This document shows positions 1 through 64,000 of a stretch of DNA of 64,000 bases, in pieces. This stretch comes from Granulicella sp. L46 (GTDB lineage Bacteria; Acidobacteriota; Terriglobia; Terriglobales; Acidobacteriaceae). Numbering within the stretch: the first letter of the stretch is position 1; every line of letters begins with the position of its first letter. Made by a program: the position numbers and the translations under genes. The notes under the pieces are model-generated. The model was not told the origin of the DNA, made no database searches, and was given only the letters and a program-made list of their open reading frames with translations. The DNA lies in assembly GCF_009765785.1 (NCBI RefSeq), contig NZ_LMUT01000012.1:953425-1017424 (forward strand), written 5' to 3'.

Positions 1-419
1 CTCAGGATGACAGAGTTTAGTCGAGGCGTGGGGTTGAGGAAGGTGCCGGTGGCGTGGTCGAAGATGATGGGTGCGGGGTAGGCAGCTAGATGGGCTAAGG
101 GGAGGTCCTGCGCGGACGGCGAGGATTGATCCGGTTGGCGGGCGGTGGAGGGTTCGAAGTGGGCGTTGCACTCGTAGGAGAGGTAGCCAGCGATGTGGAG
201 GCCTTCGGATAGGGCGGCTTCGATTTGCGCGAAGAGCGCGGGGATTTCTTCGAGGGTATTGGCGGTGAGGATGCGGGTGGGTTGAAGGAAGAGGTAGCTG
301 TGGTGGTTGGTGGCGTCGAAGCGAGAGGTTTCTAGGAGGATGGCGTTGGGGGTGCGCTCGACGAGGGTGTGGATGGAGGTGGGGAGGGGTGTATAGCGGG
401 GGTGCGGGGTGTTGGGCAT
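1..419 (-). CDS. pabB: Aminodeoxychorismate synthase component I, N-terminal part (cut by window edge)
   Basis: Open reading frame entering from the left edge; only its first 139 codons are present. The start ATG at 417-419 gives MPNTPHPRYTPLPTSIHTLV, followed by LETSRFDATN and AGYLSYECNAHFEP. These resemble the N-terminal region of PabB-type chorismate-utilising enzymes (LETSRxD and GYLSYExG-like stretches). PabB converts chorismate to 4-amino-4-deoxychorismate for folate synthesis; the catalytic chorismate-binding domain would lie outside the window. The protein shows the C-ending codon use typical of the GC-rich genes here. An anthranilate synthase component I is the main alternative. Confidence 0.72.
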   Translation of the reverse strand, partial: MPNTPHPRYTPLPTSIHTLVERTPNAILLETSRFDATNHHSYLFLQPTRILTANTLEEIPALFAQIEAALSEGLHIAGYLSYECNAHFEPSTARQPDQSSPSAQDLPLAHLAAYPAPIIFDHATGTFLNPTPRLNSVIL

Positions 420-479
420 GGGGGAGTGCTACAGCCGATGATCGCAGAGGCTGCAGAGGGTGGCAATCGAGGATGCGTC

Positions 480-599
480 TTACCTCAGCGGCTAAAACCT
501 TTTGGGGCATGTGGAGTTATGGCACAGCTGAAGCCGTGCCTCCTTCGAAGCCGTACTCCGTGGATGAGCGAGGGCATGCCTCAGGGCTAAAGCCCCCGT
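480..599. repeat. Degenerate intergenic hairpin repeats
   Basis: Gene-free stretch between pabB and the tandem array. It contains short imperfect inverted repeats such as CCTCAGCGGCTAAAACC, GCACAGCTGAAGCCGTGC and CTCAGGGCTAAAGCCCCC. They look like diverged relatives of the hairpin unit just downstream. No protein-coding potential is convincing. Confidence 0.45.
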
Positions 600-835
600 T
601 CTTTGGCAGGATATGAGACCCGAGGCTGAAGCCTCGGGGTACCTAAAGCTTCAGATCCAAAGCTGAAGCTTCGGGGCACCTGAAGCTTCAGACCCAAAGC
701 TGAAGCTTCGGGGCACCTTGGATATGAAACCCGAGGCTGAAGCTTCGGGGCACCTTGGATATGAAACCCGAGGCTGAAGCTTCGGGGCACCTTGGATATG
801 AAACCCGAGGCTGAAGCCTCGGGGTACCTAAGGGT
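600..835. repeat. Tandem hairpin repeat array (37-bp unit)
   Basis: Copies of a unit containing CCCGAGGCTGAAGCCTCGGG or its variant GCTGAAGCTTCGGGGCACC. The last part repeats with an exact 37-bp period (GATATG at 721, 758 and 795). The core is a near-perfect inverted repeat (CCCGAGGCT / AGCCTCGGG around a 2-base loop), so each unit can form a strong hairpin. This fits REP-like mobile intergenic repeats of Acidobacteria. It sits in the gap between divergent pabB and the EF-P-like gene. Confidence 0.85.
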
Positions 836-923
836 TCTCGTGGGCCTTTATACTTGATTGGAAGTTTGGACGTGGGTTTGCTGTGTGGTTGGCGGCCTGT
901 CGTTGAAAGGGAATGAGGACGTT

Positions 924-1496
924 ATGGCCGGAATGGTTGAAGCAATCCATGTGAAGCGTAAGACGATGTTTGAGTTTGAGGGTTCCCCGTATGCCTGTTT
1001 GGATTCGGACATTAGCACGCCGACAGCGCGGGGTGGGCAGACGCTGGTGCGGTTGAAGATGCGGAACCTGCTGACCGGCGCGGTGTTCGAGAAGACGTTC
1101 AAGGCGCAGGACAAGTTCAACGAGCCGGACCTGGAGCTGGTGCCCGCGACGTATCTGTATAGCGATCCCGTGGGTTCTTACTTTCTGAACCAGGAGAGCT
1201 TTGAGACGCTTACGTTGACTGGCAACATGCTGGCCGATGCGATGGATTATCTGATCGACGGGACCGCGTTGCAGGTGCGTTTGTATAACGGCGAGCCGAT
1301 TGGGCTGCAGCTGCCGATTTTTGTTGAGCTGGATGTGGCGCATACGGAGCCAGCCGTGCGCGGGGATACGTCGAGCGGTGCGACCAAGATGGCTCGGCTG
1401 GAGACAGGGTTGGAGATTAAGGTGCCGCTGTTTATTAAAGAGGGGGAGAAGGTGAAGGTGTCGACGGAGTTGAAGGAGTTTGCGGGGCGAGCGTAG
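924..1496 (+). CDS. EF-P-like translation factor, EfpL/YeiP-type loop
   Basis: 190 aa, the usual length of EF-P. It has the three beta-barrel domains in order, and LLTGAVFEKTFKAQDKF is the classic EF-P strand region. EF-P relieves ribosome stalling at polyproline stretches. The loop that normally reads PGKGxA, with the modified lysine, reads PTARGGQT here, as in YeiP/EfpL, so arginine occupies the functional tip. The start was chosen at 924 because GAGGA at 915-919 is well spaced; an upstream in-frame extension to 858 has no ribosome site. A second canonical efp elsewhere in the genome would be expected. Polyproline proteins occur in this window (for example at 56239). Confidence 0.85.
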   Translation: MAGMVEAIHVKRKTMFEFEGSPYACLDSDISTPTARGGQTLVRLKMRNLLTGAVFEKTFKAQDKFNEPDLELVPATYLYSDPVGSYFLNQESFETLTLTGNMLADAMDYLIDGTALQVRLYNGEPIGLQLPIFVELDVAHTEPAVRGDTSSGATKMARLETGLEIKVPLFIKEGEKVKVSTELKEFAGRA

Positions 1497-1540
1497 GGGC
1501 CTCTGGTCGCGACGAGGGGATCGTGCTAGAGAAGCAGATT

Positions 1541-1575
1541 CCTTCGCTGCGCTGCGGAATGACAGCCAGAAAGGC
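1541..1575. repeat. Imperfect palindrome of intergenic repeat type
   Basis: ATTCCTTCGCTGCGCTGCGG then AATGACAG, an imperfect dyad in the gap between the EF-P-like gene and convergent korB. The opening bases of the window (CTCAGGATGACAG) look like the end of a similar element. It may act as a bidirectional hairpin between converging genes, but it lacks a T-tract. Confidence 0.35.
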
Positions 1576-1621
1576 AAGTGCAACGACAAATGCAAGTACA
1601 GGTTCTCTCTACGACGCGCAG

Positions 1622-2518
1622 TTACATGAGTTCGTCGATGAAGGACTTGGCGACCGGCGCGGGGATGCGGTTGTTTTGGTGGACTAGGGGGCCGGGGTTC
1701 AGGACGGGTTCCAGCTCGGTGAGGGTGGGGACGTCGGTGCGCTCGTAGAATTTGCCGATGGGGATTTCGTCGCCCCAGAGCTGGGATTTTTCCATGGCGG
1801 CTTCGAAGTTGGTGGAGTCGTAGGCGGGGTTGTCTTCTAGCTTTTTGACGCGCGGCTTGAACCACTGGACTGTGTTGTCGTGGTTGTAGGTGACGCAGGG
1901 GCTGAAGATGTCGAGGAAGGAAAAGCCCTTGTGCTGGATGGCGTTTTTGATTAGCTCGGTTAGGTGCTTTTGTTCGGCTGAGAAGCCACGTGCAACATAG
2001 GTAGCGCCGGCGGCTAAGGCGAGGGCGATGGGGTTGACGGGGCGCTCGACGTTGCCGAAGGGGGTGGTCTTGGTCTTCATGGCGAGGCGGCTGGTGGGGC
2101 TGGTTTGGCCTGTGGTTAGGCCGTAGATCTGGTTATCCATGACCATGTAGGTGAGGTCGACGTTGCGGCGCATGGCGTGGACGAAGTGGCCGCAGCCGAT
2201 GCCGAAGCCGTCGCCATCGCCGCCGGTGACGAGCACGGTTAGGGCGTGGTTCGCCATCTTTACGCCGGTGGCGACAGGGAGCGAACGGCCGTGCAGGGTG
2301 TGCATGCCGTAGGTTTCGATGAAGCCGGGAAAGTTGGAGGAGCAGCCGATGCCGCTGATGGTGGCGACTTCGTGCTGGGGGATTTGCAATTCGACGAGGG
2401 CTTTCTGGACCGCGGCGAGGACGCCGTAGTCGCCGCAGCCGGGGCACCAGTCGGGTTCGACGCGGCCTTTGAAGTTTGCCATGGTGATTTGGTTGGGGGG
2501 GATGATTTCTGTCGCCAT
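1622..2518 (-). CDS. korB: 2-oxoacid:ferredoxin oxidoreductase, beta subunit
   Basis: 298 aa. The thiamine-pyrophosphate subunit of two-subunit (KorAB) 2-oxoglutarate/2-oxoacid:ferredoxin oxidoreductases, which oxidatively decarboxylate the 2-oxoacid to its acyl-CoA with ferredoxin reduction. WCPGCGDYG near residues 24-32 gives the cysteines for the 4Fe-4S cluster. GIGCSSNFPGF, the TPP-binding GGDGDGFGIG and the Cys in SPCVTYN follow in the usual order. It lies 21 bp downstream of korA with its own CAGGAG site, so the two are an operon. Substrate (2-oxoglutarate versus pyruvate) cannot be read from the sequence with certainty. Confidence 0.93.
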   Translation of the reverse strand: MATEIIPPNQITMANFKGRVEPDWCPGCGDYGVLAAVQKALVELQIPQHEVATISGIGCSSNFPGFIETYGMHTLHGRSLPVATGVKMANHALTVLVTGGDGDGFGIGCGHFVHAMRRNVDLTYMVMDNQIYGLTTGQTSPTSRLAMKTKTTPFGNVERPVNPIALALAAGATYVARGFSAEQKHLTELIKNAIQHKGFSFLDIFSPCVTYNHDNTVQWFKPRVKKLEDNPAYDSTNFEAAMEKSQLWGDEIPIGKFYERTDVPTLTELEPVLNPGPLVHQNNRIPAPVAKSFIDELM

Positions 2519-2539
2519 TGTTTCTCCTGGGAGTGGGGG

Positions 2540-4315
2540 CTAGACCATGACTTCGTGTTCGGGGATGGAGAGGGTGGTCGTGCCGGCTAGTTGTTCCTTG
2601 ACGGCGTCGACGATGTGTTGGGGGAAGAAGGGTTCGCCGTCGTATTTGCGGATGTGGCCGGTGGCTACGAAGCTGGTTTCGCTTCGGAGGTAGCGGGCGA
2701 ACTGGCCGCTGAAATTGTTCTCGATGATGATGGTGTGGAGCGCGTTGTTGAGGATGTCGAGGATGGCGTCGGCGTGGAGGGGGACTAGCCAGCGGATGGG
2801 AAGATGGTTTACGGAGATGCCCTGCTCGCGGAGGAGTTCGCAGGCTTCGTCGATGACGCCGAAGGTGGAGCCCCAGCCGATGAGGGTGACGTCGGCGGTG
2901 GCGGGGCCGCGGAGTTGGGGCGGGGGAATGGAGGCGGCGATGCCGTCCATCTTGCGCATGCGCTTTTCCATCATGGCGCGGCGCTTGGCGTGGTTGGTGT
3001 AGGCGTCGGAGATGAGGATGCCGTCTTCGTCGTGCTCGTCGCTGGAGACGACGTGGGTGTAGCCGGGGATGCCGGGGATGACGCGCGGGGAGACGCCGCT
3101 GTCGGTGATTTTGTAGCGGAGGTATTTGTCGTGAGGCTCGCCGTTCGAGGTGATGATTTCGCCACGGTCGATGGCGGGGTTGAAGTCCAGGACGGCGGGA
3201 TCTACGCTTAGGCGGCCTTCGGCTAGGAGGAGGTCGCAGAGGACGATGCCGGGGCACTGGAAGCGGTCGGTGATGTTGAAGATTTCGGGCATGAGGGTGA
3301 AACAGTCGGCGATGTCGAGGGGGGCGGCGATGACGCGGGGGTAGTCGCCGAAGGCTGCGCCTAGCATCTGCCAGAGATCGCCCTGCTCGGTTTTGGTGGG
3401 GACGCCGGTGGAGGGGCCGGCGCGCTGGCAGTCGATGACGACTACGGGGATTTCGGCTTGCGCGGAGAGGCCGAGGCCTTCACTCATCAATGCAAACCCT
3501 CCGCCTGACGTGGCGCACATGGCGCGGACTCCTGCGTGGGCGGCACCGATGGCCATGTTGATGACGCCGATTTCGTCTTCGACCTGGCGGACCATGATGT
3601 CGGCTTTGCGGGCGTGGGAGGCCATCCAGTGAAGCACGCCGGTGGCGGGGCTCATGGGATAGGCGCAGTAGAATTTGAGGCCGGCGGCAGCGGCTCCCAT
3701 GGCCATGGCCTCGTTGCCGCTGAGGACTGCGTAGCGGGCGTCGGTGAGGGAGAGGGCGTGATCGAAGGGCTTGAGATTCTGGGTGGCGTAGTCGTAGCCG
3801 GCGCGGGCGAGGGCGATATTTTCGTCGATGACGGCGCGCTCTTTTTTGCGGAATTGTTCTTCGAGGACGCTCTCGAGGGAGTTGAAGCCGATGCCCATCA
3901 TGCTGAGGGCGGCGCCGATGGCGAGGGTGTTTTGCGCGACCTTGTTGCGGCTGATGTCGGCGAGTTTGGAGACGGGGAGGGGGCAGAGTTGGACGCCATC
4001 GGCGGACTGGCCGGGCTTGATGAGGTCGGCGTTGAAGAGGCAGGCGCCGCCGGTGGTGAGGAGGCGGAGGTGGCGATCGGCGGTGTCCTGATTGAGGGGG
4101 ATGAGGAGGTCGAGGTGGCCGTTGGTGGTGGGGATGTTGTCGGGGCCGGTGCGGATGGTGAGGAAGGTGTGGCCGCCGCGGATGATGGATTGGTAGGCGT
4201 TGTAGGCGTTGAGATGGAGGCCGCGGCGGCTGAATATCTTGGCGAAGATGTCTCCGGGAGTGGCGACGCCCTGGCCGGCGGCGCCTCCGATACCGATGCT
4301 GAAGGACTGTCTCAT
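2540..4315 (-). CDS. korA: 2-oxoacid:ferredoxin oxidoreductase, alpha (fused gamma-alpha) subunit
   Basis: 591 aa. The N-terminal gamma-type domain (GIGGAAGQGV at residues 7-16) is followed by the alpha TPP-enzyme domain (CAYPMSPATG, then DEIGVINMAIGAAHAG and ATSGGGFALMSEGLGLS). This is the fused arrangement of two-subunit KorA. The start at 4315 has CAGGAAGG upstream; the frame is open to 4450, but the extra 45 residues are proline/serine-rich and lack a site. It is the first gene of korAB and lies divergent from the GH2 gene, sharing a 200-bp gap. Confidence 0.92.
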   Translation of the reverse strand: MRQSFSIGIGGAAGQGVATPGDIFAKIFSRRGLHLNAYNAYQSIIRGGHTFLTIRTGPDNIPTTNGHLDLLIPLNQDTADRHLRLLTTGGACLFNADLIKPGQSADGVQLCPLPVSKLADISRNKVAQNTLAIGAALSMMGIGFNSLESVLEEQFRKKERAVIDENIALARAGYDYATQNLKPFDHALSLTDARYAVLSGNEAMAMGAAAAGLKFYCAYPMSPATGVLHWMASHARKADIMVRQVEDEIGVINMAIGAAHAGVRAMCATSGGGFALMSEGLGLSAQAEIPVVVIDCQRAGPSTGVPTKTEQGDLWQMLGAAFGDYPRVIAAPLDIADCFTLMPEIFNITDRFQCPGIVLCDLLLAEGRLSVDPAVLDFNPAIDRGEIITSNGEPHDKYLRYKITDSGVSPRVIPGIPGYTHVVSSDEHDEDGILISDAYTNHAKRRAMMEKRMRKMDGIAASIPPPQLRGPATADVTLIGWGSTFGVIDEACELLREQGISVNHLPIRWLVPLHADAILDILNNALHTIIIENNFSGQFARYLRSETSFVATGHIRKYDGEPFFPQHIVDAVKEQLAGTTTLSIPEHEVMV

Positions 4316-4516
4316 GGAAGCCTTCCTGAGCTGGTGAAAATTTGGGTGGCGCGTTTGGAGCGAAACATCGAACGCAGGGATCGTACTGTCAGGCGTGGAC
4401 TGGTGGCAAGTGCGCGGGGACGCGTGGGTGCGGATAGTATGTTCGTACAACGGTGCGGCTTATTTCGTGAGAACGAGTTGGCGTAATCGCAACTACAGGT
4501 TACGGGAGGAATTGTT

Positions 4517-7500
4517 TTGTCTTTATCGCGACGCGCGTTTCTGAAGAGCTCGATGATTGCGGCGGGTGAGGTGGCGCTGCCGACGCTGGGGGCTGCGGCG
4601 ACAGCGGGTGCGGAGATGCCGGTGGCGGCGGGTGCGCCGGTGGAGGGAGTGGAAGCGGAAGTGGTGGAAGGGGCGAAGGGTGAGTTTACGCGTGGGTTGG
4701 GGATTTATCCGGGGGCGGCGGGCGATGTGTTTTCGCCGACGATGCGGGTGGATGCGACGACGTATCGGAACCTGGCGCTGCGGCGGGCGGCGAAGCACTC
4801 GAGCAGCTACGACTACAACCTGACGGCGCAACTGGTGACGGACGGGATCAAGGAGACGCGGATTCCGCGGTGGGTGGCGGTTTCGACCAGTGTTGATGGG
4901 GTGTTGACGAAGCCGGACAGAGAGATTGTGCTGGACCACTTCCCTCCTGTTGGGCTGAAGCTGGAAGGGGAGAAGGTTTGGGCGCAGGTGGAGGTGGGCG
5001 GCGGCGAGGCGCCTGCGGTGGATCGGCTACGAGTGTTTGTGGCGCTGCCGGAGTGGGTCGCGGCGAAGGATTTGCGGTTTTCGGTGGCGGTGTCGGATGA
5101 CGGGAGAGCGTGGGAGCAGGTTGGGTCGGCGAAGGCGGAGGAGGAGATGGCGGGGGAGAATTATCCGCCGGATTTGTTGCAGGGGACGAAACTTTATTAT
5201 CCGTGGCTGACGCTGAGCCGGGTGTGTGCGAGCCGGTTTTATCGCGTGACGTGCGAGTGGTTGAACCATCCGGAGGCACGAGGGATTTCGTGGATGGTGG
5301 GGCAGGTGGAGTTTTACCGCGGGGGAGCGCGGGCGGAAATCGGCGGGCCTTATGACTTTACGAGCGCGTGGATGAGCGCAGGGTCGGGGGAGGAGTGGGT
5401 GTCGGTGGACCTTGGGGCGCGGTGCGCGTTTGATCGCGTGGCGTTGTATTGGATTGCGCGAGCGGCTGAGGGGGCGGTGCAGATTTCTGATGATGAGGTG
5501 AGGTGGACGGAGGTGCATCGGCTGGGTGGGGGAGGCGCCTCAACTGAGAATGTGGAGGAGATACGGTTGGCGGCTCCGGCGCATGCGCGATTTCTGCGGG
5601 TGTTGATGACGCGGCCTACTTCGCCGTTTGGATACATTCTGAGCGAGCTTGAGGTGTGGGGGCGGGGTGGGCCGGTGGCGGTCGCGGCGAGTGTGCCGGC
5701 CATGAGCGACGGACGAATGTTGTTGGCTGGCGGGGCGTGGCGGGTGGAGCGTCGCAGCGTGGTGACTGGGGACGGTGCGGCGGTTTCGCGGGTTGGGTTT
5801 GCTGATGCGGCTTGGATTGTGGCGACGGTGCCTGGGACCGTGCTGACTTCGTTCTATAACGCGGGGACGATTGCGGATCCGAATTTTGGCGAGAACCAGC
5901 TGTATGTTTCGGACTCTTATTTTTGCGCAGACTTCTGGTATCGAACGGAGTTTGAGGCGCCCGCGGTGGAGGCTGGAGAGATTGCGTGGCTGGATTTCGA
6001 GGGCGTGAATTGGAAGGCGCAAGTGTTCTTGAATGGAGAGGCGCTCGGGAGAATTGACGGCGGATTTCTTCGTGCGCAGTTTGATGTGACGGGGAAGCTG
6101 CTGGCGGGAAAGAAGAATGCGCTGGCAGTATTGATCGAGAAAAACGCGACGCCGGGGAGTACGAAGCAGAAGACGTTTGAGAATCCTAGCCGCAATGGTG
6201 GAGCGCTGGGTGCGGATAATCCTACGTATCACGCGTCGATTGGGTGGGATTGGATCCCTACGATTCGTGGGCGGAATACGGGAATATGGGGCGACGTGTC
6301 GCTGACGAAGACTGGCGCGGTGACGCTGGAGGCGCCGTGGGTGAGGGCGGAGTTGCGGCTGCCGGATACGTCGGCGGCGGAGCTGAGCGTTCAGGTGGGG
6401 GTGGTAAATCATCGCGCGAGTGCGGTGGAGGGGACGCTGCGGTTTCGGTTTGGGGCAGTGGAGGTTTCGCAAGCGGTGACGGTAGCCGGCGGGTCCACTG
6501 CCGTGGTGACGATGGATGCGTCGAAGCATGCGGAGCTGCGGTTGAAGGATCCGCAGCTTTGGTGGCCGGCGGGATATGGCGCGCCGTATTTGTATGACGT
6601 GGAGATTCGCTTTGAGGTGCCGGGACGAACGCTCGATTCGAAGAAGTTGAAGTTTGGGATTCGGCAGATGACTTCGAGCGAGGCAGGTGGGAAGTTGACG
6701 CTGTTTGTGAATGGGCGACGATTTATTTGTCGTGGGGGGAACTGGGGATTCAGTGAGTCGATGCTGCGGTATCGGGGGCGCGAATATGACGCGGCCGTGC
6801 GCTATCACCGCGAGATGAACTTCACGATGATTCGCAACTGGGTTGGGCAGATTGGCGATGAGACGTTTTATGAGGCGTGCGATCGGCATGGCGTGATGGT
6901 GTGGCAGGATTTCTGGTTGGCGAATCCGTGGGATGGGCCGGTGCCCGATGACGATGCGATGTTCATGGCGAATGCGCGGGATTTCATTAGCCGCATTCGG
7001 AATCATGCGTCGATTGGGTTGTATTGCGGGCGGAACGAGGGGTATCCGCCGAAGGTGTTGGAGGCGGGTTTGCGCGCGGCGCTTGCGGAGCTGCATCCGG
7101 GGATCCAGTACATTCCGAGCTCGGCTGATGATGTGGTGAGCGGGCATGGGCCATATCATGCGCTGCCGCCGGTGGAGTATTTCCGGATTGCTGATTCGAA
7201 ACTGCACAGCGAGATTGGGATGCCGAATATTCCGCCGGTGGAAAGCGTGCGGCTGATGATGCCGGAGCGCGCGATGTGGCCGCAGGGATTGGACTGGGGG
7301 CTGCACGATTTCAGTTTGAATGGGGCGCAGGGGGCGAAGTCGTTTTACCGTCTTATCGATGAGAGTTATGGCGGCGCGGACAGTGCTGAGCAATGGATTT
7401 CGCTCGCGCAGTTTGTGAACTTCGAGGGCTATCGCGCGATGTTTGAGTCGCAGAGTAAGTATCGTGCGGGGCTGTTGTTGTGGATGAGCCATCCGTGCTG

Positions 7501-8167
7501 GCCGTCGTTTGTGTGGCAGACGTATGACTATTTCTTTGAGCCGACGGCGGCATACTTTGGGTGCAAGCTGGCGTCGGAGCCGCTGCATATCCAGTGGAAT
7601 CGGGATGCGGAGACGATTGAGGTGGTGAACTATAGCGGCGGCGATCGGCGGGGGTTGAGTGCGCGGGTGGAGATCTTCAATATGGATGGCGCGCGCGTGG
7701 GGGATCGCGCGGTGACGATCGATAGCAAGGAAGACAGCGTCGTGGCGGCCGTTGCGATGCAGTATCCGAAGGGGTTGTCGGCGGTGCATTTTCTGCGGCT
7801 GACGCTTATGCAGGGGACGATGGTGATCTCGCGCAACGATTACGTGCGGAGTTTAGTGGAGGGAGATTATCGGGCGATTCGGTCGCTGGCGAAGGCGCGG
7901 GTGCAGGCGGCGACGACGGTGAAGCGCGAGGGTGAGATTTGGAGGCTGACGACGGAGTTGCAGAACGGCTCGGCGTGGCCGGCGTTGATGACGCGGGTGA
8001 AAGCGGTGCGGGCGGTGAGCGGCGATCGGATTCTGCCGGCGATCTATGATGATAATTACGTGCTGCTGATGCCAGGCGAGCATCGAACGATACAGACGGA
8101 GCTGCAGCATGCGGATACGCGCGGCGAGACTCCGAAGATTGTGGTGAGTGGATTCAATGTCGCTTAG
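4517..8167 (+). CDS. Exported glycoside hydrolase family 2 protein with F5/8C domain
   Basis: 1216 aa starting at TTG, 7 bases after GGGAGGA. The N-terminus SRRAFLK followed by a hydrophobic stretch is a twin-arginine signal, so the enzyme probably acts in the periplasm or outside. Residues about 60-390 carry one or two galactose-binding-like (F5/8 type C) modules. About 400-1000 hold the GH2 sugar-binding, Ig-like and TIM-barrel domains (DFEGVNWKAQVFLNG, GDVSL, RNWVGQIGDETFYEACD, VWQDFW). E841 in GRNEGYPP is the likely acid/base. A beta-sandwich C-terminus follows. The closest functional class is exo-beta-glucosaminidase or beta-mannosidase-like; the exact sugar is uncertain. Confidence 0.87.
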   Translation: MSLSRRAFLKSSMIAAGEVALPTLGAAATAGAEMPVAAGAPVEGVEAEVVEGAKGEFTRGLGIYPGAAGDVFSPTMRVDATTYRNLALRRAAKHSSSYDYNLTAQLVTDGIKETRIPRWVAVSTSVDGVLTKPDREIVLDHFPPVGLKLEGEKVWAQVEVGGGEAPAVDRLRVFVALPEWVAAKDLRFSVAVSDDGRAWEQVGSAKAEEEMAGENYPPDLLQGTKLYYPWLTLSRVCASRFYRVTCEWLNHPEARGISWMVGQVEFYRGGARAEIGGPYDFTSAWMSAGSGEEWVSVDLGARCAFDRVALYWIARAAEGAVQISDDEVRWTEVHRLGGGGASTENVEEIRLAAPAHARFLRVLMTRPTSPFGYILSELEVWGRGGPVAVAASVPAMSDGRMLLAGGAWRVERRSVVTGDGAAVSRVGFADAAWIVATVPGTVLTSFYNAGTIADPNFGENQLYVSDSYFCADFWYRTEFEAPAVEAGEIAWLDFEGVNWKAQVFLNGEALGRIDGGFLRAQFDVTGKLLAGKKNALAVLIEKNATPGSTKQKTFENPSRNGGALGADNPTYHASIGWDWIPTIRGRNTGIWGDVSLTKTGAVTLEAPWVRAELRLPDTSAAELSVQVGVVNHRASAVEGTLRFRFGAVEVSQAVTVAGGSTAVVTMDASKHAELRLKDPQLWWPAGYGAPYLYDVEIRFEVPGRTLDSKKLKFGIRQMTSSEAGGKLTLFVNGRRFICRGGNWGFSESMLRYRGREYDAAVRYHREMNFTMIRNWVGQIGDETFYEACDRHGVMVWQDFWLANPWDGPVPDDDAMFMANARDFISRIRNHASIGLYCGRNEGYPPKVLEAGLRAALAELHPGIQYIPSSADDVVSGHGPYHALPPVEYFRIADSKLHSEIGMPNIPPVESVRLMMPERAMWPQGLDWGLHDFSLNGAQGAKSFYRLIDESYGGADSAEQWISLAQFVNFEGYRAMFESQSKYRAGLLLWMSHPCWPSFVWQTYDYFFEPTAAYFGCKLASEPLHIQWNRDAETIEVVNYSGGDRRGLSARVEIFNMDGARVGDRAVTIDSKEDSVVAAVAMQYPKGLSAVHFLRLTLMQGTMVISRNDYVRSLVEGDYRAIRSLAKARVQAATTVKREGEIWRLTTELQNGSAWPALMTRVKAVRAVSGDRILPAIYDDNYVLLMPGEHRTIQTELQHADTRGETPKIVVSGFNVA

Positions 8168-8191
8168 GTGCGGCTGAAAGATTGAGGGTTT

Positions 8192-8998
8192 ATGTCTTCT
8201 ACATCGGTACCTGCACCACGGCAGCATGCATCCACGAGCCCTGCGGGGCCGCAGCTTCCGGAGCCTAGCCACGCGGAGCGCAGCCGGACGCTGCTGTCGC
8301 TGGTTGGCGTGGGGATGCTTTCGACGATGTCGCGTAAGCTGTCGGGATTTCCGTTTGGATCATTGATGCCGTTTGCGATGGATGCGGCGGGGCGGCCGAT
8401 ATTTTTGATCAGCAACATGGCGATGCATACGCAGAATCTGCGTGAAGACGGGCGCTGCAGCTTGTTTGTGATGCAGGCGGCAGCGGACGGTGATCCGCTG
8501 GGAGCTGCTCGAGCTACGCTGGTTGGAAATGCGGCTGTCGTGGCGGAAGAAGAGAAGGCGGCGGTGCGGGAGATCTATTTGGCGCGGCACGAGAACAGCC
8601 GCTACTGGGTGGACTTTGCGGACTTCCATTTCTTCCGGCTCGAGCCGGTGGACATGTATTACGTGGGCGGGTTCGGCGTGATGGGGTGGGTGGAAGCGGA
8701 GGAGTTTGCGCGAGCGAAGGCTGATCCGTTGGCTGAGGCGGCGGCGGGAATCGTGGCGCATATGAATGCGGACCATGTGGAGTCGATGGTGACGCTGGCG
8801 AAGGCATATGCGGGGATTGAGGGGAGCGAGGCGGCGATGACGTCGGTGGACCGGCTGGGATTTACGTTGCGGTTGAAGACGGCGGAGGGGATGAAGGGGC
8901 CGCGGATTAATTTCCTGAGCGAGGTGCACGATGCGGAGGAGACGCGCAAGATGCTGGTGGAGATGGTGCGGCAGGCGAAGGCGAAGGAGTCGGTTTGA
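8192..8998 (+). CDS. HugZ-like PPOX-fold protein with DUF2470 domain
   Basis: 268 aa. An N-terminal split-barrel domain of the pyridoxamine-phosphate-oxidase superfamily (FPFGSLMPFAMD, PIFLISNMAMHTQNL) is followed by a C-terminal DUF2470 domain (IVAHMNADHVESM). This is the HugZ/heme-utilisation architecture; FMN or heme binding is known for the family, but the substrate here is unknown. It lies 24 bp after the GH2 gene, and its TGA overlaps the TTG start of lolA, so translation of the two is probably coupled. Confidence 0.8.
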   Translation: MSSTSVPAPRQHASTSPAGPQLPEPSHAERSRTLLSLVGVGMLSTMSRKLSGFPFGSLMPFAMDAAGRPIFLISNMAMHTQNLREDGRCSLFVMQAAADGDPLGAARATLVGNAAVVAEEEKAAVREIYLARHENSRYWVDFADFHFFRLEPVDMYYVGGFGVMGWVEAEEFARAKADPLAEAAAGIVAHMNADHVESMVTLAKAYAGIEGSEAAMTSVDRLGFTLRLKTAEGMKGPRINFLSEVHDAEETRKMLVEMVRQAKAKESV

Positions 8999-9645
8999 GC
9001 TTCCGGATGAAAATGATGGGCGTGCTGGCTGGGTTTGCGATGGCTGCTGCGGCGAGTGCGCAGACTCCGTCTGCGGTGGCGCTGGCGGCTAAGGTGGATG
9101 CGCACTATAACCATCTGCACTCGCTGGCGGCGCACTTTACGGAGCGGTATCGCGGCATGGGGATCGATCGGACTGAGACGGGAACGCTGACGTTGAGCAA
9201 GCCGGGGCGGATGCGCTGGGAGTATGACGCGCCTTCGGGCAAGATTTTTGTGCTGGATGGGAAGAACGCGGTTAGCTACACGCCGGGGGATTCGCAGGCG
9301 CTGCGAACGCCGGCTAAACAGCTCGATGACTTGCGGTCGCCACTGCGATTTCTGCTGGGGCACACGGAGATTACGAAGGAGCTGGATGGGCTGACGATGA
9401 CGCTGGTGAATGGGGGCTACACGCTTTCGGGGGTACCGAAGGGGATGCAGCAGACAGTGCAATCGATTGAGATTACTGTCGATGGGGCTGCGCAGATTTT
9501 GGGAATGAGGATTGTGCAGACGGATGGGGCGGAGACGGGTTTTGTTTTCGATGAGATTCGAGAGAACGTAGTAACGCCCGACAGCGAGTTCCAATTTGTC
9601 CCGCCGCCGGGCGTCACGATCATCGATGGGGTAGCGCCGATTTAG
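8995..9645 (+). CDS. lolA: Outer-membrane lipoprotein carrier protein LolA
   Basis: 216 aa with a signal peptide ending near ASAQ (about residue 23). The half-barrel LolA pattern is clear: FTERYRG, TGTLTLSKPGRMRWEYDAP, LDGKNAVSYTPGDSQ, LRFLLGHTEI. It ferries lipoproteins through the periplasm from LolCDE to the outer membrane. The TTG at 8995 has AAGGAG 5 bases upstream and overlaps the preceding stop as TTGA; an ATG at 9007 is the alternative. Its stop overlaps tail-to-tail with the stop of the convergent gene. Confidence 0.85.
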   Translation: MSFRMKMMGVLAGFAMAAAASAQTPSAVALAAKVDAHYNHLHSLAAHFTERYRGMGIDRTETGTLTLSKPGRMRWEYDAPSGKIFVLDGKNAVSYTPGDSQALRTPAKQLDDLRSPLRFLLGHTEITKELDGLTMTLVNGGYTLSGVPKGMQQTVQSIEITVDGAAQILGMRIVQTDGAETGFVFDEIRENVVTPDSEFQFVPPPGVTIIDGVAPI

Positions 9646-10193
9646 CTTGAATGCGAGACAAGAACGTGGCCTGCTTCGCCGATTGAGGTCTTGCCTCCGG
9701 TGACTGCAGCGGCGAGGTACTTGGCTCCGCGAACGAGGCTGCTGCTGGAGGCTTGCCAGTATTCGGCTTCTGTGACGTTGACGCGGAGAACGGCGATCTC
9801 GGGGTCGCTTTCGCCTTTGGGGAACCAGGCTTTGTACATGGAGTTCCAGAGCTCGCTGATCTTGGCGCGATCCTGGTTGACGGTTGCACGGCCTTTGAGG
9901 ACCAGGTATTTCGCGTCGGACGTATCGGTGAGGGTGAGGGTGACGTGCTGATCTTGCTGGATCTCGTCGACCTTTTCGGAGGTGACGCGGGTGAGAAACC
10001 AGAGCTGACCGGCGAAGGTTTTGTCCTGCACGGCCATGGGGCGAGAGCTGATGGAGCCGTCGCTCGCTACCGTGTTGATCATGGCGATGTGAATGCCTTT
10101 TAGCAATTCGGCGATTTTCTTCAGGCCTTGTTCGCCGCTGAGTTCGTGAAAGTCGTTGTCGGTTGCTTTGTCGGTGCCGCTTTGAACGCTCAT
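9642..10193 (-). CDS. Pyridoxamine 5'-phosphate oxidase family protein, general stress protein 26-like
   Basis: 183 aa, a single split-barrel flavoprotein domain. Typical pieces are MINTVASDGSISSRPMAVQD, LWFLTRVTSEKVDEI and YLVLKGRATVNQDRAKISEL with WFPKG, the pattern of the YdaG/Gsp26 group. Members bind flavin, but a reaction has not been assigned for most. The start has GAGGAG 5 bases upstream. It is transcribed toward lolA and away from the GH20 gene. Confidence 0.85.
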   Translation of the reverse strand: MSVQSGTDKATDNDFHELSGEQGLKKIAELLKGIHIAMINTVASDGSISSRPMAVQDKTFAGQLWFLTRVTSEKVDEIQQDQHVTLTLTDTSDAKYLVLKGRATVNQDRAKISELWNSMYKAWFPKGESDPEIAVLRVNVTEAEYWQASSSSLVRGAKYLAAAVTGGKTSIGEAGHVLVSHSS

Positions 10194-10303
10194 AGTTACT
10201 CCTCGAATGGTTGGATGCGAATGCGAGCGGGGGTGTTAGCTGCGATTCCCTTCCCTGTGGGCTTTCCCTTCCATGCCGCGGCGCTGGCGTGTACCGTAGC
10301 GTT

Positions 10304-12553
10304 ATGCGACTTGCTTTGATCGTTGGGGGGATCGCCAGAGGTTTGACCTGCGCCACCCTGCTGTTTGCGCCCCTGGTCTATGCCCAGACGGCGTATCACC
10401 TGATTCCTATGCCGCGGGAGATTACGGGCGTGGAGCAGGTGCCGCTGAATTCGGTGACTGTTGAGTGCGCGGGCTGCGACGCCGAGGACTTGTTCGCGGC
10501 GAATGATCTGCGCGAGACGCTGGCGGATCGCGGCATTCCGACGGGAGTTGGGTTGCGGATTGTGCTGCGTCGGCTGGCGGAGCATCCGGACGCGAGCTTT
10601 ACGGAAGAGATGCGGGCGGAGGGATATACGATCCGCTATGCAGCGAAGACGCTAACGCTGACCGGCGCAACTGCAGAGGGGCTGTTTTACGCGGCGCAGA
10701 CGGCCAAGCAGATGATCGAGAGATGGCCGCTGCAGCCGGTGTGTGCGGGAGTGTGCCCTGGCTTCGTTCTGCATGCGGCGGAGATTCATGACTGGCCGGC
10801 GATGCGGTATCGCGGACTGCATGATGACCTTTCGCGCGGGCCGGTCGACACACTGGAGTTTCAGAAGAAATTGATACGGACGCTGGCGGCTTACAAGATT
10901 AACGTGTACTCGCCGTACTTTGAGAATACGCAGCAGTATGCGTCGAACCCACTGCCTGCGCCGCCTGAGGGGAGCATCTCGGCGGAGGATGCGCGCGCGC
11001 TGGTTGCGTATGCGACGCAGTATCACATCATTGTAATTCCCGAGCAGGAGGCGATTGGGCATCTGCGCAAGATGCTGCAATGGGAGACGTATGCGGATGT
11101 GGCGGAGACGCCGCACGGAGCAGTGCTGTCGCCGGGGCAGGCTGGATCGATACCGTTGATTGACGCGATGTTCAAGGAACTGGCGGCGATGTATCCCGGG
11201 CCGTTTCTGCATATCGGCGGTGATGAGACGATTGATCTGGGGATTGGCCGAACGCGCGTGGATGTGGATACGCGGGGGTTGCCCACGGTGTACATCGATT
11301 ATCTAAAGCAGATCGTGACGAGCCTGGAGCCGCTGCATAAGAAGATTCTTTTTTGGGGCGATGTTGCGCAGAGCGATCCGGAGTTGCTGAAGGAGTTGCC
11401 TCCGGAGATCAAGCATCAGCTGATCGCGGTGGCGTGGGGATATACGCCGAAGCCGAAGGGATTTTTGCAGGAGTTGAAGCCATATACTGCGGCGGGAATT
11501 CCGGTGTGGGTATCCCCGTCGATCAACAACTATCGCCAGGTGTGGCCGAATCAGCAACTGGCTCTGGACGACATCCAGGAATTTACGCGCGACGGGCAGA
11601 AATATGGAGCGACGGGCCAGTTGAACACGCTGTGGAATGATGATGGCGAGTCGCTGGCGAACATGAACTGGTATGGGATTCTGTTTGGTGCAGCGGCGGC
11701 GTGGCAGCGTGGCGAGTCATCGATCCCGGCGTTTCAGCAGAGCTTTGCGCAGGTGTTTCATGGAGACTCACTGGGGTTGTTGAACCAGGCGCAGGGCGAG
11801 CTGACGGGGGCGATGACGTTGTTGCACGACAGCAAGGTAATCGGAGCAACGGAGGGTACGGACGGATTGTTCTGGGTGGATCCCTGGTCGAAGGACGGAC
11901 AGGTGATGGCGGAGAAGATGCGTCCGATTAATTCCGAGGTGCGGCTGTATGCCGAGCGAGCGCTGAAGTACATTGCGCAGGCGAAGGCGCAGGAGCCGAA
12001 TCTGCGCGAGCCGGATGCGATTGCGGCGATGGAGTTCGGGGCGCGACGGATTGATTTTCTGGGGCTGAAGTTTCAGCTCGCAGATGAGATGGTCGATGGG
12101 TATGCGCAGGCGCAGGGGACGGCGATGGGAACGGTGAGCGTTCACCCGGTGGGGCCGCGGCCTTCGGTGTCGGCGCTGTTGTCGGATATTAATGGCGTGA
12201 ATGGGCGGCTGCAAGACATCATCGATGGCTACTCGCAGCTGCGCGAGATGTTTGAGCAACAGTGGGACAAGACGTATCGTCCATCGGGCTTGCGCCCTGT
12301 GCTGGAACACTATGACTACACGATTGCGCAGTGGTATGCGCGGGTGGACAAGGTGCGCAGTGCGCAGCGGCAGTGGAGCCAGTTGAGGACGCTGCCGCTG
12401 GCGGGCGATCTGGGGATGCCGGCCGTGGCGCAGATTGCACCGACTGTGCCGGGGGCAACTCCGACGACCACTCCTGCCGCGACGCCGACGACGACCACAG
12501 TTCCTGCGACACCGCCTCCGACTGCGGCGCCGGACGCGCCGCACAACCCGTAG
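10304..12553 (+). CDS. Secreted glycoside hydrolase family 20 beta-N-acetylhexosaminidase
   Basis: 749 aa. A signal peptide (MRLALIVGG, about 25 residues ending in YAQ), a GH20b-type N-terminal domain to about residue 150, then the catalytic barrel. The signature HIGGDET places the catalytic D307-E308 pair. The family removes terminal GlcNAc or GalNAc. The C-terminal 35 residues are a Thr/Pro-rich tail. The frame is open upstream to 10211, but the signal peptide fixes the start at 10304. It stands 12 bp before the transporter/serine hydrolase/NamZ fusion, suggesting joint scavenging of amino sugars or murein fragments. Confidence 0.88.
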   Translation: MRLALIVGGIARGLTCATLLFAPLVYAQTAYHLIPMPREITGVEQVPLNSVTVECAGCDAEDLFAANDLRETLADRGIPTGVGLRIVLRRLAEHPDASFTEEMRAEGYTIRYAAKTLTLTGATAEGLFYAAQTAKQMIERWPLQPVCAGVCPGFVLHAAEIHDWPAMRYRGLHDDLSRGPVDTLEFQKKLIRTLAAYKINVYSPYFENTQQYASNPLPAPPEGSISAEDARALVAYATQYHIIVIPEQEAIGHLRKMLQWETYADVAETPHGAVLSPGQAGSIPLIDAMFKELAAMYPGPFLHIGGDETIDLGIGRTRVDVDTRGLPTVYIDYLKQIVTSLEPLHKKILFWGDVAQSDPELLKELPPEIKHQLIAVAWGYTPKPKGFLQELKPYTAAGIPVWVSPSINNYRQVWPNQQLALDDIQEFTRDGQKYGATGQLNTLWNDDGESLANMNWYGILFGAAAAWQRGESSIPAFQQSFAQVFHGDSLGLLNQAQGELTGAMTLLHDSKVIGATEGTDGLFWVDPWSKDGQVMAEKMRPINSEVRLYAERALKYIAQAKAQEPNLREPDAIAAMEFGARRIDFLGLKFQLADEMVDGYAQAQGTAMGTVSVHPVGPRPSVSALLSDINGVNGRLQDIIDGYSQLREMFEQQWDKTYRPSGLRPVLEHYDYTIAQWYARVDKVRSAQRQWSQLRTLPLAGDLGMPAVAQIAPTVPGATPTTTPAATPTTTTVPATPPPTAAPDAPHNP

Positions 12554-12565
12554 CAGGAGATCGAA

Positions 12566-15500
12566 TTGGTTAGTCATCCGTTGACGGTTCGGGTCTTGGC
12601 GGTTCTGCAACTTGCGGGAACGCATCATCTGCGTGCGTTTGACCTTGCGCTGGTTGCGGTGTACCTGGTGGGAATTACTTTGTTTGGATTGCGGTTTCGG
12701 AAGCGGTCTGGCGCGGGAGGGGCGGACCGATCGTTACGGAGCTATTTTTTGGCGAACAACACGATTCCGTGGTGGGCGATCTCGCTGTCGATTGTGTCGG
12801 CTGAGACTTCGACGCTGACGATCATTTCGATTCCCGGGGTGGCGTTTGCTGGAGACTTTGGATTTCTGCAGGTCGTGATTGGGTACATGATTGGGCGCAT
12901 CGTGGTCGCGCTGCTGTTTCTGCCGCGGTACTTTGCGGGCGAGATGTTGACGGCGTACCAGTTGATTGATCGGCGCTTTGGGTCGTCGCTGCACAAGGTG
13001 ACGGCGGGATTGTTTTTGTTGACGCGCGCGGCGGCCGAGGGTGTGCGCGTGTTTGCGGTGTCGATCGTCGTGGGGATTGCGATTGGGACGCGTGATGTGT
13101 TGTCAATTGGGATTATCTCCGCGCTCACACTGCTATACACATTTGAGGGTGGGATGGCCGCGGTGATCTGGACCGATGTGGTGCAGATGGCGATTTATAT
13201 TGGCGGGACGGTGGTGGCGATTGCTACGCTGGGGACGCATGTGACAGGCGGTTGGAGCACGATCCATGCGGTCGCGGCGGGTGCGGGCAAGTTTCACATG
13301 TTGAACTTCGCGCTGAATTTGACGACGACGTACACCTTCTGGGCGGGGGTGCTGGGCGGAACGTTTTTGACGATGGCTTCGCATGGGACGGACCAGTTGA
13401 TGGTGCAGCGGATGCTGGCGGCGAAGAATCTGCGCGAGTCGCAACTGGCGCTGCTGAGTTCGGGCGTGGTGATCTTCGTGCAGTTCGCGCTGTTCCTGTT
13501 AATCGGCGTGGGGCTGTTCGTGTTTTATGGACAGCACCCGGCTGCGTTCGCGAGCGCGGACCGGATTTTTCCGACGTTCATTGTTCGGGAGATGCCGGTG
13601 GGTGTTGCAGGGCTCTTGGTGGCGGCGATTTTGGCGGCGGCGATGTCGAATTTGTCGGCGGCGTTGAATAGTTTGTCGTCGACAACTGTGGTGGATTTTT
13701 ATATGCACCTGCGGCCGGAGGCGGATGATCGGGAGCGCGCGATTATTAGCAAGTCGTCCACGGTGATGTGGGCGCTGGTGCTGTTTGCGATTGCGGCGTA
13801 CGCGGTGTTTGTGGGCGGGAAGGGGCACGTGGTGGAGGTTGGTTTGTCGATTGCTTCGGTCGCGTATGGATGTTTGTTGGGTGTGTTTTTGTTGGGGACG
13901 TTGACGAAGTTTGCGACGCAGACGGGCGCGACGATTGGCATGGTGTTTGGATTTGTGCTCAACGTTTGGTTGTGGCAAGGAGTGTTTCCTGTGCACCTTG
14001 GAGGGATTACGATTCCGCATATTGCGTGGACCTGGTATGTGCTGATTGGTGCGGCGGCGACGTTCGGTGTGGGTTCGCTGGCTAGTCTGGTGTTTGGGAA
14101 ACAGTCGGTGCGGCGGGGTGTGGTGGCGGTGATTGCGCTACTGTGTGTGACGCGGGTGGGCGTGTCGCAGAGTGCGCAGATGAAGGCTCCGGACTTTGGT
14201 GGGGTGTCTACGCTGTTGAATGATGCCGTGTCGGCGCATCGGCCACCGGGGGCTGTGGTGGTGATTGGGCATGGCGGGCAGGTGGCGTTTGAGCAGGCTT
14301 ATGGGGATCGTAAGCTGGCGGGTGAGCCGGGATTGGATGGCGAGCCGTCGGCAGCGGAGCCGATGACGGAGGACACGATTTTTGATATGGCGTCGCTGAG
14401 CAAATGTTTGAGTACGGCGACCGCGGTGATGCAGTTGTATGAGCAGGGCAAGGTGGAGTTCGATGAGCCGGTGGAGAAGTATCTGCCGGGGTTTAATGCG
14501 GGGCATGATCCGGAGCGCGCGAAGGTGACGGTGCGGATGCTGTTGACGCATACGTCGGGCGAGGGGCCGGATGTGAATTTGAAGGATGCGTGGGGGCTGA
14601 GTGCGCCGGACTTTATGGAGGGTGTGCATCGGGCGTTGACGACGCCGCTGATGTCGGCGCCGGGTGAGGTGTTTCGCTACTCGGATATTAATTTTATTTT
14701 GTTGGGGTATATGGTGCAGGTGCTGAGCGGCGAGCCGCTGGAGGTGTATGCGCAGGAGCATATCTTCAAGCCGTTGGGAATGACAGAGACTCGATACCTG
14801 CCGCTGGCGAAGGCTTGCGGGCCGCATCGCGTGGTGGGTGCTGCGATCGCGTGGGCACCGCCGCCGAAGGGGCGCGAGTTGTTTGCTTGTCCGAAGGGCG
14901 ACTGGAGCACTTCCCTGCTGGTTCGGATCGCTCCTGAGGCGCATGATGATGAGGCGAAAGCTGATCCTGCTACAAATCCTGATTACGATCGGTTGTTGCG
15001 CGGGACGGTGCATGATCCGACTACGCGACGCATGGGTGGCGTGGCTGGACATGCGGGCGTGTTTTCGACGGCGCATGATGTGTCGCTGTTTGCGCAGGGT
15101 TTGCTGGGTCGGCTGGCGGGGCGGCCGAGTAATTTTCCGCTGAAGCAATCTACGTTGGAGTTGATGGTTGCACCTCAGCAGCCGGGGCGTGCGGCGGGGC
15201 AGGTGGCTGCCGCGAATGCTGCGGAGCGTGCGGCGATTGTGGCGGGAGAGAAGCCGGCTGTGGCGGGGTTGGCGCCGCATTATCCGGCGGTGAGGGGGCA
15301 GGATCTGCGCGGGTTTGGATGGGATATTGATACGGCATTTTCGAAGCCGCGCGGCTCGTTGTTTCCGATTGGGAGCTTCGGGCATACCGGGTTTACGGGG
15401 ACGTCGTTGTGGATGGATCCGGGGTCGGATACGTATGTGATTTTGCTGGCGAATGCGATTCATCCGCGGGGGAATCCGCCGATTTCGAATTTGCGGGGGG

Positions 15501-16840
15501 AGGTGGCGACGGCTGCGGCGCGGGCGCTGGGGCTGACTGAGGACTTACCACTTCCGGCTGGAACATCGGTGAGTTGTCTCATCAAACTGAATACGGATCT
15601 GATGCCAGCCACTTCATGCCCCGTTCTTACAGGTATAGACGTCCTGGTGCGTGACCATTTCAGTGCGATCGCGGTTGGTACTGCCGGCAATCGTGATCAT
15701 CTTCAGGTAGGGGTGCTGACCAATCAAACGGGGCTGGATCGTGCAGGGCGTCGGACGGTCGATCTTCTTGCGACGGACTTGCCGAAGGCGGTGCCAGGGG
15801 CGAAGCTGACGGCTATCTTTTCGCCGGAGCATGGGATCTTTGGGAAGCACGATTCCATGCACATGGAGGCGGAGGTTGATCCGGCTACCGGGTTGCATGT
15901 GACGAGTCTTTATGGGCCTACGGAGGCGGACAAGCGGCCTTCGCATGAGATGTTGAAGGATTTGGATGCGGTGGTGATTGATCTGCAGGATGCGGGGGTT
16001 CGGTTCTTCACGTATGACACGGTGACCGGATATTTTCTGGAGGCTGCGGCAAAGGAGAAGGCGGAGTTTCATCATGATCTGAAGATCGTGGTGCTGGATC
16101 GGCCGGACTTGATTGGCGGCGAGCAGGTGCAGGGGCCGGTATCGGATGCGGAGCTGACGACGGGGGTGTCGGCTTATGTCGACTACATGCCGCTGCCGGT
16201 GCGGACGGGGATGACGATTGGAGAGCTGGCGCGGTACGTGGTCGGCGTGAAGCACCTGGATGTGGATTTGATGGTGGTGCCGATGGAGCACTGGTCGCGT
16301 GGTCAGTACTTCGATGAGACGGGATTGCCGTGGACGAATCCTAGCCCGAATCTGCGGACGATGACGGCGGCGGTTCCTTATCCGGGGCTTGGGTTCCTGG
16401 ACTACAGTCCTGTGTCGGTGGGGCGTGGAACGGATACGCCGTTTGAGCTGTTTGGGGCGGCGTGGATGCATGCTGCGGATGTGGCGGCGGCGTTGAACGC
16501 GCGGCATATTCCTGGTGTAAGTTTTGCGGCCACGACCACGAGTGTGGCGGAGAACGCAAATCATTATCCTTTCCATGGGCAGACGATTGACGCGGTGCGG
16601 GTTGTGGTGACGGATCGGCGGGCGCTGGATTCTCCGGAGATGGGTGTGGAGATTTTGAGTGTGCTGCATCGAATGTATCCGGCGCAGTTTCAAGTGGAAA
16701 AGACGCTGCGATTGGTTGGTAGCCGGAGTACTGTGGATGCGATTGAGCGCGGCGATGATCCTCGTAGCATTGCTGAAGGGTGGGCACCAAAACTTGCCGA
16801 GTATATCGGGGCCCGGAAGGCGTTCCTGCTTTATCAGTAG
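12566..16840 (+). CDS. Fusion: sodium/solute symporter + beta-lactamase-like serine hydrolase + NamZ (DUF1343) exo-beta-N-acetylmuramidase
   Basis: 1424 aa in one uninterrupted frame from TTG with GCAGGAGA upstream. Residues 1-530 form a multi-helix SSS-family symporter (NTIPWWAISLSIVSAETSTL, AAAMSNLSAALNSLSS), ending in one more hydrophobic helix. About 535-1000 is a penicillin-binding/beta-lactamase-fold serine hydrolase with SLSK (S610, K613), RYSDIN and a GHTG motif (H940). About 1020-1424 is a NamZ domain (VLTNQTGLD, FSPEHGIFG, VIDLQDAGVRFFTYDT, YPGLGFLDYSPVSVGRGTD). Family knowledge: NamZ releases MurNAc from murein chains. Inference: hydrolysis of muropeptides outside the membrane feeds the attached carrier. 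Genes for these three parts are usually separate. Confidence 0.88.
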   Translation: MVSHPLTVRVLAVLQLAGTHHLRAFDLALVAVYLVGITLFGLRFRKRSGAGGADRSLRSYFLANNTIPWWAISLSIVSAETSTLTIISIPGVAFAGDFGFLQVVIGYMIGRIVVALLFLPRYFAGEMLTAYQLIDRRFGSSLHKVTAGLFLLTRAAAEGVRVFAVSIVVGIAIGTRDVLSIGIISALTLLYTFEGGMAAVIWTDVVQMAIYIGGTVVAIATLGTHVTGGWSTIHAVAAGAGKFHMLNFALNLTTTYTFWAGVLGGTFLTMASHGTDQLMVQRMLAAKNLRESQLALLSSGVVIFVQFALFLLIGVGLFVFYGQHPAAFASADRIFPTFIVREMPVGVAGLLVAAILAAAMSNLSAALNSLSSTTVVDFYMHLRPEADDRERAIISKSSTVMWALVLFAIAAYAVFVGGKGHVVEVGLSIASVAYGCLLGVFLLGTLTKFATQTGATIGMVFGFVLNVWLWQGVFPVHLGGITIPHIAWTWYVLIGAAATFGVGSLASLVFGKQSVRRGVVAVIALLCVTRVGVSQSAQMKAPDFGGVSTLLNDAVSAHRPPGAVVVIGHGGQVAFEQAYGDRKLAGEPGLDGEPSAAEPMTEDTIFDMASLSKCLSTATAVMQLYEQGKVEFDEPVEKYLPGFNAGHDPERAKVTVRMLLTHTSGEGPDVNLKDAWGLSAPDFMEGVHRALTTPLMSAPGEVFRYSDINFILLGYMVQVLSGEPLEVYAQEHIFKPLGMTETRYLPLAKACGPHRVVGAAIAWAPPPKGRELFACPKGDWSTSLLVRIAPEAHDDEAKADPATNPDYDRLLRGTVHDPTTRRMGGVAGHAGVFSTAHDVSLFAQGLLGRLAGRPSNFPLKQSTLELMVAPQQPGRAAGQVAAANAAERAAIVAGEKPAVAGLAPHYPAVRGQDLRGFGWDIDTAFSKPRGSLFPIGSFGHTGFTGTSLWMDPGSDTYVILLANAIHPRGNPPISNLRGEVATAAARALGLTEDLPLPAGTSVSCLIKLNTDLMPATSCPVLTGIDVLVRDHFSAIAVGTAGNRDHLQVGVLTNQTGLDRAGRRTVDLLATDLPKAVPGAKLTAIFSPEHGIFGKHDSMHMEAEVDPATGLHVTSLYGPTEADKRPSHEMLKDLDAVVIDLQDAGVRFFTYDTVTGYFLEAAAKEKAEFHHDLKIVVLDRPDLIGGEQVQGPVSDAELTTGVSAYVDYMPLPVRTGMTIGELARYVVGVKHLDVDLMVVPMEHWSRGQYFDETGLPWTNPSPNLRTMTAAVPYPGLGFLDYSPVSVGRGTDTPFELFGAAWMHAADVAAALNARHIPGVSFAATTTSVAENANHYPFHGQTIDAVRVVVTDRRALDSPEMGVEILSVLHRMYPAQFQVEKTLRLVGSRSTVDAIERGDDPRSIAEGWAPKLAEYIGARKAFLLYQ

Positions 16841-16915
16841 GGCGGCGATTGTTGCAGTCGGAGTAGTCTAGTTGCTCAGTGATCCAGTTTGCCAGGAACG
16901 GACATCTAACTCGCT

Positions 16916-18292
16916 ATGAAAACTTTTGACGCGATCATTATTGGGGCTGGACAGGCTGGTCCTGCGCTTGCGGCTCGGCTAACGAAGGCTGGGCAGACGG
17001 TTGCCTTTGTGGAACGCAAGTTGTTTGGCGGGACGTGCGTGAACACTGGGTGCACGCCAACGAAGGCGATGGTTGCGAGCGCGTATGCGGCACATGTGGC
17101 GCGGCGATCGGGTGACTACGGCGTGTCGATTGATACTGCGATCGAAGTCGATATGAAGGTAGTGAATGCGCGGCGCGACGGCATTGTCGCGAAGTCGCGC
17201 GATGGGGTGGAGAAGTCTTTGCGCGACAACCCAAAGGTTGCGGTTTTCAAAGGGACCGCGCGATTTGAGTCGGCTACGACGGTTCGGGTTGGGGACGAGG
17301 TGCTGGAGGCGAAACAGATCTTCCTCAATGTTGGTGGAAGGGCGGACGTGCCGAATCTGCCGGGGATCCATAATGTTCCGTTTCTTACGAACACCAGTTT
17401 GCTGGCTCTGAATGTGCTGCCAAAGCATTTGGTGGTGGTGGGTGGGAGCTATATCGGGATTGAGTTTGGGCAGATGTATCGAAGGTTTGGCAGCGAAGTG
17501 ACGATTATTGAGAAGGGGCCACGGCTGGTGGGGCATGAGGACGAGGACGTATCGGCGTGCGTGCAGAGTATTTTGGAGGCCGAGGGGATCGAGATTCGGA
17601 CAAGTGCAGAATGTATTGATCTGAAGCCTGATGGAACGGGCGTGGTGGTGGGAACGAACTGTACGGATGGCGAACCTGACATCAAGGGATCGCATGTACT
17701 GCTGGCGGTGGGGCGCGTGCCCAACACGGATGACCTGGGCCTGGACCTCGCGGGCGTCAAGACCGATGACCGAGGGTACATTGTGGTGGACGACCAGCTG
17801 CGGACAAATGTGCCGGGGATTTATGCGCTGGGCGATTGCAATCGGCGCGGAGCGTTTACGCATACGGCTTACAACGACTTTGAGATTGTTGCGGCGAATT
17901 TGCTGGACAATGATCCGCGGCGGGTGTCGGATCGGATTCTTTGCTATGCGATGTATCTCGATCCGCCCCTGGCGCGAATTGGGATGACGGAGGCGGACGT
18001 GCGGGCTACCGGTAGGCCGGCACTGATCGGAACACGGGCTATGACACGAGTGGGTCGCGCGGTGGAGAAGGGCGAGAGTTTGGGGTTCATGAAGGTGCTG
18101 GTGGATGCGGAGAGCAAGATGATCCTGGGAGCGTCATTGCTGGGGGTGGGGTGCGATGAGGCGATTCATTGCCTGCTGGATGTGATGTATGCGAAGGCAC
18201 CGTACACGACGATTTCACGCGCGGTGCATATTCATCCAACGGTGGCGGAGTTGATTCCTACGCTGCTGCAATCTCTGCAACCGCTGGAGTAA
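16916..18292 (+). CDS. Mercuric-reductase-like FAD/NAD(P) disulfide oxidoreductase
   Basis: 458 aa class I pyridine-nucleotide disulfide oxidoreductase. It has an FAD-binding GAGQAGPALAARL, the redox-active C41-x4-C46 in GGTCVNTGCTPTK, an NAD(P) site (VVVGGSYIGIEFGQ), a second FAD motif (GIYALGDCN) and the C-terminal HIHPTVAEL active base. It resembles MerA but has no N-terminal metal-binding domain and no C-terminal vicinal cysteine pair, so mercury reduction is doubtful. There are no other mer genes nearby. It could reduce a small disulfide or quinone. Confidence 0.8.
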   Translation: MKTFDAIIIGAGQAGPALAARLTKAGQTVAFVERKLFGGTCVNTGCTPTKAMVASAYAAHVARRSGDYGVSIDTAIEVDMKVVNARRDGIVAKSRDGVEKSLRDNPKVAVFKGTARFESATTVRVGDEVLEAKQIFLNVGGRADVPNLPGIHNVPFLTNTSLLALNVLPKHLVVVGGSYIGIEFGQMYRRFGSEVTIIEKGPRLVGHEDEDVSACVQSILEAEGIEIRTSAECIDLKPDGTGVVVGTNCTDGEPDIKGSHVLLAVGRVPNTDDLGLDLAGVKTDDRGYIVVDDQLRTNVPGIYALGDCNRRGAFTHTAYNDFEIVAANLLDNDPRRVSDRILCYAMYLDPPLARIGMTEADVRATGRPALIGTRAMTRVGRAVEKGESLGFMKVLVDAESKMILGASLLGVGCDEAIHCLLDVMYAKAPYTTISRAVHIHPTVAELIPTLLQSLQPLE

Positions 18293-18348
18293 CGGCGCGG
18301 AAAGACAATGTATGGTGGATGCGTGGACTTGATTCAAGGAGATACGCA

Positions 18349-19941
18349 TTGACCTCACCTACTGCTGCCGTGCTGGGCCAAGTTGGCCTTCCTGCTACGA
18401 TCCGCGAGCTTGCGGCGCGGCGTTGGGACGTGATCGTGATCGGCGCCGGGCATAACGGGCTGGCATGCGCTGCGTATTTGGCGCGCGCGGGCAAGCAGGT
18501 GCTGGTACTCGAGGCGCGGGAGCGGGTGGGAGGCGCTTGCACGATTGAAGAGCCGTTCCCGGGGGTGCACATGTCGCCGTGCGCCTATCTTGCGGGGTTG
18601 TTGCATCCGCGCGTGGTGGCCGAGTTGAACCTGGTGGACCGGGGGTTCCAGTGGACGCCGGCAGTGAATGGATTGTTTGTGCCGTTCCTGGATGGCTCGA
18701 GTATTCACCTGTGGGATGAGGATGAGGCGTGCGAGGCCGAGGTGCGCCGGTTTGCGCCAGCGGATTTGGAAGGCTGGCGCGCGATGAATGACGTGATCCG
18801 GCGGCTGCGGGATGCGCTGCGGCCAGAGGATGACGCGGATGCATGGATTGGTGATGCGCCAACGGCGGAGGAGATCGATCGGCGGCTGGGTGATGATGCC
18901 GAGGCGAAGCATATGCTGTATGACTGGTCGATGGCGGAGTTCGTGGAGCGCTATCTGCGGGATGAACGGCTGCAGTCCGCGTATTTGGGCCAAGGGGTGA
19001 TTGGGACGAATGCGAGTCCGTTTGACGCGGGCACGGCGTCGATTCGATTCCATCATGCGTCGGGGCGGTTGGGCGGAATGCCGGGGATGTGGGGTTATGT
19101 GCGGGGCGGGATGGGGATGGTGTCATTCTACTTTTGCGATGCTGCGCGCGAGGCGGGCGCGGTGGTGGCGAGCGGTGTGGCCGTGGCGCAGATTGTGCCG
19201 GGCGAAGGTGTGGTGTTGGAGGGTGGAGAGAGGATTCAGGCTGCGGTGGTGGTGTCGAATGCAGACCCGCGGCGAACGCTGAAGATGCTTGGGCAGGATG
19301 CTGATGGCGGATGGAAGGTGGCGGTCGAACACGTGCCGATTGAAGGCTGTACGGTGAAGCTGAATGTGCTGCTGCGCGAGCTGCCAAACTTCGTCGCGCG
19401 GCCGGGTGTGGATGCGCCGCATCATTATGGGCAGATCAATGCTCCGCTAACGCATGCGGAGTGGAAGGCTGGGTATGCGGCGGCGCGGCGGGGCGAGTTG
19501 CCGGAACATCTGTGGTGCGAGCTTTATTTTCAGAGTGTGCATGACGCGACAGTGGCGCCCGAGGGGCAGCATACGATGTCGGTGTTTGCGCAGTATGTTC
19601 CGTATCGTTTTGCGCAGGGGACGTGGGATGAGCGGCGTGAAGAGGTGAAGCGGTTGGCGATGAAGTCGCTGGGGAGATTTTGCTCCAACATTGAAACGGC
19701 GGTGATCGATGCGCAGGTGCTGGGGCCTCCTGACATTGAAGAACGCGTGGGGCTAACGGGGGGACACATCTTTCAGGGCGAGTGCCTGCCGCCGTTTATG
19801 TGGTCGAAGCGGCTGACGGCGCGTACACCCATGCAGGGGGTGTATCTGTGCGGGGCGTGCACGCATCCGGGGGGCAGCGTGATCGGAATCAATGGACGGA
19901 ACGCGGCGATGGCGGTGCTGCAGGATTCAGCGAATGCTTGA
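18349..19941 (+). CDS. FAD-dependent oxidoreductase, phytoene desaturase/PYROXD2-like
   Basis: 530 aa. The N-terminal dinucleotide fold DVIVIGAGHNGLACAAYLAR with EARERVGGACTIEE is the signature of the CrtI/PYROXD2 amine-oxidase-like group. The C-terminal FAD motif is LCGACTHPGGSVIGINGRNA. The start was chosen at TTG 18349 with AAGGAGA upstream; the frame is open to 18169 inside the previous gene. No carotenoid genes lie nearby, so the PYROXD2-like group of unknown substrate fits better than a true phytoene desaturase. Confidence 0.82.
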   Translation: MTSPTAAVLGQVGLPATIRELAARRWDVIVIGAGHNGLACAAYLARAGKQVLVLEARERVGGACTIEEPFPGVHMSPCAYLAGLLHPRVVAELNLVDRGFQWTPAVNGLFVPFLDGSSIHLWDEDEACEAEVRRFAPADLEGWRAMNDVIRRLRDALRPEDDADAWIGDAPTAEEIDRRLGDDAEAKHMLYDWSMAEFVERYLRDERLQSAYLGQGVIGTNASPFDAGTASIRFHHASGRLGGMPGMWGYVRGGMGMVSFYFCDAAREAGAVVASGVAVAQIVPGEGVVLEGGERIQAAVVVSNADPRRTLKMLGQDADGGWKVAVEHVPIEGCTVKLNVLLRELPNFVARPGVDAPHHYGQINAPLTHAEWKAGYAAARRGELPEHLWCELYFQSVHDATVAPEGQHTMSVFAQYVPYRFAQGTWDERREEVKRLAMKSLGRFCSNIETAVIDAQVLGPPDIEERVGLTGGHIFQGECLPPFMWSKRLTARTPMQGVYLCGACTHPGGSVIGINGRNAAMAVLQDSANA

Positions 19942-19946
19942 GGCTG

Positions 19947-20726
19947 TCAGCGTGCGAGCCAGCCGCCGTCGACGTTGAGGATGGCGCCGGTGATGTAGTC
20001 GGCTGCGGGAGACGAAAGGAAGACGGCGGTTGCGGCGATGTCGTTGGGTTGCCCCCAGCGGCCGGCGGGAATGCGCTCGAGGATTTGGCGATTGCGGGTC
20101 TCGTCGTTGCGCAGAGCCGTGGTGTTGTCGGTGGCGATGTAGCCGGGCGCGATGGCGTTTACCTGGATGCTTTTGGATGCCCACTCGTTTGCGAGCGCTT
20201 TTGTGAGCTGGGCGACTCCTCCCTTGGAGGCGGCGTACGCGGGCACTCGAATGCCTCCCTGAAAGGATAGGAGGGAGGCGATGTTGACGATTTTTCCGGG
20301 AGAACTGCGAGCTATGAGGTCGCGGCCGACGAGCTGTGATAACTGGAAGACAGAGTTGAGATTGACTTGCATCACCTTCTGCCAATCTTCGAAGGGATAG
20401 TCGACGGCGTCGTGGCGAAGGATAATGCCGGCGTTGTTGATGAGGATGTCGACGTGACCGTAGGCTGCGATTACGGCATCGAAGAGCTGCGCGGCGCCGG
20501 TGGGGTCGGAGAGATCGGCGGAGAAGGCTGAGGCCGAGCCGCCGTCTTTCTGAATCGCTTCGGCGGCGGCTTCGGCGGGACGCGAGTTTCCGTGGCAGGC
20601 TACGGTTGCGCCTGCCTGAGCGAGCGCGATGGCGATGGAGAGACCGATGCCCGACGAAGATCCCGTCACTAGAGCGATCTTCCGGTCGAGGCGAAATGAT
20701 TCAAGGATCGAGGGCGCGTTGGTCAT
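19947..20726 (-). CDS. SDR oxidoreductase, KduD-like (2-deoxy-D-gluconate/2-keto-3-deoxygluconate 5-dehydrogenase type)
   Basis: 259 aa classical short-chain dehydrogenase. NAD(P) motif TGSSSGIG near residue 22, NNAG, catalytic YAASK, and the C-terminal RIPAGRWGQPNDIA-VFLSSPAADYITG pattern typical of KduD. KduD acts in uronate/pectin breakdown; substrate specificity here is an inference from overall similarity. GGGAGG precedes the ATG. It is convergent with the FAD oxidoreductase gene, 5 bp between the stop codons. Confidence 0.82.
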   Translation of the reverse strand: MTNAPSILESFRLDRKIALVTGSSSGIGLSIAIALAQAGATVACHGNSRPAEAAAEAIQKDGGSASAFSADLSDPTGAAQLFDAVIAAYGHVDILINNAGIILRHDAVDYPFEDWQKVMQVNLNSVFQLSQLVGRDLIARSSPGKIVNIASLLSFQGGIRVPAYAASKGGVAQLTKALANEWASKSIQVNAIAPGYIATDNTTALRNDETRNRQILERIPAGRWGQPNDIAATAVFLSSPAADYITGAILNVDGGWLAR

Positions 20727-20925
20727 CGCCTCCCACGATAGCTCTTGCAGACGTTGCAGGCAATGGGCGAAGGCAGATGGGGTGCCGATGGTTCCGCTAT
20801 CAGGTGGTGTTCGGGTAGGCTCGCTTTACATCGGTGTCGCAGGTGTTTCAGAATACCCGGAGTGGATGAGGAGAGGTGCCGTTTGTGAGATGGCATCGTC
20901 AAGGGTGACAGAGAGAGGTTAGTTA

Positions 20926-21921
20926 TTGAGCGTAGATCGCCGCAGCTTTCTGGTATCAGCCTTCGTTAGCCTTGGCGCCTTTGGTCGCAAGGTGAAACTG
21001 TTTGATTTCACGCAAACCAGCATGCCAAGGAAGGAAACGATGGCTGACAATCCGAACATCCCGCTGACTTCGCCTCATCATATTAAAGCTGGCGGTATTG
21101 AGGTGTTCTACCGCGAAGCGGGCCCTGCTGACGCACCTGTGATCCTATTGCTCCATGGATTCCCTACTTCTTCGTTTCAGTATCGAGAATTGATCCCGCG
21201 GCTTGCCGATCGCTATCGGGTGATCGCTCCGGATTTGCCTGGCTTTGGCTTCACGGAGGTTCCTGCGGAGCGCGGGTACATCTACACCTTCGACGCCTTG
21301 GCGAAGACGATCTTCGCATTCACGCAGGCGATGAAATTGACGCGCTATGCGATGTACGTGTTCGATTACGGTGCGCCGACTGGCTTCCGCCTGGCATTGA
21401 TGGCTCCCGAACGTGTCACTGCCATCGTTTCTCAGAATGGTAATGCCTACGAAGAAGGCCTTGGCGATGCCTGGCAGCCCATTCAACGCTATTGGCGAGA
21501 GCCCACGCTGGAGCATCGCAATGCAATCCGTAGCGGGTTGACGCTTGAAGGAATGCGGCACGAATATTCTGTTGGGATCCCGGATCCGAGCGTCATCAAA
21601 CCGGAGGGTTATACGCTTGATGCGGCACTGTTGGCGCGGCCTGGGAACGTCGATATACAACTCGATCTCTTCCTTGACTATGCCAATAATGTGAAGATGT
21701 ACCCGAAGTTTCAAGAGTATTTTCGGGCCGCGCAGCCTCCGCTTCTCGCGGTGTGGGGCAAGCTTGATCCATACTTTATTCCGGCGGGAGCAGAAGCTTT
21801 CAAGAAGGATATTCCGAACGCCACCGTTCAATTTCTGCCGACAGGTCACTTTGCGCTCGAGACACATCTCGAGGAGATTTCCGTCGCAATGCGCGGGTTC
21901 TTAGGGGTACATCATCGTTAG
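20926..21921 (+). CDS. Alpha/beta hydrolase, haloalkane dehalogenase/epoxide hydrolase type, possibly Tat-exported
   Basis: 331 aa. HGFPTSSFQYRELIPRLAD is the oxyanion region, and VFDYGAPTGFRLAL has an aspartate nucleophile elbow (DYGAP) rather than serine, which points to haloalkane dehalogenases, epoxide hydrolases or fluoroacetate-dehalogenase relatives. D of WGKLDPYF and H of TGHFALE complete the triad. The N-terminus DRRSFLVSAFVSLGAFG from the TTG at 20926 looks like a short Tat signal; an internal ATG at 21031 would give a cytoplasmic form. It adjoins a reductive-dehalogenase-like gene, convergent with it. Confidence 0.8.
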   Translation: MSVDRRSFLVSAFVSLGAFGRKVKLFDFTQTSMPRKETMADNPNIPLTSPHHIKAGGIEVFYREAGPADAPVILLLHGFPTSSFQYRELIPRLADRYRVIAPDLPGFGFTEVPAERGYIYTFDALAKTIFAFTQAMKLTRYAMYVFDYGAPTGFRLALMAPERVTAIVSQNGNAYEEGLGDAWQPIQRYWREPTLEHRNAIRSGLTLEGMRHEYSVGIPDPSVIKPEGYTLDAALLARPGNVDIQLDLFLDYANNVKMYPKFQEYFRAAQPPLLAVWGKLDPYFIPAGAEAFKKDIPNATVQFLPTGHFALETHLEEISVAMRGFLGVHHR

Positions 21922-21951
21922 GAGTTTTTCGAGCCAAGGACATCGCTGAAG

Positions 21952-22938
21952 TTACACAGGCTTGTTCGCCATTCTGGAGAGAAGCTTGGGGCGAGCTTCT
22001 GGTTTCGTCCAGGGACAGGTCGCTATGCAAATTCCGCAGGATGCGGCCTCGGCGAAATAAGGGATGCATTTATCGAAGTCTACGTACCAGCGCTCCACAC
22101 CGCGGACTGTCTGCTTCTGTTCCTGGATAGCCGCTGGTGGACAGGCTTTGGTGCAGGCCTGGCAGTTTTGACAGAAGTCGTCGGCGCCAAAGCGGATCGG
22201 TGCCGTTTCAACCAGGGGCATGTCGGTGGTGACGCCAGCGAGACGGACGCCTGCACCGAACTGTGGACTGATCAGAGAGCCGTGCTTTCCGAGCTCGCCT
22301 AAGCCCGATGCGATTGCAGGCGGAATGAGGAGGAGGGCGTCTGCCATCGGCCCCGGGAATGCTTGCGCGTTGTATCCCTGTGAGCGTATCCAGTTCGCGA
22401 GTGCGTAGGAGGAACGCGTGCCTCGGGCATACTGATCGCCGATGTCGCAGACGCCAACGCCGTTTGTTTCATTGGAGGGAACCTGGCGAAGGCGCTCGTA
22501 GTTGTGTGCGAGGGCCAGCACAATTACCCACGGCTCTTCAATGGTGTAACCCTCGAAGACATAGAGCGGGTCCATCGCCGCGATACCCACCGCGTCGGCT
22601 TCGTGAGAAAGCGCGAACGCTTTCGTCTCTGCTACGAGTTGTTCAGCTGGAGCAATTTTGCGATCTTCGGCGACTGGACAGAGCGGAGGGTGGTTGTATG
22701 CCGCGGCAAAAGCCTCCGTCGATCCCGGACACTTGCGCGAGTTTTGCCGTGCCACGACCTGCAAATCGCCGTACGGATGCTGGTCAGGCGGATGCCAGAA
22801 GAATGGCGAAGCTCGGCGAACCTTCGTCTCTCCAAGCCCATTGATCGGGTTGCCGGAGACGCGCAGCAGCGAGAGTGTCTTTGGGTCGGGAGTGTAGGGC
22901 TCGCGCTTCATGCTCTTCGGGTTCGCCTGTTCCGGCAT
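21952..22938 (-). CDS. Reductive-dehalogenase/QueG-like protein with two 4Fe-4S clusters
   Basis: 328 aa. The C-terminal third has CQNCQACTKACP (C-x2-C-x2-C-x3-CP), and about 30 residues later C-x9-C-x2-C-x3-CP, the two-cluster pattern of RdhA and epoxyqueuosine reductase. Upstream, GELGKHGSLISPQFGAGVRLAGV matches the cobamide-binding core shared by these families. It lacks a Tat leader and is shorter than respiratory RdhA. Inference: a cytoplasmic, catabolic-type corrinoid enzyme. A QueG function is less likely because the N-terminus and the genetic neighbours (CMD genes) differ. It is downstream of a CMD gene on the same strand. Confidence 0.72.
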   Translation of the reverse strand: MPEQANPKSMKREPYTPDPKTLSLLRVSGNPINGLGETKVRRASPFFWHPPDQHPYGDLQVVARQNSRKCPGSTEAFAAAYNHPPLCPVAEDRKIAPAEQLVAETKAFALSHEADAVGIAAMDPLYVFEGYTIEEPWVIVLALAHNYERLRQVPSNETNGVGVCDIGDQYARGTRSSYALANWIRSQGYNAQAFPGPMADALLLIPPAIASGLGELGKHGSLISPQFGAGVRLAGVTTDMPLVETAPIRFGADDFCQNCQACTKACPPAAIQEQKQTVRGVERWYVDFDKCIPYFAEAASCGICIATCPWTKPEARPKLLSRMANKPV

Positions 22939-22953
22939 AGTTCACTCCGCTGT

Positions 22954-23532
22954 TCAGCTCTTCGCGTGCTCGGCCTGTCCCGGCAGATATTCGCGGCTCA
23001 TCGAGACGTAGCCTTCTCGCGCCGTTTTCTTTCCTCGCTCGCGGTATAGCTCTTCATTGCGCGGTTGCCATGTATCCAGGCCATCGACGTAGCGGTTGTA
23101 CATGCAGAAGGCGGCGGCGATGAGGACCGTGTCGTGGACCTCGATGTCGGTTGCACCCTCGGCGCGGGCAGCTTCGACGTCGGCCGTTGTTACCTGCTTG
23201 CCGCCCTTCTGCACCTTCGCCGCGATCACTAGCAGGGACTTCAGCTTCTCGGAGATGTCAGCAGCATGAAAGTCGGCTTTTACGCGCTTCACGAGTTCAT
23301 AATCGTCGTTCAGGCAGGCGGCCGCGATAGAGCCGTGAACGGTCTGGCAGAAGTAGCAATCATTTAGATGGGACACGTAGGTCGCAATCAGTTCGCGGTC
23401 GCCCTGCGGAAGCGAGTTGGGCGCATGCAGCAGCGCCTCTGCAAGTTCGTTGAGGGGTTTGGCCGTCTCCGGACGGAAGGCCATGGCGCTGCGTATCCCT
23501 TGCAGGCCTTCGGGCAAATTTATGTGTGGCAT
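22954..23532 (-). CDS. Carboxymuconolactone decarboxylase / AhpD-like peroxidase family protein
   Basis: 192 aa. The redox motif NDCYFCQTVHG (C-x2-C-x3-H) and DRELIATYVS place it in the CMD/AhpD superfamily, in the peroxidase-related branch. It is a clear paralog of the protein at 25675 (shared starts MPHI-LPE, a shared MYNRYVDGL-TWQPRN tail). It lies 15 bp upstream of the dehalogenase-like gene, so the pair is an operon. Role unknown: a thiol peroxidase or a step in aromatic breakdown. Confidence 0.82.
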   Translation of the reverse strand: MPHINLPEGLQGIRSAMAFRPETAKPLNELAEALLHAPNSLPQGDRELIATYVSHLNDCYFCQTVHGSIAAACLNDDYELVKRVKADFHAADISEKLKSLLVIAAKVQKGGKQVTTADVEAARAEGATDIEVHDTVLIAAAFCMYNRYVDGLDTWQPRNEELYRERGKKTAREGYVSMSREYLPGQAEHAKS

Positions 23533-23738
23533 CGACGCTCCTGATCGTTCTTGTCCGAGAAGGATACGCGATCAGGAAGGCCGGGGAATAGATGGAGGTT
23601 TTTCTCCATCTAAAGGTGGAAGACAGATGGCAACCCGGTTCGTAAGAATCGATTGCACATACGTCCTGCGCCTGCCGCCGTAACTCTTTGCTCGCGCCTC
23701 AGACTTTTTGATTTCGCTATCCGATAAGATCTGTAAAT

Positions 23739-24398
23739 ATGCCTCTCCCGGAATCCAAAAACCTGCCTGTAGTGGACGAAGCAAATGCGTCAGAAGAAGT
23801 AGCGAAACTGTACGCAAAATTTCGTACCACCTTCGGCCGACCGACTGTCCCCGGCATCCTGAAGTGTTTTGCGACCCACCCGCCACTGCTGGAACACATG
23901 ATGGGACTCGCAGAGACCATGCTGTTTTCCGACGGGGCTCTCGGGCGCGCGAACAAGGAACTGATCGCAACGTTTGTCTCCTCGCAAAACAACTGCGATT
24001 ACTGTGCTGACAGCCATGGGGCGTCTCTGCGCACCAGCGGCGGCTCAGCGGAGCAGCTTGCGGCAGCAACGAACTGTGATCTTCACTCGGTATCGCTGAC
24101 TCCTGCACAGCGTGCCCTGCTGCTGTTTGCCCAGGAGATCACGGAGGACTCGAGCGTCATCTCCCCTCATGACGTGGAACACCTCCGTGGCGCGGGCTGG
24201 ACGGACCTGCAGATCGCCGAGGCCATCCACTTTACTGCTTTATTTGCGTGCTTCAATCGAGTGGTGAATGCTTTTGGGCTGCCATCGCAGGGCCTGCTTG
24301 AGGCGTCGGGGGAGCATCTTGGGACGCAGCGCTCCGACTTGCAGTCGCCCGCCTCCTCCAGCCCTACGCTTGTCCTTGATCGCGACGGTCGTCGATGA
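23739..24398 (+). CDS. CMD/AhpD-like peroxidase-related protein
   Basis: 219 aa. NKELIATFVSSQNNCDYCADSHG carries the C-x2-C-x3-H redox motif. More diverged from the other two CMD proteins in the cluster, with an extra serine-rich C-terminus. Its last codons overlap the MFS start (ATGA), so it is translationally coupled to the transporter. First gene of the right-hand operon, divergent from the CMD/dehalogenase operon with a 206-bp gap. Confidence 0.8.
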   Translation: MPLPESKNLPVVDEANASEEVAKLYAKFRTTFGRPTVPGILKCFATHPPLLEHMMGLAETMLFSDGALGRANKELIATFVSSQNNCDYCADSHGASLRTSGGSAEQLAAATNCDLHSVSLTPAQRALLLFAQEITEDSSVISPHDVEHLRGAGWTDLQIAEAIHFTALFACFNRVVNAFGLPSQGLLEASGEHLGTQRSDLQSPASSSPTLVLDRDGRR

Positions 24399-25672
24399 GC
24401 AGCGGTGCGACCGTTTCCCTGGTGGATGAAGAATCCTCGATTCGGTACACGGGCTGGCACGTAGCCGCGGCCGCATTTGTCGGCGTGATGGTGAGCTTCG
24501 CTCCCATCGTGCCGTACACGTTTAGCCTGTTTCTGAATCCGCTGCATGCGGCCTTCGGCTGGCAGCGCGAGGCTATCTCCGGCACGTTTGCCCTGGCTGC
24601 CATCACCGTTGCGGTCGTCTCCCCCGGCATTGGCGTCCTGCTTGACCGCTTCCCTCCTCGCCGGATTATTCTTCCCTCGATCGTGATCTTCGCGCTCGCA
24701 CTGGCGTCGCTGAGCCGACTCGGTCCGAGCATCCAACGCTTCTACCTGACCTACTTTATCCTTGGCCTGGTCGCGAATGGCACAGCGCAGTTCGCCTATG
24801 CGCGCACCATACTCACGTGGTTCAAAAGCAGGCGCGGGCTTGCGTTCGCTCTCATCCTTACGGGCAGTGGCGTCGGGTCCATTGTGATTCCTCCTCTGAC
24901 GCAGTGGGTGATCGATCATCACGGCTGGCGCGACGCTTATCTTATGCTGGGCTGCATCGCACTGCTGGGCATGCCGCTCACCGCACTTCTTGTACGCAAT
25001 CGGCCAATAACGCAGCGAGAAGACGAGAGCCAACTCTCCGGTGTGACCGTAGCGGCAGCACTCCGCACGGCGCCGTTCTGGATTCTGGCGTCCATTATCA
25101 TGCTTTCGGCCTTCGGTGAAAATGGCCTGGTTACGAATCTTGCCGCCATGCTTACGGAGCACGGCGTTACAGTGCAGGCCGCAGCCCTGGCGCTGTCCGT
25201 ACGTGGTGGCTCTGGCATCCTTGGCCGCCTGTGTACGGGTTTTCTCATTGACCGCTTCCCTGCGCAGAGAATCCAGACCGTAATCCTTTTGATCTCCACT
25301 GCCGGTACGTTGATCCTCGCCTTCTCAGGAACGTCGGCCATGGCCCTGGTTGGCGCAGCTCTGCTCGGTATCGGGCTCGGAAGTGAAGCCGACGTCGCAC
25401 CTTATCTGCTGGCGCGCTACTTCGGGCGTAAACACTTTTCGGTCCTGTATGGTCTTACGTGGACCGCCTACGCCATCGGGGGCGCGACCGGCCCGATGGT
25501 GGTGGGGCACTTCTATGACCGCGCAGGTTCCTATCAACCACGGTGCATCGTAGGGCTTGCCTTCACCACGCTGCTCGCCGCAGTTATCAGCCTGTTCCTG
25601 CGCCGCGATCGCACTCCTTACCAAGCAAGTCATGACGCTCTGGCCGTAGCCAGCATCTCGTTGGAGGAATAA
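24395..25672 (+). CDS. Major facilitator superfamily transporter (oxalate/formate antiporter-like)
   Basis: 425 aa with 12 predicted membrane helices in two six-helix halves. LDRFPPRRI after helix 2 and FLIDRFPAQRIQ after helix 8 are the MFS loop signatures. The family resembles the oxalate:formate or monocarboxylate carriers. It overlaps the preceding CMD gene by 4 bp and ends 2 bp before the next CMD gene, so all three form one operon. An organic acid (perhaps the compound degraded by the cluster) is the likely substrate; this is inference. Confidence 0.83.
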   Translation: MSSGATVSLVDEESSIRYTGWHVAAAAFVGVMVSFAPIVPYTFSLFLNPLHAAFGWQREAISGTFALAAITVAVVSPGIGVLLDRFPPRRIILPSIVIFALALASLSRLGPSIQRFYLTYFILGLVANGTAQFAYARTILTWFKSRRGLAFALILTGSGVGSIVIPPLTQWVIDHHGWRDAYLMLGCIALLGMPLTALLVRNRPITQREDESQLSGVTVAAALRTAPFWILASIIMLSAFGENGLVTNLAAMLTEHGVTVQAAALALSVRGGSGILGRLCTGFLIDRFPAQRIQTVILLISTAGTLILAFSGTSAMALVGAALLGIGLGSEADVAPYLLARYFGRKHFSVLYGLTWTAYAIGGATGPMVVGHFYDRAGSYQPRCIVGLAFTTLLAAVISLFLRRDRTPYQASHDALAVASISLEE

Positions 25673-25674
25673 CC

Positions 25675-26217
25675 ATGCCCCACATCGCTCTACCCGAAGA
25701 TATGCCGGGAATTACTGCCGGCTTCGCCTTTCGCCCCGACACCGCAAAGCCGATGCGGGAGTTGGCGCACATCCTTCTGCACACGTCCGGCAACGACGGC
25801 TTCAGCTCGAGGGACCGGGAGCTGGTTGCGGCCTTCGTGTCTTCGAGAAACACCTGCTACTTCTGCCAGACGAGCCACGGCGCCGCGGCAAGCCACCTCA
25901 ACGGCGGCAGCGGAGATCTCGTGGAGTCCGTCTGCCAGGACTATCGAACCGCAGCGATCTCAGAGAAGCTGAAGGCGCTGCTTGCGATTGCGGAACAGGT
26001 CCAGATCGATGGCAAGAGAGTCACGAAAGAGCTTGTGGACGCAGCGCGCGAGCAAGGGGCTACGGATCTCGACATCCACGACACCATTCTGATCGCCGCG
26101 GCCTTTTCTATGTACAACCGCTATGTGGACGGCCTGGAAACCTGGCAGCCGCGCAATGGCGCTATGTATGTGGAGATGGGAAAACGGATGGCGGAGGATG
26201 GCTACTATTCGGGTTGA
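25675..26217 (+). CDS. Carboxymuconolactone decarboxylase / AhpD-like peroxidase family protein
   Basis: 180 aa. TCYFCQTSHG gives the C-x2-C-x3-H motif. Paralog of the protein encoded at 22954 on the other side of the divergent promoter region, so the cluster likely grew by duplication. Last gene of the CMD-MFS-CMD operon; GGAGG at 25661-25665 is its ribosome site. Confidence 0.82.
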   Translation: MPHIALPEDMPGITAGFAFRPDTAKPMRELAHILLHTSGNDGFSSRDRELVAAFVSSRNTCYFCQTSHGAAASHLNGGSGDLVESVCQDYRTAAISEKLKALLAIAEQVQIDGKRVTKELVDAAREQGATDLDIHDTILIAAAFSMYNRYVDGLETWQPRNGAMYVEMGKRMAEDGYYSG

Positions 26218-26297
26218 GGGGCCCGATCGAGGACACGACAGATTCCACACAATTTGATTGCGGGTCTGGAAGTAGAACCATACGTTGTTGAGGATGA

Positions 26298-26374
26298 TGG
26301 TCGGGGCGGAGAGATTCGAACTCCCGACCCTCTGCTCCCAAAGCAGATGCGCTACCAGGCTGCGCTACGCCCCG
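26298..26374 (-). tRNA. tRNA-Pro (anticodon TGG)
   Basis: 77 nt including an encoded CCA. The acceptor stem CGGGGCG pairs with CGCCCCG. The anticodon arm CTGCT-TTGGGAG-CAG has anticodon TGG, and the T arm contains GTTCGAAT. Read on the minus strand just upstream of the DUF4112 gene's stop. Confidence 0.95.
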
Positions 26375-26393
26375 ACAATCCTATGATACCAAG

Positions 26394-26957
26394 TCAACGC
26401 CAACCCGGGGCATTCAAAGAATGCAATAACGATCCTCCAAGCCATAACAGCAGAAGGAACGGGAGCATGGCGAGGGCCAGCAATCCAAGGCCTAGCAGAC
26501 CCATGAATAGCCAGTCGCGGGCGGTATCCCTGCGGGGAGCAGCCAAGGTTTGCTCCAGCAGATGATAGTTCCTGCGGTTGGCTCGCCAGCCGATATCGAA
26601 GAGGTTGCCGAGCACCGGTACCAGGCCCGCAACCACTTCAATGGCCAGGTTGGCTACCATGCGCGCGATCGTAATCAGGGGGACGCCGCGGAAGTAGGCA
26701 GCGAGGACGATGATGCAGCTGGCCATGCCTCCGAGGAGATCGCCAACCCCGGGGATGAAGCCGACGACGCCGTCGACGCCGAAACGGATATTGGTGCCCG
26801 GAACGCGAAACCAGGTGTCGAGCACGCGGGAGAGCATGTCGAGGTTTTCATCGCGAAAGGCGCCTCCGCCGCCGCCCAGGCGCTGGTGCATTCCGTCTGC
26901 AGTGCGGTTTGCCGAACCTGGCGGCAGAATCTCCGGTTGTGTTGTTCTTACCGTCAT
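26394..26957 (-). CDS. DUF4112 membrane protein
   Basis: 187 aa. [29 protein letters not shown] is the DUF4112 signature, followed by hydrophobic helices around residues 75-95 and 110-130 and a C-terminal hairpin near 150-180. Function unknown; an inner-membrane protein. It sits alone between the tRNA-Pro and tRNA-His genes. Confidence 0.85.
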
Positions 26958-27013
26958 GGCTCACGTTCCCCCTTCGCTTCTGCTTGGTAGGATGCTACAA
27001 TCAAGAACGATAC

Positions 27014-27089
27014 GGCGGCTATAGTTCAGTGGCAGAACGCCGCTCTGTGGCAGCGGATGTCGTGGGTTCGACCCCCACTAGCCGCCCCA
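27014..27089 (+). tRNA. tRNA-His (anticodon GTG)
   Basis: 76 nt with encoded CCA. The extra G(-1) opposite C73, diagnostic of tRNA-His, is present: the 5' end GGCGGCTA pairs with TAGCCGCC. The anticodon loop CTGTGGC gives GTG. Confidence 0.95.
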
Positions 27090-27216
27090 ATCTACAATCA
27101 ATCACTTACGGAGTCTCCGTTCCAGGCGTGCAATAGCGTGCGATGGAATGAGCGACTTCGTTTTAAGTGCATTTCTGCCGCTGTGACAGTGCATTCAACG
27201 GCAGGCGCTGCGGCTC

Positions 27217-29652
27217 CTAGAACGTTGTTACGAGGCGGAAGGTGTATTGACGTGCCGGCCCGATCGCGTTGCCGGAGAATAGTCCTCCGAAGTCGATAAG
27301 TTCGAGCGTGTTACTCACGTTCGCGATGTCGGCCTGAAATTGCACGGTACGATTTTCCCGCTTGTAGAGATCGGCCCCCACCGTGGCATTTTGCGTGAAG
27401 TAAGGATTGATGCGGTCACGAGTGAAATTGAGGTGATTGACTACCACCTGACCGTACGTGGTGGCATATTGCTCGGGAGTCAAATCGGGTTCAAATGGTA
27501 GACCGCTGTTGAAGTCGCATCCGAGGGCGAGCCAAACGCGGGGGGCGATTTGATAACGCCCTCGTGCGCGAATCGTTTGCCGCTGGTCTTGCGAATCTGG
27601 GAAATGTCCGGTGGTCGGATTGGCCGTATTGTCTCCCAGGAATAATCCGCCCGTCACAGGATAAAAAACATTCCCCACGATGTAGGAGTAACTGACGAAG
27701 CCCGAGAACGGTCCCCAGTGGGGAATTTCGATATTCCCTTCCGCTCCATAGATGATGGCTTTTTGAAACGAGATTGCGAAGCTTATCCCGGTACTCAGGA
27801 TTTGATTGTCATCCGCGTAGTTGTTTACGTCGCGGCGGAACATATTCGCGTCTACCCGTACTTTATTCCACAGCGCTTGGGTTGCGCCCAATTCGTAATA
27901 GTTGCCGTGCGAGGGCGGGACCGGCAATTGCACTGCGGGAACGCTGGTGTCCAAAGCCTCCGCCTCCGGGGAGCTGGATAGGAGAATGTTTTGGTTGGAT
28001 GGCGTCTGGAAGATGCGGTCGTAGGCTCCGTGAATATTCAGGTTAAGCGTGGGAAAGAAGCGCGATACGGCGAGGCGCGGACTCACCGCGTTTTGGTTCA
28101 ACAGCAATTGATAGTGGTCCCACCGCAGGCCCGCGTCGATGGTCCAGTTGCCGAGGCGGATTAAATCCTGAACATAGGCGGCTTGTTCGAGATCCGAGCG
28201 GGCGCCATTGAAAGCGAAGGTTACGGCGGCTGAGTTTAGGATGCCTAAGCTTATCGGGCATTGAGGATCATCCAGATTGGCGCAGTAAGGAATGACGTAG
28301 TTGAAGTTTTCGTGCAGGAAGGTATTGTCGGATTCGACGCCGGCCTTCCATTCGTTCCTTCCATGATGGACGGCCACGCTGGCGTTGAAGTAGATGTCGT
28401 TGAAGTAGTTGTGCTGGGTCGCGATGAGGGGCCACGATGCCGGGTTCGATTGATAGTCGTTGGAGTTATCGCGCGCCATGAAGTGCAGCCATCCCATCGC
28501 GTCCGGCGAGAAGATGTGCTGGTAGGCGATGCTCCCCATGGTTTCGAAGTTGTCGCCGGTCTGCAGCTGCCCTCCGGGAATGTATACGCAATCAGCAGGC
28601 TCCTGGTCGGGCGGGACGGGTGGGCAACCGTTGTCGTTATTCGCGGTTGGTAAATATGCCCCGTTCTCCTGTACCAGCTCGTTGGGAATTTGATAGCGGT
28701 CGAGTTCGTGGATGACAAAGAACGTGAGACGGTCTTTCTCCGTGAGGTCCCGCTCATAACTCCCCGAGAAGCTGGCGATGGTGCCGTTGTTGGTGTAGTT
28801 TTCGGGGACCACGGGGTTGAGGTAGTGGCTCGTCATGCTGCCGGAAGCGCTCACGCCAATCGTATTTTTCCCCCATGTGTATTGGTCCTGAGTACTGGCC
28901 GCGGCGGTATCATAGCTGCCGCCAAAAAAAGTGAATTGTCCGTGAAGTCCCGGGGTTCCGTTTTGCAGAGTGTTGACCTCAACTACGCCTCCCATCTTCC
29001 TGCCGTATTCCGCGGGAATGCCGGCGGTATAAATCTTGAGGGACTGGACGTTTTGGGCTTCGGCAGGCTCCGGGCCGAAGCTGGGCGAACGGTTGTCGGT
29101 GAGCGGAATCCCGTTCACAACAAACTGGGTCTGATATTCCGATCCGCGCGGGTGCAACACGGCATTGCCTTCATAGAGCCAACCGGGCTGTGAGTTCACC
29201 AGATCCTGGATGGAGCGGCCGGGAATTGCCGTCAAACGGTTCTGAATTTGCTCCGAACCTATTTCATTAACTGAACCTGGACGGTACGGATCCATCAGCG
29301 TGTTTGTGTCGGTGACCTGCACGGATTGGGAGAGGGAAGCTAGTTGCAGCTGAATCTTGCGATCCATGGGCAGCGCGGACCTTATCTCAACCGACTCGGA
29401 AACTGCAGCAAACCCCTGGGCTTGAATCTGGAGATGATAGATCCCATAGGGCAGGCGCTTGGCGTCCACGTTGCCCTGCTGATTCGTCACGAATGTCTCG
29501 CTATATTGGGTGCCCTGGCTGGCGAGGTTTACCGTGGCCCTCACGCCCAATCCCGCAGGATCAGCGACGGTTAAACGCAATTCGCCAGTGGTGCTTTGCG
29601 CCAGCAAGGGGAGGGGCCACAAAAGTGCCGCAGTTATCAGCGCCTTTTTCAT
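27217..29652 (-). CDS. TonB-dependent receptor with N-terminal carboxypeptidase-regulatory-like domain
   Basis: 811 aa. Signal peptide (MKKALITAALLWPLPLLAQ), then a CarboxypepD-regulatory-like domain (GELRLTVADPAGLGVRATV, residues 23-100), a plug domain (about 110-230) and an outer-membrane beta-barrel ending in the aromatic strand YTFRLVTTF. It imports an unknown ligand across the outer membrane with TonB. This Oar-like architecture is very common in Acidobacteria. No substrate-defining neighbour; the sulfatase genes lie 900 bp away on the same strand. Confidence 0.9.
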   Translation of the reverse strand: MKKALITAALLWPLPLLAQSTTGELRLTVADPAGLGVRATVNLASQGTQYSETFVTNQQGNVDAKRLPYGIYHLQIQAQGFAAVSESVEIRSALPMDRKIQLQLASLSQSVQVTDTNTLMDPYRPGSVNEIGSEQIQNRLTAIPGRSIQDLVNSQPGWLYEGNAVLHPRGSEYQTQFVVNGIPLTDNRSPSFGPEPAEAQNVQSLKIYTAGIPAEYGRKMGGVVEVNTLQNGTPGLHGQFTFFGGSYDTAAASTQDQYTWGKNTIGVSASGSMTSHYLNPVVPENYTNNGTIASFSGSYERDLTEKDRLTFFVIHELDRYQIPNELVQENGAYLPTANNDNGCPPVPPDQEPADCVYIPGGQLQTGDNFETMGSIAYQHIFSPDAMGWLHFMARDNSNDYQSNPASWPLIATQHNYFNDIYFNASVAVHHGRNEWKAGVESDNTFLHENFNYVIPYCANLDDPQCPISLGILNSAAVTFAFNGARSDLEQAAYVQDLIRLGNWTIDAGLRWDHYQLLLNQNAVSPRLAVSRFFPTLNLNIHGAYDRIFQTPSNQNILLSSSPEAEALDTSVPAVQLPVPPSHGNYYELGATQALWNKVRVDANMFRRDVNNYADDNQILSTGISFAISFQKAIIYGAEGNIEIPHWGPFSGFVSYSYIVGNVFYPVTGGLFLGDNTANPTTGHFPDSQDQRQTIRARGRYQIAPRVWLALGCDFNSGLPFEPDLTPEQYATTYGQVVVNHLNFTRDRINPYFTQNATVGADLYKRENRTVQFQADIANVSNTLELIDFGGLFSGNAIGPARQYTFRLVTTF

Positions 29653-29735
29653 TATCTGAACTGATCTTCCGGCAAGCCTTCGGCTCCGAGCTTTCCACTG
29701 TGATCCATGCCCTTAGCTTCGCGCGAGAGCCTGGA

Positions 29736-29999
29736 TTAGATGACTGCGCGAAGGGCAACCTTCATCCCGTTACGTGCTGTCTTGAGGGCACCAACGACCG
29801 TCTCACCTGCGGCGATCGTGTGCCCGAGTGCCGATCTCCTTCGTTTTCCTGAATGCTCGAAAGCGACCGTGTCAATCTCACCACCGAAAAGTGTATGGCT
29901 CTCTTCGAGCTGATCGAGCGCGGCGTTCAGTCCCGCGACAACGGCCTCGGCCTCCTCAGCAACAACGATCACTTCCACATTGATTTTCTTGTATTGCAT
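29736..29999 (-). CDS. Small conserved-looking hypothetical protein
   Basis: 87 aa, MQYKKINVEVIVVAEEAEAV at the N-terminus, followed by a charged helix (GLNAALDQLEESHTLFGGEID). GAGG stands 7 bases before the ATG, and codon use is coding-like. No family recognised with certainty. The alternative frame on the plus strand (29853-30086) lacks these qualities. Confidence 0.5.
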   Translation of the reverse strand: MQYKKINVEVIVVAEEAEAVVAGLNAALDQLEESHTLFGGEIDTVAFEHSGKRRRSALGHTIAAGETVVGALKTARNGMKVALRAVI

Positions 30000-30242
30000 C
30001 GGAATACCTCTGCTTCCGATCTTATGCCACCCGGGCGGGGGGAGTGCCGGGCAGTCGGCTTATCGAAAAATTCGAGGGCAGTTTGACAACCGGTTGAACT
30101 TTCCGAAACGCCGTCTTGCAGGCAGTTTCGCTCCTGGAGCGTCAGCTCTCAATAAATTTGAGCAACTAGTCATGCCTTTGCATCGTTACTGCATAAAATC
30201 CACTCGTGAAGACGCCGGGCTGTACTGTCTTGGAGTACCTGC

Positions 30243-30404
30243 ATGCTTAATTTGGCTGGCAAAACATTCGTCATCGTACTTCTGGCTCCCATGCTTTGCA
30301 TTGGGGTTCTGGTAATGTTTGTCCTCGCTTTGTGCGACTTCTCCGTGTCTCGACTCAAAGGCCGCTTTGTACTAACGCAACACCGGGAGACCATGAAAAG
30401 CTGA
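30243..30404 (+). CDS. Possible small membrane protein (53 aa)
   Basis: MLNLAGKTFVIVLLAPMLC then a continued hydrophobic stretch (residues 8-31) followed by a basic tail (SRLKGRF). GGAG lies 8 bases upstream. The single helix with positive cytoplasmic tail is a plausible small membrane protein, but nothing else supports it; it may be spurious. Confidence 0.35.
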   Translation: MLNLAGKTFVIVLLAPMLCIGVLVMFVLALCDFSVSRLKGRFVLTQHRETMKS

Positions 30405-30525
30405 TTCCCTGCGATGGGCAAAGCCGGTTTTCCCAGGTGCCGTTGATGACTGTGTTCGCGATCGCACGGGCTTCAGCAGAAGAAGGTCGGCGATCGATTT
30501 TCACGTCGTTGACCTCTTCGCTAAT

Positions 30526-31539
30526 TTAGATTTTGATTGCTTCTGGTGGCACCTCGTTCATTTGAAGGCGCGCGATGCAACGGAACCCGATATGGCTCAT
30601 GCTGGTGTCGACCATCTGGGGCTGTCGTGCGGCAGGGCGATAACGCAAGCAGTAGTTGGGCGCACAGAGGTGCGAACCGCCTTTGACTACCTTGCGCGGA
30701 ATCCGGAACTGCGCCTGATTGGGATCGTAGCTCTTCTCGGGTGAGGCGATGCGCGGATTGAACGTCGGGCCGCAGCATTTCTTCATCTCGTCGCCGAGAC
30801 GCGGGACAAACCAATCGCTGGTCCACTCCCACACATTTCCGGCCATGTCATACAAGCCGTAACCGTTCGGCGGGAAAGACCCTACCGGCGAAGTCCCTTC
30901 GTGGCCGTCCTGAAGCAGATTTTGCCAGGGAAACTCGCCTTGCCAGGTGTTGGCCATCGGCTTTCCATCCGTGGAATCCTCATCGCCCCAGGTGAACTTC
31001 TTTCCTTCGAGACGGCCGCGAGAGGCAAACTCCCATTCTGCTTCTGTGGGCAGTTCTTTCGCCGCCCACGTTGCGAAGGCTTCGGCGTCTTCGTACGAGA
31101 CGTGGACTACGGGATGTTGCGAACGGCCTTCGAGCGAGGACTCCGGCCCTAGCGGATGGCGCCAACTCGTTCCCGGCGACCAGGCCCACCAGTTGACGTA
31201 ATTCTTCAGATCGACCGGGCGGTCGGTCTTGCGAAACAACATGGAGCCGGGCACAAGATTCTCAGCAGGCGCGCCAGGAAAGTCCGCAGGATTCAGCGGG
31301 CGCTCGGCGAGTGTTACATAGCCGGTCGCTTCCACAAACGCTGAGAACTGCTCGTTGGTGACCTCGTAGGTGTCGATCCAGAAGCCATCTAAGCTGACCG
31401 GATGGACTGGCGCCTCTTCGCGGTAGAAAGCTTCGGACCCCATGGCGAATGTCCCGCCAGGTATCCACACCATGCCGGGATGCTTCAAACCATTTTGGGC
31501 CGTCGGAGCCTGATCGAATTTCTCTGGAGTCGATGCCAT
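30526..31539 (-). CDS. Formylglycine-generating enzyme (sulfatase-modifying factor) family protein
   Basis: 337 aa. Complete FGE-sulfatase domain: MVWIPGGTFAMGS, GFWIDTYEVTNEQF, ELPTEAEWEFASRG, YDMAGNVWEW and the C-terminal KGGSHLCAPNYCLRYRPAAR, where the C-x4-C pair corresponds to the copper/active-site cysteines of aerobic FGE. It oxidises the sulfatase Cys to formylglycine with oxygen. It is downstream of the arylsulfatase on the same strand (140-bp gap), its probable client. GAGGAAG precedes the ATG. No export signal, so action is cytoplasmic. Confidence 0.9.
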   Translation of the reverse strand: MASTPEKFDQAPTAQNGLKHPGMVWIPGGTFAMGSEAFYREEAPVHPVSLDGFWIDTYEVTNEQFSAFVEATGYVTLAERPLNPADFPGAPAENLVPGSMLFRKTDRPVDLKNYVNWWAWSPGTSWRHPLGPESSLEGRSQHPVVHVSYEDAEAFATWAAKELPTEAEWEFASRGRLEGKKFTWGDEDSTDGKPMANTWQGEFPWQNLLQDGHEGTSPVGSFPPNGYGLYDMAGNVWEWTSDWFVPRLGDEMKKCCGPTFNPRIASPEKSYDPNQAQFRIPRKVVKGGSHLCAPNYCLRYRPAARQPQMVDTSMSHIGFRCIARLQMNEVPPEAIKI

Positions 31540-31679
31540 ATGTCTTCCTCGCTCGGATACACACTAGGTTATGCTATCGATCTTGGCATAGCGTTCGAGC
31601 GTTGGCCGACATCCTGCTTCCTGGGAAGTGGCCTTGGCGGTTTCGGGTTGATGTCAGGATTTGTTTGGGCGCTTTGCTG

Positions 31680-33209
31680 CTACTCCAGCCCGCGCTTTGC
31701 GAACGCCTCGTCAATCTTCTTGTCCACATGTTTGCGAACCTGATCGACGCTGAAGCTCGCCGGCCGCTGGCTGGGCGGATACTCGATGAAGGTTTCGAGG
31801 AACACCGACGCCTTCATCGTTGCTTCGCCAACAAGGTACGCGTTTTTCACCTCCCAGTCCCAATACTGATCGGACGTGATATCGGCCCGCTCGTACGGAT
31901 CCATGCGCAGGTTGTAGAGCTTCGGCAGGCGCAAGGGAGTGAATGGGTTGGCCCAAATCAATGCGTTGCCTTGGGCGCGCTGCTCTGAGAACACCGCTTT
32001 GAAATTACCCCAACGCATCGCGACGAGGTCTCCGTCGTCGTTGAAGTAGAAAAACTCGTTGCGGTTGCTCTTCGCTTGTTTGCCCGTCAGGTGGGGCAAC
32101 TGGTTGTAGCCGTCGAGATGGACTTTGAATTTCTTTCCGGATGCCTCAGGCGCCCAGCCCTTCAGCAGTTTATCCGTCACTCCATCGTCCCCGGCGGCAG
32201 CGAGCAAGGTCGGAAACCAGTCGAGTCCGGAGAAGATCTCGTTCGATATGGTGCCTGGCTTGATTTTTCCCGGCCAGCGGACCATCGCCGGCACGCGGAA
32301 CGCCCCCTCCCAATTCGAATCTTTCTCGCTTCGGAACGGAGTCATCGCGGCATCGGGCCAACTGAACATATTGGGGCCGTTGTCGGTTGTGTAGATCACG
32401 ATGGTGTTGTCGGCGATCTTCAGGTCGTCCAGCAGGTCGAGCAGTTTACCTACATCCTCATCATGCTCGAGCATGCCATCGGCATATTCATTGCCCGGCA
32501 TTCCGCTTCGACCCAACATGGACTCGCGTACGTGCGTGAAGACGTGCATGCGGGTGAAGTTCATCCAAACGAAGAATGGCGAGCCATCTTCGGCCTGTTT
32601 CTTGATGTAAGCCGCGCAAGCATCACTGGTCTCGTCATCGATTGTCTCCATCCGCTTCCTGGTCAGCGGGCCGGTGTCCTCGATCTTGCCATTGGCAAAG
32701 GTATGCAACACGCCGCGCGGCGACATCGCTTTCACGAACGCCTTATCATTCTTAGGCCAGTACGGGCGCTCGGGTTCTTCCTCTGCGTTCAAGTGGTAGA
32801 GGTTCCCGAAGAACTCGTCGAAACCATGCGCAGTCGGCAGATACTCATCCTTGTCCCCGAGATGATTCTTGCCAAACTGCGCGGTCGCATACCCCTGTGA
32901 TTTCAGGGCCTGGGGAATTGTGATGTCTCCCGGCTGGAGGCCGACGGGAGCGCCCGGGGCACCGACCTTGGAAAGACCGGTGCGCAGCGGCGCTTGGCCA
33001 GTGATGAAGGAGGAGCGGCCCGCCGTGCAACTGTTCTCTGCGTAGTAATCCGTGAATAGCATGCCTTCCTTGGCGATGCGATCGATGTTGGGCGTTTGGT
33101 AGCCCACTAAGCCATGCGTGTAGGCGCTGATATTGGACTGCCCAATATCATCACCGAAGATGACAAGGATGTTCGGCTTTTGCGTTGTTGGTTTTTTCTT
33201 GTCCGCCAT
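31680..33209 (-). CDS. Arylsulfatase-type sulfatase with CTAGR formylglycine motif
   Basis: 509 aa alkaline-phosphatase-fold sulfatase. NILVIFGDDIGQSN carries the metal-binding aspartates near residue 18. NSCTAGRSSFITG has the C-x-A-x-R motif in which Cys becomes formylglycine. GKNHLGDKDEYLPT and NTIVIYTTDNGPNM are the other active-site stretches. No signal peptide is evident, unlike many sulfatases. AAGGGA precedes the ATG. The FGE gene follows, and a regulon dyad (33403) lies upstream. Confidence 0.9.
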   Translation of the reverse strand: MADKKKPTTQKPNILVIFGDDIGQSNISAYTHGLVGYQTPNIDRIAKEGMLFTDYYAENSCTAGRSSFITGQAPLRTGLSKVGAPGAPVGLQPGDITIPQALKSQGYATAQFGKNHLGDKDEYLPTAHGFDEFFGNLYHLNAEEEPERPYWPKNDKAFVKAMSPRGVLHTFANGKIEDTGPLTRKRMETIDDETSDACAAYIKKQAEDGSPFFVWMNFTRMHVFTHVRESMLGRSGMPGNEYADGMLEHDEDVGKLLDLLDDLKIADNTIVIYTTDNGPNMFSWPDAAMTPFRSEKDSNWEGAFRVPAMVRWPGKIKPGTISNEIFSGLDWFPTLLAAAGDDGVTDKLLKGWAPEASGKKFKVHLDGYNQLPHLTGKQAKSNRNEFFYFNDDGDLVAMRWGNFKAVFSEQRAQGNALIWANPFTPLRLPKLYNLRMDPYERADITSDQYWDWEVKNAYLVGEATMKASVFLETFIEYPPSQRPASFSVDQVRKHVDKKIDEAFAKRGLE

Positions 33210-33647
33210 ATTCTGTCCCTTCGCGTTGGTTGAATTTCGTTGACGTTCGACCCAGCGATTACGCCTTGCTCATCCCCCGCGAGCAATACTTGCTTCTGCC
33301 TTCACCTCGACGTACGCAGCGTGCGCAACATTTACCCGCCCTGTTGCCCAAGCATGGAGACTTGCACTCAAAAGGAATACACCGGCACTCCGTTGTCGTG
33401 AACTGTAACAACTGACAGGTTTATGGGGGGCGGCCGGGAGGTTGGGAAGGCGCAGGGCGGTAGACATCCGGAACGTCGAATGGGGGTCCAACGCCCGCGG
33501 AGACGCGCGGTCCACCCAACGTGTTGAAGCTCATAGTCTTGCGCCAGGTTGAGCGCTGACATGGCTGGTAGACCCCGAGAGTCCCGGGTTTAGCCTCACC
33601 CTATCGTGAGAGTCTAAGCTACGCCTCACGATTGTTGATGCGGTGAA
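33210..33647. other. Gene-free stretch upstream of the sulfatase
   Basis: About 440 bp with no convincing reading frame. It holds the regulon dyad at 33403-33418 with its predicted -10 at 33374-33379, giving a leader of about 160 bases before the sulfatase start, and the terminator hairpin of the gene to the right. Confidence 0.6.
33403..33418 (-). promoter_or_regulatory. Regulon dyad CTGTAACAACTGACAG (sulfatase-FGE unit)
   Basis: CTG-N10-CAG dyad. Read toward the sulfatase, TATTCC (33374-33379) starts 24 bases after it. 193 bp before the start codon at 33209. Leftmost copy found. Confidence 0.7.
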
Positions 33648-33671
33648 AGCGCCGAAAGAGATTTCGGCGCT
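33648..33671 (-). terminator. Perfect hairpin at the stop of the DUF481 gene
   Basis: AGCGCCGAAA-GAGA-TTTCGGCGCT: a 10-bp perfect stem with a 4-base loop overlapping the stop codon of the minus-strand gene at 33670. Followed on that strand by only a short T run, so it is a probable but not textbook terminator. Confidence 0.6.
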
Positions 33672-34731
33672 ACTTGTTACCAAACGTCCAACTCAGACCC
33701 GATTGCGATCCGAAGTCACTGCCGGAAAGGTGATTGGGAGGCTGACTGTCAAAGCTGCTATAGAAGGAAACGTTCCAGGAAAGGTTACTCACAATCTTAA
33801 TGTAATAGGTCGCGTTCATATTGAATTTCACTCGACCGCCTTGAGCGATGATTGGTAGAAGATAGGCTGTGACGTTCGCATTTGTTTTATTGAATCGGAA
33901 GAATTGAATATTCCCAGCGATCAGGCCTGATGCCAGGTTTTGCGAGGCTGTGTCCAGATAGGCGGTATTTTGTCCGGCAAACCCAGCAAATATTGAGATT
34001 TGCGTTTGATTTGTGTTCTTCACGTATCGACCGACGCCAGCGCCTTCCGTGACCTGACTGTTTATGCCTTGCTCGGAACTTTGCAGGAAGACACCCATAC
34101 CGTTGTAGAACCAATTTTTCGAGCGCATGAGGTGGTAGGCGTCGAGGTTCAGTTGGTTGCGGGTGGACTTAGCGGCGCCGGTACTGTCGGCGAGGGTTGA
34201 GCTGATGCTGGCACCGGCGGCCCATCGTTCTCGCGGGTAATTAATTTGCGCACCCAGGCTGTACTGCGTCGATTGGTTGCCCTTGGAGTAAATGATTCCA
34301 GAATCGATGTTGCCGTTGAATCGTTGGAGGAACTTCGTCGAGGTCACGTCCATCGTGACGATCTTGGGGGACTCGATCTCCACTTTCGGTCCGGCTACCT
34401 CTACAACCTCAATCATAATGGGTCTGCCGGTCGGACCATCGGTAGTGTTGAGCTTCCCGGTGTATACCGAACCGTCCTCGGTCTTCACGAGGAACAGCTG
34501 CTTACTCTCCACATGAGCAACTTCCGACCATTGAACAGAGCTCGTTCCCAGTATGTATTTCATGCTTACGTAGAGCACGCCGGCCTTCAGCCCTTTGATC
34601 TCACCGGTAAGGCGGTCGCCGTTCTTCATGATGATCACATCTGTGCTTTCCCTTGCGAATAAAGGCGTGGTAGCAAAGAGAAGGAAACCCAGGGCGACGA
34701 TAAGCTTGCTCACAACCGGTTTGGTTCTCAT
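33670..34731 (-). CDS. DUF481 family outer-membrane protein
   Basis: 353 aa. A signal peptide (LIVALGFLLFATTPLFA) is followed by an N-terminal NGDRLTGEIKGLKAGVLYVSMKY module, then a DUF481 beta-barrel region (GNIDSGIIYSKGNQSTQYSLG onward) ending with the outer-membrane-like WTFGNK. The start was set at 34731 because GGAGG precedes it; the ATG at 34749 contains that site. Downstream of the CYTH gene (188-bp gap, same strand) and paralogous to the protein at 45763. Function unknown; members are often induced by stress. Confidence 0.82.
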   Translation of the reverse strand: MRTKPVVSKLIVALGFLLFATTPLFARESTDVIIMKNGDRLTGEIKGLKAGVLYVSMKYILGTSSVQWSEVAHVESKQLFLVKTEDGSVYTGKLNTTDGPTGRPIMIEVVEVAGPKVEIESPKIVTMDVTSTKFLQRFNGNIDSGIIYSKGNQSTQYSLGAQINYPRERWAAGASISSTLADSTGAAKSTRNQLNLDAYHLMRSKNWFYNGMGVFLQSSEQGINSQVTEGAGVGRYVKNTNQTQISIFAGFAGQNTAYLDTASQNLASGLIAGNIQFFRFNKTNANVTAYLLPIIAQGGRVKFNMNATYYIKIVSNLSWNVSFYSSFDSQPPNHLSGSDFGSQSGLSWTFGNK

Positions 34732-34919
34732 GGCCGATTCATCCTCCATCGAGCGAATGGTGCGTTGTCATTGCGATGCACGTTCCAGGGTCACACCTGG
34801 TGCAATTTGGCCGTCACACTCCCGGCGTCCGACCCAGCGGACCTTTACTTACGGCATGAGCTTGAGGTGGCTACGACATTTTGGAGCCGCTTCACCATGT
34901 CTGGCGGGGCTAATAGAAG

Positions 34920-35672
34920 TCAATGGGGTGGCGACGCTTCATGCTTCAATCCCCTGAGCACGGCGCTGGTTTTCGTCTCTTGATTGGCGCTTAGCGACAG
35001 ACCTTTTAATTTCACTATGCGGTGCAAGTCCGTATACTTCGATTCCCACCCATTTGACGCGCTCTTAGCAGACAATTCGAGGAGACTGTCTCCGGGAAAC
35101 TCCCAATATTCCAGTGTGAGTTTGCCAAATGGAGACTCTGAGGGAGTCGCCCACGTTGTTGAGTGGATGTCGGGAGTCCTTCTCACCCGGGACCAGTTAA
35201 TCGAAACATGGGCCTCTCTTAAGAGTTCCCGTTGTTGAGAGCTGAGAGCGCTGAAGAGGTCGTCACCGCCTTCAGGTATCTCGCGATCCTTGTAGTTTTT
35301 CCCGACCGAATAAGAGGTGTTCGCTCCCGCTTCCGTTCGATCTATCTCGCACCCAAATTGCTCACGGAGCTTTGAGCTTACGATCTGATTGTTGCCTTCA
35401 GGCAAGCGGACCTTTACCGTGAGGTCATTTTTAGCGCCCTGCCTGACTCGCACGATCACGCCCTGGTTGAGGAGGCTGAGATTGCCGGTGTCAAAGAAAT
35501 AGACTTGGCTGGTCGTTTGCTTTTCGAAGCTCAGGGAAGCCAGCACGGACTTGATGGTCGAAGGTACGAGCAGGAGCTTGATCTCGACGGGACACGTTTC
35601 TTGAGCGTGTATGGCGGAGCACAACAGCAACACGATTAGGGGTGAAAATGCCCGCTTCCAGCTACGCCTCAT
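34920..35672 (-). CDS. Secreted CYTH-domain-like protein
   Basis: 250 aa from ATG 35672 (MRRSWKRAFSPLIVLLLCS then AIHAQ signal peptide). PVEIKLLL, VYFFDTGNLSLLNQGVIVRVRQG and DLTVKVRLP match the CYTH/triphosphate-tunnel pattern (ExK strand, YFDT, RVR, LTxK). Known CYTH enzymes (adenylate cyclase CyaB, thiamine triphosphatase, inorganic triphosphatase) are cytoplasmic, so export is unusual. The ATG at 35696 is in frame, but its apparent AGGA site is the -10 of the regulon promoter (TSS about 35697), so it would be leaderless. Confidence 0.68.
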   Translation of the reverse strand: MRRSWKRAFSPLIVLLLCSAIHAQETCPVEIKLLLVPSTIKSVLASLSFEKQTTSQVYFFDTGNLSLLNQGVIVRVRQGAKNDLTVKVRLPEGNNQIVSSKLREQFGCEIDRTEAGANTSYSVGKNYKDREIPEGGDDLFSALSSQQRELLREAHVSINWSRVRRTPDIHSTTWATPSESPFGKLTLEYWEFPGDSLLELSAKSASNGWESKYTDLHRIVKLKGLSLSANQETKTSAVLRGLKHEASPPH

Positions 35673-35732
35673 CGACCTTGCAGAATGATCTTGCATCGTT
35701 TGGATCCTAAGTTGGGAGATGCGCGAATAGAC

Positions 35733-35748
35733 CTGTCAGAAATAACAG
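35733..35748 (-). promoter_or_regulatory. Regulon dyad CTGTCAGAAATAACAG (between CYTH and phosphatase genes)
   Basis: On the minus strand TAGGAT (35704-35709) starts exactly 24 bases after the dyad, directing transcription of the CYTH-DUF481 unit. In the plus direction only TGAACT occupies that position, so control of the phosphatase gene is less sure. Confidence 0.75.
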
Positions 35749-35799
35749 TTTCCAATCCGCGATGATCGTGGTGAACTGTTTCTCATGGCCAAGGGACCG

Positions 35800-36255
35800 A
35801 TGCGGATCGTTATTGTCAGGCACGCGGAGAAACCTGCCTCTCGACTGCCTCATCTGGCGTTGCGCGGAAGAATGCGCGCCGTTGGGCTCTCGAAGTTGCT
35901 CCCGCAAATCGTGAAGCCCCATTTTGTGTTTGCCTCCACTTCGACAAGGCATTCCGCCCGACCTTACCAGACAATCCGGCCAACGGCGGATAAACTTGGA
36001 ATTGATGTCAGAACAGACTATGCCGATCGAGACATCAAGAAGATGGTCAAAGACTTAAACAAAAAAGAGTTTGACGGCAAAATAGTTTTGATGTGTTGGC
36101 ACCATGGCATGATACCCAAGCTGATCCGTGCACTGGGACACGAGTCGCCTTACGAGCCTTGGCCAGAGGAGCTTTACGACCGCATCATCAGTATCGATAA
36201 GGACGGAATTAAGAATATTCCTCAGCGCCTTTTATTCGGCGACACTATCGATTAA
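35800..36255 (+). CDS. SixA-like histidine phosphatase family protein
   Basis: 151 aa. MRIVIVRHAEKP is the catalytic RH motif of the phosphoglycerate-mutase-like superfamily, in the short SixA form; the second histidine is in CWHHGMIPKLI. SixA dephosphorylates phospho-histidine domains of signalling proteins, an attractive role among four orphan response regulators, but this is inference. AAGGGA supports the ATG at 35800 over the in-frame ATG at 35785. Confidence 0.8.
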   Translation: MRIVIVRHAEKPASRLPHLALRGRMRAVGLSKLLPQIVKPHFVFASTSTRHSARPYQTIRPTADKLGIDVRTDYADRDIKKMVKDLNKKEFDGKIVLMCWHHGMIPKLIRALGHESPYEPWPEELYDRIISIDKDGIKNIPQRLLFGDTID

Positions 36256-36322
36256 CGCAAAAGCCTCGGTCAGCGACCGCGACTCGCCGCGCAACCCTAT
36301 GCATTCCGAATACTTTCCTTGC

Positions 36323-37033
36323 CTAGTCCTTTGGAGGTTTCGTCGGGCATTGAGCATCGAAGGCGGCCTGCATCTTGCGCAGTTTCAGCACGCCATAGAA
36401 CACGGTGATCACCATCGCCACAACCAGAACCCCATCAAGGTGTCTCTCCATGTCGAAGGAGCCTTGGCGATTGGCTATGTAGCCCGAGGCTACCAAGACG
36501 AGAATCCCAAGGTTGATGATCCAGTTCACTGGTTTCGACACAATGTAGTCCAAAGTCCCGAACCCACCCAGCTGGTAAAGCATGAATGGCAGGATTGCGA
36601 CCATCGGCAGCAGTTCCGATGCGCCCAGGGTCGGGTCAACGGTACCTGGCGTTATGGCGTGGAGCAGCCGGCTATGAGCCAGTTGATGGAATAGCGCCGG
36701 GATTGCACAGAGTAGCGGCACCACGGCAAGCAGCTCTAGCACTAGCGACCCGCTCCATGTACCGATTTTTGATGTCGTATCGGCGCCCTCGCCCGACTGT
36801 TGGGTGCCGATGAAGAGGCCACCCACGATGGCCGCCGCGCTGGAAAGCATCAGCAATTCGATGGTGATGCCAAAGCTCTCCGGCTCCCCCGCCTTGAGTA
36901 GCAGCATCGCTAGAAAGCCAGGGGTGTAAAACATGACGCGGACGAGTTTCGCCCAAACGCGGGCGTCTCGCTCAGGGGGAAGAATTGGGAGCGGACGGCC
37001 GTCGGTTCCAACTGTTGGTCTTGCCTTCGACAT
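36323..37033 (-). CDS. Multi-pass membrane protein, unknown family
   Basis: 236 aa with about six hydrophobic segments (near residues 30-45, 58-78, 95-120, 140-165, 170-190, 200-220) and a proline-rich start (GRPLPILPPERDAR). AGAGGAC before the ATG at 37033. I do not recognise a family. A regulon dyad stands 88 bp upstream. Confidence 0.7.
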   Translation of the reverse strand: MSKARPTVGTDGRPLPILPPERDARVWAKLVRVMFYTPGFLAMLLLKAGEPESFGITIELLMLSSAAAIVGGLFIGTQQSGEGADTTSKIGTWSGSLVLELLAVVPLLCAIPALFHQLAHSRLLHAITPGTVDPTLGASELLPMVAILPFMLYQLGGFGTLDYIVSKPVNWIINLGILVLVASGYIANRQGSFDMERHLDGVLVVAMVITVFYGVLKLRKMQAAFDAQCPTKPPKD

Positions 37034-37121
37034 GATCTTGTCCTCTGGGTGCGGCAAGTGCTGCGGTTAATAGCAGAGTAATACTGGAGCACACTCTACA
37101 GACTTCGAAATGTCTCCACAC

Positions 37122-37137
37122 CTGTCAGAATTAACAG
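37122..37137 (-). promoter_or_regulatory. Regulon dyad CTGTCAGAATTAACAG
   Basis: TAGAGT (37093-37098) starts 24 bases after it on the minus strand, in front of the membrane protein gene at 37033. Confidence 0.75.
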
Positions 37138-37349
37138 TCGAGTAGTGGTCTGCATGGCCGGCCCGCAGGGAGTTTGGCCTGTTGGATGGGCGATCTTGAA
37201 GTTGACCGCAAAACGTCTGCTACCGAATCGTAATCCGATTTTGCCCCGGTGCGATTTGACATGGAGTTTGGTGCGCGGTTGACAGAAATGCATTCAACTC
37301 GCGGCAAAATGCGTCAGCAGGCTTGCTGCTGGGAGGATTATTTACCACG

Positions 37350-37365
37350 CTGTCACATCTGACAG
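37350..37365 (+). promoter_or_regulatory. Regulon dyad CTGTCACATCTGACAG
   Basis: GATACT (37390-37395) starts 25 bases after it on the plus strand; the gene at 37628 is 262 bp downstream. Lies in a gene-free stretch (37034-37627) that otherwise shows nothing recognisable. Confidence 0.7.
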
Positions 37366-37627
37366 TTGCGCGGCAATTTAACAATCGAAGATACTGCGGG
37401 TGTCAGTTCGTTCCAACACATCTGATACGCGTGACTCGATGTGAGCGTGTCGGAGCCTTCGGATTTGACCGCATGCCGCCTTGCTGCTGTTTTCGGAGAT
37501 GGCGACACATCGCTGTAGACAGCAACGATCGGACAGATCGATAGCAAAACATTTCAACCGGCCCAATTTATCAACTGTATCCGCTCAAATCGGAAATGCT
37601 ACACAGAGCCACAGATTGGAGAAAAAA

Positions 37628-38230
37628 ATGCACAGACAAGTAAAAATTGCAAAGGTCGTCATCGGTGCTGGGCTTCTGGTCGGATTGTTCATGGTTTCCT
37701 CCTTGCCTGTATCCGCGGGAACAAAGACCGAAACGATTGAAGCTCAAGCGATGGGAACGGGAACTCAGCTTGGTCAGAATATCGGAGTGACTCTGAACAT
37801 CTATGAGTACTCAACCCAGGCGGACAGGCAGATCCTCGTTACCGCATTCAACAAGGGCCAGGGCCAGGGATTGTCGAACGCTCTTCAGAAGATGAAGGCG
37901 GTGGGCCATGTTGAGATTACCGGAACTCTGGGCTATGACTGTTCCTTTATCAAGATGACTCAGACGCCGACGGGCCGAAAGATTGTCTTCGTGACCAATC
38001 GCCAGATTCGGTTCGGCGAAGCTTTCTTTGACACGCAATCTCAGTCGTTCAATCTCACCGCGGGCGTTCTCGAAATCAACGACCAGGACAAGAGCAAGAG
38101 CACAGGCGTCCTATACCCTGCTGCCGAGCTAGTGCTCGATAGCCAGGGCCAACTGCAATGGGACCTCACACAAAACCCATGGAAACTGGTCGACGTGCTC
38201 GACTGGGCAGGGACTCCCGGCGTCAACTAG
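37628..38230 (+). CDS. Secreted protein of unknown function
   Basis: 200 aa. Signal peptide MHRQVKIAKVVIGAGLLVGL ending near PVSAG. The mature part is soluble-looking with regular strands (VTLNIYEYSTQADRQILVTAF, GHVEITGTLGYD) and no cysteine pair. GGAG 8 bases before the ATG at 37628 decides the start; the frame is open to 37481. First gene of a unit with the Cys-rich protein 102 bp downstream. Confidence 0.7.
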   Translation: MHRQVKIAKVVIGAGLLVGLFMVSSLPVSAGTKTETIEAQAMGTGTQLGQNIGVTLNIYEYSTQADRQILVTAFNKGQGQGLSNALQKMKAVGHVEITGTLGYDCSFIKMTQTPTGRKIVFVTNRQIRFGEAFFDTQSQSFNLTAGVLEINDQDKSKSTGVLYPAAELVLDSQGQLQWDLTQNPWKLVDVLDWAGTPGVN

Positions 38231-38332
38231 AACACCTTCGCGTTCAAGGAGCTGTCATCAATAGACCCGACTGACGCTATGGGACGATTCGTCTTGCTAC
38301 CATCGCCCGTGAGCGTCGAATTGTGAGGCACT

Positions 38333-38836
38333 ATGAAGATCCAACGAACTTCCGTACTTAGCTTCTCTGCGCCGCTACTTGCCTTCTCTTTGCTATCAGG
38401 CAGCGCGGCTGCTCACTCACAAAACAGTAAGGATGTTTGCGCAGACCCCAGTGCTGCTGCTCAGATGTGCACCGCCGTCAACACCTGCGGCTCCGGCTCT
38501 ACTTCGTGCAGCGTGGATGTGAAACGGACCGCTGATTCTGCGTCGGCGACTCCCAGCATTCCGAAAGCAAAGGGCAATTCCCTATTCTGTGTAAATGTCG
38601 GGACCACAGTTACATGGAAGAGCACCGACAAAGGCGACGGCTTTATCGTCGATTTCGGCGCGTCATCGCCGTTCGATCCTAGCGGCGCTATCAGGGGCGG
38701 ATCCGCCCACGCTGTTTCCGTCGTCGCAAAGGGAACGGGGTGCTTCAAGTACTCCGTGAGTGCCTGTCATTCGGGTGAGGTTTACGGAATGTGTGGAACC
38801 GCAAACCCTGTGATCATCGTCTTCGATAAGAAATGA
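38333..38836 (+). CDS. Secreted cysteine-rich protein, possible cupredoxin-like fold
   Basis: 167 aa. Signal peptide ends near AAAHS. Eight cysteines in the mature chain (DVCADP, QMCTAVNTCGSGSTSC, LFCVNVG, GCFKYSVSACHSGEVYGMCG). NVGTTVTWKSTDKGDGFIVDF and FKYSVSAC resemble the strand pattern of cupredoxins, but the usual first histidine ligand is missing, so copper binding is doubtful. Unknown function, export expected. Confidence 0.62.
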   Translation: MKIQRTSVLSFSAPLLAFSLLSGSAAAHSQNSKDVCADPSAAAQMCTAVNTCGSGSTSCSVDVKRTADSASATPSIPKAKGNSLFCVNVGTTVTWKSTDKGDGFIVDFGASSPFDPSGAIRGGSAHAVSVVAKGTGCFKYSVSACHSGEVYGMCGTANPVIIVFDKK

Positions 38837-38988
38837 GTGTACGAGTCAGGCGTTAGTCTGTCCTCGAGGATTCGGTAACGAGAAGGAAGGATTCATGCGC
38901 GGCCGCTAGACCCGGCAGGTTGAATCAGAGGGCTCTCCCGCTGCGCGACGGTGCCGTCATTTCTTTTTGGGTCTCTGGCAGAAGATCG

Positions 38989-39639
38989 CTAGGATCGTGG
39001 CGTTAGAATCTGCTCCTGAATTGCATATTGAACAAGATCAGCATTTGTTTGCAGGCAAAGGCGCTGCATCAGTTTGTACTTATGAAACGCTACGGTGCGG
39101 GGAGTCAGCGTGAGGATGTATGCAACTTCTTTCATGGTCCGCCCTTCCGCTAACAACTTAAGGACTTCGAGCTCTCGATCGGTGAGTCTCTTCCGGCTGA
39201 GATGCGGTTCGGTTTCGAGGGCTAAACCTTCGATGGCGTGCAGGGTTGATGCAGAGATGTAGCGCTTGCCTTTCAACACTTCGCGGACAGCACTCACGAG
39301 GTTCTCGTCGTCAAGGGATCTTCGCAAATACCCCGATACTCCGCCCCGCGCTGCGTCGGCGGCGATATCAGCGTCAATCGTGGATGTAATGTACACAATC
39401 CGGACCATGCGAGTCAGTTTTTTGAGGCGCGCACGAGTCTCGAGATGATTGGTCCAACTTTCGCCCAGATCAAGGATGATGACGTCGGGTTTAAGGTCTC
39501 GCACCGCTGCCATGAGGGCAGGTTCGTCCGCAACGATGCTTACGACCTGAAACTCCGGCTGCAGAAGCTTTGCGTATTCCTCAGAGAGGCGAATTTGATC
39601 GCTTGCGATAAGCACCCGCGGCCACGTTACGGGACTCAT
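38989..39639 (-). CDS. NarL/LuxR-type response regulator with degenerate receiver domain
   Basis: 216 aa. Receiver domain (residues 1-125), then a LuxR-type helix-turn-helix (LTDRELEVLKLLAEGRTMKE and LTLTPRTVAFHKYKLMQRL). The acidic pocket reads LIASDQ instead of two acidic residues, and the conserved lysine is replaced (GYLRRSL), while the phospho-acceptor D in VIILDLG remains; phosphorylation may be altered. AAGGAG supports ATG 39639. No kinase nearby. Its recognition helix nearly equals that of the regulator at 42699. A dyad and -10 lie 301 bp upstream. Confidence 0.85.
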   Translation of the reverse strand: MSPVTWPRVLIASDQIRLSEEYAKLLQPEFQVVSIVADEPALMAAVRDLKPDVIILDLGESWTNHLETRARLKKLTRMVRIVYITSTIDADIAADAARGGVSGYLRRSLDDENLVSAVREVLKGKRYISASTLHAIEGLALETEPHLSRKRLTDRELEVLKLLAEGRTMKEVAYILTLTPRTVAFHKYKLMQRLCLQTNADLVQYAIQEQILTPRS

Positions 39640-39940
39640 TCTGTGCTCCTTCGACCGGCTTTGCGAGATCAAGGCCTGCTTGACTCGACCTATCAGCCGA
39701 TCCGTCTGTAGATCGGGATTCGGCAATGGCCGCTTCCCCATGTGCAATTCGTCGCGGAATGAAAGGTTCTTGCAGCTACTTGTTACACGAGGTCGATCAA
39801 CTGAGGCAGAAGCTCGGCACTAAGTCCCACATCGACCGGAAAATTCAGACGACTCTCCAGATGACGGATTCTGAATCGTCATTTCGACTGTTGGCATTTC
39901 ATCTAACTGGCAGAATAATTTGGCTGTTAATCGGCGACTA

Positions 39941-39956
39941 CTGTCAAAAAGAACAG
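39941..39956 (-). promoter_or_regulatory. Regulon dyad CTGTCAAAAAGAACAG
   Basis: TATTCT (39912-39917) starts 24 bases after it on the minus strand, directed at the response-regulator gene at 39639. The 337-bp gap holds an overlapping plus-strand frame without coding signs. Confidence 0.72.
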
Positions 39957-39976
39957 CAGGCGATCGTTCCAGGTAC

Positions 39977-41260
39977 CTATGTCGCTTTCGGCAGCCGGGA
40001 TGTATCAAAGAGAACCTGGTCCTGCCACCAAAGCTGCTCAAAGAAATCGCGAGCGAGGTCGGCAATCCCGGTTTCCTTCGGGGAGGGAGCGGCGACGCGA
40101 ACGATTTCCGCGATGGAACGTTTTCCATCGATTGCATCAAAGAATCGCTTCTCGATAGCGTTAACTGGCAGGAATAGGTCCCGGAACGTGTGGCTACGAT
40201 TGATTAGAACCGCGGCGGCTCCGGGGGGAAGCCTTTCGAGCACGCATACTGTATCAGCCATCCTTATCGGCACATAATCAAGCCAGCCGCCGTGCGCGAA
40301 ATCAATCTGGTTTAGTTGGGCTGAACTCTCATTGTGATATACGACGGCGCTGTGGCGGACCATGGTACCCCGAAAGAGTTCGACCGCGGCAAACTGCTGC
40401 TCCAAAGAGATTTTCTCCAACCGCGGAGTCTGCGGAAGCCCGGCGATGACCCCACACCTTGCAGAGTAGGGCGCCTGACGCGTCCATCGGCCAAACGCAA
40501 GACCAGCCCTTTGGAGAAACTCAAACAATTGCGGTACCGAATAAGCTCGGTCCTGGGGATGCAGCAAGGCATCGGCGAGCTCTGCCTGGTCGCCGAAATC
40601 GGGTGCCGTGCGCAGGAGAGTTTCCATGGGATGACCGGGAGGCAGAGATTTGAGCGCAGTGACTAGATCCCGAATCGCATCATCCGATGCGGAGATATCG
40701 AGCCGCCTGCAGAAGTCCTGCAGCATGTATATGCCGGCTCGGCCATAAGGGGCGTACACCATGAGATGCATCGCTCCGTCTGGTTTGAGCACACTGCGCA
40801 ATGCGCCGAGACCCGCGTCAGGTTCGACGAGATGGTGGAGAACCCCGGTGCAAATAATCTGATCGAAACTGTCGCCTAACTCCCCTGCCCTCTCGACCGG
40901 AAGTTGCTGCAAGCTAAGGTTTGTTAAATTGTGTTTTCGCTTGAGTTCTTCGGTCTTGCACAAACTTGTTGCGCTGAAGTCAATTCCGGTGATCTGGGCG
41001 CTAGGCCACCGGATCGCGTATTTGGCGGCCTGGGATGTACCGCAGCCGGCAACGAGAATCGAATAGTCTTCCCTATAAGTTTGAGCTGGCCAGAATAGAT
41101 GAAAGTCGGCTACGCGTCTCTGGTAATCGTCCCAGAGGCGACCGTAGTTTTGGAGGTTATCGACAGGTCGAGGGTAGGGATAACGATCGTAGAAATCCTG
41201 GACCTCAGGGGAAGCCCCAAGGCCCGTCAATTGCGGATCGTAATGATTTTTAATCGTCAT
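39977..41260 (-). CDS. SAM-dependent methyltransferase with C-terminal PqqD-like tail
   Basis: 427 aa. Motif I ILVAGCGTSQAAKYA near residue 65, TGIDFSATSL, and FDQIICTGVLHHL identify a class I methyltransferase. The last 70 residues (SHTFRDLFLPVNAIEKRFFD, then AIDGKRSIAEIVRVA) look like a winged PqqD/peptide-recognition module. Target unknown. The start is uncertain: ATG 41260 fits the family start (IKNHYDP), but frames extend to 41344 and no good ribosome site is seen. Downstream of the receiver-only gene at 41431. Confidence 0.78.
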   Translation of the reverse strand: MTIKNHYDPQLTGLGASPEVQDFYDRYPYPRPVDNLQNYGRLWDDYQRRVADFHLFWPAQTYREDYSILVAGCGTSQAAKYAIRWPSAQITGIDFSATSLCKTEELKRKHNLTNLSLQQLPVERAGELGDSFDQIICTGVLHHLVEPDAGLGALRSVLKPDGAMHLMVYAPYGRAGIYMLQDFCRRLDISASDDAIRDLVTALKSLPPGHPMETLLRTAPDFGDQAELADALLHPQDRAYSVPQLFEFLQRAGLAFGRWTRQAPYSARCGVIAGLPQTPRLEKISLEQQFAAVELFRGTMVRHSAVVYHNESSAQLNQIDFAHGGWLDYVPIRMADTVCVLERLPPGAAAVLINRSHTFRDLFLPVNAIEKRFFDAIDGKRSIAEIVRVAAPSPKETGIADLARDFFEQLWWQDQVLFDTSRLPKAT

Positions 41261-41430
41261 GATTGGTTTGGTTTCTGAACATAGGCTCCTGGGTGAACCA
41301 TTCACGCGATTTCGGGCGCCACCTTGATTCAGCATAACGGGCAATGGACGTGCGAGAACGACGATGCCGGTAATCCGGACAAATATTTGGCTGCCGTTCC
41401 GAGTGAGGACGGTGACTGACAGCGGAGCGG

Positions 41431-41829
41431 CTACGGGCGGTGCCCTTGAGGAGAAATAAAGATCTGGCTTGAGAGCACAGACCTTAAAGCTAATCCGAGA
41501 TCCGCATTCATTCGAGATTTGAAGACGTACCCTCGCCCGCCCGCGCCAATTGCCGCCCCAATGAAGTCAGGGTCTTCATGAATAGACAAGAATACGATTT
41601 GACCCGCGTAACCCTGTTGGCGCACCTGCCGGGCGATCTCGATGCCGCTGTGCTGTCCCATGGAGATATCCAGGACCATGAGATCCGGCCGAAGTCTCGA
41701 CACTTCAGCGCATACAGAGCCGCCATCCACGACCGTGCCAATGACCTGATAATTGCTCTCAAGCATTTCCACGACGTGATGCAAGAAATCTCGATTATCG
41801 TCGGCAAGTAGAACCCGTGGTGATGACAT
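41431..41829 (-). CDS. Single-domain response regulator (receiver only)
   Basis: 132 aa CheY-like receiver with all key residues: LLADDN, phospho-acceptor D in LMVLDIS, FLSIHED and the lysine in GYVFKSR. No output domain. It could act as a phosphate sink or signal by protein contact. Own dyad and -10 upstream. May be transcribed with the methyltransferase gene 170 bp downstream. Confidence 0.85.
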   Translation of the reverse strand: MSSPRVLLADDNRDFLHHVVEMLESNYQVIGTVVDGGSVCAEVSRLRPDLMVLDISMGQHSGIEIARQVRQQGYAGQIVFLSIHEDPDFIGAAIGAGGRGYVFKSRMNADLGLALRSVLSSQIFISPQGHRP

Positions 41830-41948
41830 TGTTCTACCCCACTTCGTCTGTTCGCCATGGAGCGTTCTGCTCTAAATCCATGATCGCGGCTCGCGATGAG
41901 AAGGCGACCCTTGATGACGAATCTATGACTTCCTAATCTTTCTGCCTA

Positions 41949-41964
41949 CTGTCACTTTTAACGG
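41949..41964 (-). promoter_or_regulatory. Regulon dyad CTGTCACTTTTAACGG
   Basis: One mismatch in the second arm. TAGATT (41920-41925) starts 24 bases after it on the minus strand, upstream of the receiver-only gene. Confidence 0.7.
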
Positions 41965-42294
41965 TATGTTGAAGTTATCTTTCAACTTGAACTTTCGTGA
42001 CCCGTAAGTTTTGACAGCTGGCTTGATGGCGATACCTCCGGACGAAAGTCCAGCCAGGATAGCCAGCCATAGAGCCGAGTGAGATGGATTGCGGTGTGAC
42101 GTTGTGGATTCTGTAAGAAACGTGGCGCGGTATTGCGGAGGTAGTTTTTCTGTACGCGTCGCCGTCGAGCTTTAGTCGGCGCAGGGTCCGTCAATGGGCC
42201 ACCACTCCATCAGCAGCCCACCGAGGTTGGCCGGGTGCGCTCGCATACCTCGAGGCCACGGATGGGCGTGCTAGATTCTTCCGGGCATCTCACA

Positions 42295-42310
42295 CTGTCA
42301 GTTTTGACAG
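42295..42310 (+). promoter_or_regulatory. Regulon dyad CTGTCAGTTTTGACAG
   Basis: A perfect dyad arm match. TAAGAT (42334-42339) starts 24 bases after it on the plus strand, directed at the NarL-type regulator gene (start 42699, leader about 350 bases). Confidence 0.78.
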
Positions 42311-42570
42311 TTGGTTTACCCCTGCACTGCCAGTAAGATTTGCGATAAATTAGGGAGCATCACTGAGAAGGGGTTGTTCGCGCGCAAGCAGCAATATCGC
42401 CGCTGTTAGTCGGTTGATATCCCCTCCTCGCGTGTTCGCTCCAATTCCACTGAGACCGTTCCAGCTTAGCGGCGCTTTCGCGTGTGCAATGGAGTGGTGA
42501 TGATGAGCAAGGACGGGCAGGACCCGGCCAGGATTTTTTCCGGGTAAGCTGCAAAGGTTGATAGGATGTT

Positions 42571-42702
42571 ATGAACATTTCATCTTTGAGAAAATCGGTT
42601 CGACAGGTCAATGACTTAGGGGCGCAAGCGCCTGGAGTCATGTGCCAGTCCAGTCACGGGCCAGATTTCCCCAAACTTGAACGGTACAAGGGGGAGCTTT
42701 GA
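42571..42702 (+). CDS. Possible 43-aa leader ORF coupled to the response regulator
   Basis: ATG at 42571 with AGGA upstream opens a frame (MNISSLRKSVRQVNDLGAQA at the N-terminus) whose stop TGA overlaps the TTG start of the next gene as TTGA. The overlap suggests translational coupling, but composition gives little proof that it is coding. Confidence 0.3.
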   Translation: MNISSLRKSVRQVNDLGAQAPGVMCQSSHGPDFPKLERYKGEL

Positions 42703-43352
42703 GCCAAACCAATCGTCCTCGAGTTCTGATCGCCGATGATCATTTCTTTGTAGCTGAAGCCTGTGCGCGAATTCTGGAGCCAGAGTTAGAAGTCGCTGGC
42801 ATTTTTACGGATGGACAGTCTCTTTTGGATGCCGTTCCGGCGCTCAAACCGGATGTCGTCCTCCTTGATGTTGGAATGCCGCTGATGAATGGGCTGGAGG
42901 CAGGCAAGCGAATCAAACGGCTGCAACGCACAGTCAAGATTGTATACTTGACGATGAACCCCGATCTAGGCGTCGCAGCTGAGGCCTTCCGGTGCGGGGC
43001 ATCCGGCTACCTGCTGAAAACCTCCGCCGGCACAGAGCTCATAACGGCAGTTCGCGAAGTTCTTAAAGGCGAATACTATGTCTCTCCTCTCGTCACGAGT
43101 GATACCGACGGCTTTTTTCTCGATATCCGGGTGTCGGACATGGGGCAGGAGATTCTCACGAGCCGACAACGAGAGGTCCTTCAGCTGCTGGCGGAGGGAA
43201 GATCGATGAAGGAAATCGCTTATATCCTCAAGCTGACTCCTCGCACCGTTGCGTTTCATAAATACAAGGTTATGGAACGGTTGCGCGTGAAAACCAACGC
43301 GGGATTGGTGCAGTATGCAATCCAACAACACGTCATCTCGCCAGGAATGTAA
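42699..43352 (+). CDS. NarL/LuxR-type response regulator
   Basis: 217 aa from TTG with GGGGGAG upstream. Intact receiver (LIADDH, phospho-acceptor in VVLLDVGMP, VYLTMN, lysine in GYLLKTS) plus a LuxR-type DNA-binding domain (SRQREVLQLLAEGRSMKEI and LKLTPRTVAFHKYKVMERL). The C-terminal domain is nearly identical in the recognition helix (TPRTVAFHKYK) to the regulator at 38989. No histidine kinase is encoded nearby. Best candidate activator of the dyad regulon; its own promoter carries a dyad, implying autoregulation. Confidence 0.9.
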   Translation: MSQTNRPRVLIADDHFFVAEACARILEPELEVAGIFTDGQSLLDAVPALKPDVVLLDVGMPLMNGLEAGKRIKRLQRTVKIVYLTMNPDLGVAAEAFRCGASGYLLKTSAGTELITAVREVLKGEYYVSPLVTSDTDGFFLDIRVSDMGQEILTSRQREVLQLLAEGRSMKEIAYILKLTPRTVAFHKYKVMERLRVKTNAGLVQYAIQQHVISPGM

Positions 43353-43474
43353 ATAGCGCTTATGTGTCCGTGGAAAGCACGCTACGCCGCGGCATTTGTT
43401 GCGCGTAAGTCATGAGCGAAGTGAGAGGTCTAATCGAGGCGGCTTAGTCGGGCCTTGATGTGCTCCGGCTGGTA

Positions 43475-44884
43475 TCAGTTGGTAGCTACGGGTTCGGCTT
43501 CGACCGGCGAGAGTTCCAGCTTGCTGAATGGCGACGCAGGATTTTGGTCTCCATGACATCTGCGAAACTTGTTGCCGCTGCCGCAAGGGCAGAGCGCATT
43601 GTGTGTCTGCTCCGCATCGCGATCGGCTATGATCCCCATGACTTCAGATGGGGCGCGACGCTTCTGAAGCAACTGGGCCATCAGCACCATGGTCGGGCCC
43701 GTATGCATGAAGAACAGTTCAAGCCCTTCGCAAAGATAGTTCTGTCCAGGCTCTCCGTCGCGCGAGACGCCAAACCGGTCCTTGGGGCAGCCACCGTTGC
43801 AAAGGTTCCTCACTTTACAGTCCTGGCATTGCTTAGTGAGCAGGTTGCGTTTGTCATCACCGAACTTACGCTGTTCAGGCGACGCCACCATTTCCAAAAG
43901 AGTCTTCTGATGGATGTTGCCGAGAAGGTATTTGGGCTCAACGAAATGGTCGCAGGAGTAAAGGTCCCCGTTGTACTCCAGCGCCGGCCCGTACCCGCAG
44001 GTTGGGGCGTGGATGCAAAGCAGATGACGGCCGAAAAATGCTTCGAGCGTCACATCGAATAACTGAACAAACACTTCGCCTACATCATGGCGAACCCATT
44101 CCTCGAAGATGTCAATGAGGAACTGGCCGTATTGCCTGCTGCCCACGGTTCGATTGGTGACCATGTTGCCGGACTGCGTGTAAAGCATGCGCTGGCCGCC
44201 AGCCTGCTCACTCCATCCCAGGTTTGCGATATTGATCGTGTCAGCGTTGGCTCGCTCGACAATGGGGATGAACTGGACCCACTTTGCACCCATTTCGTCG
44301 CGAAAAAAACGATAGACCGCACGACCGTGTTTTTCGTTGGCGGCATTCACCGTGCATAGGACGTTGAAGTCCACATCATGCTTGCGCAGGTAGCGCCAGC
44401 CCTTCATTACCTTGTCGAAGGTGCCCTGCTTGCCGCGGTCGAGGCGATAGGTGTTGTGGATCTCGCGGGGGCCGTCGCAACTGATACCGACAAGAAAATT
44501 GTGCTCCTTGAAAAAGGCACACCACTCGTCATCCAGGAGGATTCCGTTGGTCTGAAACGTGTGTTCAATGGTTTGCCCGGGCCGACGGTACTTCTGCACG
44601 ATTTCGATGGACTTTCGAAAGAACTCGACCTTCATGAGCGTGGGCTCGCCGCCCTGCCAGGCAATCGTCACGGTCGGCGTGCGATGCGAATCCAGGAGTT
44701 GCTGGATGTAGAGTTCGAGTGTTTCGTCCGACATCCGATGCTTTTCGTTCGGATACAGGGCGTCTTTGGACAGGAAAAAACAATAGGTGCAATCAATGTT
44801 GCAGGTTGACCCGCTTGGCTTTGCCAGAAGGTGAAAACCCGGCGGCGCATCCTGGGGACGACTAGCATCAGCCATCAAATTCAT
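43475..44884 (-). CDS. Anaerobic sulfatase-maturating enzyme (radical SAM/SPASM) with C-terminal SEC-C motif
   Basis: 469 aa. CNIDCTYC is the radical-SAM C-x3-C-x2-C motif near residue 29. GFHLLAKPSGSTCNIDC and IAWQGGEPTLM are typical anSME text. SPASM cysteines follow (CGYGPALEYNGDLYSCDHF, CQDCKVRNLCNGGCPKD). It oxidises the sulfatase Cys or Ser to formylglycine without oxygen. The C-terminus carries CPCGSGNKFRRCHG, a SEC-C zinc motif not usual in anSME. Start uncertain among ATG 44884, 44875 and TTG 44908. The sulfatase client is 11 kb to the left. Confidence 0.88.
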   Translation of the reverse strand: MNLMADASRPQDAPPGFHLLAKPSGSTCNIDCTYCFFLSKDALYPNEKHRMSDETLELYIQQLLDSHRTPTVTIAWQGGEPTLMKVEFFRKSIEIVQKYRRPGQTIEHTFQTNGILLDDEWCAFFKEHNFLVGISCDGPREIHNTYRLDRGKQGTFDKVMKGWRYLRKHDVDFNVLCTVNAANEKHGRAVYRFFRDEMGAKWVQFIPIVERANADTINIANLGWSEQAGGQRMLYTQSGNMVTNRTVGSRQYGQFLIDIFEEWVRHDVGEVFVQLFDVTLEAFFGRHLLCIHAPTCGYGPALEYNGDLYSCDHFVEPKYLLGNIHQKTLLEMVASPEQRKFGDDKRNLLTKQCQDCKVRNLCNGGCPKDRFGVSRDGEPGQNYLCEGLELFFMHTGPTMVLMAQLLQKRRAPSEVMGIIADRDAEQTHNALCPCGSGNKFRRCHGDQNPASPFSKLELSPVEAEPVATN

Positions 44885-45013
44885 GTGTGCATCTTTCTGC
44901 ACCGCCAAACGAGATAGGCAGCCACTTTGGAATTTGGTTGATCAGAGTCGCTGTTCCCGACAGAGATTCGTCATCCTTCTCAGGAAACTAATCCGTTCGT
45001 TTCACGGTGGGAA

Positions 45014-45029
45014 CTGTCAAATATGACAG
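45014..45029 (-). promoter_or_regulatory. Regulon dyad CTGTCAAATATGACAG
   Basis: Perfect arms. TAGTTT (44985-44990) starts 24 bases after it on the minus strand; anSME start is 129 bp away. Confidence 0.8.
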
Positions 45030-45053
45030 TCCATCAGGTCGGTCGAGCGGGGC

Positions 45054-45554
45054 TTACTTATGCCGAAAGTGACTTGCCACCAGCAGACTGCCTGTGATTG
45101 CAAGGATGAGCCACAAGACTGCAATTGCGATGAAAACAAAGAATCTGGCCAGGGATCTAACCTCTGTTTTTCTCTGCACCTCGGCCGCTTCAGCGCGATC
45201 GCGGCACTCCTGAAGCACTTCTGGAGGCATGACCTTTTGAATCAGCTTGAACCCTACTACCAGAACGACCAGATCATCCATGAATCCGATTACGGGGATA
45301 AAACTCGGAATAATCTGAATAGGGCTAAGCAGATAGCCGGCCGCGCAGGCGGCAATCAGTCGTGCGTACCAGGGCGTCTTGGGATGTTTGAACGCAAAGT
45401 AGAAAACGTGAGCTTGCTTTTGGAGTTCTCGCGCCTTTTCAGCCCAAATCGCAATACGTGTGGGCAATCGTCGCACCCCGCGAACCCGTCGCACGGCAGG
45501 AATCGAATCCGGAAGAATCGAATTGTCGAATTCGCTTTCCAATGTTACCCCCAC
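45054..45554 (-). CDS. DUF1232 (YkvA-like) membrane protein
   Basis: 166 aa from GTG. PWYARLIAACAAGYLLSPIQ and IIPSFIPVIGFMDDLVVLVVG form the DUF1232 core, followed by a charged helix and a C-terminal membrane helix (residues 138-160). Function unknown. Own regulon promoter 112 bp upstream. Confidence 0.82.
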   Translation of the reverse strand: MGVTLESEFDNSILPDSIPAVRRVRGVRRLPTRIAIWAEKARELQKQAHVFYFAFKHPKTPWYARLIAACAAGYLLSPIQIIPSFIPVIGFMDDLVVLVVGFKLIQKVMPPEVLQECRDRAEAAEVQRKTEVRSLARFFVFIAIAVLWLILAITGSLLVASHFRHK

Positions 45555-45666
45555 TCGTACTGATGTGTCCGAACATACGTATCAATGCTCCCGTGTGGTC
45601 AACAGATGGAGCGTAACCGCGATATGTCAGTTACCGGATCCTACCCTGCCCGGGGGTTCCGTGAAA

Positions 45667-45682
45667 CTGTCAACATTTACAG
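45667..45682 (-). promoter_or_regulatory. Regulon dyad CTGTCAACATTTACAG
   Basis: TAGGAT (45638-45643) starts 24 bases after it on the minus strand; 112 bp before the DUF1232 start. Confidence 0.75.
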
Positions 45683-45762
45683 GAATCGAAATGAGCGTTT
45701 GCTTTAACCGACAGAGGCTCAAGGCTGGAGCGAGAGTGCTGACCATCTTTGGCCGGACCCCT

Positions 45763-46833
45763 TCAGAACTTCCAGCCGATACTGCCGGCCGTTCCAAAGT
45801 CCGAATGATTTAGATTCTGCGGTGGTCGGCTATCGTAGTTCAAGTAGTAGCTGACACTCCAGTAAAGGCGTCTGGCGAGTCTAAGTTTCACTGCTGCATT
45901 CAGGTCCAGGCGCACTCGTCCCGGGTCGGTAATGCTCGGAAACACCTGAGTATTTACGAGGAAATTTGTAGTCCTGAAACGAAAGAAGTTGAATTGTGTG
46001 CCGACAACCGCTTCGGCGCTGTTTCCGGTTTTGCTCGATGTCGGGTCATCCTCATAATGCTCGTTGTTCCAGTCTGCGCCAACATATGCCGCAATCAGGC
46101 TGGTATTTGTCATGCGGAAATTATGTCCGACGGCCCCGCCCAAGATTGTGCGCAGATCCAGGTTCTGCTCGCCATTGTGTTGAAAGCCTACTAGTCCCAT
46201 GTAAACGTTCCGGGGTGAACGGAGTTGTCTTGCAACGTTCGTTTGAAGATCAAGGCGAAAATTCTGATCAGATCCGCCACCGCTGAAACTGGAGCCCAAA
46301 TCAACACCCGCTGACCATAGGGGTTTCGCATATACAACGCTTGAATCGAAGTTGTATTGGACGCGATTTTGCTGCTTTGTATAGTTGAGACCAGAGTCAA
46401 TGGACCCGTGCAGGTTCGCCCAGAAACCAACGTCATTTTGTTGAAGGGCAACTATCTCGAGCGAAGGTATGAGATCGGTCTTAGGGCTCCCCGTGACCTC
46501 CACCACGAATTTGTCCGGCGAGGCTTCGTCTGCCACCTTCTTAAGGCTGCTGATAAATCGCTCTCCTTTTTCGTTGGTGACAATAAAATTGTATTGACTC
46601 TCGATGCGAACAACCTTGGTCCAGTCGACTGCGATTGTGCCTTCCCCATTTGCCAGCCGGACATACAAGTAGCCCTTTTGAAGCTGCATGATCTCGCATG
46701 TCATCCGATCGCCATTCGCGAAGACGATGACGTCCTTCTTGTCTCTTGCCCAGCACGTGGCGGATAAAACAAACAGGAAAACTATTGTCCAGACTGAGGA
46801 GGAGAGGAACGGAAGGCGATCATGAATATTCAT
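45763..46833 (-). CDS. DUF481-like outer-membrane protein, paralog of the one at 33670
   Basis: 356 aa. Signal peptide to about CWARD; then NGDRMTCEIMQLQKGYLYVRLA, matching the N-terminal module of the protein at 33670; then a beta-barrel region (GSIDSGLNYTKQQNRVQYNFD) with an aromatic end (IGWKF). GAGGAGG in front of ATG 46833 sets the start over ATG 46848. Unknown role in the outer membrane. Confidence 0.82.
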   Translation of the reverse strand: MNIHDRLPFLSSSVWTIVFLFVLSATCWARDKKDVIVFANGDRMTCEIMQLQKGYLYVRLANGEGTIAVDWTKVVRIESQYNFIVTNEKGERFISSLKKVADEASPDKFVVEVTGSPKTDLIPSLEIVALQQNDVGFWANLHGSIDSGLNYTKQQNRVQYNFDSSVVYAKPLWSAGVDLGSSFSGGGSDQNFRLDLQTNVARQLRSPRNVYMGLVGFQHNGEQNLDLRTILGGAVGHNFRMTNTSLIAAYVGADWNNEHYEDDPTSSKTGNSAEAVVGTQFNFFRFRTTNFLVNTQVFPSITDPGRVRLDLNAAVKLRLARRLYWSVSYYLNYDSRPPQNLNHSDFGTAGSIGWKF

Positions 46834-46944
46834 GTTTGTCCTCCTCATTTCGTTGATTTGAGAGTACGGGCTCGGCTGGTCATCTCGTCGAATTCAGACG
46901 AATTCCCGCCAGTGTTTTATAACAATCTACGGTCTTCAAATGAA

Positions 46945-46960
46945 CTGTCAGTTCTAACAG
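46945..46960 (-). promoter_or_regulatory. Regulon dyad CTGTCAGTTCTAACAG
   Basis: TATAAA (46916-46921) starts 24 bases after it on the minus strand; 111 bp before the DUF481 start. The rest of the 46834-47267 gap shows nothing recognisable. Confidence 0.8.
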
Positions 46961-47267
46961 TAGACGCTTGGATGCTGTATCGCAGAGACTCCTGCATACA
47001 GAGAATTGCGTAATTGCGCCTCACACCTGCGACTAAGGTATTTGTCCAAGCGAGGGCATTGGGTGGCGATTTCATATCTTCGAGTGTTTGCTTTGCTTGA
47101 TGGGTAGCGGCTTCGCAAATTCTCGAACGCTCTAGACCCTACGAGTGATTCGCAAATCGCGACATTCTTGTCTTCTGAAAACTATCGTACGGGTAATCTT
47201 ACAAGCGACTGGCGGGCCTCGGATCACCCTTCAACGAGGAGAAGCCTTCGAGCTAAACTCGCTGGTC

Positions 47268-48116
47268 CTACTCTTTTCGCAATGGGAAAAAAACGTGCGC
47301 TGCCAGGCCGATATCATTGACCTGCTCATTCGGCTTCTTGCCGGTGTTGTTCTGATGCTCATAATAAGCATCAATCTGCACGTGGCTACCAATAGGGAAA
47401 ATGCCGCCGGCCTCAAGCTGCGTTGTACTCCATTTTGAGTATTGGCTTTCGTAGTAGACCTCAGCGTTAAGATAAGGAGTCACGTGATACGAGTGGATTG
47501 CGAAAGTTCTTTGCACAGCCAATCTGTTCCTGTAGCGCCAGCTAAAGACTCCGGCTTTCCAGTCAAGATCTGCGCGATTTCTGTCATCTAGCAGAAACGA
47601 ACCCTTCACTGGCAATGCAACCGTCGCGATCGGCATGAATCTATTTTCGACGGGCTCATTGGGAGCGGTTATGACACGATACCCAGCCTCTACAACGAGG
47701 GGCCTCTTCTTTGCGTCGTCCAGGTCAAAGGCGGTGATCTTTTTCAACCTGAGAAGAGGCTTGAAGTAATACTGTAGGCTTGGGCCCAAAGTTGCTTGAA
47801 GCGGAACACCCCCATCGCGATCCCCCTGTGCTTGAAGATACGCTCGCATCTCAGGATTGATCTTGAAGTAAGTATCGATCTCCGGCAACAATTGCGGCGA
47901 TTGCGCTCTCGCAAGAGGGCCCGCGAATGCGAAGAACGCCAGTGCCTGGATTCCTCGCTTGAGGGTAAGCGACCTAAAGGATGAGAGGGGATCGTCTGAC
48001 TTTTTTCCAATCGACTGAAGCCAGCGGAAAGCGCTGCCGATGCGGCTGCGGTCCGAAGAGGCCGAGTCGGGCGCGGAATTCGCGAGGTTCGAAATATTCG
48101 GAAGCGGCATTTTCAC
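47268..48116 (-). CDS. DUF2490-like outer-membrane protein
   Basis: 282 aa. The C-terminal 210 residues form strand-rich repeats typical of DUF2490 (WKAGVFSWRYRNRLAVQRTF, YHVTPYLNAEVYYESQYSKW, VQIDAYYEHQNN) ending HVFFPLRKE. The hydrophobic export stretch is unusually far in (residues 54-71, ending ARAQS), so either the leader is long or the true start lies downstream. Start given at GTG 48116; ATG 48110 is equally possible. Confidence 0.75.
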   Translation of the reverse strand: MKMPLPNISNLANSAPDSASSDRSRIGSAFRWLQSIGKKSDDPLSSFRSLTLKRGIQALAFFAFAGPLARAQSPQLLPEIDTYFKINPEMRAYLQAQGDRDGGVPLQATLGPSLQYYFKPLLRLKKITAFDLDDAKKRPLVVEAGYRVITAPNEPVENRFMPIATVALPVKGSFLLDDRNRADLDWKAGVFSWRYRNRLAVQRTFAIHSYHVTPYLNAEVYYESQYSKWSTTQLEAGGIFPIGSHVQIDAYYEHQNNTGKKPNEQVNDIGLAAHVFFPLRKE

Positions 48117-48472
48117 AGTTTCCTGGTGCTTTCGAGTCTAGGGAGTCCTCAAATGAAATCAAACTGACAGTATTAACAGGCCGGCCGTTCGCCTTGAATT
48201 GATTGTTATCAGAGCTTAGAAACTCTGATTCGCCCACGCTGAAGGTCAAAACACCGGTGCAGCTTGCCCACAGATAGAGATAGGAGGATGCCAGGTAAAC
48301 TATTTTTCCTAGAGCACGTCTAAAGTTGTTGGGCCTAAAGTTTTGACCGTCCTAGAAGCTGTCATTCGCTCTGGGGCGTGACGATGAGAAATAGGACAGG
48401 TCGTTCATAAACGCGAAGGTCGGCCGGCCTTCTAACGGAAATTACCCCTCATGGCGGGAAGTTGGTAATAAG
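48117..48472. other. Intergenic stretch between DUF2490 gene and receiver gene
   Basis: About 356 bp. It holds the regulon promoter at 48164 for the left gene. Before the right gene there is only a half-site (CTGTCA at 48359) without a matching -10, so I call no promoter for it. Confidence 0.45.
48164..48179 (-). promoter_or_regulatory. Regulon dyad CTGACAGTATTAACAG
   Basis: One mismatch in the first arm. TAGACT (48135-48140) starts 24 bases after it on the minus strand; leader of only about 12 bases before the DUF2490 start. Confidence 0.72.
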
Positions 48473-48865
48473 TTGTTGTCGTGTCGAATAATGTTAGCCG
48501 AGGATTTTTTGTGGTTTCGCGATTTCGTTCGTTCCAAATTGGAGGAGCGTCCGGAACTGCTTGTTATTTGCGAAGTGGCTGATGGTTTGAAGGCAGTTGA
48601 GCATGCTGAGGCATTGCAGCCCGACTTGATTCTGCTCGACATCGGCCTTCCCTCTTTGAATGGAATGGAAGTGGCTCGGCAACTGCGCGAGCTAGCTCCA
48701 AAATCGAAGATCATTTTCTTGAGCCAGGAGACGTCGGCGACCGTTCTCAAAGAAGCATTTGCACTTGGCGCATGGGGTTACGTCTATAAATCTCATGCTG
48801 AAGGCGACCTCCTGCCGGCTATCGACGCCGCCGTGTCTGGCAGGAGATACCTGAGCGGATCCTAA
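48473..48865 (+). CDS. Single-domain response regulator (receiver only)
   Basis: 130 aa receiver with IMLAEDF, phospho-acceptor in LILLDIGLP, FLSQETS and lysine in GYVYKSH. No output domain. Starts at TTG 48473; ATG 48491 is possible. Second receiver-only protein of the island and one of four orphan response regulators. Only a half-site precedes it. Confidence 0.8.
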   Translation: MLSCRIMLAEDFLWFRDFVRSKLEERPELLVICEVADGLKAVEHAEALQPDLILLDIGLPSLNGMEVARQLRELAPKSKIIFLSQETSATVLKEAFALGAWGYVYKSHAEGDLLPAIDAAVSGRRYLSGS

Positions 48866-48985
48866 GTGCGACGACACCCCAAATGAAAATAATTGCGACA
48901 GGATTTGAGAGTCCGGCCGTTGCCAGCGAAAATATTCAAACGAAGAGATAAGAGATCTGCCCCTCCGCTTTGAGGTGGCGGCCGG

Positions 48986-50200
48986 TTATTTGAAAGCAAT
49001 TTTGAGCACGAATTTAAGCAATTCCGCTGGCGAAAGGACTGTCAGCGACAGCGGTACGAGAGGAATGGCAACCGCAACTGCAAGGCGAATGATGTCATTC
49101 GTCCAAAATGGAACCAGCCGCATCTGGCGCACATCCTCGTAGACATTAGACATTTCAGCGAGCGACCGGACGTCTTCATTCCGCAGCAACTCCTCTGGCT
49201 CATAGTCACCGCGTCGCATCCATTTTTCTTCAAAGCACCATACAAATCTGCTAGCCATCAGCCCATACTCTGCTGAGCTCTTCCGCAACGTGGATGCAAG
49301 CTGAGGGGTAAACATCAACAATGGACCGAGAATGACCACAACGAGGAAGACTACGGTTCCGATTGCCTCCAACTTGAAGGACATCAACGGTTGTTTACCG
49401 ATTAAAACCCGGTCGGCGATGAAGCCCGAAAGTAACGCGCCCTGGGCAAATAGTATTGGCGCGAATGCAAACGAACCTCCTCCTATAAAGCCGATTCCAC
49501 CGGCTCGATCTGGATGGGCTGCGCTCAAGCGCAGGTGTAATTTTGAGATCTGCCACAGAAGCCTGAACCAGATTGCGAGGCGCAGGTACCAGCGCACTAA
49601 AAGGAACTGAAAAATCGGGATGCTGACGAAGGCGTACCAGTAGCCAGCCAGCGTCAGATGCAAATGCGTTTTATCCGGTAACGCGTACCAGGTACGATCT
49701 CCCCAGGCGATCTGGCTTCGCCAAACCCAAAGCCCGATGGTGTAAACCAAAATCAGCACTACCACTTCCACGGCGACAAGGTCGCGAACACGTTGCGCCG
49801 ACGCGACTGCGGCGGCGAATGCCGGCAGGTCTCTGACTTCAATGATCCGTCGGTCTATGAACCGCCGGATTAGGGGGCTTACGCGTTTCTGAACTCCCAG
49901 TTCTGCAAGGATAAGTACGGGAAGGGCGACCAGAAATCTTACATTCGCCTCGATGTCGTGTAGAAACGGGACTTGAATCCCCGCGCTACGGATGACGTGG
50001 CGATCGAGGAAGGACAAGAACAGCAACGGTAACCAAGTGACAAGCGTAAACAATATGGCTTGACGATATAACCGCTCCAGAGCTGCACCCGATAGGTGGC
50101 TTCGCCGATACAACTGAAACAATGCGCCGCCCAAAACTAGTGAGAACTCAGGCGGATCCACTGGCAGTGTTTCGATTGGCTGCTCCAAGATGGTCTTCAT
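48986..50200 (-). CDS. Large multi-pass membrane protein of unknown function
   Basis: 404 aa with about seven hydrophobic segments (near 20-30, 48-65, 88-102, 145-160, 185-205, 245-262, 280-300) and a C-terminal membrane anchor (FWTNDIIRLAVAVAIPLVPL). I recognise no named domain. Last gene of the same-strand series 52475-48986. Confidence 0.75.
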   Translation of the reverse strand: MKTILEQPIETLPVDPPEFSLVLGGALFQLYRRSHLSGAALERLYRQAILFTLVTWLPLLFLSFLDRHVIRSAGIQVPFLHDIEANVRFLVALPVLILAELGVQKRVSPLIRRFIDRRIIEVRDLPAFAAAVASAQRVRDLVAVEVVVLILVYTIGLWVWRSQIAWGDRTWYALPDKTHLHLTLAGYWYAFVSIPIFQFLLVRWYLRLAIWFRLLWQISKLHLRLSAAHPDRAGGIGFIGGGSFAFAPILFAQGALLSGFIADRVLIGKQPLMSFKLEAIGTVVFLVVVILGPLLMFTPQLASTLRKSSAEYGLMASRFVWCFEEKWMRRGDYEPEELLRNEDVRSLAEMSNVYEDVRQMRLVPFWTNDIIRLAVAVAIPLVPLSLTVLSPAELLKFVLKIAFK

Positions 50201-50340
50201 TTTTCCCCAGCCATCCTGCGCGAGGATGTTCCTGACCTAAGACAAAGTTATGGGCTTTCACCGACTCAATTGGATGTCTGATTTGGAGGTGAAATATCAA
50301 ACATCGAAGCGCTGCCTTTTCGAACCGCAGATATTTCTTG

Positions 50341-50760
50341 TTAGAACGGCCCGCTATGAAACAGAACTCCATAAAAAGTGACGACCCCGATCAGGATGAC
50401 CCCCATGGCAACAACGAAAGAGACTGAAAGGGTTTGTTTTTTTCGAGAAGGTGTTATCTGCTTCAGAAAGCCTTTGTGCTGCCATGCTGCAGCAATGAGT
50501 GCCAGAGTCCCCACGGCAATCAGGCTCAAACCCAGATTGCGCGGAGCATTCGGGCGACGGACCGTACCGGCCGCAAGATCTTCGGCCTTGTATTGGAAAA
50601 ACTTGTAAATGGTGAAGCCGAATCCAATCATTGAAAGTGCCGTTCGGATCCAGGCCATAAGAGTTCTTTCCGCAGCCATCACCGATCGCTCCACCGCTAG
50701 ATTGGTTCGCTCTTCGGCTAGAATCGTTCCCCGGTCTTTTGTTGCTGTCTCAACATCCAT
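50341..50760 (-). CDS. DUF202 (YidH-like) small membrane protein
   Basis: 139 aa. LAVERSVMAAERTLMAWIRT followed by ALSMIGFGFTIYKFF is the DUF202 signature, with three membrane helices. GAGGGGG 8 bases before ATG 50760 decides the start; ATG 50766 is close. The 13-bp distance to the gene at 50774 indicates an operon. Unknown function. Confidence 0.85.
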   Translation of the reverse strand: MDVETATKDRGTILAEERTNLAVERSVMAAERTLMAWIRTALSMIGFGFTIYKFFQYKAEDLAAGTVRRPNAPRNLGLSLIAVGTLALIAAAWQHKGFLKQITPSRKKQTLSVSFVVAMGVILIGVVTFYGVLFHSGPF

Positions 50761-50773
50761 AAACATTGCCCCC

Positions 50774-51184
50774 TCAGACTGGTTTCTTGGCAGGTACTTG
50801 CGCACTTATCCTACGTCGAGCGATGCGCGTAACCAGCCCACGAAAGATGAGGTAGGGCAAGATGGCGAGAATGAACGCGACAATGATTGCTTCTCCGACG
50901 TAGACAAAGCGCAATTCGATGATCTGATAAATGACGTCCAGCACGATGGCAAGGATGAATACTTTGCCCACGCTCTTCCAGCCATCCTTGAGTAATTCCG
51001 CCCGCTCATTTGGGTCGGAGACCATAGTCCAGAAATACGGCGACTTGCCTGTCTTGGCATCTGCCAGTCCCGAACGAATCGCGAAAAATGCAGCCATGCA
51101 CGGCTGTAGCACCAGCCTGAACTTCATCGGTCCGCTGACGCGTGCAAGCAGTTGAGTTCCGAGCCGATCCCAAATGTGAACCAT
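50774..51184 (-). CDS. Small membrane protein, unknown
   Basis: 136 aa from ATG 51184 with AAGGAG 5 bases upstream. LQPCMAAFFAIRSGLADAKT, a hydrophobic helix (VFILAIVLDVIYQIIELRFV), then another (AIIVAFILAILPYLIFRGLV) and a basic tail. Looks like a conserved family of Acidobacteria and Proteobacteria but I cannot name it. Confidence 0.72.
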   Translation of the reverse strand: MVHIWDRLGTQLLARVSGPMKFRLVLQPCMAAFFAIRSGLADAKTGKSPYFWTMVSDPNERAELLKDGWKSVGKVFILAIVLDVIYQIIELRFVYVGEAIIVAFILAILPYLIFRGLVTRIARRRISAQVPAKKPV

Positions 51185-51257
51185 AACAACTCCTTTCTCG
51201 TTCGATACGCCTGATTGCGACAACATGGACAAAAGCCGTTTGGCCTTCAGAGGATGG

Positions 51258-51935
51258 TTATACCCCCACCTTCGGCCCCTGCGCAGGCGCTTCGTAAGGC
51301 ACGATTTGTGCCCAGTGTTCCCGGACAGCAATCACTCGGAAGATGAATGCGACACCTACTGCAATGAGGGTGACCGGGAAGAATGTGGTCCTGCTCTGCA
51401 TGTGGATAGCGATCAGCGTATAGACCGAACTCGCGAGGACGGCCGTCGTCACCAGATGTTCCGACGGGCGCGTAATCTCCGGCGTCACTCCAGAGAAGAG
51501 ATCGATAAACACGCCTCCCGCAGTAGTGGCCGCAAGTCCCACGAGAATCGCGCCCCAGAACCCGAGGCCATGGTCGAGGGCTCTGTGCGCGCCTAAAACG
51601 GCAAACCACGGCAACGAGAAGGACTTGAAGAACGCCAGGATTCTAGTGCGAAACCGCTCCTCTAGCGAGTCAGCGTAGCGATAAATTGCAAGCCCAAGCA
51701 GTCCCGCCCCAAGGCATACGAAAAAGTAGGCTGGATTCTTCAGCGGCGCGGGGATCTCACCCAGCAGGACATCGCGTGTGACACCGCCGCCAATTCCACC
51801 AAAGAAGCCCATGATGATCAGGCCAACAACCGCATATCCGCGATTGTGAGAAGGATTGCGAGCGACAAGCACTCCGTTCAAGGCGTTGACGCCGGCGGAG
51901 AACAAGTCAACGTTCGGAAAGCTCGGCAAATTCAT
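51258..51935 (-). CDS. TRIC/UPF0126-type cation channel family protein
   Basis: 225 aa with seven helices in two repeated halves. GFFGGIGGGVTRDVLLGEIP and LVGLAATTAGGVFIDLFSGVTPEI are the repeated glycine-rich signatures of bacterial TRIC (YadS/YicG) channels, which conduct K+/Na+ as trimers. AAGGAG 8 bases before ATG. Member of the DUF1622-led series. Confidence 0.85.
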   Translation of the reverse strand: MNLPSFPNVDLFSAGVNALNGVLVARNPSHNRGYAVVGLIIMGFFGGIGGGVTRDVLLGEIPAPLKNPAYFFVCLGAGLLGLAIYRYADSLEERFRTRILAFFKSFSLPWFAVLGAHRALDHGLGFWGAILVGLAATTAGGVFIDLFSGVTPEITRPSEHLVTTAVLASSVYTLIAIHMQSRTTFFPVTLIAVGVAFIFRVIAVREHWAQIVPYEAPAQGPKVGV

Positions 51936-52064
51936 TTTGGTTGCTCCTTAAGAGATATCGCAACTCCCGGAAACAAGGCAGACCCTGACAGCCGAACTCC
52001 ACATCCTTGCGAAGCCCCAACCATGGCGGTCCGGCTTCCAGGGCCCGATCCTTCCAAGGGGCTC

Positions 52065-52475
52065 CTAAATTGACTCATCGAGTTCCCCCACCGGACCGAG
52101 AACGGATTCCGCACCCTCCCCGTCCGATCTTTGAACTTTGAGTGCAGCCGATTGCCAAGGCCAGTGTCCCTCGGTTTCGACTACCAACGACCAACTGAGA
52201 AATGTTCTGACAACAACCAGCGCGCCAAGTATCTCCAGCCCTTTGGCGGTCAGGTCTAGCAACACTGTGCGGATCACATCTGCCGCGACAAGAATTTCAA
52301 GTGCCAACATCATCGACCGAGCGAGAAGGTGCTTGTATTCACGGTAGGAGTGTGGTGTCCGCTTCGCCAATTTCAGAACGTAGCGCACGAAGCCAAAGGC
52401 GATCGAGACGACGATAATCACAACTGCCAGCACCTGGATTCCGTCTGACGACATTTCGATCCATTCGCGCAGCAT
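52065..52475 (-). CDS. DUF1622 membrane protein
   Basis: 136 aa. Helices near residues 12-32, 50-65 and 78-95, with EYKHLLARSMMLALEILVAADVIRT as family signature. GAGGGAAGAG precedes the ATG. First gene of a same-strand series (DUF1622, TRIC, small protein, DUF202, large membrane protein), probably led by the dyad promoter at 52588. Function unknown. Confidence 0.82.
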   Translation of the reverse strand: MLREWIEMSSDGIQVLAVVIIVVSIAFGFVRYVLKLAKRTPHSYREYKHLLARSMMLALEILVAADVIRTVLLDLTAKGLEILGALVVVRTFLSWSLVVETEGHWPWQSAALKVQRSDGEGAESVLGPVGELDESI

Positions 52476-52587
52476 TCTCTTCCCTCGCCAAGTGGCCTGA
52501 ATCTAACATTCCGGACAATAAGCACTTTTCCGATACTAGAGAGGCGTTAGATCATGTGAGGATAGGACCGCATCGCCAAGGCTACAA

Positions 52588-52603
52588 CTGTCATATTTGA
52601 CAG
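52588..52603 (-). promoter_or_regulatory. Regulon dyad CTGTCATATTTGACAG
   Basis: Perfect arms. TATCCT (52559-52564) starts 24 bases after it on the minus strand; 112 bp before the DUF1622 start. Confidence 0.8.
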
Positions 52604-52714
52604 GGCGCTGAAAGGGGTTTGCCACTTGCAAATACACCTCCTACCCGCCGTAGAGGAAAGGTAACTTCAACTGGATACTTGATTAAAGCAACGTTGAGCT
52701 TCTGCATGACAACA

Positions 52715-52730
52715 CTGTAACTAGTGACAG
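52715..52730 (+). promoter_or_regulatory. Regulon dyad CTGTAACTAGTGACAG
   Basis: TTAACT (52755-52760) starts 25 bases after it on the plus strand, directed at the channel-like gene (205 bp) or the small frame before it (111 bp). Confidence 0.65.
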
Positions 52731-52841
52731 TTATCTGGACGTCTATGCGTGTGGTTAACTGACCCGCAGTCCTGCTGGAAACTGCCCGACACGTGCGGCT
52801 GCCATTGCCGCTCCAACCCTAGTGTCATGAGAGGTGCTTCA

Positions 52842-52943
52842 ATGTCGGCTCAAAGCAATGTCTTCGACACTGGCCAATTAGAATCTCCCGGCGATAGGAA
52901 GCTGGGAACACACATGTTCATCGGTTGGTCTATCCATGAGTAG
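52842..52943 (+). CDS. Possible 33-aa upstream ORF
   Basis: ATG at 52842 with AGAGGTG upstream (MSAQSNVFDTGQLESPGDRK at the N-terminus), ending 8 bp inside the next gene (ATGAGTAG overlap). The following gene has no clear ribosome site, so coupling is plausible. The distance to the dyad (111 bp) equals the preferred distance in the regulon. Coding is not proven. Confidence 0.33.
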   Translation: MSAQSNVFDTGQLESPGDRKLGTHMFIGWSIHE

Positions 52944-53391
52944 TCTTTTTTCCGTCCATTGGGGCCTGGATTGGCTGTGGAGTATTCCACTCATAGTTCT
53001 TACAGTTCTGTTCCATGCAATCGTGCTCACCATCCTCAACCGCGGAGTTCATTCCCTGATGACGATGAACGGCGGCAAAAGCTTCCGTCACATGGTGTCT
53101 CTCTTCGCCCTTGGCGGAGCCGCGCTATGTGCGACCGTGGCCCACGGCTTAGAAGCATGGTTCTGGGCCATCGCCTACTTTTTCTCTGGCGCAATTTCTA
53201 ACCAGAAAGCTTCTATGGAGTTCTCCCTCGGTGCGATGACCACGTTTGGTGGCAATCCTATTGCCCTGGGAGCAGGATGGGAGCTGATGGGGTCGCTGGA
53301 AGCCTTAAGTGGTTGGATCGCGTTTGGACTTACCGCGGCTTTTCTATTCACAATTATGCGGAAAGTGTGGAGCACAGATCAGCTGTTGTGA
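52936..53391 (+). CDS. Ion-channel-like two-helix membrane protein
   Basis: 151 aa. Helices near residues 14-36, 58-78 and 115-140, and between the last two SMEFSLGAMTTFGGNP sits where two-helix K+ channels have a pore loop (TTVGYG). The filter glycine-tyrosine is replaced, so K+ selectivity is doubtful. Ends with a charged cytoplasmic tail. Alone on this strand; TRIC, also a cation channel, is in the divergent operon. Confidence 0.6.
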   Translation: MSSLFSVHWGLDWLWSIPLIVLTVLFHAIVLTILNRGVHSLMTMNGGKSFRHMVSLFALGGAALCATVAHGLEAWFWAIAYFFSGAISNQKASMEFSLGAMTTFGGNPIALGAGWELMGSLEALSGWIAFGLTAAFLFTIMRKVWSTDQLL

Positions 53392-53637
53392 TTGGAGGCT
53401 TATCCGAAAGGCTCCAGACATTTCGCGGGGATGCTGGGGTTCAAAACAAGCATTCGACGAAGCGCACTCGTACTTACGGCTCGCTCTATTTCTGCTCTCT
53501 GGCACATCGGCCAAACGCAAGGCTTAAGTAGATGATGCGATGTGATGTCTCGACACCTCGCCCGATGCCGAGACGCCTCTGAGCCATTCAAACATCGAGC
53601 GGGCTGCTCAAATTAGTAATCGAGCCTTCAGCGAATT

Positions 53638-55047
53638 TCAATTCTTTGACTGCGGCGGAGGCCGCGATCCGGAATTCTTGTTCGGCGCCGGCCTATTGTT
53701 TGGCTGTGCTGGTTTCGTCTTGGGCGGTGCTGGCCTTGGATTCGGCTGTGCTGGCCTCGTGTTGGGCTGTGCCGGCCTCGTGTTGGGCTGTGCTGGCCTG
53801 GTGTTGGGCTGAGTCGGCCTCGTATTCGGTTGCGCTGGTCGAGTATTCGGCTGTGCGGGTCTAGTACTCGGCTGTGTTGGTCGAGTATTCGGCTGTGTTG
53901 GTCTAGTACTCGGCTGCGCCGGCCTGGTGTTTGGTTGTGTAGGCCTGGTTCCGGGCTGCCCCGGCTTCGGTTGAGGAGCGGGTTTGGTCACAGGCGGCCG
54001 ATTCCCATTGGGCTGCGTCGGCCTGGTTTGTCCGGGCGGATTTCCGCCGGGTCTGGTTGTATTGGGAGGTCTTGTGTAGCCGGGCTTTGTGGTCGGTTGG
54101 CCGGGTCTTCCCCCAGGCTTAGGTTGCTGCACGGGTGGCCGGCCGTTTCCAGGTCGATTTCCGGGGCGATTATTTGGTCCCCAGGCTGGACGGTTTGCCG
54201 GGAGAGGACGAGGGGTGGGGGGACGATAGTTCGGTGGGCGATAGTTCCATTTGCCGCCATATCCCGGCCTCGCGTTATAGGGGATCGGGCGGGGACGGTA
54301 CCAATAATTCGGCGGACGATAAGGAGCTCGCCATCCCGCCCAAACTGTGTGGTTGTAATAGGCCCGGTGCGACGACCAGTTCCATCCCCAACCACCCCAT
54401 CCCCACGGCCGTGTGCTCACGACAAGGATGTTGATCGAGATTGGCGGTCCGTACGTGACGTAGACCGGGGTCGGCGAACGGTAATATACCGTCGATGGGT
54501 TGTAGATCGGCACGTAGACGATCTGCGGGTTTGCAGGTTGGATCACATAGACAGGTTGGGAAGCCACCTGTTGAACCTGTACGGTCTGCTGCTGATTGCT
54601 TTGCAACGTTCCTGCTGCGTACGCCTGGGCGCGTAATCTCTGGATCGATGCACTGACCGCTGCCTGGTCGGCGGTAAATGCCTCACCGATGGCGGCGAAA
54701 TCGTCGACGTCTTCCGCCATCATGTTGATCACGTCGGGGAACATCACAAGGGCGATAAATGCCGAGTCAAATCCCTGCTTCTCTGCCGCGTCGGTAAGCG
54801 CTGCGCCCTGTAGACCAGGATTTTGCTGCAGCCAATTCGATACGTCCAGAATTTCTTGTGGATTGGTCGATGCCGTTGTGATCTGCGCCAGAAGAGAATC
54901 GGGGTAGAGCGCAACAGGAGCAAGCAGCTGGTCCAGTTCTTGTGGCGTGGGAATCGGAGCCTGCGCGCGTAGCAATGATCCGGTCCACGATAAGACTGAG
55001 AGGGTAAGCAATAAAACTAATGCGATAGAGCGTGATTTCCGTTGCAT
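53638..55047 (-). CDS. DUF3300 protein with Pro-rich heptad-repeat tail
   Basis: 469 aa. Signal peptide to about LLRAQ. The DUF3300 domain follows (LDQLLAPVALYPDSLLAQIT, ILDVSNWLQQNPGLQ, VMFPDVINMMAEDVDD), up to about residue 230. The rest is Gly/Trp- and Pro/Arg/Asn-rich, ending in about 12 copies of a seven-residue TRPAQPN-type repeat. GAGG 7 bases before ATG 55047; the frame is open to 55101. Exported, probably envelope-associated; function unknown. Confidence 0.85.
   Translation of the reverse strand: MQRKSRSIALVLLLTLSVLSWTGSLLRAQAPIPTPQELDQLLAPVALYPDSLLAQITTASTNPQEILDVSNWLQQNPGLQGAALTDAAEKQGFDSAFIALVMFPDVINMMAEDVDDFAAIGEAFTADQAAVSASIQRLRAQAYAAGTLQSNQQQTVQVQQVASQPVYVIQPANPQIVYVPIYNPSTVYYRSPTPVYVTYGPPISINILVVSTRPWGWGGWGWNWSSHRAYYNHTVWAGWRAPYRPPNYWYRPRPIPYNARPGYGGKWNYRPPNYRPPTPRPLPANRPAWGPNNRPGNRPGNGRPPVQQPKPGGRPGQPTTKPGYTRPPNTTRPGGNPPGQTRPTQPNGNRPPVTKPAPQPKPGQPGTRPTQPNTRPAQPSTRPTQPNTRPTQPSTRPAQPNTRPAQPNTRPTQPNTRPAQPNTRPAQPNTRPAQPNPRPAPPKTKPAQPNNRPAPNKNSGSRPPPQSKN
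53698..53949 (-). repeat. 21-bp tandem repeat coding for TRPxQPx units
   Basis: Ten regular units (TRPAQPN, TRPTQPN, TRPAQPS, TRPTQPS) and two degenerate ones at the end nearest the stop codon (PRPAPPK, TKPAQPN). Copy number is likely to vary between strains by slippage. Confidence 0.85.
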
Positions 55048-55160
55048 CAAACACCTCGTCAAGATGTCGCTTCTCTGCTTCGCCGAGAAAATGGTCGCCA
55101 AATCCTCTTCGCGCTTCTAACCCATCAAGCCAATGAACGCCCATTTCAATCATGGGGATA

Positions 55161-55176
55161 CTGTCACCGATGACAA
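55161..55176 (-). promoter_or_regulatory. Regulon dyad CTGTCACCGATGACAA
   Basis: Last base deviates. TTCATT (55132-55137) is at the -10 position, the weakest -10 of the set. 113 bp before the DUF3300 start. Confidence 0.62.
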
Positions 55177-55386
55177 GCCGTTAAATCTTGCGCTGTCCGG
55201 GATCAGAAAGCAAACGCCTACAATCGATTCCTCCGCAAGAGGCATTGAAAATCTTCGCAAGCATACCTTTAACTGCTGTCCTTGCTAGGCTTTGGCGGTC
55301 TAACCCCTCCGACGCGAGCATGCAGACAACTGGTGAACGCAAAGAATTGTTCGCCGCCCCGTCTGGATGTCGACTGGCTATGGCAA

Positions 55387-55402
55387 CTGTCATTTTTGCC
55401 AG
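55387..55402 (+). promoter_or_regulatory. Regulon dyad CTGTCATTTTTGCCAG
   Basis: One mismatch in the second arm. TAACCT (55426-55431) starts 24 bases after it on the plus strand; 87 bp before the sortase start. Confidence 0.72.
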
Positions 55403-55489
55403 TTGCGGGGTCTTAACGATCTCTCTAACCTGCCCTTCATGGTTGCAACCGTCCAGGAAGAATTCGTTGACGCACGATACTAGTCATCC

Positions 55490-56236
55490 GTGATCAGAAG
55501 GCAGCTCTTGAGAACTCTGAAGACAGCCTCGATTTTTTTCGAGCGATGCTTGCTGGTAGCCGGGGGGATACTTCTGGCGATCTGGTTTACAGCCTTTCTC
55601 GATGGAAAGATTTCCTCCCGGTTTGCATTGTTGAGCTTTGCGAATGCGCAAGCGGCGACAGTACCAAAAAACGATGCCTCGAAATCCAACGATTTAGTTG
55701 GAAACGTTGATTTCAGTCTATGGGCGGAGAAACGCATTCAGGCTTACAAGGACAGTTTGCTGATCGCATCAAGCTTGCCTGTGGCTGTGCTTGAGATCGA
55801 CAAAGTTAAAATTCGTGTTCCTGTCTTTGAGGGGACCGACGATCTGACGCTGAACCGAGGGGCCGGACGGATTGCTGGCACAGCGATGCCAGGCGCTGAG
55901 GGCAACATTGGAATCGCCGGACACCGCGACGGATTCTTCAGAGGATTGAAGGACATTGCGGTAGGAGATCAGATTGATCTGGTGATGACAACCGAGCGAG
56001 CTACCTACAGGGTGGATCAAATCGAGATTGTCGATCCAACGGACGTTAGCGTGCTGCTACCGCGCGCCACTTCCTCCCTCACCCTTATCACTTGCTATCC
56101 ATTTTATTTTGTAGGCGACGCACCGCAACGGTTTATTGTCCACGCATCCATCGTGTCTCATGGGCCGACCGCCGGCTCACGAAATCAACCCACAACCACT
56201 TCCGCAGGCCTGGGAAAAACCAACAAGGAGAATTGA
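55490..56236 (+). CDS. Sortase (class D/E-like)
   Basis: 248 aa. An N-terminal membrane anchor (residues 20-38), then a sortase domain with catalytic H in GIAGHRDGFF, C in TLITCYPFYFVG and R in APQRFIVHA. VAVLEIDKVKIRVPVFEGTD is the usual domain start. Sortases cleave LPxTG-type signals and transfer the protein to an amine. The substrate gene (LPKTG) begins 2 bp after the stop. GTG 55490 is the track start; TTG 55508, preceded by AGAAGG, is an alternative. Confidence 0.85.
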   Translation: MIRRQLLRTLKTASIFFERCLLVAGGILLAIWFTAFLDGKISSRFALLSFANAQAATVPKNDASKSNDLVGNVDFSLWAEKRIQAYKDSLLIASSLPVAVLEIDKVKIRVPVFEGTDDLTLNRGAGRIAGTAMPGAEGNIGIAGHRDGFFRGLKDIAVGDQIDLVMTTERATYRVDQIEIVDPTDVSVLLPRATSSLTLITCYPFYFVGDAPQRFIVHASIVSHGPTAGSRNQPTTTSAGLGKTNKEN

Positions 56237-56238
56237 AC

Positions 56239-57039
56239 ATGAAACGTTCACGAACGATTTTGAATATTCTGGCTGTGGCGGCAGGCACGCTCTTGTTGGC
56301 CTACCCAGTGACTATGAGCGCGCAGGTAGAGACAACTACCAAAGTCGCGACGAACGGTCCTATTGTCAAACACATAAGCGTGCAAACGGGAACAGTCGTT
56401 TTTGTGTCCGGCAATGACCTATGGGTACAAGATTCTGCTGGTCAGATTCGGCACTTTCCGAACGTTCCAGAGAGCGCCAGGGTCGCTGTCAATGGACAGC
56501 AACTCGGCATTCACGATCTGAAGCCCGGAATGACCATCCAGCGTACGATCATCACAACGACCACACCCAAAGTGACCACAACGGTACAGACCGTCACCGG
56601 AAAGGTGTTCTACGTCAATCCGCCTACTTCCGTAATCCTGACAATGGATGACAACACAAACCAGAGATTCACGATTCCTAAAGGTCAGAAATTCAACATC
56701 AACGGCCAGACAATGGACGCCTTTGGACTGAGGAAGGGGATGCAGGTTTCCGCAACCAAGGTCGTTGAGGTCCCGGAAACAGTGGTTACGCAAAAGAGAA
56801 TTCTGGCTGGAACGATGCCTCCGCCGCCGCCCCTCCCACCGAATCAACCGATCCTGATCGCTGTACTGGTGCCCGTTCGGATGCCGGCTCCGGCGCCAGC
56901 ACCTGTAGTAGAAGCAGCGCCCACGCCTGCGCCCGCTCCGCGGCTCCCAAAGACCGGCAGTTCACTGCCTTTGGTTGGATTGTTGGGCCTGTTGTTCATG
57001 GGCGCTTCACTCGGCCTGCGCTCGGTTCGCCGGTCCTAG
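56239..57039 (+). CDS. Sortase substrate with C-terminal LPKTG sorting signal
   Basis: 266 aa. Signal peptide (LAVAAGTLLLAYPVTMSAQ). Two related beta modules: GTVVFVSGNDLWVQDSAGQI and GKVFYVNPPTSVILTMDDN, each followed by a NGQ-x-GLxxGM pattern. Then a Pro-rich spacer and RLPKTG, a hydrophobic helix (LPLVGLLGLLFMGASLGL) and RSVRRS: a complete cell-wall sorting signal. AAGGAG 8 bases before ATG fixes the start. Cotranscribed with the sortase. What it is attached to in a diderm envelope is unknown. Confidence 0.88.
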   Translation: MKRSRTILNILAVAAGTLLLAYPVTMSAQVETTTKVATNGPIVKHISVQTGTVVFVSGNDLWVQDSAGQIRHFPNVPESARVAVNGQQLGIHDLKPGMTIQRTIITTTTPKVTTTVQTVTGKVFYVNPPTSVILTMDDNTNQRFTIPKGQKFNINGQTMDAFGLRKGMQVSATKVVEVPETVVTQKRILAGTMPPPPPLPPNQPILIAVLVPVRMPAPAPAPVVEAAPTPAPAPRLPKTGSSLPLVGLLGLLFMGASLGLRSVRRS

Positions 57040-57054
57040 TTACCGCTCTCTGAT

Positions 57055-57084
57055 GGGCTCGCCTTCCCATGGGAGGCGAGTCCC
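57055..57084 (+). terminator. Hairpin after the sortase operon
   Basis: GGGCTCGCC paired with GGCGAGTCCC (inner CCC-AT-GGG also pairs) directly after the LPKTG gene. No long T run, so a possible terminator or mRNA stabiliser. Confidence 0.45.
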
Positions 57085-57331
57085 TCTCGACAAGAGTTCT
57101 CAATCTTGGAGGGGAAGGTGAGTGTCGCGCCTGGTGGGGCAATAGGGGCAACCGACTCTCGGAAGAGACGGTAGCGTTGGCATTTACGGCAACGTGTATT
57201 CTTTAACTTACGAGGCAGTGCGGCTCTCCTACAGGTCTCCGCTGGCCGCCCGAGTCCTTAAGTTATTGCTTTCCCCAGTTCGGCGCGCTACTGTGTGCGT
57301 ACTATCCTTCTGAAAGCAGATCGACAATACC

Positions 57332-58129
57332 GTGCCGCGCGTCCTGAAGACCATCGTCGCCGCTCCCTCGCCAACAGCCTCTCCGAGCAATCTATTCCTT
57401 GGGACCTCCGGCTGGGCCTACCCGTCGTGGAAGCCTGGATTTTATCCAAAGGATGTTCCCTCCCGCGCCTTTCTGCGTTTCTACGCCAGCCGCCTGACTT
57501 CGGTGGAGGTCAACTACACCTTTCGTACACTGCCGTCGGCGACCCAATTGAATGGATGGCTGGATGCGACGCCCGCTGGCTTCCGGTTCAGCTTCAAGGC
57601 GCCGCAGCGGATCACGCACTTCCAGCGTTTGAATGAAAGCCATGCGGCCGCCGCTGAGTTTGTCGCTTCAGTCGAACCTGCGCGTGCCGCCGGCAAACTG
57701 GGCCCGTTGCTCTTTCAGTTGCCGCCTAATTTTGCGGCGGACAACACGCGGCTGGAGACCTTTCTGCAGGCACCTGCCTTCGTAGAAAATGCGCAGCTTC
57801 AAGTGGCGTTCGAATTTCGCCATCCGAGCTGGTTTTCTGAAGCGACCTACAACATCCTTCACAGCAGCAATCGGGCTCTCTGCATCGCGGAGAGCGATGA
57901 ATTGAAGACGCCAGACGTATCGACGGCGAACTTCCACTGCTACCGTCTGCGTCGCAGCGGGGGCTACCCCCCGGCTAAGCTGAAGGCGTTTGCCCTGCGG
58001 TTTGGGCACCTTGCGAAGAAGTCGGACGTGTACGCCTACTTCAAGCACGAAGACGAACCAACGGGAGCACTGAACGCTACCAAAGTACTGGCCGCGGCAT
58101 CCAAGTTCGATGGCGGAGGCCGCGCATGA
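57332..58129 (+). CDS. DUF72 (YecE-like) protein
   Basis: 265 aa from GTG. LFLGTSGWAYPSWKPGFYP, YASRLTSVEVNYTFRTLP, FRFSFKAPQRITH and KLGPLLFQLPPNF follow the DUF72 TIM-barrel pattern. Biochemical function not established. Its stop overlaps the next ATG (ATGA), so it is coupled to the YheT-like gene. Confidence 0.88.
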   Translation: MPRVLKTIVAAPSPTASPSNLFLGTSGWAYPSWKPGFYPKDVPSRAFLRFYASRLTSVEVNYTFRTLPSATQLNGWLDATPAGFRFSFKAPQRITHFQRLNESHAAAAEFVASVEPARAAGKLGPLLFQLPPNFAADNTRLETFLQAPAFVENAQLQVAFEFRHPSWFSEATYNILHSSNRALCIAESDELKTPDVSTANFHCYRLRRSGGYPPAKLKAFALRFGHLAKKSDVYAYFKHEDEPTGALNATKVLAAASKFDGGGRA

Positions 58130-59202
58130 GTTCCAGCACGCTGCCCAATACGCAGGGCGGTAGCAGCATCGAATGGCCGGAGATGTATCCGCCGTTTCAA
58201 CCGCGCCGGTGGGTGGTCAACGGCCATTTGCAGACAATCTTTGGCAACTTTCTGCCACGCCCAGATGCGCTTCCGCCACCGGAGATTCAGATGGTGGAGG
58301 TCTCCCCGGCTCACGGTTCGCAGATCTCCAGCCAGGTGCTCTGCGAGTGCCACTGGCAGCCGCTTCCCCAGCGCCGAACGAGCCTGACGGCCATCATTCT
58401 GCATGGCCTCGAAGGCTCGTCGCACTCTCAATATGTAACGGGCAATGCCAACAAGCTGTGGCGTTCCGGCTGCAACGTGATCCGCATGAATATGCGTAAC
58501 TGCGGCCCCATAAAGTATGGCGATATGCTGCGCCTCTCGCCAACGCTTTACCACTCAGGGCTGTCGAGCGACGTGGAACGCGTGCTGCGATTCTTCCTCG
58601 AGACCCAGAGCCTGGAATCGGTTACGCTGATCGGCTATTCCATGGGCGGCAATCTGATGCTCAAGCTCGCAGGCGATCTAGGCGCCTCTGTCCCTGCGCA
58701 ATTGCACTCTGTTGTGGGGGTATCGCCGGCCGTGGATCTTGCGGCTTCCGCAGATGCTCTGCATGAACCGCAGAATCGCATTTACGAGCGCAAGTTCGTT
58801 CGCGGCCTAGTCAAGCGTTTTCGGCGCAAGGCATCGTTCTTTCCACGTGCATTCGATCCTCACCGCGCGGAGAACATCACTTCCCTGCGCGAGTTCGATG
58901 AGCGCATTACTTCGCTCTACTGTGGATTCAGTTCGGCGGATGACTATTACGCGCGTGCCTGCGCTGCCCGCGTGCTGGACCGCATCACGGTTCCCACGCT
59001 GATTCTGCACGCGGAGGATGACCCTTTCGTCCGAATCACTTCCGAGACGCGCAGCACGATCGCCGCCAACCCGCACATTACTTTTCTCTCCACCCAGCAT
59101 GGCGGCCACTGCGCCTTTCTCGCGCCAGCTGATACGGCCGCAGGAAATGACGGTTATTGGGCCGAGCATACCGCCCTGCGCTTCGTTCTTGCACACCGCT
59201 GA
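58126..59202 (+). CDS. YheT-family alpha/beta hydrolase
   Basis: 358 aa. RWVVNGHLQTIFGNFLPR is the typical YheT start. ILHGLEGSSHSQYV is the oxyanion loop; GYSMGGNLMLKL holds the Ser nucleophile. D of HAEDDPFV and H of GGHCAFL complete the triad. Family members act as esterases or lipases of uncertain substrate. Confidence 0.88.
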   Translation: MSSSTLPNTQGGSSIEWPEMYPPFQPRRWVVNGHLQTIFGNFLPRPDALPPPEIQMVEVSPAHGSQISSQVLCECHWQPLPQRRTSLTAIILHGLEGSSHSQYVTGNANKLWRSGCNVIRMNMRNCGPIKYGDMLRLSPTLYHSGLSSDVERVLRFFLETQSLESVTLIGYSMGGNLMLKLAGDLGASVPAQLHSVVGVSPAVDLAASADALHEPQNRIYERKFVRGLVKRFRRKASFFPRAFDPHRAENITSLREFDERITSLYCGFSSADDYYARACAARVLDRITVPTLILHAEDDPFVRITSETRSTIAANPHITFLSTQHGGHCAFLAPADTAAGNDGYWAEHTALRFVLAHR

Positions 59203-59218
59203 CGTATCCTACAGATTG

Positions 59219-59908
59219 ATGCTCTCTGAATGGACCGCCGAGTGTTCCCTCGATGCACCGACGCTGGTCGTCCCATGGTCCGCGGACGTGCAAGAGGATG
59301 GATCGCACGCCGGCGCGGGAGCCCACTTCATCGACCTGCGAGCGAATCCTTACGATATAGCAGAGATTGTAGAAGCCGAGCACAACACAACCCTGGCTCG
59401 CGCGCTTCGGTCGCTGAATGCGACGCGCTCTCCGTTTCTGACAGCGAAATGTGACACCTGGATCCTATCCTCGTCGGAACAGTCAGAGGCTCTCGAAGCG
59501 CTTCGAATGGAACTCCTTCTTCATGAGGAGGACGCTCAATGTGGGTACGCAAGCTATATTGACCTGCTCTGGCGCGAACGCTCCGTTTTTGCCTCCGCGC
59601 ACCAGCAGCAGGATCGACTGGATCGCATCATGCGCAGAGCCCAACGGTTACCCCACGCGGAAGCCGCGATGGAATGCATTCTGCGGCCGGCGTTTCTCGA
59701 TCTCAACGGGCCGCTGGAAGGCTTCGCTGTCACGTTTTATCTGACCGCGCTTGGTCCGGACGCCGAAATCGCACGGCGGCGTTGGGAGTTGGCGATGGAT
59801 GACACCGTGGCCTTGTTGCGTAGCAAAGAGCTTGAAGCAGCTCGCGGCTCCGCTACAATCGATGCAGCGGATGGTTATCCCTTACGTGTCCGCCACCTGG
59901 GATCGTAG
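59219..59908 (+). CDS. Hypothetical protein
   Basis: 229 aa from ATG 59219, 16 bp after the YheT gene on the same strand. Soluble, with WTAECSLDAPTLVVPWSADV at the N-terminus and HIDLLWRER-like helices in the middle; FLDLNGPLEGFAVTFYLTAL near residue 165. No family recognised; it looks like a conserved acidobacterial protein. The frame is open upstream within the previous gene. Confidence 0.65.
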   Translation: MLSEWTAECSLDAPTLVVPWSADVQEDGSHAGAGAHFIDLRANPYDIAEIVEAEHNTTLARALRSLNATRSPFLTAKCDTWILSSSEQSEALEALRMELLLHEEDAQCGYASYIDLLWRERSVFASAHQQQDRLDRIMRRAQRLPHAEAAMECILRPAFLDLNGPLEGFAVTFYLTALGPDAEIARRRWELAMDDTVALLRSKELEAARGSATIDAADGYPLRVRHLGS

Positions 59909-59932
59909 TGTGGGCCCAAGTGCCAGCATTTC

Positions 59933-60009
59933 GGGCGAGTAGCTCAATTGGATAGAGCACGGACCTTCTAAGTCCGGGGTTACAGGTTCGATCCCTGTCT
60001 CGCCCACCA
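59933..60009 (+). tRNA. tRNA-Arg (anticodon TCT)
   Basis: 77 nt with encoded CCA. Acceptor GGGCGAG pairs with CTCGCCC; anticodon arm GGACC-TTCTAAG-TCC gives TCT; T arm GGTTCGATCC. The following 270 bp show no gene. Confidence 0.95.
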
Positions 60010-60282
60010 ACTTCACTTCCGTTACCGTTCGGCAGGGCCCGCCACTCGCCTCCAGCGCCGCGACTTTCAATAGCTTACAGTTCGCCGATGTTCGGAGCGG
60101 TTCGTTGACAGCCGGGGTAACTTGGGGGGCATCAAGGGGGCAACTAGTAACACATAACTCCCCTGCCGGATACCGAATGCCCCTTACGACACAGCTATAC
60201 GTTCACTGAAGCCGACAGCCAAGGCTCGCAAAGTTGGGCGGCGGCCTTGCCTGCTCGGTGAAGTTGCGGGTGTGAGCCGGTG

Positions 60283-61731
60283 CTACTGTTTCGTCACGGT
60301 GAAGGTATAGGTGAAGTCGGGACGGGCTCGGCCGTTGAAGTCGAAAATGTGGATGTAGAAGGTCTGGTTGGCGCTCGAAGTCTGGAGCGTCAGATAAGGA
60401 GACGACGTTCCCAAACCCGCGGGTGAGTGGCTGATGCATGGGTCGGTGAAGTTCTTCGCGCCAGCGCTGTAGGGAGCACCCGAAGGCGGGCTGTCGACCA
60501 CAGGATCATTGCAGGTGGCGAGGCGATTGCCATTCGCGTCGACGAGTTCGAGAGCGGGATCAATCGAGGAGTATGTCGGAGCACTGTAAGTGCCGTTCCA
60601 ACTCTCGTAGCCGTTGGAGACGCCCACCTGGTAGGTTTCGCCGGGGTTGACGCCGGAGAGAACGTAATAATCCTGATCGGGCGCGGCATTGCCGGAGATG
60701 TCGGTGTAAGGGCTGAGCGAGGCGTAGTAGGTGCCGGGCACGATGGGCGTCGCTGTGCCGACGGTGTCGTTGCGCGAGGGCAGAGGCGCAGCGGTAACGA
60801 GAATCGTGTCCGGCTTGGCAAGAGTGAACTGGTCGAGGCCGGAGGAGTCCTTGAGGGTAACAGTGAACTGTGTCAGACCAGCGGATTGCGGGGTCCCATT
60901 AATCTGTCCGGTGGTCGTGTTGAGCTGAAGGCCGGGCGGCAGAGAACCGGAGGTCACGGTGAAGGTGTAGGGCGGCGCTCCGCCGGTAACAGCGACGGTG
61001 TGATCAAACGGTTGGCCGACGACGCCGATTTGCATGAGGCCGTCGGTGAGCTTCAACACGGCGGGAACGATGATGATAGAGGCGTTGGTCTGGAACTGGA
61101 AGTTCGGATCTTTGGCCTGGATGGCAAAATTATAGGTTCCGGATTGCGTCGGGTTTCCCTGGAAGTTTAGCTGGGAGTCGACGCCCGGAAATGGGAGCAT
61201 TTGGAGGCCGGGAGGAAGCGAACCGGAGACAAGGGTCCAGCTGACGGGTTCCTGAGCGCACTGAAGGGCGATACCGTTGTTATAGTAGGCGCCGATCTGG
61301 CCTTGAAGGAGGTCGGTGTAAAAGCCTTCGGCGTTGAAGGCGAGAGTGGCGGAGGCGGTCCGCGCAGGTGAGGACGAGTCGGTGACCGTGACGTTGACGT
61401 TATCCGGGCAGCCCGGGCTGGTTGCGTTCCCGCTGAGGATGCCGGTGGAGCTGTCGAGGGTGACGCCCTGGGGTGCGGACGTGGCTTTCCATGTGAGCGG
61501 CGCTGTCCCATTTTGCGTCGTGAGCTGGACGGAGAAGGGGGTGCCGACTTGAACCGGTGGAAGGCTTTGAGTGGCGATGGCGAAGAGCGGCGGCGGGCTG
61601 GAGCCTCCACCGCCTGATCCCGAGCCACCACCTGATCCCGAACCACCGGAGGCTGCTCCGGTGGAGCTGCTGCAGCCGCTGAGAACAAGGGCGATGGCGA
61701 GGAGTGCTGCGGGTGCGAACGCGAGTCTCAC
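60283..61731 (-). CDS. Lipoprotein with putative Ig-like (He_PIG) repeats and a PPC-like C-terminus
   Basis: 482 aa from GTG 61731, whose first bases overlap the TGA of the protease gene (GTGA). A lipobox (LVLSGC, Cys near residue 18), a Gly/Ser linker, then Ig-like repeats marked by SLPPGLQL-x-GxxxGTP (near residues 85, 180 and 290), and a C-terminal PPC-like domain (DQDYYVLSGVNPGETYQVGV). Probably at the outer-membrane surface; binds or organises other proteins. Last gene of a coupled three-gene operon. Confidence 0.8.
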   Translation of the reverse strand: MRLAFAPAALLAIALVLSGCSSSTGAASGGSGSGGGSGSGGGGSSPPPLFAIATQSLPPVQVGTPFSVQLTTQNGTAPLTWKATSAPQGVTLDSSTGILSGNATSPGCPDNVNVTVTDSSSPARTASATLAFNAEGFYTDLLQGQIGAYYNNGIALQCAQEPVSWTLVSGSLPPGLQMLPFPGVDSQLNFQGNPTQSGTYNFAIQAKDPNFQFQTNASIIIVPAVLKLTDGLMQIGVVGQPFDHTVAVTGGAPPYTFTVTSGSLPPGLQLNTTTGQINGTPQSAGLTQFTVTLKDSSGLDQFTLAKPDTILVTAAPLPSRNDTVGTATPIVPGTYYASLSPYTDISGNAAPDQDYYVLSGVNPGETYQVGVSNGYESWNGTYSAPTYSSIDPALELVDANGNRLATCNDPVVDSPPSGAPYSAGAKNFTDPCISHSPAGLGTSSPYLTLQTSSANQTFYIHIFDFNGRARPDFTYTFTVTKQ

Positions 61732-63038
61732 GGATGGACCCCGGTGGCGTTGCCAGAGGATGTCGTGTCGGGCCCTTCGAAGATGTCGAAGGTGGGCGCG
61801 GTGTTGTCGAGGGTGATGTTGATGTTGGGCGTGACCTGACCGGCCTGCACGGTGACGTAGTCGATCTGGCGGGGGACGGTGCAGTCGATGGTGGAGAAGT
61901 TGGCGTCGGTTGCACTCTCGTGCGCGTTCCAATACTCGCCGGGGCCGGGGAGCGGGATGATGGGGTCGTTGGGGCCGATTACTCCGCCGTCGTTGATGGA
62001 ACTGGCTTCGACTGCATAGGTGCCGGCGAGGATGGGGATCTCGAACCAGCCGAGCAGAGCGGCGTTGCGCGAGCCGAAGGAGTCGCCGTCGGCGTTGTTA
62101 CCGTAGAAGCCGTGGGGGCAGGCTGAGGCTGGCGTACAGGCGAGGTAGTTAGAGGTGTAGGGCTGCCCAGGGTTGCCGGTAAAGCGGAAGCCGGAGATTG
62201 AGGACCAGGCTTGAGAGCGATCCTCACCTGCGGTCGTGCCGGACATTGCGGGGTGCGCGGCGACGAGAACGTCCTGGACGTGACTCTGGCCGTCGGAGAA
62301 GAGCACGAGACCGGTGATGGTGCCGTAGACGGAGTTGAAGGTGGCGGACGGATAGAGCCACGAGATCCAGGCCTTGTCGTCTGATGTGAGGCCGGCCTGG
62401 CTAGTGAGTTGGAAGTACATGATGGGCAAGGCGGCGATGTCAGCGGTGGATGTGCCGCAGGGGTCCACGCCTGGAAGCGAGTGATCGAGACCGAAGAAGT
62501 GGCCGAGTTCGTGCAGCATGACTTGGTCCTGCTGCTGCTCGGTGAGATTGGAGCCGCCGGTGAAGACGGACATTGCGCTGACGATGTGTCCGTCTTGACT
62601 CAGCTTGCAGGGAGAGGTAAAGCCGATGACGGAGGCGTCGCCGACGAGCTGCGAGAAGAGGCTGCCGTTGCTGTCGAAGATCATGGGCGACTGCTGGCCG
62701 CTGTCGCAGGAACCGGTGACGGCGTTGAAGTCGGCGACGGTGGCGACATGGCCGCTGGTGACGCCGAGGATAGGGCCGGTGTTCGTAGCCGAGAGAGCGA
62801 CGGTGGGAAGTTGCGTCCAGGCGGCAAAGGCGTTGGCGAGGTCGGCGGTCGCAGTGGCGCTAGAGAGCATACCGAGTGTGCCGCTATCGACGCGGTACTG
62901 GACGGGCTGCGCGTTGTTCCAGACGAAGGGCTGACCGTCGACACCAAAAGACGGGCTGCCGACGAGCAAGGGGCCGCCCGCACCGGCAGCGAGGGAGCTC
63001 AGAAGGAGGACAGTGGCGCAGAGCAGAGTGCGCTTCAT
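61728..63038 (-). CDS. Secreted matrixin-like zinc metalloprotease
   Basis: 436 aa. Signal peptide (MKRTLLCATVLLLSSLAAGA). QVMLHELGHFFGLDHS contains HExxHxxGxxH, the metzincin zinc site, near residue 178, followed by IMYFQ as a Met-turn candidate. The C-terminal 200 residues contain a carboxypeptidase-regulatory-like module (VYGTITGLVLFSDGQSHVQD). Overlaps both neighbours by 4 bp (ATGA upstream, GTGA downstream). Confidence 0.83.
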   Translation of the reverse strand: MKRTLLCATVLLLSSLAAGAGGPLLVGSPSFGVDGQPFVWNNAQPVQYRVDSGTLGMLSSATATADLANAFAAWTQLPTVALSATNTGPILGVTSGHVATVADFNAVTGSCDSGQQSPMIFDSNGSLFSQLVGDASVIGFTSPCKLSQDGHIVSAMSVFTGGSNLTEQQQDQVMLHELGHFFGLDHSLPGVDPCGTSTADIAALPIMYFQLTSQAGLTSDDKAWISWLYPSATFNSVYGTITGLVLFSDGQSHVQDVLVAAHPAMSGTTAGEDRSQAWSSISGFRFTGNPGQPYTSNYLACTPASACPHGFYGNNADGDSFGSRNAALLGWFEIPILAGTYAVEASSINDGGVIGPNDPIIPLPGPGEYWNAHESATDANFSTIDCTVPRQIDYVTVQAGQVTPNINITLDNTAPTFDIFEGPDTTSSGNATGVHP

Positions 63039-63688
63039 CGGACGGCTCCCGGACTCTGGACGAGGAGATGGACGGACTCCTTAAGGGCGGTGAGGGGGAT
63101 GGGGCCTCGCTGGAACGACTGCACAGTGGCGCGGGATTTTGCCGAGAGTTTGCCCGCATTCAGTGCGCCCGAGCGAACGACATTGTCGAAGAGGCCGGAG
63201 TTCTGGTTGGCGTTGATGGCGTAGTCCTGGCCGTCGGCGCCCTTTACGACGCGAAACCGGCCCTGCTGAAGACCAACCGGAGTGATGAAGCCGAGAGGGG
63301 TGGGGCCGTTGAGGAAGAGCAGAACTTCATCGCCCAGGTGGTAGCCGGCGTGGTCGGAGATGTCGCGGACGTCCCAGAGGAATTCGCGGAAGGTGAAGGT
63401 GGTCGGCGCCTGACCTTTGAGGACGTCGTCGACTGCAAGAGTGAGGACGAGGGTCTGGAGATGGTTGTAGCGTGGGTCGGGCTCAACGGTCGCGGAGACG
63501 ACGCGGCCTTGGATGATCTGGCCGGCGTTCGAGCTGAGATCGGCGAGATTGCGCGGCAACGTAATGGCTCCGCGCTGCGCATGAGCAGCCGAGGAAACAC
63601 AAAAGATTGCGGCGAGAGAAACGATGACCGCGACTGTGAAATCGATGGACAGAGTCCGGCCGAGTGCTCGGGATTTTGTGACCCGCAT
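63035..63688 (-). CDS. Secreted protein of unknown function
   Basis: 217 aa with a signal peptide (hydrophobic to about AAHAQ). Strand-rich: IIQGRVVSATVEPDPRYNHL, VLTLAVDDVLKG, EVLLFLNGPTPLGFITPVGL. Such exported, CBM-less proteins often accompany the matrixin-like proteases of Acidobacteria; no named family. First gene of the coupled operon, divergent from the kinase gene. Confidence 0.7.
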   Translation of the reverse strand: MRVTKSRALGRTLSIDFTVAVIVSLAAIFCVSSAAHAQRGAITLPRNLADLSSNAGQIIQGRVVSATVEPDPRYNHLQTLVLTLAVDDVLKGQAPTTFTFREFLWDVRDISDHAGYHLGDEVLLFLNGPTPLGFITPVGLQQGRFRVVKGADGQDYAINANQNSGLFDNVVRSGALNAGKLSAKSRATVQSFQRGPIPLTALKESVHLLVQSPGAVR

Positions 63689-63817
63689 ACCTGATTCCTG
63701 CTATGGTTCGATTTCTTGATTGGGAGAATTTATAGCATAACAGCCTTGGCGGCGTCGAACAGCTTTGCTATGCATGCGGCGTATAACCTGGGCACGAGAG
63801 ATATAATCCGCCTCACG

Positions 63818-64000
63818 ATGTCTTTGTCCGCAGGCACACAGCTGGACGGATATGAAATACTCGGCCTCCTCGGTTCGGGAGGAATGGGCGAGGTATATCG
63901 CGCTCTAGACCCTGTTTTGAAACGAGAAGTGGCAATCAAGGTCCTGCCCGCCTCGGTTGCGCAAAATCTTGAACGCCTGCGGCGTTTCGAACTCGAGGCG
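63818..64000 (+). CDS. Serine/threonine protein kinase, N-terminal part (cut by window edge)
   Basis: First 61 codons only. [20 protein letters not shown] is the glycine-rich loop, and VAIKVLP carries the ATP-binding lysine of PknB-type kinases. Acidobacteria often carry kinases of this type with long C-terminal sensor parts, which lie outside the window. Confidence 0.88.

Follow-up and report, generated by a model that had tools for sequence, protein, structure and literature searches.

Palindromes of the form CTGTCA-N4-TGACAG recur at a fixed distance from promoter-like elements in the window, the whole 64,000-nt stretch of acidobacterial DNA analysed here, and we consider it probable that they are the operator of an RTVAFHKY response regulator of the NarL/FixJ type, which would act as an activator. 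Because this palindrome stands at a fixed promoter distance and is associated with one regulator family, it looks like that regulator's docking site. From the sequence alone come an operator, a promoter rule good to within roughly one base, and candidates for the regulator and for its targets. One switch would tie together sulfatases and a maturase, a Gram-negative sortase, and DUF481, DUF1622, DUF3300 and other proteins of unknown function.

All 15 CTG-N10-CAG dyads described by the sequence-only reading between 33403 and 55437 were found at their coordinates. They are given here with the hexamer found 24 or 25 bases downstream, together with a weak additional candidate.

33403..33418, minus strand: dyad CTGTCAGTTGTTACAG, TATTCC at offset 24, toward the sulfatase gene
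35733..35748, minus strand: dyad, TAGGAT at 24, toward 34920-35696 (CYTH-like, under the Pfam cut-off)
37122..37137, minus strand: dyad, TAGAGT at 24, toward 36323-37033 (family search: none found)
37350..37365, plus strand: dyad, weak GATACT at 25, toward 37628-38230 (family search: none found)
39941..39956, minus strand: imperfect dyad, TATTCT at 24, upstream of response regulator 38989-39747
41949..41964, minus strand: imperfect dyad, TAGATT at 24, upstream of receiver-only gene 41431-41829
42002..42017, strand unassigned: weak possible sixteenth copy CCGTAAGTTTTGACAG, 53 bp right of 41949
42295..42310, plus strand: perfect dyad, TAAGAT at 24, 388 bp upstream of response regulator 42699-43352
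45014..45029, minus strand: perfect dyad, TAGTTT at 24, toward the anaerobic sulfatase maturase gene
45667..45682, minus strand: dyad, TAGGAT at 24, toward DUF1232 gene 45054-45554
46945..46960, minus strand: dyad, TATAAA at 24, toward DUF481 gene 45763-46848
48164..48179, minus strand: imperfect dyad, TAGACT at 24, toward DUF2490 gene 47268-48116
52588..52603, minus strand: perfect dyad, TATCCT at 24, toward DUF1622 gene 52065-52475
52715..52730, plus strand: dyad, weak TTAACT at 25, toward 52936-53391 (family search: none found)
55161..55176, minus strand: imperfect dyad, TTCATT at 24, toward DUF3300 gene 53638-55101
55387..55402, plus strand: imperfect dyad, TAACCT at 24, toward the sortase gene

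Two pairs of dyads occur, 52588/52715 and 41949/42002. The reading had given CTGTCA-N4-TGACAG as the common form; the strict pattern CTGTNA-N4-TNACAG fits 10 of the 15 and misses those at 39941, 41949, 48164, 55161 and 55387. Ten strict copies in the window compare with a mean of 0.02, and a maximum of 1, in 100 dinucleotide shuffles. Looser patterns exceed the chance level just two-fold or so (48 versus 20.7 on both strands; 40 versus 20.8 in a second count), and the five non-strict dyads therefore rest on their position and promoter context. Genome-wide there are 20 strict dyads, as against two for a reversed-pattern control, and by our own gene calls all 20 are intergenic, so the pattern is not equally common in coding or unrelated DNA. 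A composite of the dyad, T and TAnnnT with at most three mismatches occurs 45 times in the genome versus 13 for the reversed pattern; allowing no more than two mismatches leaves 29 matches. The reading saw no copy beyond 33.4-55.5 kb; within the window this is correct as far as the strict form goes, but the 22-kb limit falls at the level of the genome, where 10 of the 20 strict sites lie outside the window.

The 13 hexamers that the reading placed at offset 24 agree with the sequence in every letter, and 12 of them begin with TA. The two said to stand one base further (37350 and 52715) are weaker: neither begins with TA, and TTAACT is obtained only in the rightward reading. Four dyads (45014, 45667, 46945 and 52588) lie 111-112 bp from their start codons by our own start calls. 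In seven other genomes, 20 of 43 oriented sites have TAnnnT starting at offset 24 and a further 7 have it at 25, with 0 or 1 at each remaining offset from 1 to 45; for 36 sites in named loci outside that set, the counts at 24, 25 and 23 are 13, 3 and 3. The dyad centre, inferred from the -10 offset, would fall at about -43.5, and the adjacent -35 slot usually retains just a leading T or TT. In the lux box the dyad is centred near -42.5 and overlaps or abuts the -35 element. Computation supports the proposal, made for the window, of one regulon with an activator-type position near -43, a weak -35 and a likeness to the lux box, and the spacing recurs in genomes that the reading had not covered.

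A dyad fixed upstream of the polymerase core site, beside a poor -35 slot, fits an activator. It seems unlikely that the same regulator serves mainly as a repressor or has a mixed effect: this arrangement speaks against such a role, whereas the paired dyads and the changed receiver motifs of the second regulator in the window suggest that part of the control may be negative. The window holds the following candidates for an activating two-component pathway.

42699..43352, plus strand: P0001, the proposed regulator, a response regulator of the NarL/FixJ type that has helix TPRTVAFHKYKVM and retains its receiver motifs
38989..39747, minus strand: P0002, paralogous regulator that shares the helix of P0001 and has two altered receiver motifs
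41431..41829, minus strand: CheY-like protein consisting of a receiver only; related loci have similar genes next to the regulator or close to it

Both regulators match the N-terminal PF00072 receiver and the C-terminal PF00196 GerE/LuxR HTH domain above cut-off, and their best sequence matches among solved structures are VraR, DesR and NarL. On the strength of the 80 loci compared below, the regulator of the dyads, left open by the reading, can with good confidence be sought among the RTVAFHKY response regulators. In P0001 the DNA-binding domain covers residues of about 145-217, and the alanine of TVAFHKY is Ala185. P0001 carries the phosphorylation motifs ADDH at 12, LLDV at 55 (Asp57) and YLLKT at 104 (Lys107); in P0002, two of these motifs differ, ASDQ replacing ADDH and YLRRS replacing YLLKT. 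A dyad precedes a regulator gene in several loci, and one named relative with both regulator and dyads, Terracidiphilus gabretensis S55, has three strict dyads in 20.6 kb. It counts against the proposal that the two regulator genes of the window have their dyads at a long distance from the start codon, 388 bp and about 200 bp. A HisKA_3 kinase gene is adjacent to the regulator gene, or overlaps with it, in L127, L112, L120 and G148 and lies a few genes away in L052; none was seen in the window, and the genome has 15 HisKA_3 matches elsewhere.

The link between regulator and dyad was followed across genomes. Eighty loci chosen by regulator sequence alone were grouped by the residue at one helix position, and the strict dyad is present in 30 of 37 loci with Ala, 0 of 42 with Glu and 0 of 1 with Met (Fisher 1.9e-15); the reversed pattern is absent from all 80. 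Seven of the 37 Ala-type loci lack the strict dyad. The Ala and Glu types part on one well supported branch, so these numbers count clades, not independent events; since all Glu-type rows fall on one branch, we do not claim the residue as a specificity determinant. Of the 37 class-survey genomes whose regulator hit was strong (E<=1e-80), 21 hold five or more dyads, as do 3 of the 362 others; both cut-offs, for the hit and for the number of dyads, were set after the data were seen. Among the 313 of the 399 survey genomes that lie outside the earlier set, the corresponding values are 16/29 and 3/284. Sixteen of the 37 regulator-strong genomes hold fewer than five dyads, and G340 and G136, with five each, are not above their own reversed controls (5 vs 6 and 5 vs 5). 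The regulator profile, A1, derives from regulators that lie close to dyads, which makes the comparison over the first 150 genomes partly circular.

CRP/FNR-type sites can also be 5-N4-5 dyads, and some other co-inherited regulator of this or another type might bind the site while the response regulator is a mere neighbour. The association is indeed one of clade and neighbourhood, not of binding, and three genomes with five or more dyads have no regulator hit (G453 with 7, G169 with 5, G282 with 11). Against this account, which we judge improbable, the annotated part of the shared dyad-near protein clusters contains no second DNA-binding family equally widespread. The link also extends to genome bins named Nitrospirota and Pseudomonadota, which keep the dyad around the regulator though its other neighbours mostly differ.

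No hit at E<=1e-62 and 0-2 dyads were found in the seven congeners of the window genome in the class survey, and a separate count gave 0-2 dyads in all of 27 congeners. It is about as likely as not that the regulator clade with the RTVAFHKY helix and its operator at about -43.5 form a frozen pair, spread across at least three phyla (Acidobacteriota, Nitrospirota and Pseudomonadota), whose target genes have turned over and which would behave as a portable cassette gained and lost within a genus. Genomes with GTVAFHKY regulators (G414, G385 and G065) hold 0-1 dyads each. In L109, CCATTA-N4-TACTGG lies 3' of the regulator gene as a candidate alternative operator; CCANTA-N4-TANTGG as a GTVAFHKY site is not supported, falling below the reversed control in all three of these genomes (1 vs 5, 2 vs 13, 3 vs 9).

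In the mechanism we propose, a regulator dimer would bind both hexamers at about -51 to -36, centred near -43.5 if the -10 element ends at -7, abutting the -35 slot, and would bring RNA polymerase to the TAnnnT element that starts 24-25 bases downstream. Input would probably come from a HisKA_3 kinase and a receiver-only partner, such as are encoded beside or near the regulator in several relatives, and phosphorylation of the regulator is presumed. Both regulator genes are among their own predicted targets, and positive feedback may follow. Further predicted targets include the receiver-only protein, proteins of unknown function including DUF481, DUF1622 and DUF3300, and sulfatases, a radical-SAM sulfatase maturase and a sortase, given here with adjoining genes.

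30526..31539, minus strand: FGE-type sulfatase-modifying enzyme, adjoins the sulfatase
31680..33209, minus strand: sulfatase, predicted target of the 33403 dyad
43475..44908, minus strand: anaerobic sulfatase maturase, TIGR03942 above its cut-off
55490..56236, plus strand: sortase, TIGR01076 above cut-off; among class models those of class D come closest, scoring just under or under their cut-offs
56239..57039, plus strand: sortase neighbour that matches the LPXTG anchor at 17.4 bits (cut-off 15.9, E 0.005)

A system centred on the sortase was considered and rejected: of 150 relatives, 66 have sortase genes, most of these 66 without a strong regulator hit, and some dyad-rich genomes list none, making the sortase a target in some genomes and not a defining partner. 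An envelope regulon was also considered and set aside. By a rough method, first genes after dyads are slightly enriched in N-terminal hydrophobic segments (41/79 vs 167/433, p 0.03) and TM-like segments (36/79 vs 137/433, p 0.02), too weak to build on, and G148 alone shows the opposite direction for the former.

To our knowledge, few Acidobacteriota regulons have been worked out. Among Acidobacteriota papers matching 'regulon', none concerns such a regulon by title and abstract start, and in the part of the wider literature matches seen, mostly titles and abstract starts, no paper was recognised as describing it. In the available portions of two further sources, CTGTCAT appears only for the E. 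coli PhoB direct repeat, in a Desulfovibrio survey (PMC3333781), and the operators are unrelated to the dyad (PMC545781).

Our findings can be set beside several known systems. The class GN (marine proteobacterial) PdsRS system has a Gram-negative sortase with a two-component system nearby; PdsR is OmpR-type, in contrast to the NarL-type regulator here, and the class GN model TIGR03784 gives the window sortase 89.1 bits, short of its cut-off of 158.25. ComA of Bacillus subtilis is a NarL/FixJ-type response regulator, and the StyR site STY2 differs in sequence from the window dyad. As excerpted, the ComA box resembles our site in its two inverted hexamers 4 nt apart, upstream of the polymerase site and bound by a dimeric HTH activator, but differs in its hexamer (TTGCGG vs CTGTCA), its second direct-repeat motif and its role in a Gram-positive quorum response (PMC4797271). 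In StyS/StyR, a response regulator likewise activates from about -40, although at one catabolic promoter and with IHF involved, according to the portion of that paper available (PMC2442086).

A further likeness is to the afe-box of AfeR, a LuxR-family protein of Acidithiobacillus ferrooxidans, and it narrows the earlier statement that no described regulon with this site was known: the core dyad is near-identical to one published model, the medium palindrome GCTGTCAA-NN-TTGACAGC, in which half-sites and 4-nt spacing are the same; the afe-box overlaps -35 and is placed at -43 (PMC3759942, in excerpt). According to the excerpt, none of the other sites that its authors predicted has perfect dyad symmetry (PMC3759942). 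These shared features would suit a true lux box, with an AHL-binding LuxR-type receptor on the dyad and a quorum-sensing regulon, yet we regard that as very improbable. The autoinducer-binding domain PF03472 has no match in the window genome, and among 16 dyad-rich genomes, the window's included, it matches in four, each time partially (20.7-26.6 bits, in open frames of 725-883 codons), whereas the dyad goes with receiver-containing regulators. Activation by a two-component regulator is the most likely reading. The afe-box, by contrast, is bound by an AHL receptor and forms part of a larger 30-bp palindrome, as the same excerpt describes (PMC3759942). An operator core common to an AHL receptor system and to phosphorylation-type regulators would suit a study of recognition-helix specificity.

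All 15 CTG-N10-CAG dyads that the sequence-only reading had listed are present in the window, and 10 of them match the strict form CTGTNA-N4-TNACAG exactly, against 0.02 expected; the other five fall outside it, and for these five the loose pattern by itself is weak evidence. The 13 -10 hexamers quoted at an offset of 24 bases from the dyad are correct to the letter and 12 begin with TA, while the two cases quoted at offset 25 are poor. The reading had also confined the site to 22 kb, a view that has to be given up: the 5.48-Mb genome of strain L46 (39 contigs; window at C5:953425-1017424) holds 20 strict copies, compared with 2 of the reversed control pattern, and 10 lie beyond the window on contigs C5 (2), C9 (1), C11 (3), C19 (2), C31 (1) and C37 (1). 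All 20 are intergenic by our own gene calls. For these calls and for gene distances we used a simple caller based on coding scores, which makes start codons approximate and can miss or misplace small genes (41431-41829, for example, was missed). One strict site, C31:4307 (CTGTGACCGATCACAG), has different half-sites and may be unrelated. A composite pattern (dyad, T, and TAnnnT at offset 24, up to 3 mismatches, both strands) gave 45 matches in this genome against 13 for its reversal, the latter figure covering all matches of up to 3 mismatches together; with no more than 2 mismatches the count is 29, three places among these being counted on both strands. The promoter-linked dyad set is real, genome-wide and spaced with a precision of about 1 base. 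Pairs of dyads 37-81 bp apart (window 41949-42017; L041:16241-16337 and L062:6105-6157 among the fetched loci) suggest tandem binding at some promoters.

With regard to the regulator, eight genomes were compared (L46 and seven others), and in seven of them the fetched loci have a NarL/FixJ-type protein with the recognition helix RTVA[FY]HKY near dyads; in the eighth, G059, it sits beyond the fetched stretches. We aligned nine such regulators into a profile, A1, and scanned genome_contigs with it, blind to dyads; the 80 loci taken are the top matches of a longer list. In NarL the residue aligned with the Ala of TVAFHKY is a Lys, presumably the base-contacting Lys188. Among the matches listed, a strict dyad occurs in 30 of the 37 Ala-type loci (RTVA, RTIA and one GTVA; 63 dyads across 511 kb, with none for the reversed control), the exceptions being L105, L109, L113, L115, L119, L129 and L158, as against 0 of 42 Glu-type loci (651 kb; Fisher 1.9e-15) and 0 of 1 for the sole Met-type locus. 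At seven loci (L120, L122, L125, L126, L127, L128 and L180) a dyad starts at most about 95 bp past the regulator gene. In a tree, one branch (100/99) separates all 42 Glu-type regulators from the Ala type, and the one Met row groups among the latter. Because a single branch splits the two types, the helix association is clade-level and identifies a dyad-linked clade, not a dyad-reading residue. The RTVAFHKY clade is a well-supported candidate regulator of the dyad on sequence grounds, and we hold it improbable that some other co-inherited regulator acts there instead.

By record title, Ala-type loci with dyads belong to Acidobacteriota, Nitrospira (L114, L118, L137) and Pseudomonadota (L112, L120, L122, L123, L125, L126, L128, L132), although nearly all are metagenome bins whose titles misbinning may affect; the Planctomycetota (L115) and Verrucomicrobiota (L119) Ala-type loci have no strict dyad. 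In a class survey of 399 genomes, 24 have at least 5 strict dyads: 21 of the 37 with a strong regulator (best A1 match at E≤1e-80, cut-offs chosen after the data were seen) versus 3 of 362 others (G453, G169 and G282, with 7, 5 and 11 dyads and a single reversed-control match apiece), for a Fisher value of 5e-22; in G340 and G136, which belong to the 21, 5 dyads stand against reversed-control counts of 6 and 5, respectively. Since A1 was built partly from surveyed genomes, a fairer comparison uses the 313 genomes not included in an earlier set of 150, and there the counts are 16 of 29 versus 3 of 284 (p 2e-16), both p values overstating independence because the genomes are related.

Contrasts also exist within genera. 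In genus g74, genomes with the regulator are either dyad-rich (G240, 29; G362, 25; G348, 22; G174, 11; G334, 7) or dyad-poor (G244, 4; G365, 2; G405, 2), and those without a strong A1 match have 0-4 dyads. The 27 congeners of L46 have 0-2 each, with a best A1 match of 1.2e-56 (G018) versus 1.6e-104 in L46 itself, and the seven congeners in the survey have no A1 match at 1e-62. Thus, the operator-regulator system is patchy, with gain or loss at short range. Some dyad-poor strong-regulator genomes (G065, G385, G414) have the helix GTVAFHKY, and genomes with RTIAFHKY carry 1 (G375), 3 (G058), 8 (G222) or 5 (G260) dyads. We sought an operator for GTVA-type regulators and found none; another dyad, CCATTA-N4-TACTGG, lies 3' of a GTVAFHKY regulator at L109:10664 and L195:2170 with TAGCAT at offset 24, and was rejected because its general form lacks enrichment in three GTVAFHKY genomes.

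Promoter geometry was examined for dyads with at most 2 mismatches in L46 and in stretches of G053, G059, G064, G067, G081, G136 and G148. Orientation was set by flanking genes alone, which kept 60 dyads (17 from L46, 43 from the others) and left out 46 as ambiguous, besides an uncounted number within genes or with cut flanks. Of the 43, 20 have TAnnnT beginning at offset 24 and 7 at offset 25, and no other offset between 1 and 45 has more than 1; in L46 the figures are 9 of 17 and 1 of 17, and the hexamer is absent from both offsets at 16 of 43 and 7 of 17 sites, respectively. T directly follows the dyad in 88% (other genomes) and 82% (L46), and the -35 slot retains T or TT and little else. 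Two of the 37 Ala-type loci, L107 and L116, appear to be G064:C9 and G148:C24 of this set and were left out of the named loci as already seen; there, with 36 dyads kept and 19 ambiguous, TAnnnT starts at 24 in 13, at 25, 23 and 29 in 3 each, and at 1 in 5, where several proteobacterial sites read TAGAC. If the -10 element ends at -7, the dyad would span -51 to -36, centred at -43.5.

Three window genes bear on the input signal:
42699-43352 (+), response regulator, helix RTVAFHKY, receiver motifs kept
38989-39747 (-), second regulator with the same helix, two receiver motifs changed (ASDQ, YLRRS)
41431-41829, receiver-only gene
The second regulator may work without phosphorylation, judging from these motifs. 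Another second RTVAFHKY regulator is found at L059:5980-6597 (+); the G067 copy has a gap at the usual phospho-acceptor position. Such second copies may act on this operator independently of phosphorylation. A HisKA_3 kinase gene abuts or overlaps the regulator gene in G148, L112, L120 and L127, the kinases of G148, L112 and L120 having PAS domains, and receiver-only genes lie beside or near the regulator in G053, G064, G067, G148, L101, L114, L118 and L121. No kinase was seen in the 27-64 kb part of the window. Elsewhere in L46 there are 15 HisKA_3 matches, including C11:19290, on the contig carrying three dyads, and C5:1633022, about 1.8 kb from the composite site C5:1631151-1631195 and with no GerE match nearby among the matches listed. 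The latter is a candidate for the missing kinase.

Predicted window targets include a sulfatase (FGE gene adjoining), an anaerobic sulfatase maturase, proteins of the DUF481, DUF2490, DUF1232, DUF1622 and DUF3300 families, a sortase accompanied by a putative LPXTG protein, the receiver-only protein, both regulators and several family-less genes. Further sulfatases follow dyads elsewhere in L46 (L032, L035, L037), and predicted targets in relatives comprise sulfatases, OmpA-like, DUF3300, DUF1254/DUF1214 and DUF4136 proteins, an MscS-type channel and, in L127, carbonic anhydrase. The sulfatase homologue cluster counts 12 proteins in four of eight genomes, and the overall envelope bias among targets is weak. 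Sulfatases at L121:13058-15430 (a Chloracidobacterium bin) and L040:1742-4117 (G064) are 72% identical, each behind a dyad, and may represent a target transferred together with its operator. In seven of the eight genomes, homologues of the DUF3300 and DUF2950 proteins turn up repeatedly as neighbours within the fetched loci (e.g. L032:16599-19086, L053:680-2951, L067:7118-9571). The sortase and its neighbour, with homologous pairs close to the regulator in L052, L054 and L070, are:
55490-57039 (+), Gram-negative sortase, nearest the class D models; neighbour with an LPXTG-anchor match

Among known systems, ComA of Bacillus subtilis is also a NarL/FixJ-type response regulator. Its box consists of two inverted hexamers 4 nt apart (PMC4797271); the dyad and its candidate regulator are of this known kind, a regulator of the NarL/FixJ type paired with an inverted repeat of the 6-N4-6 form. 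The operator core is that of the afe-box models for AfeR, a LuxR-family protein of Acidithiobacillus ferrooxidans (PMC3759942), and the site should therefore not be called wholly undescribed. This shared core would favour AHL quorum sensing as what governs the dyad regulon, but the autoinducer-binding domain has no match in the L46 genome and we consider such control unlikely; the RTVAFHKY response regulator is the reading we prefer. As far as our literature searches go, what is new is this member, the pairing of operator and regulator, and their spread across phyla.
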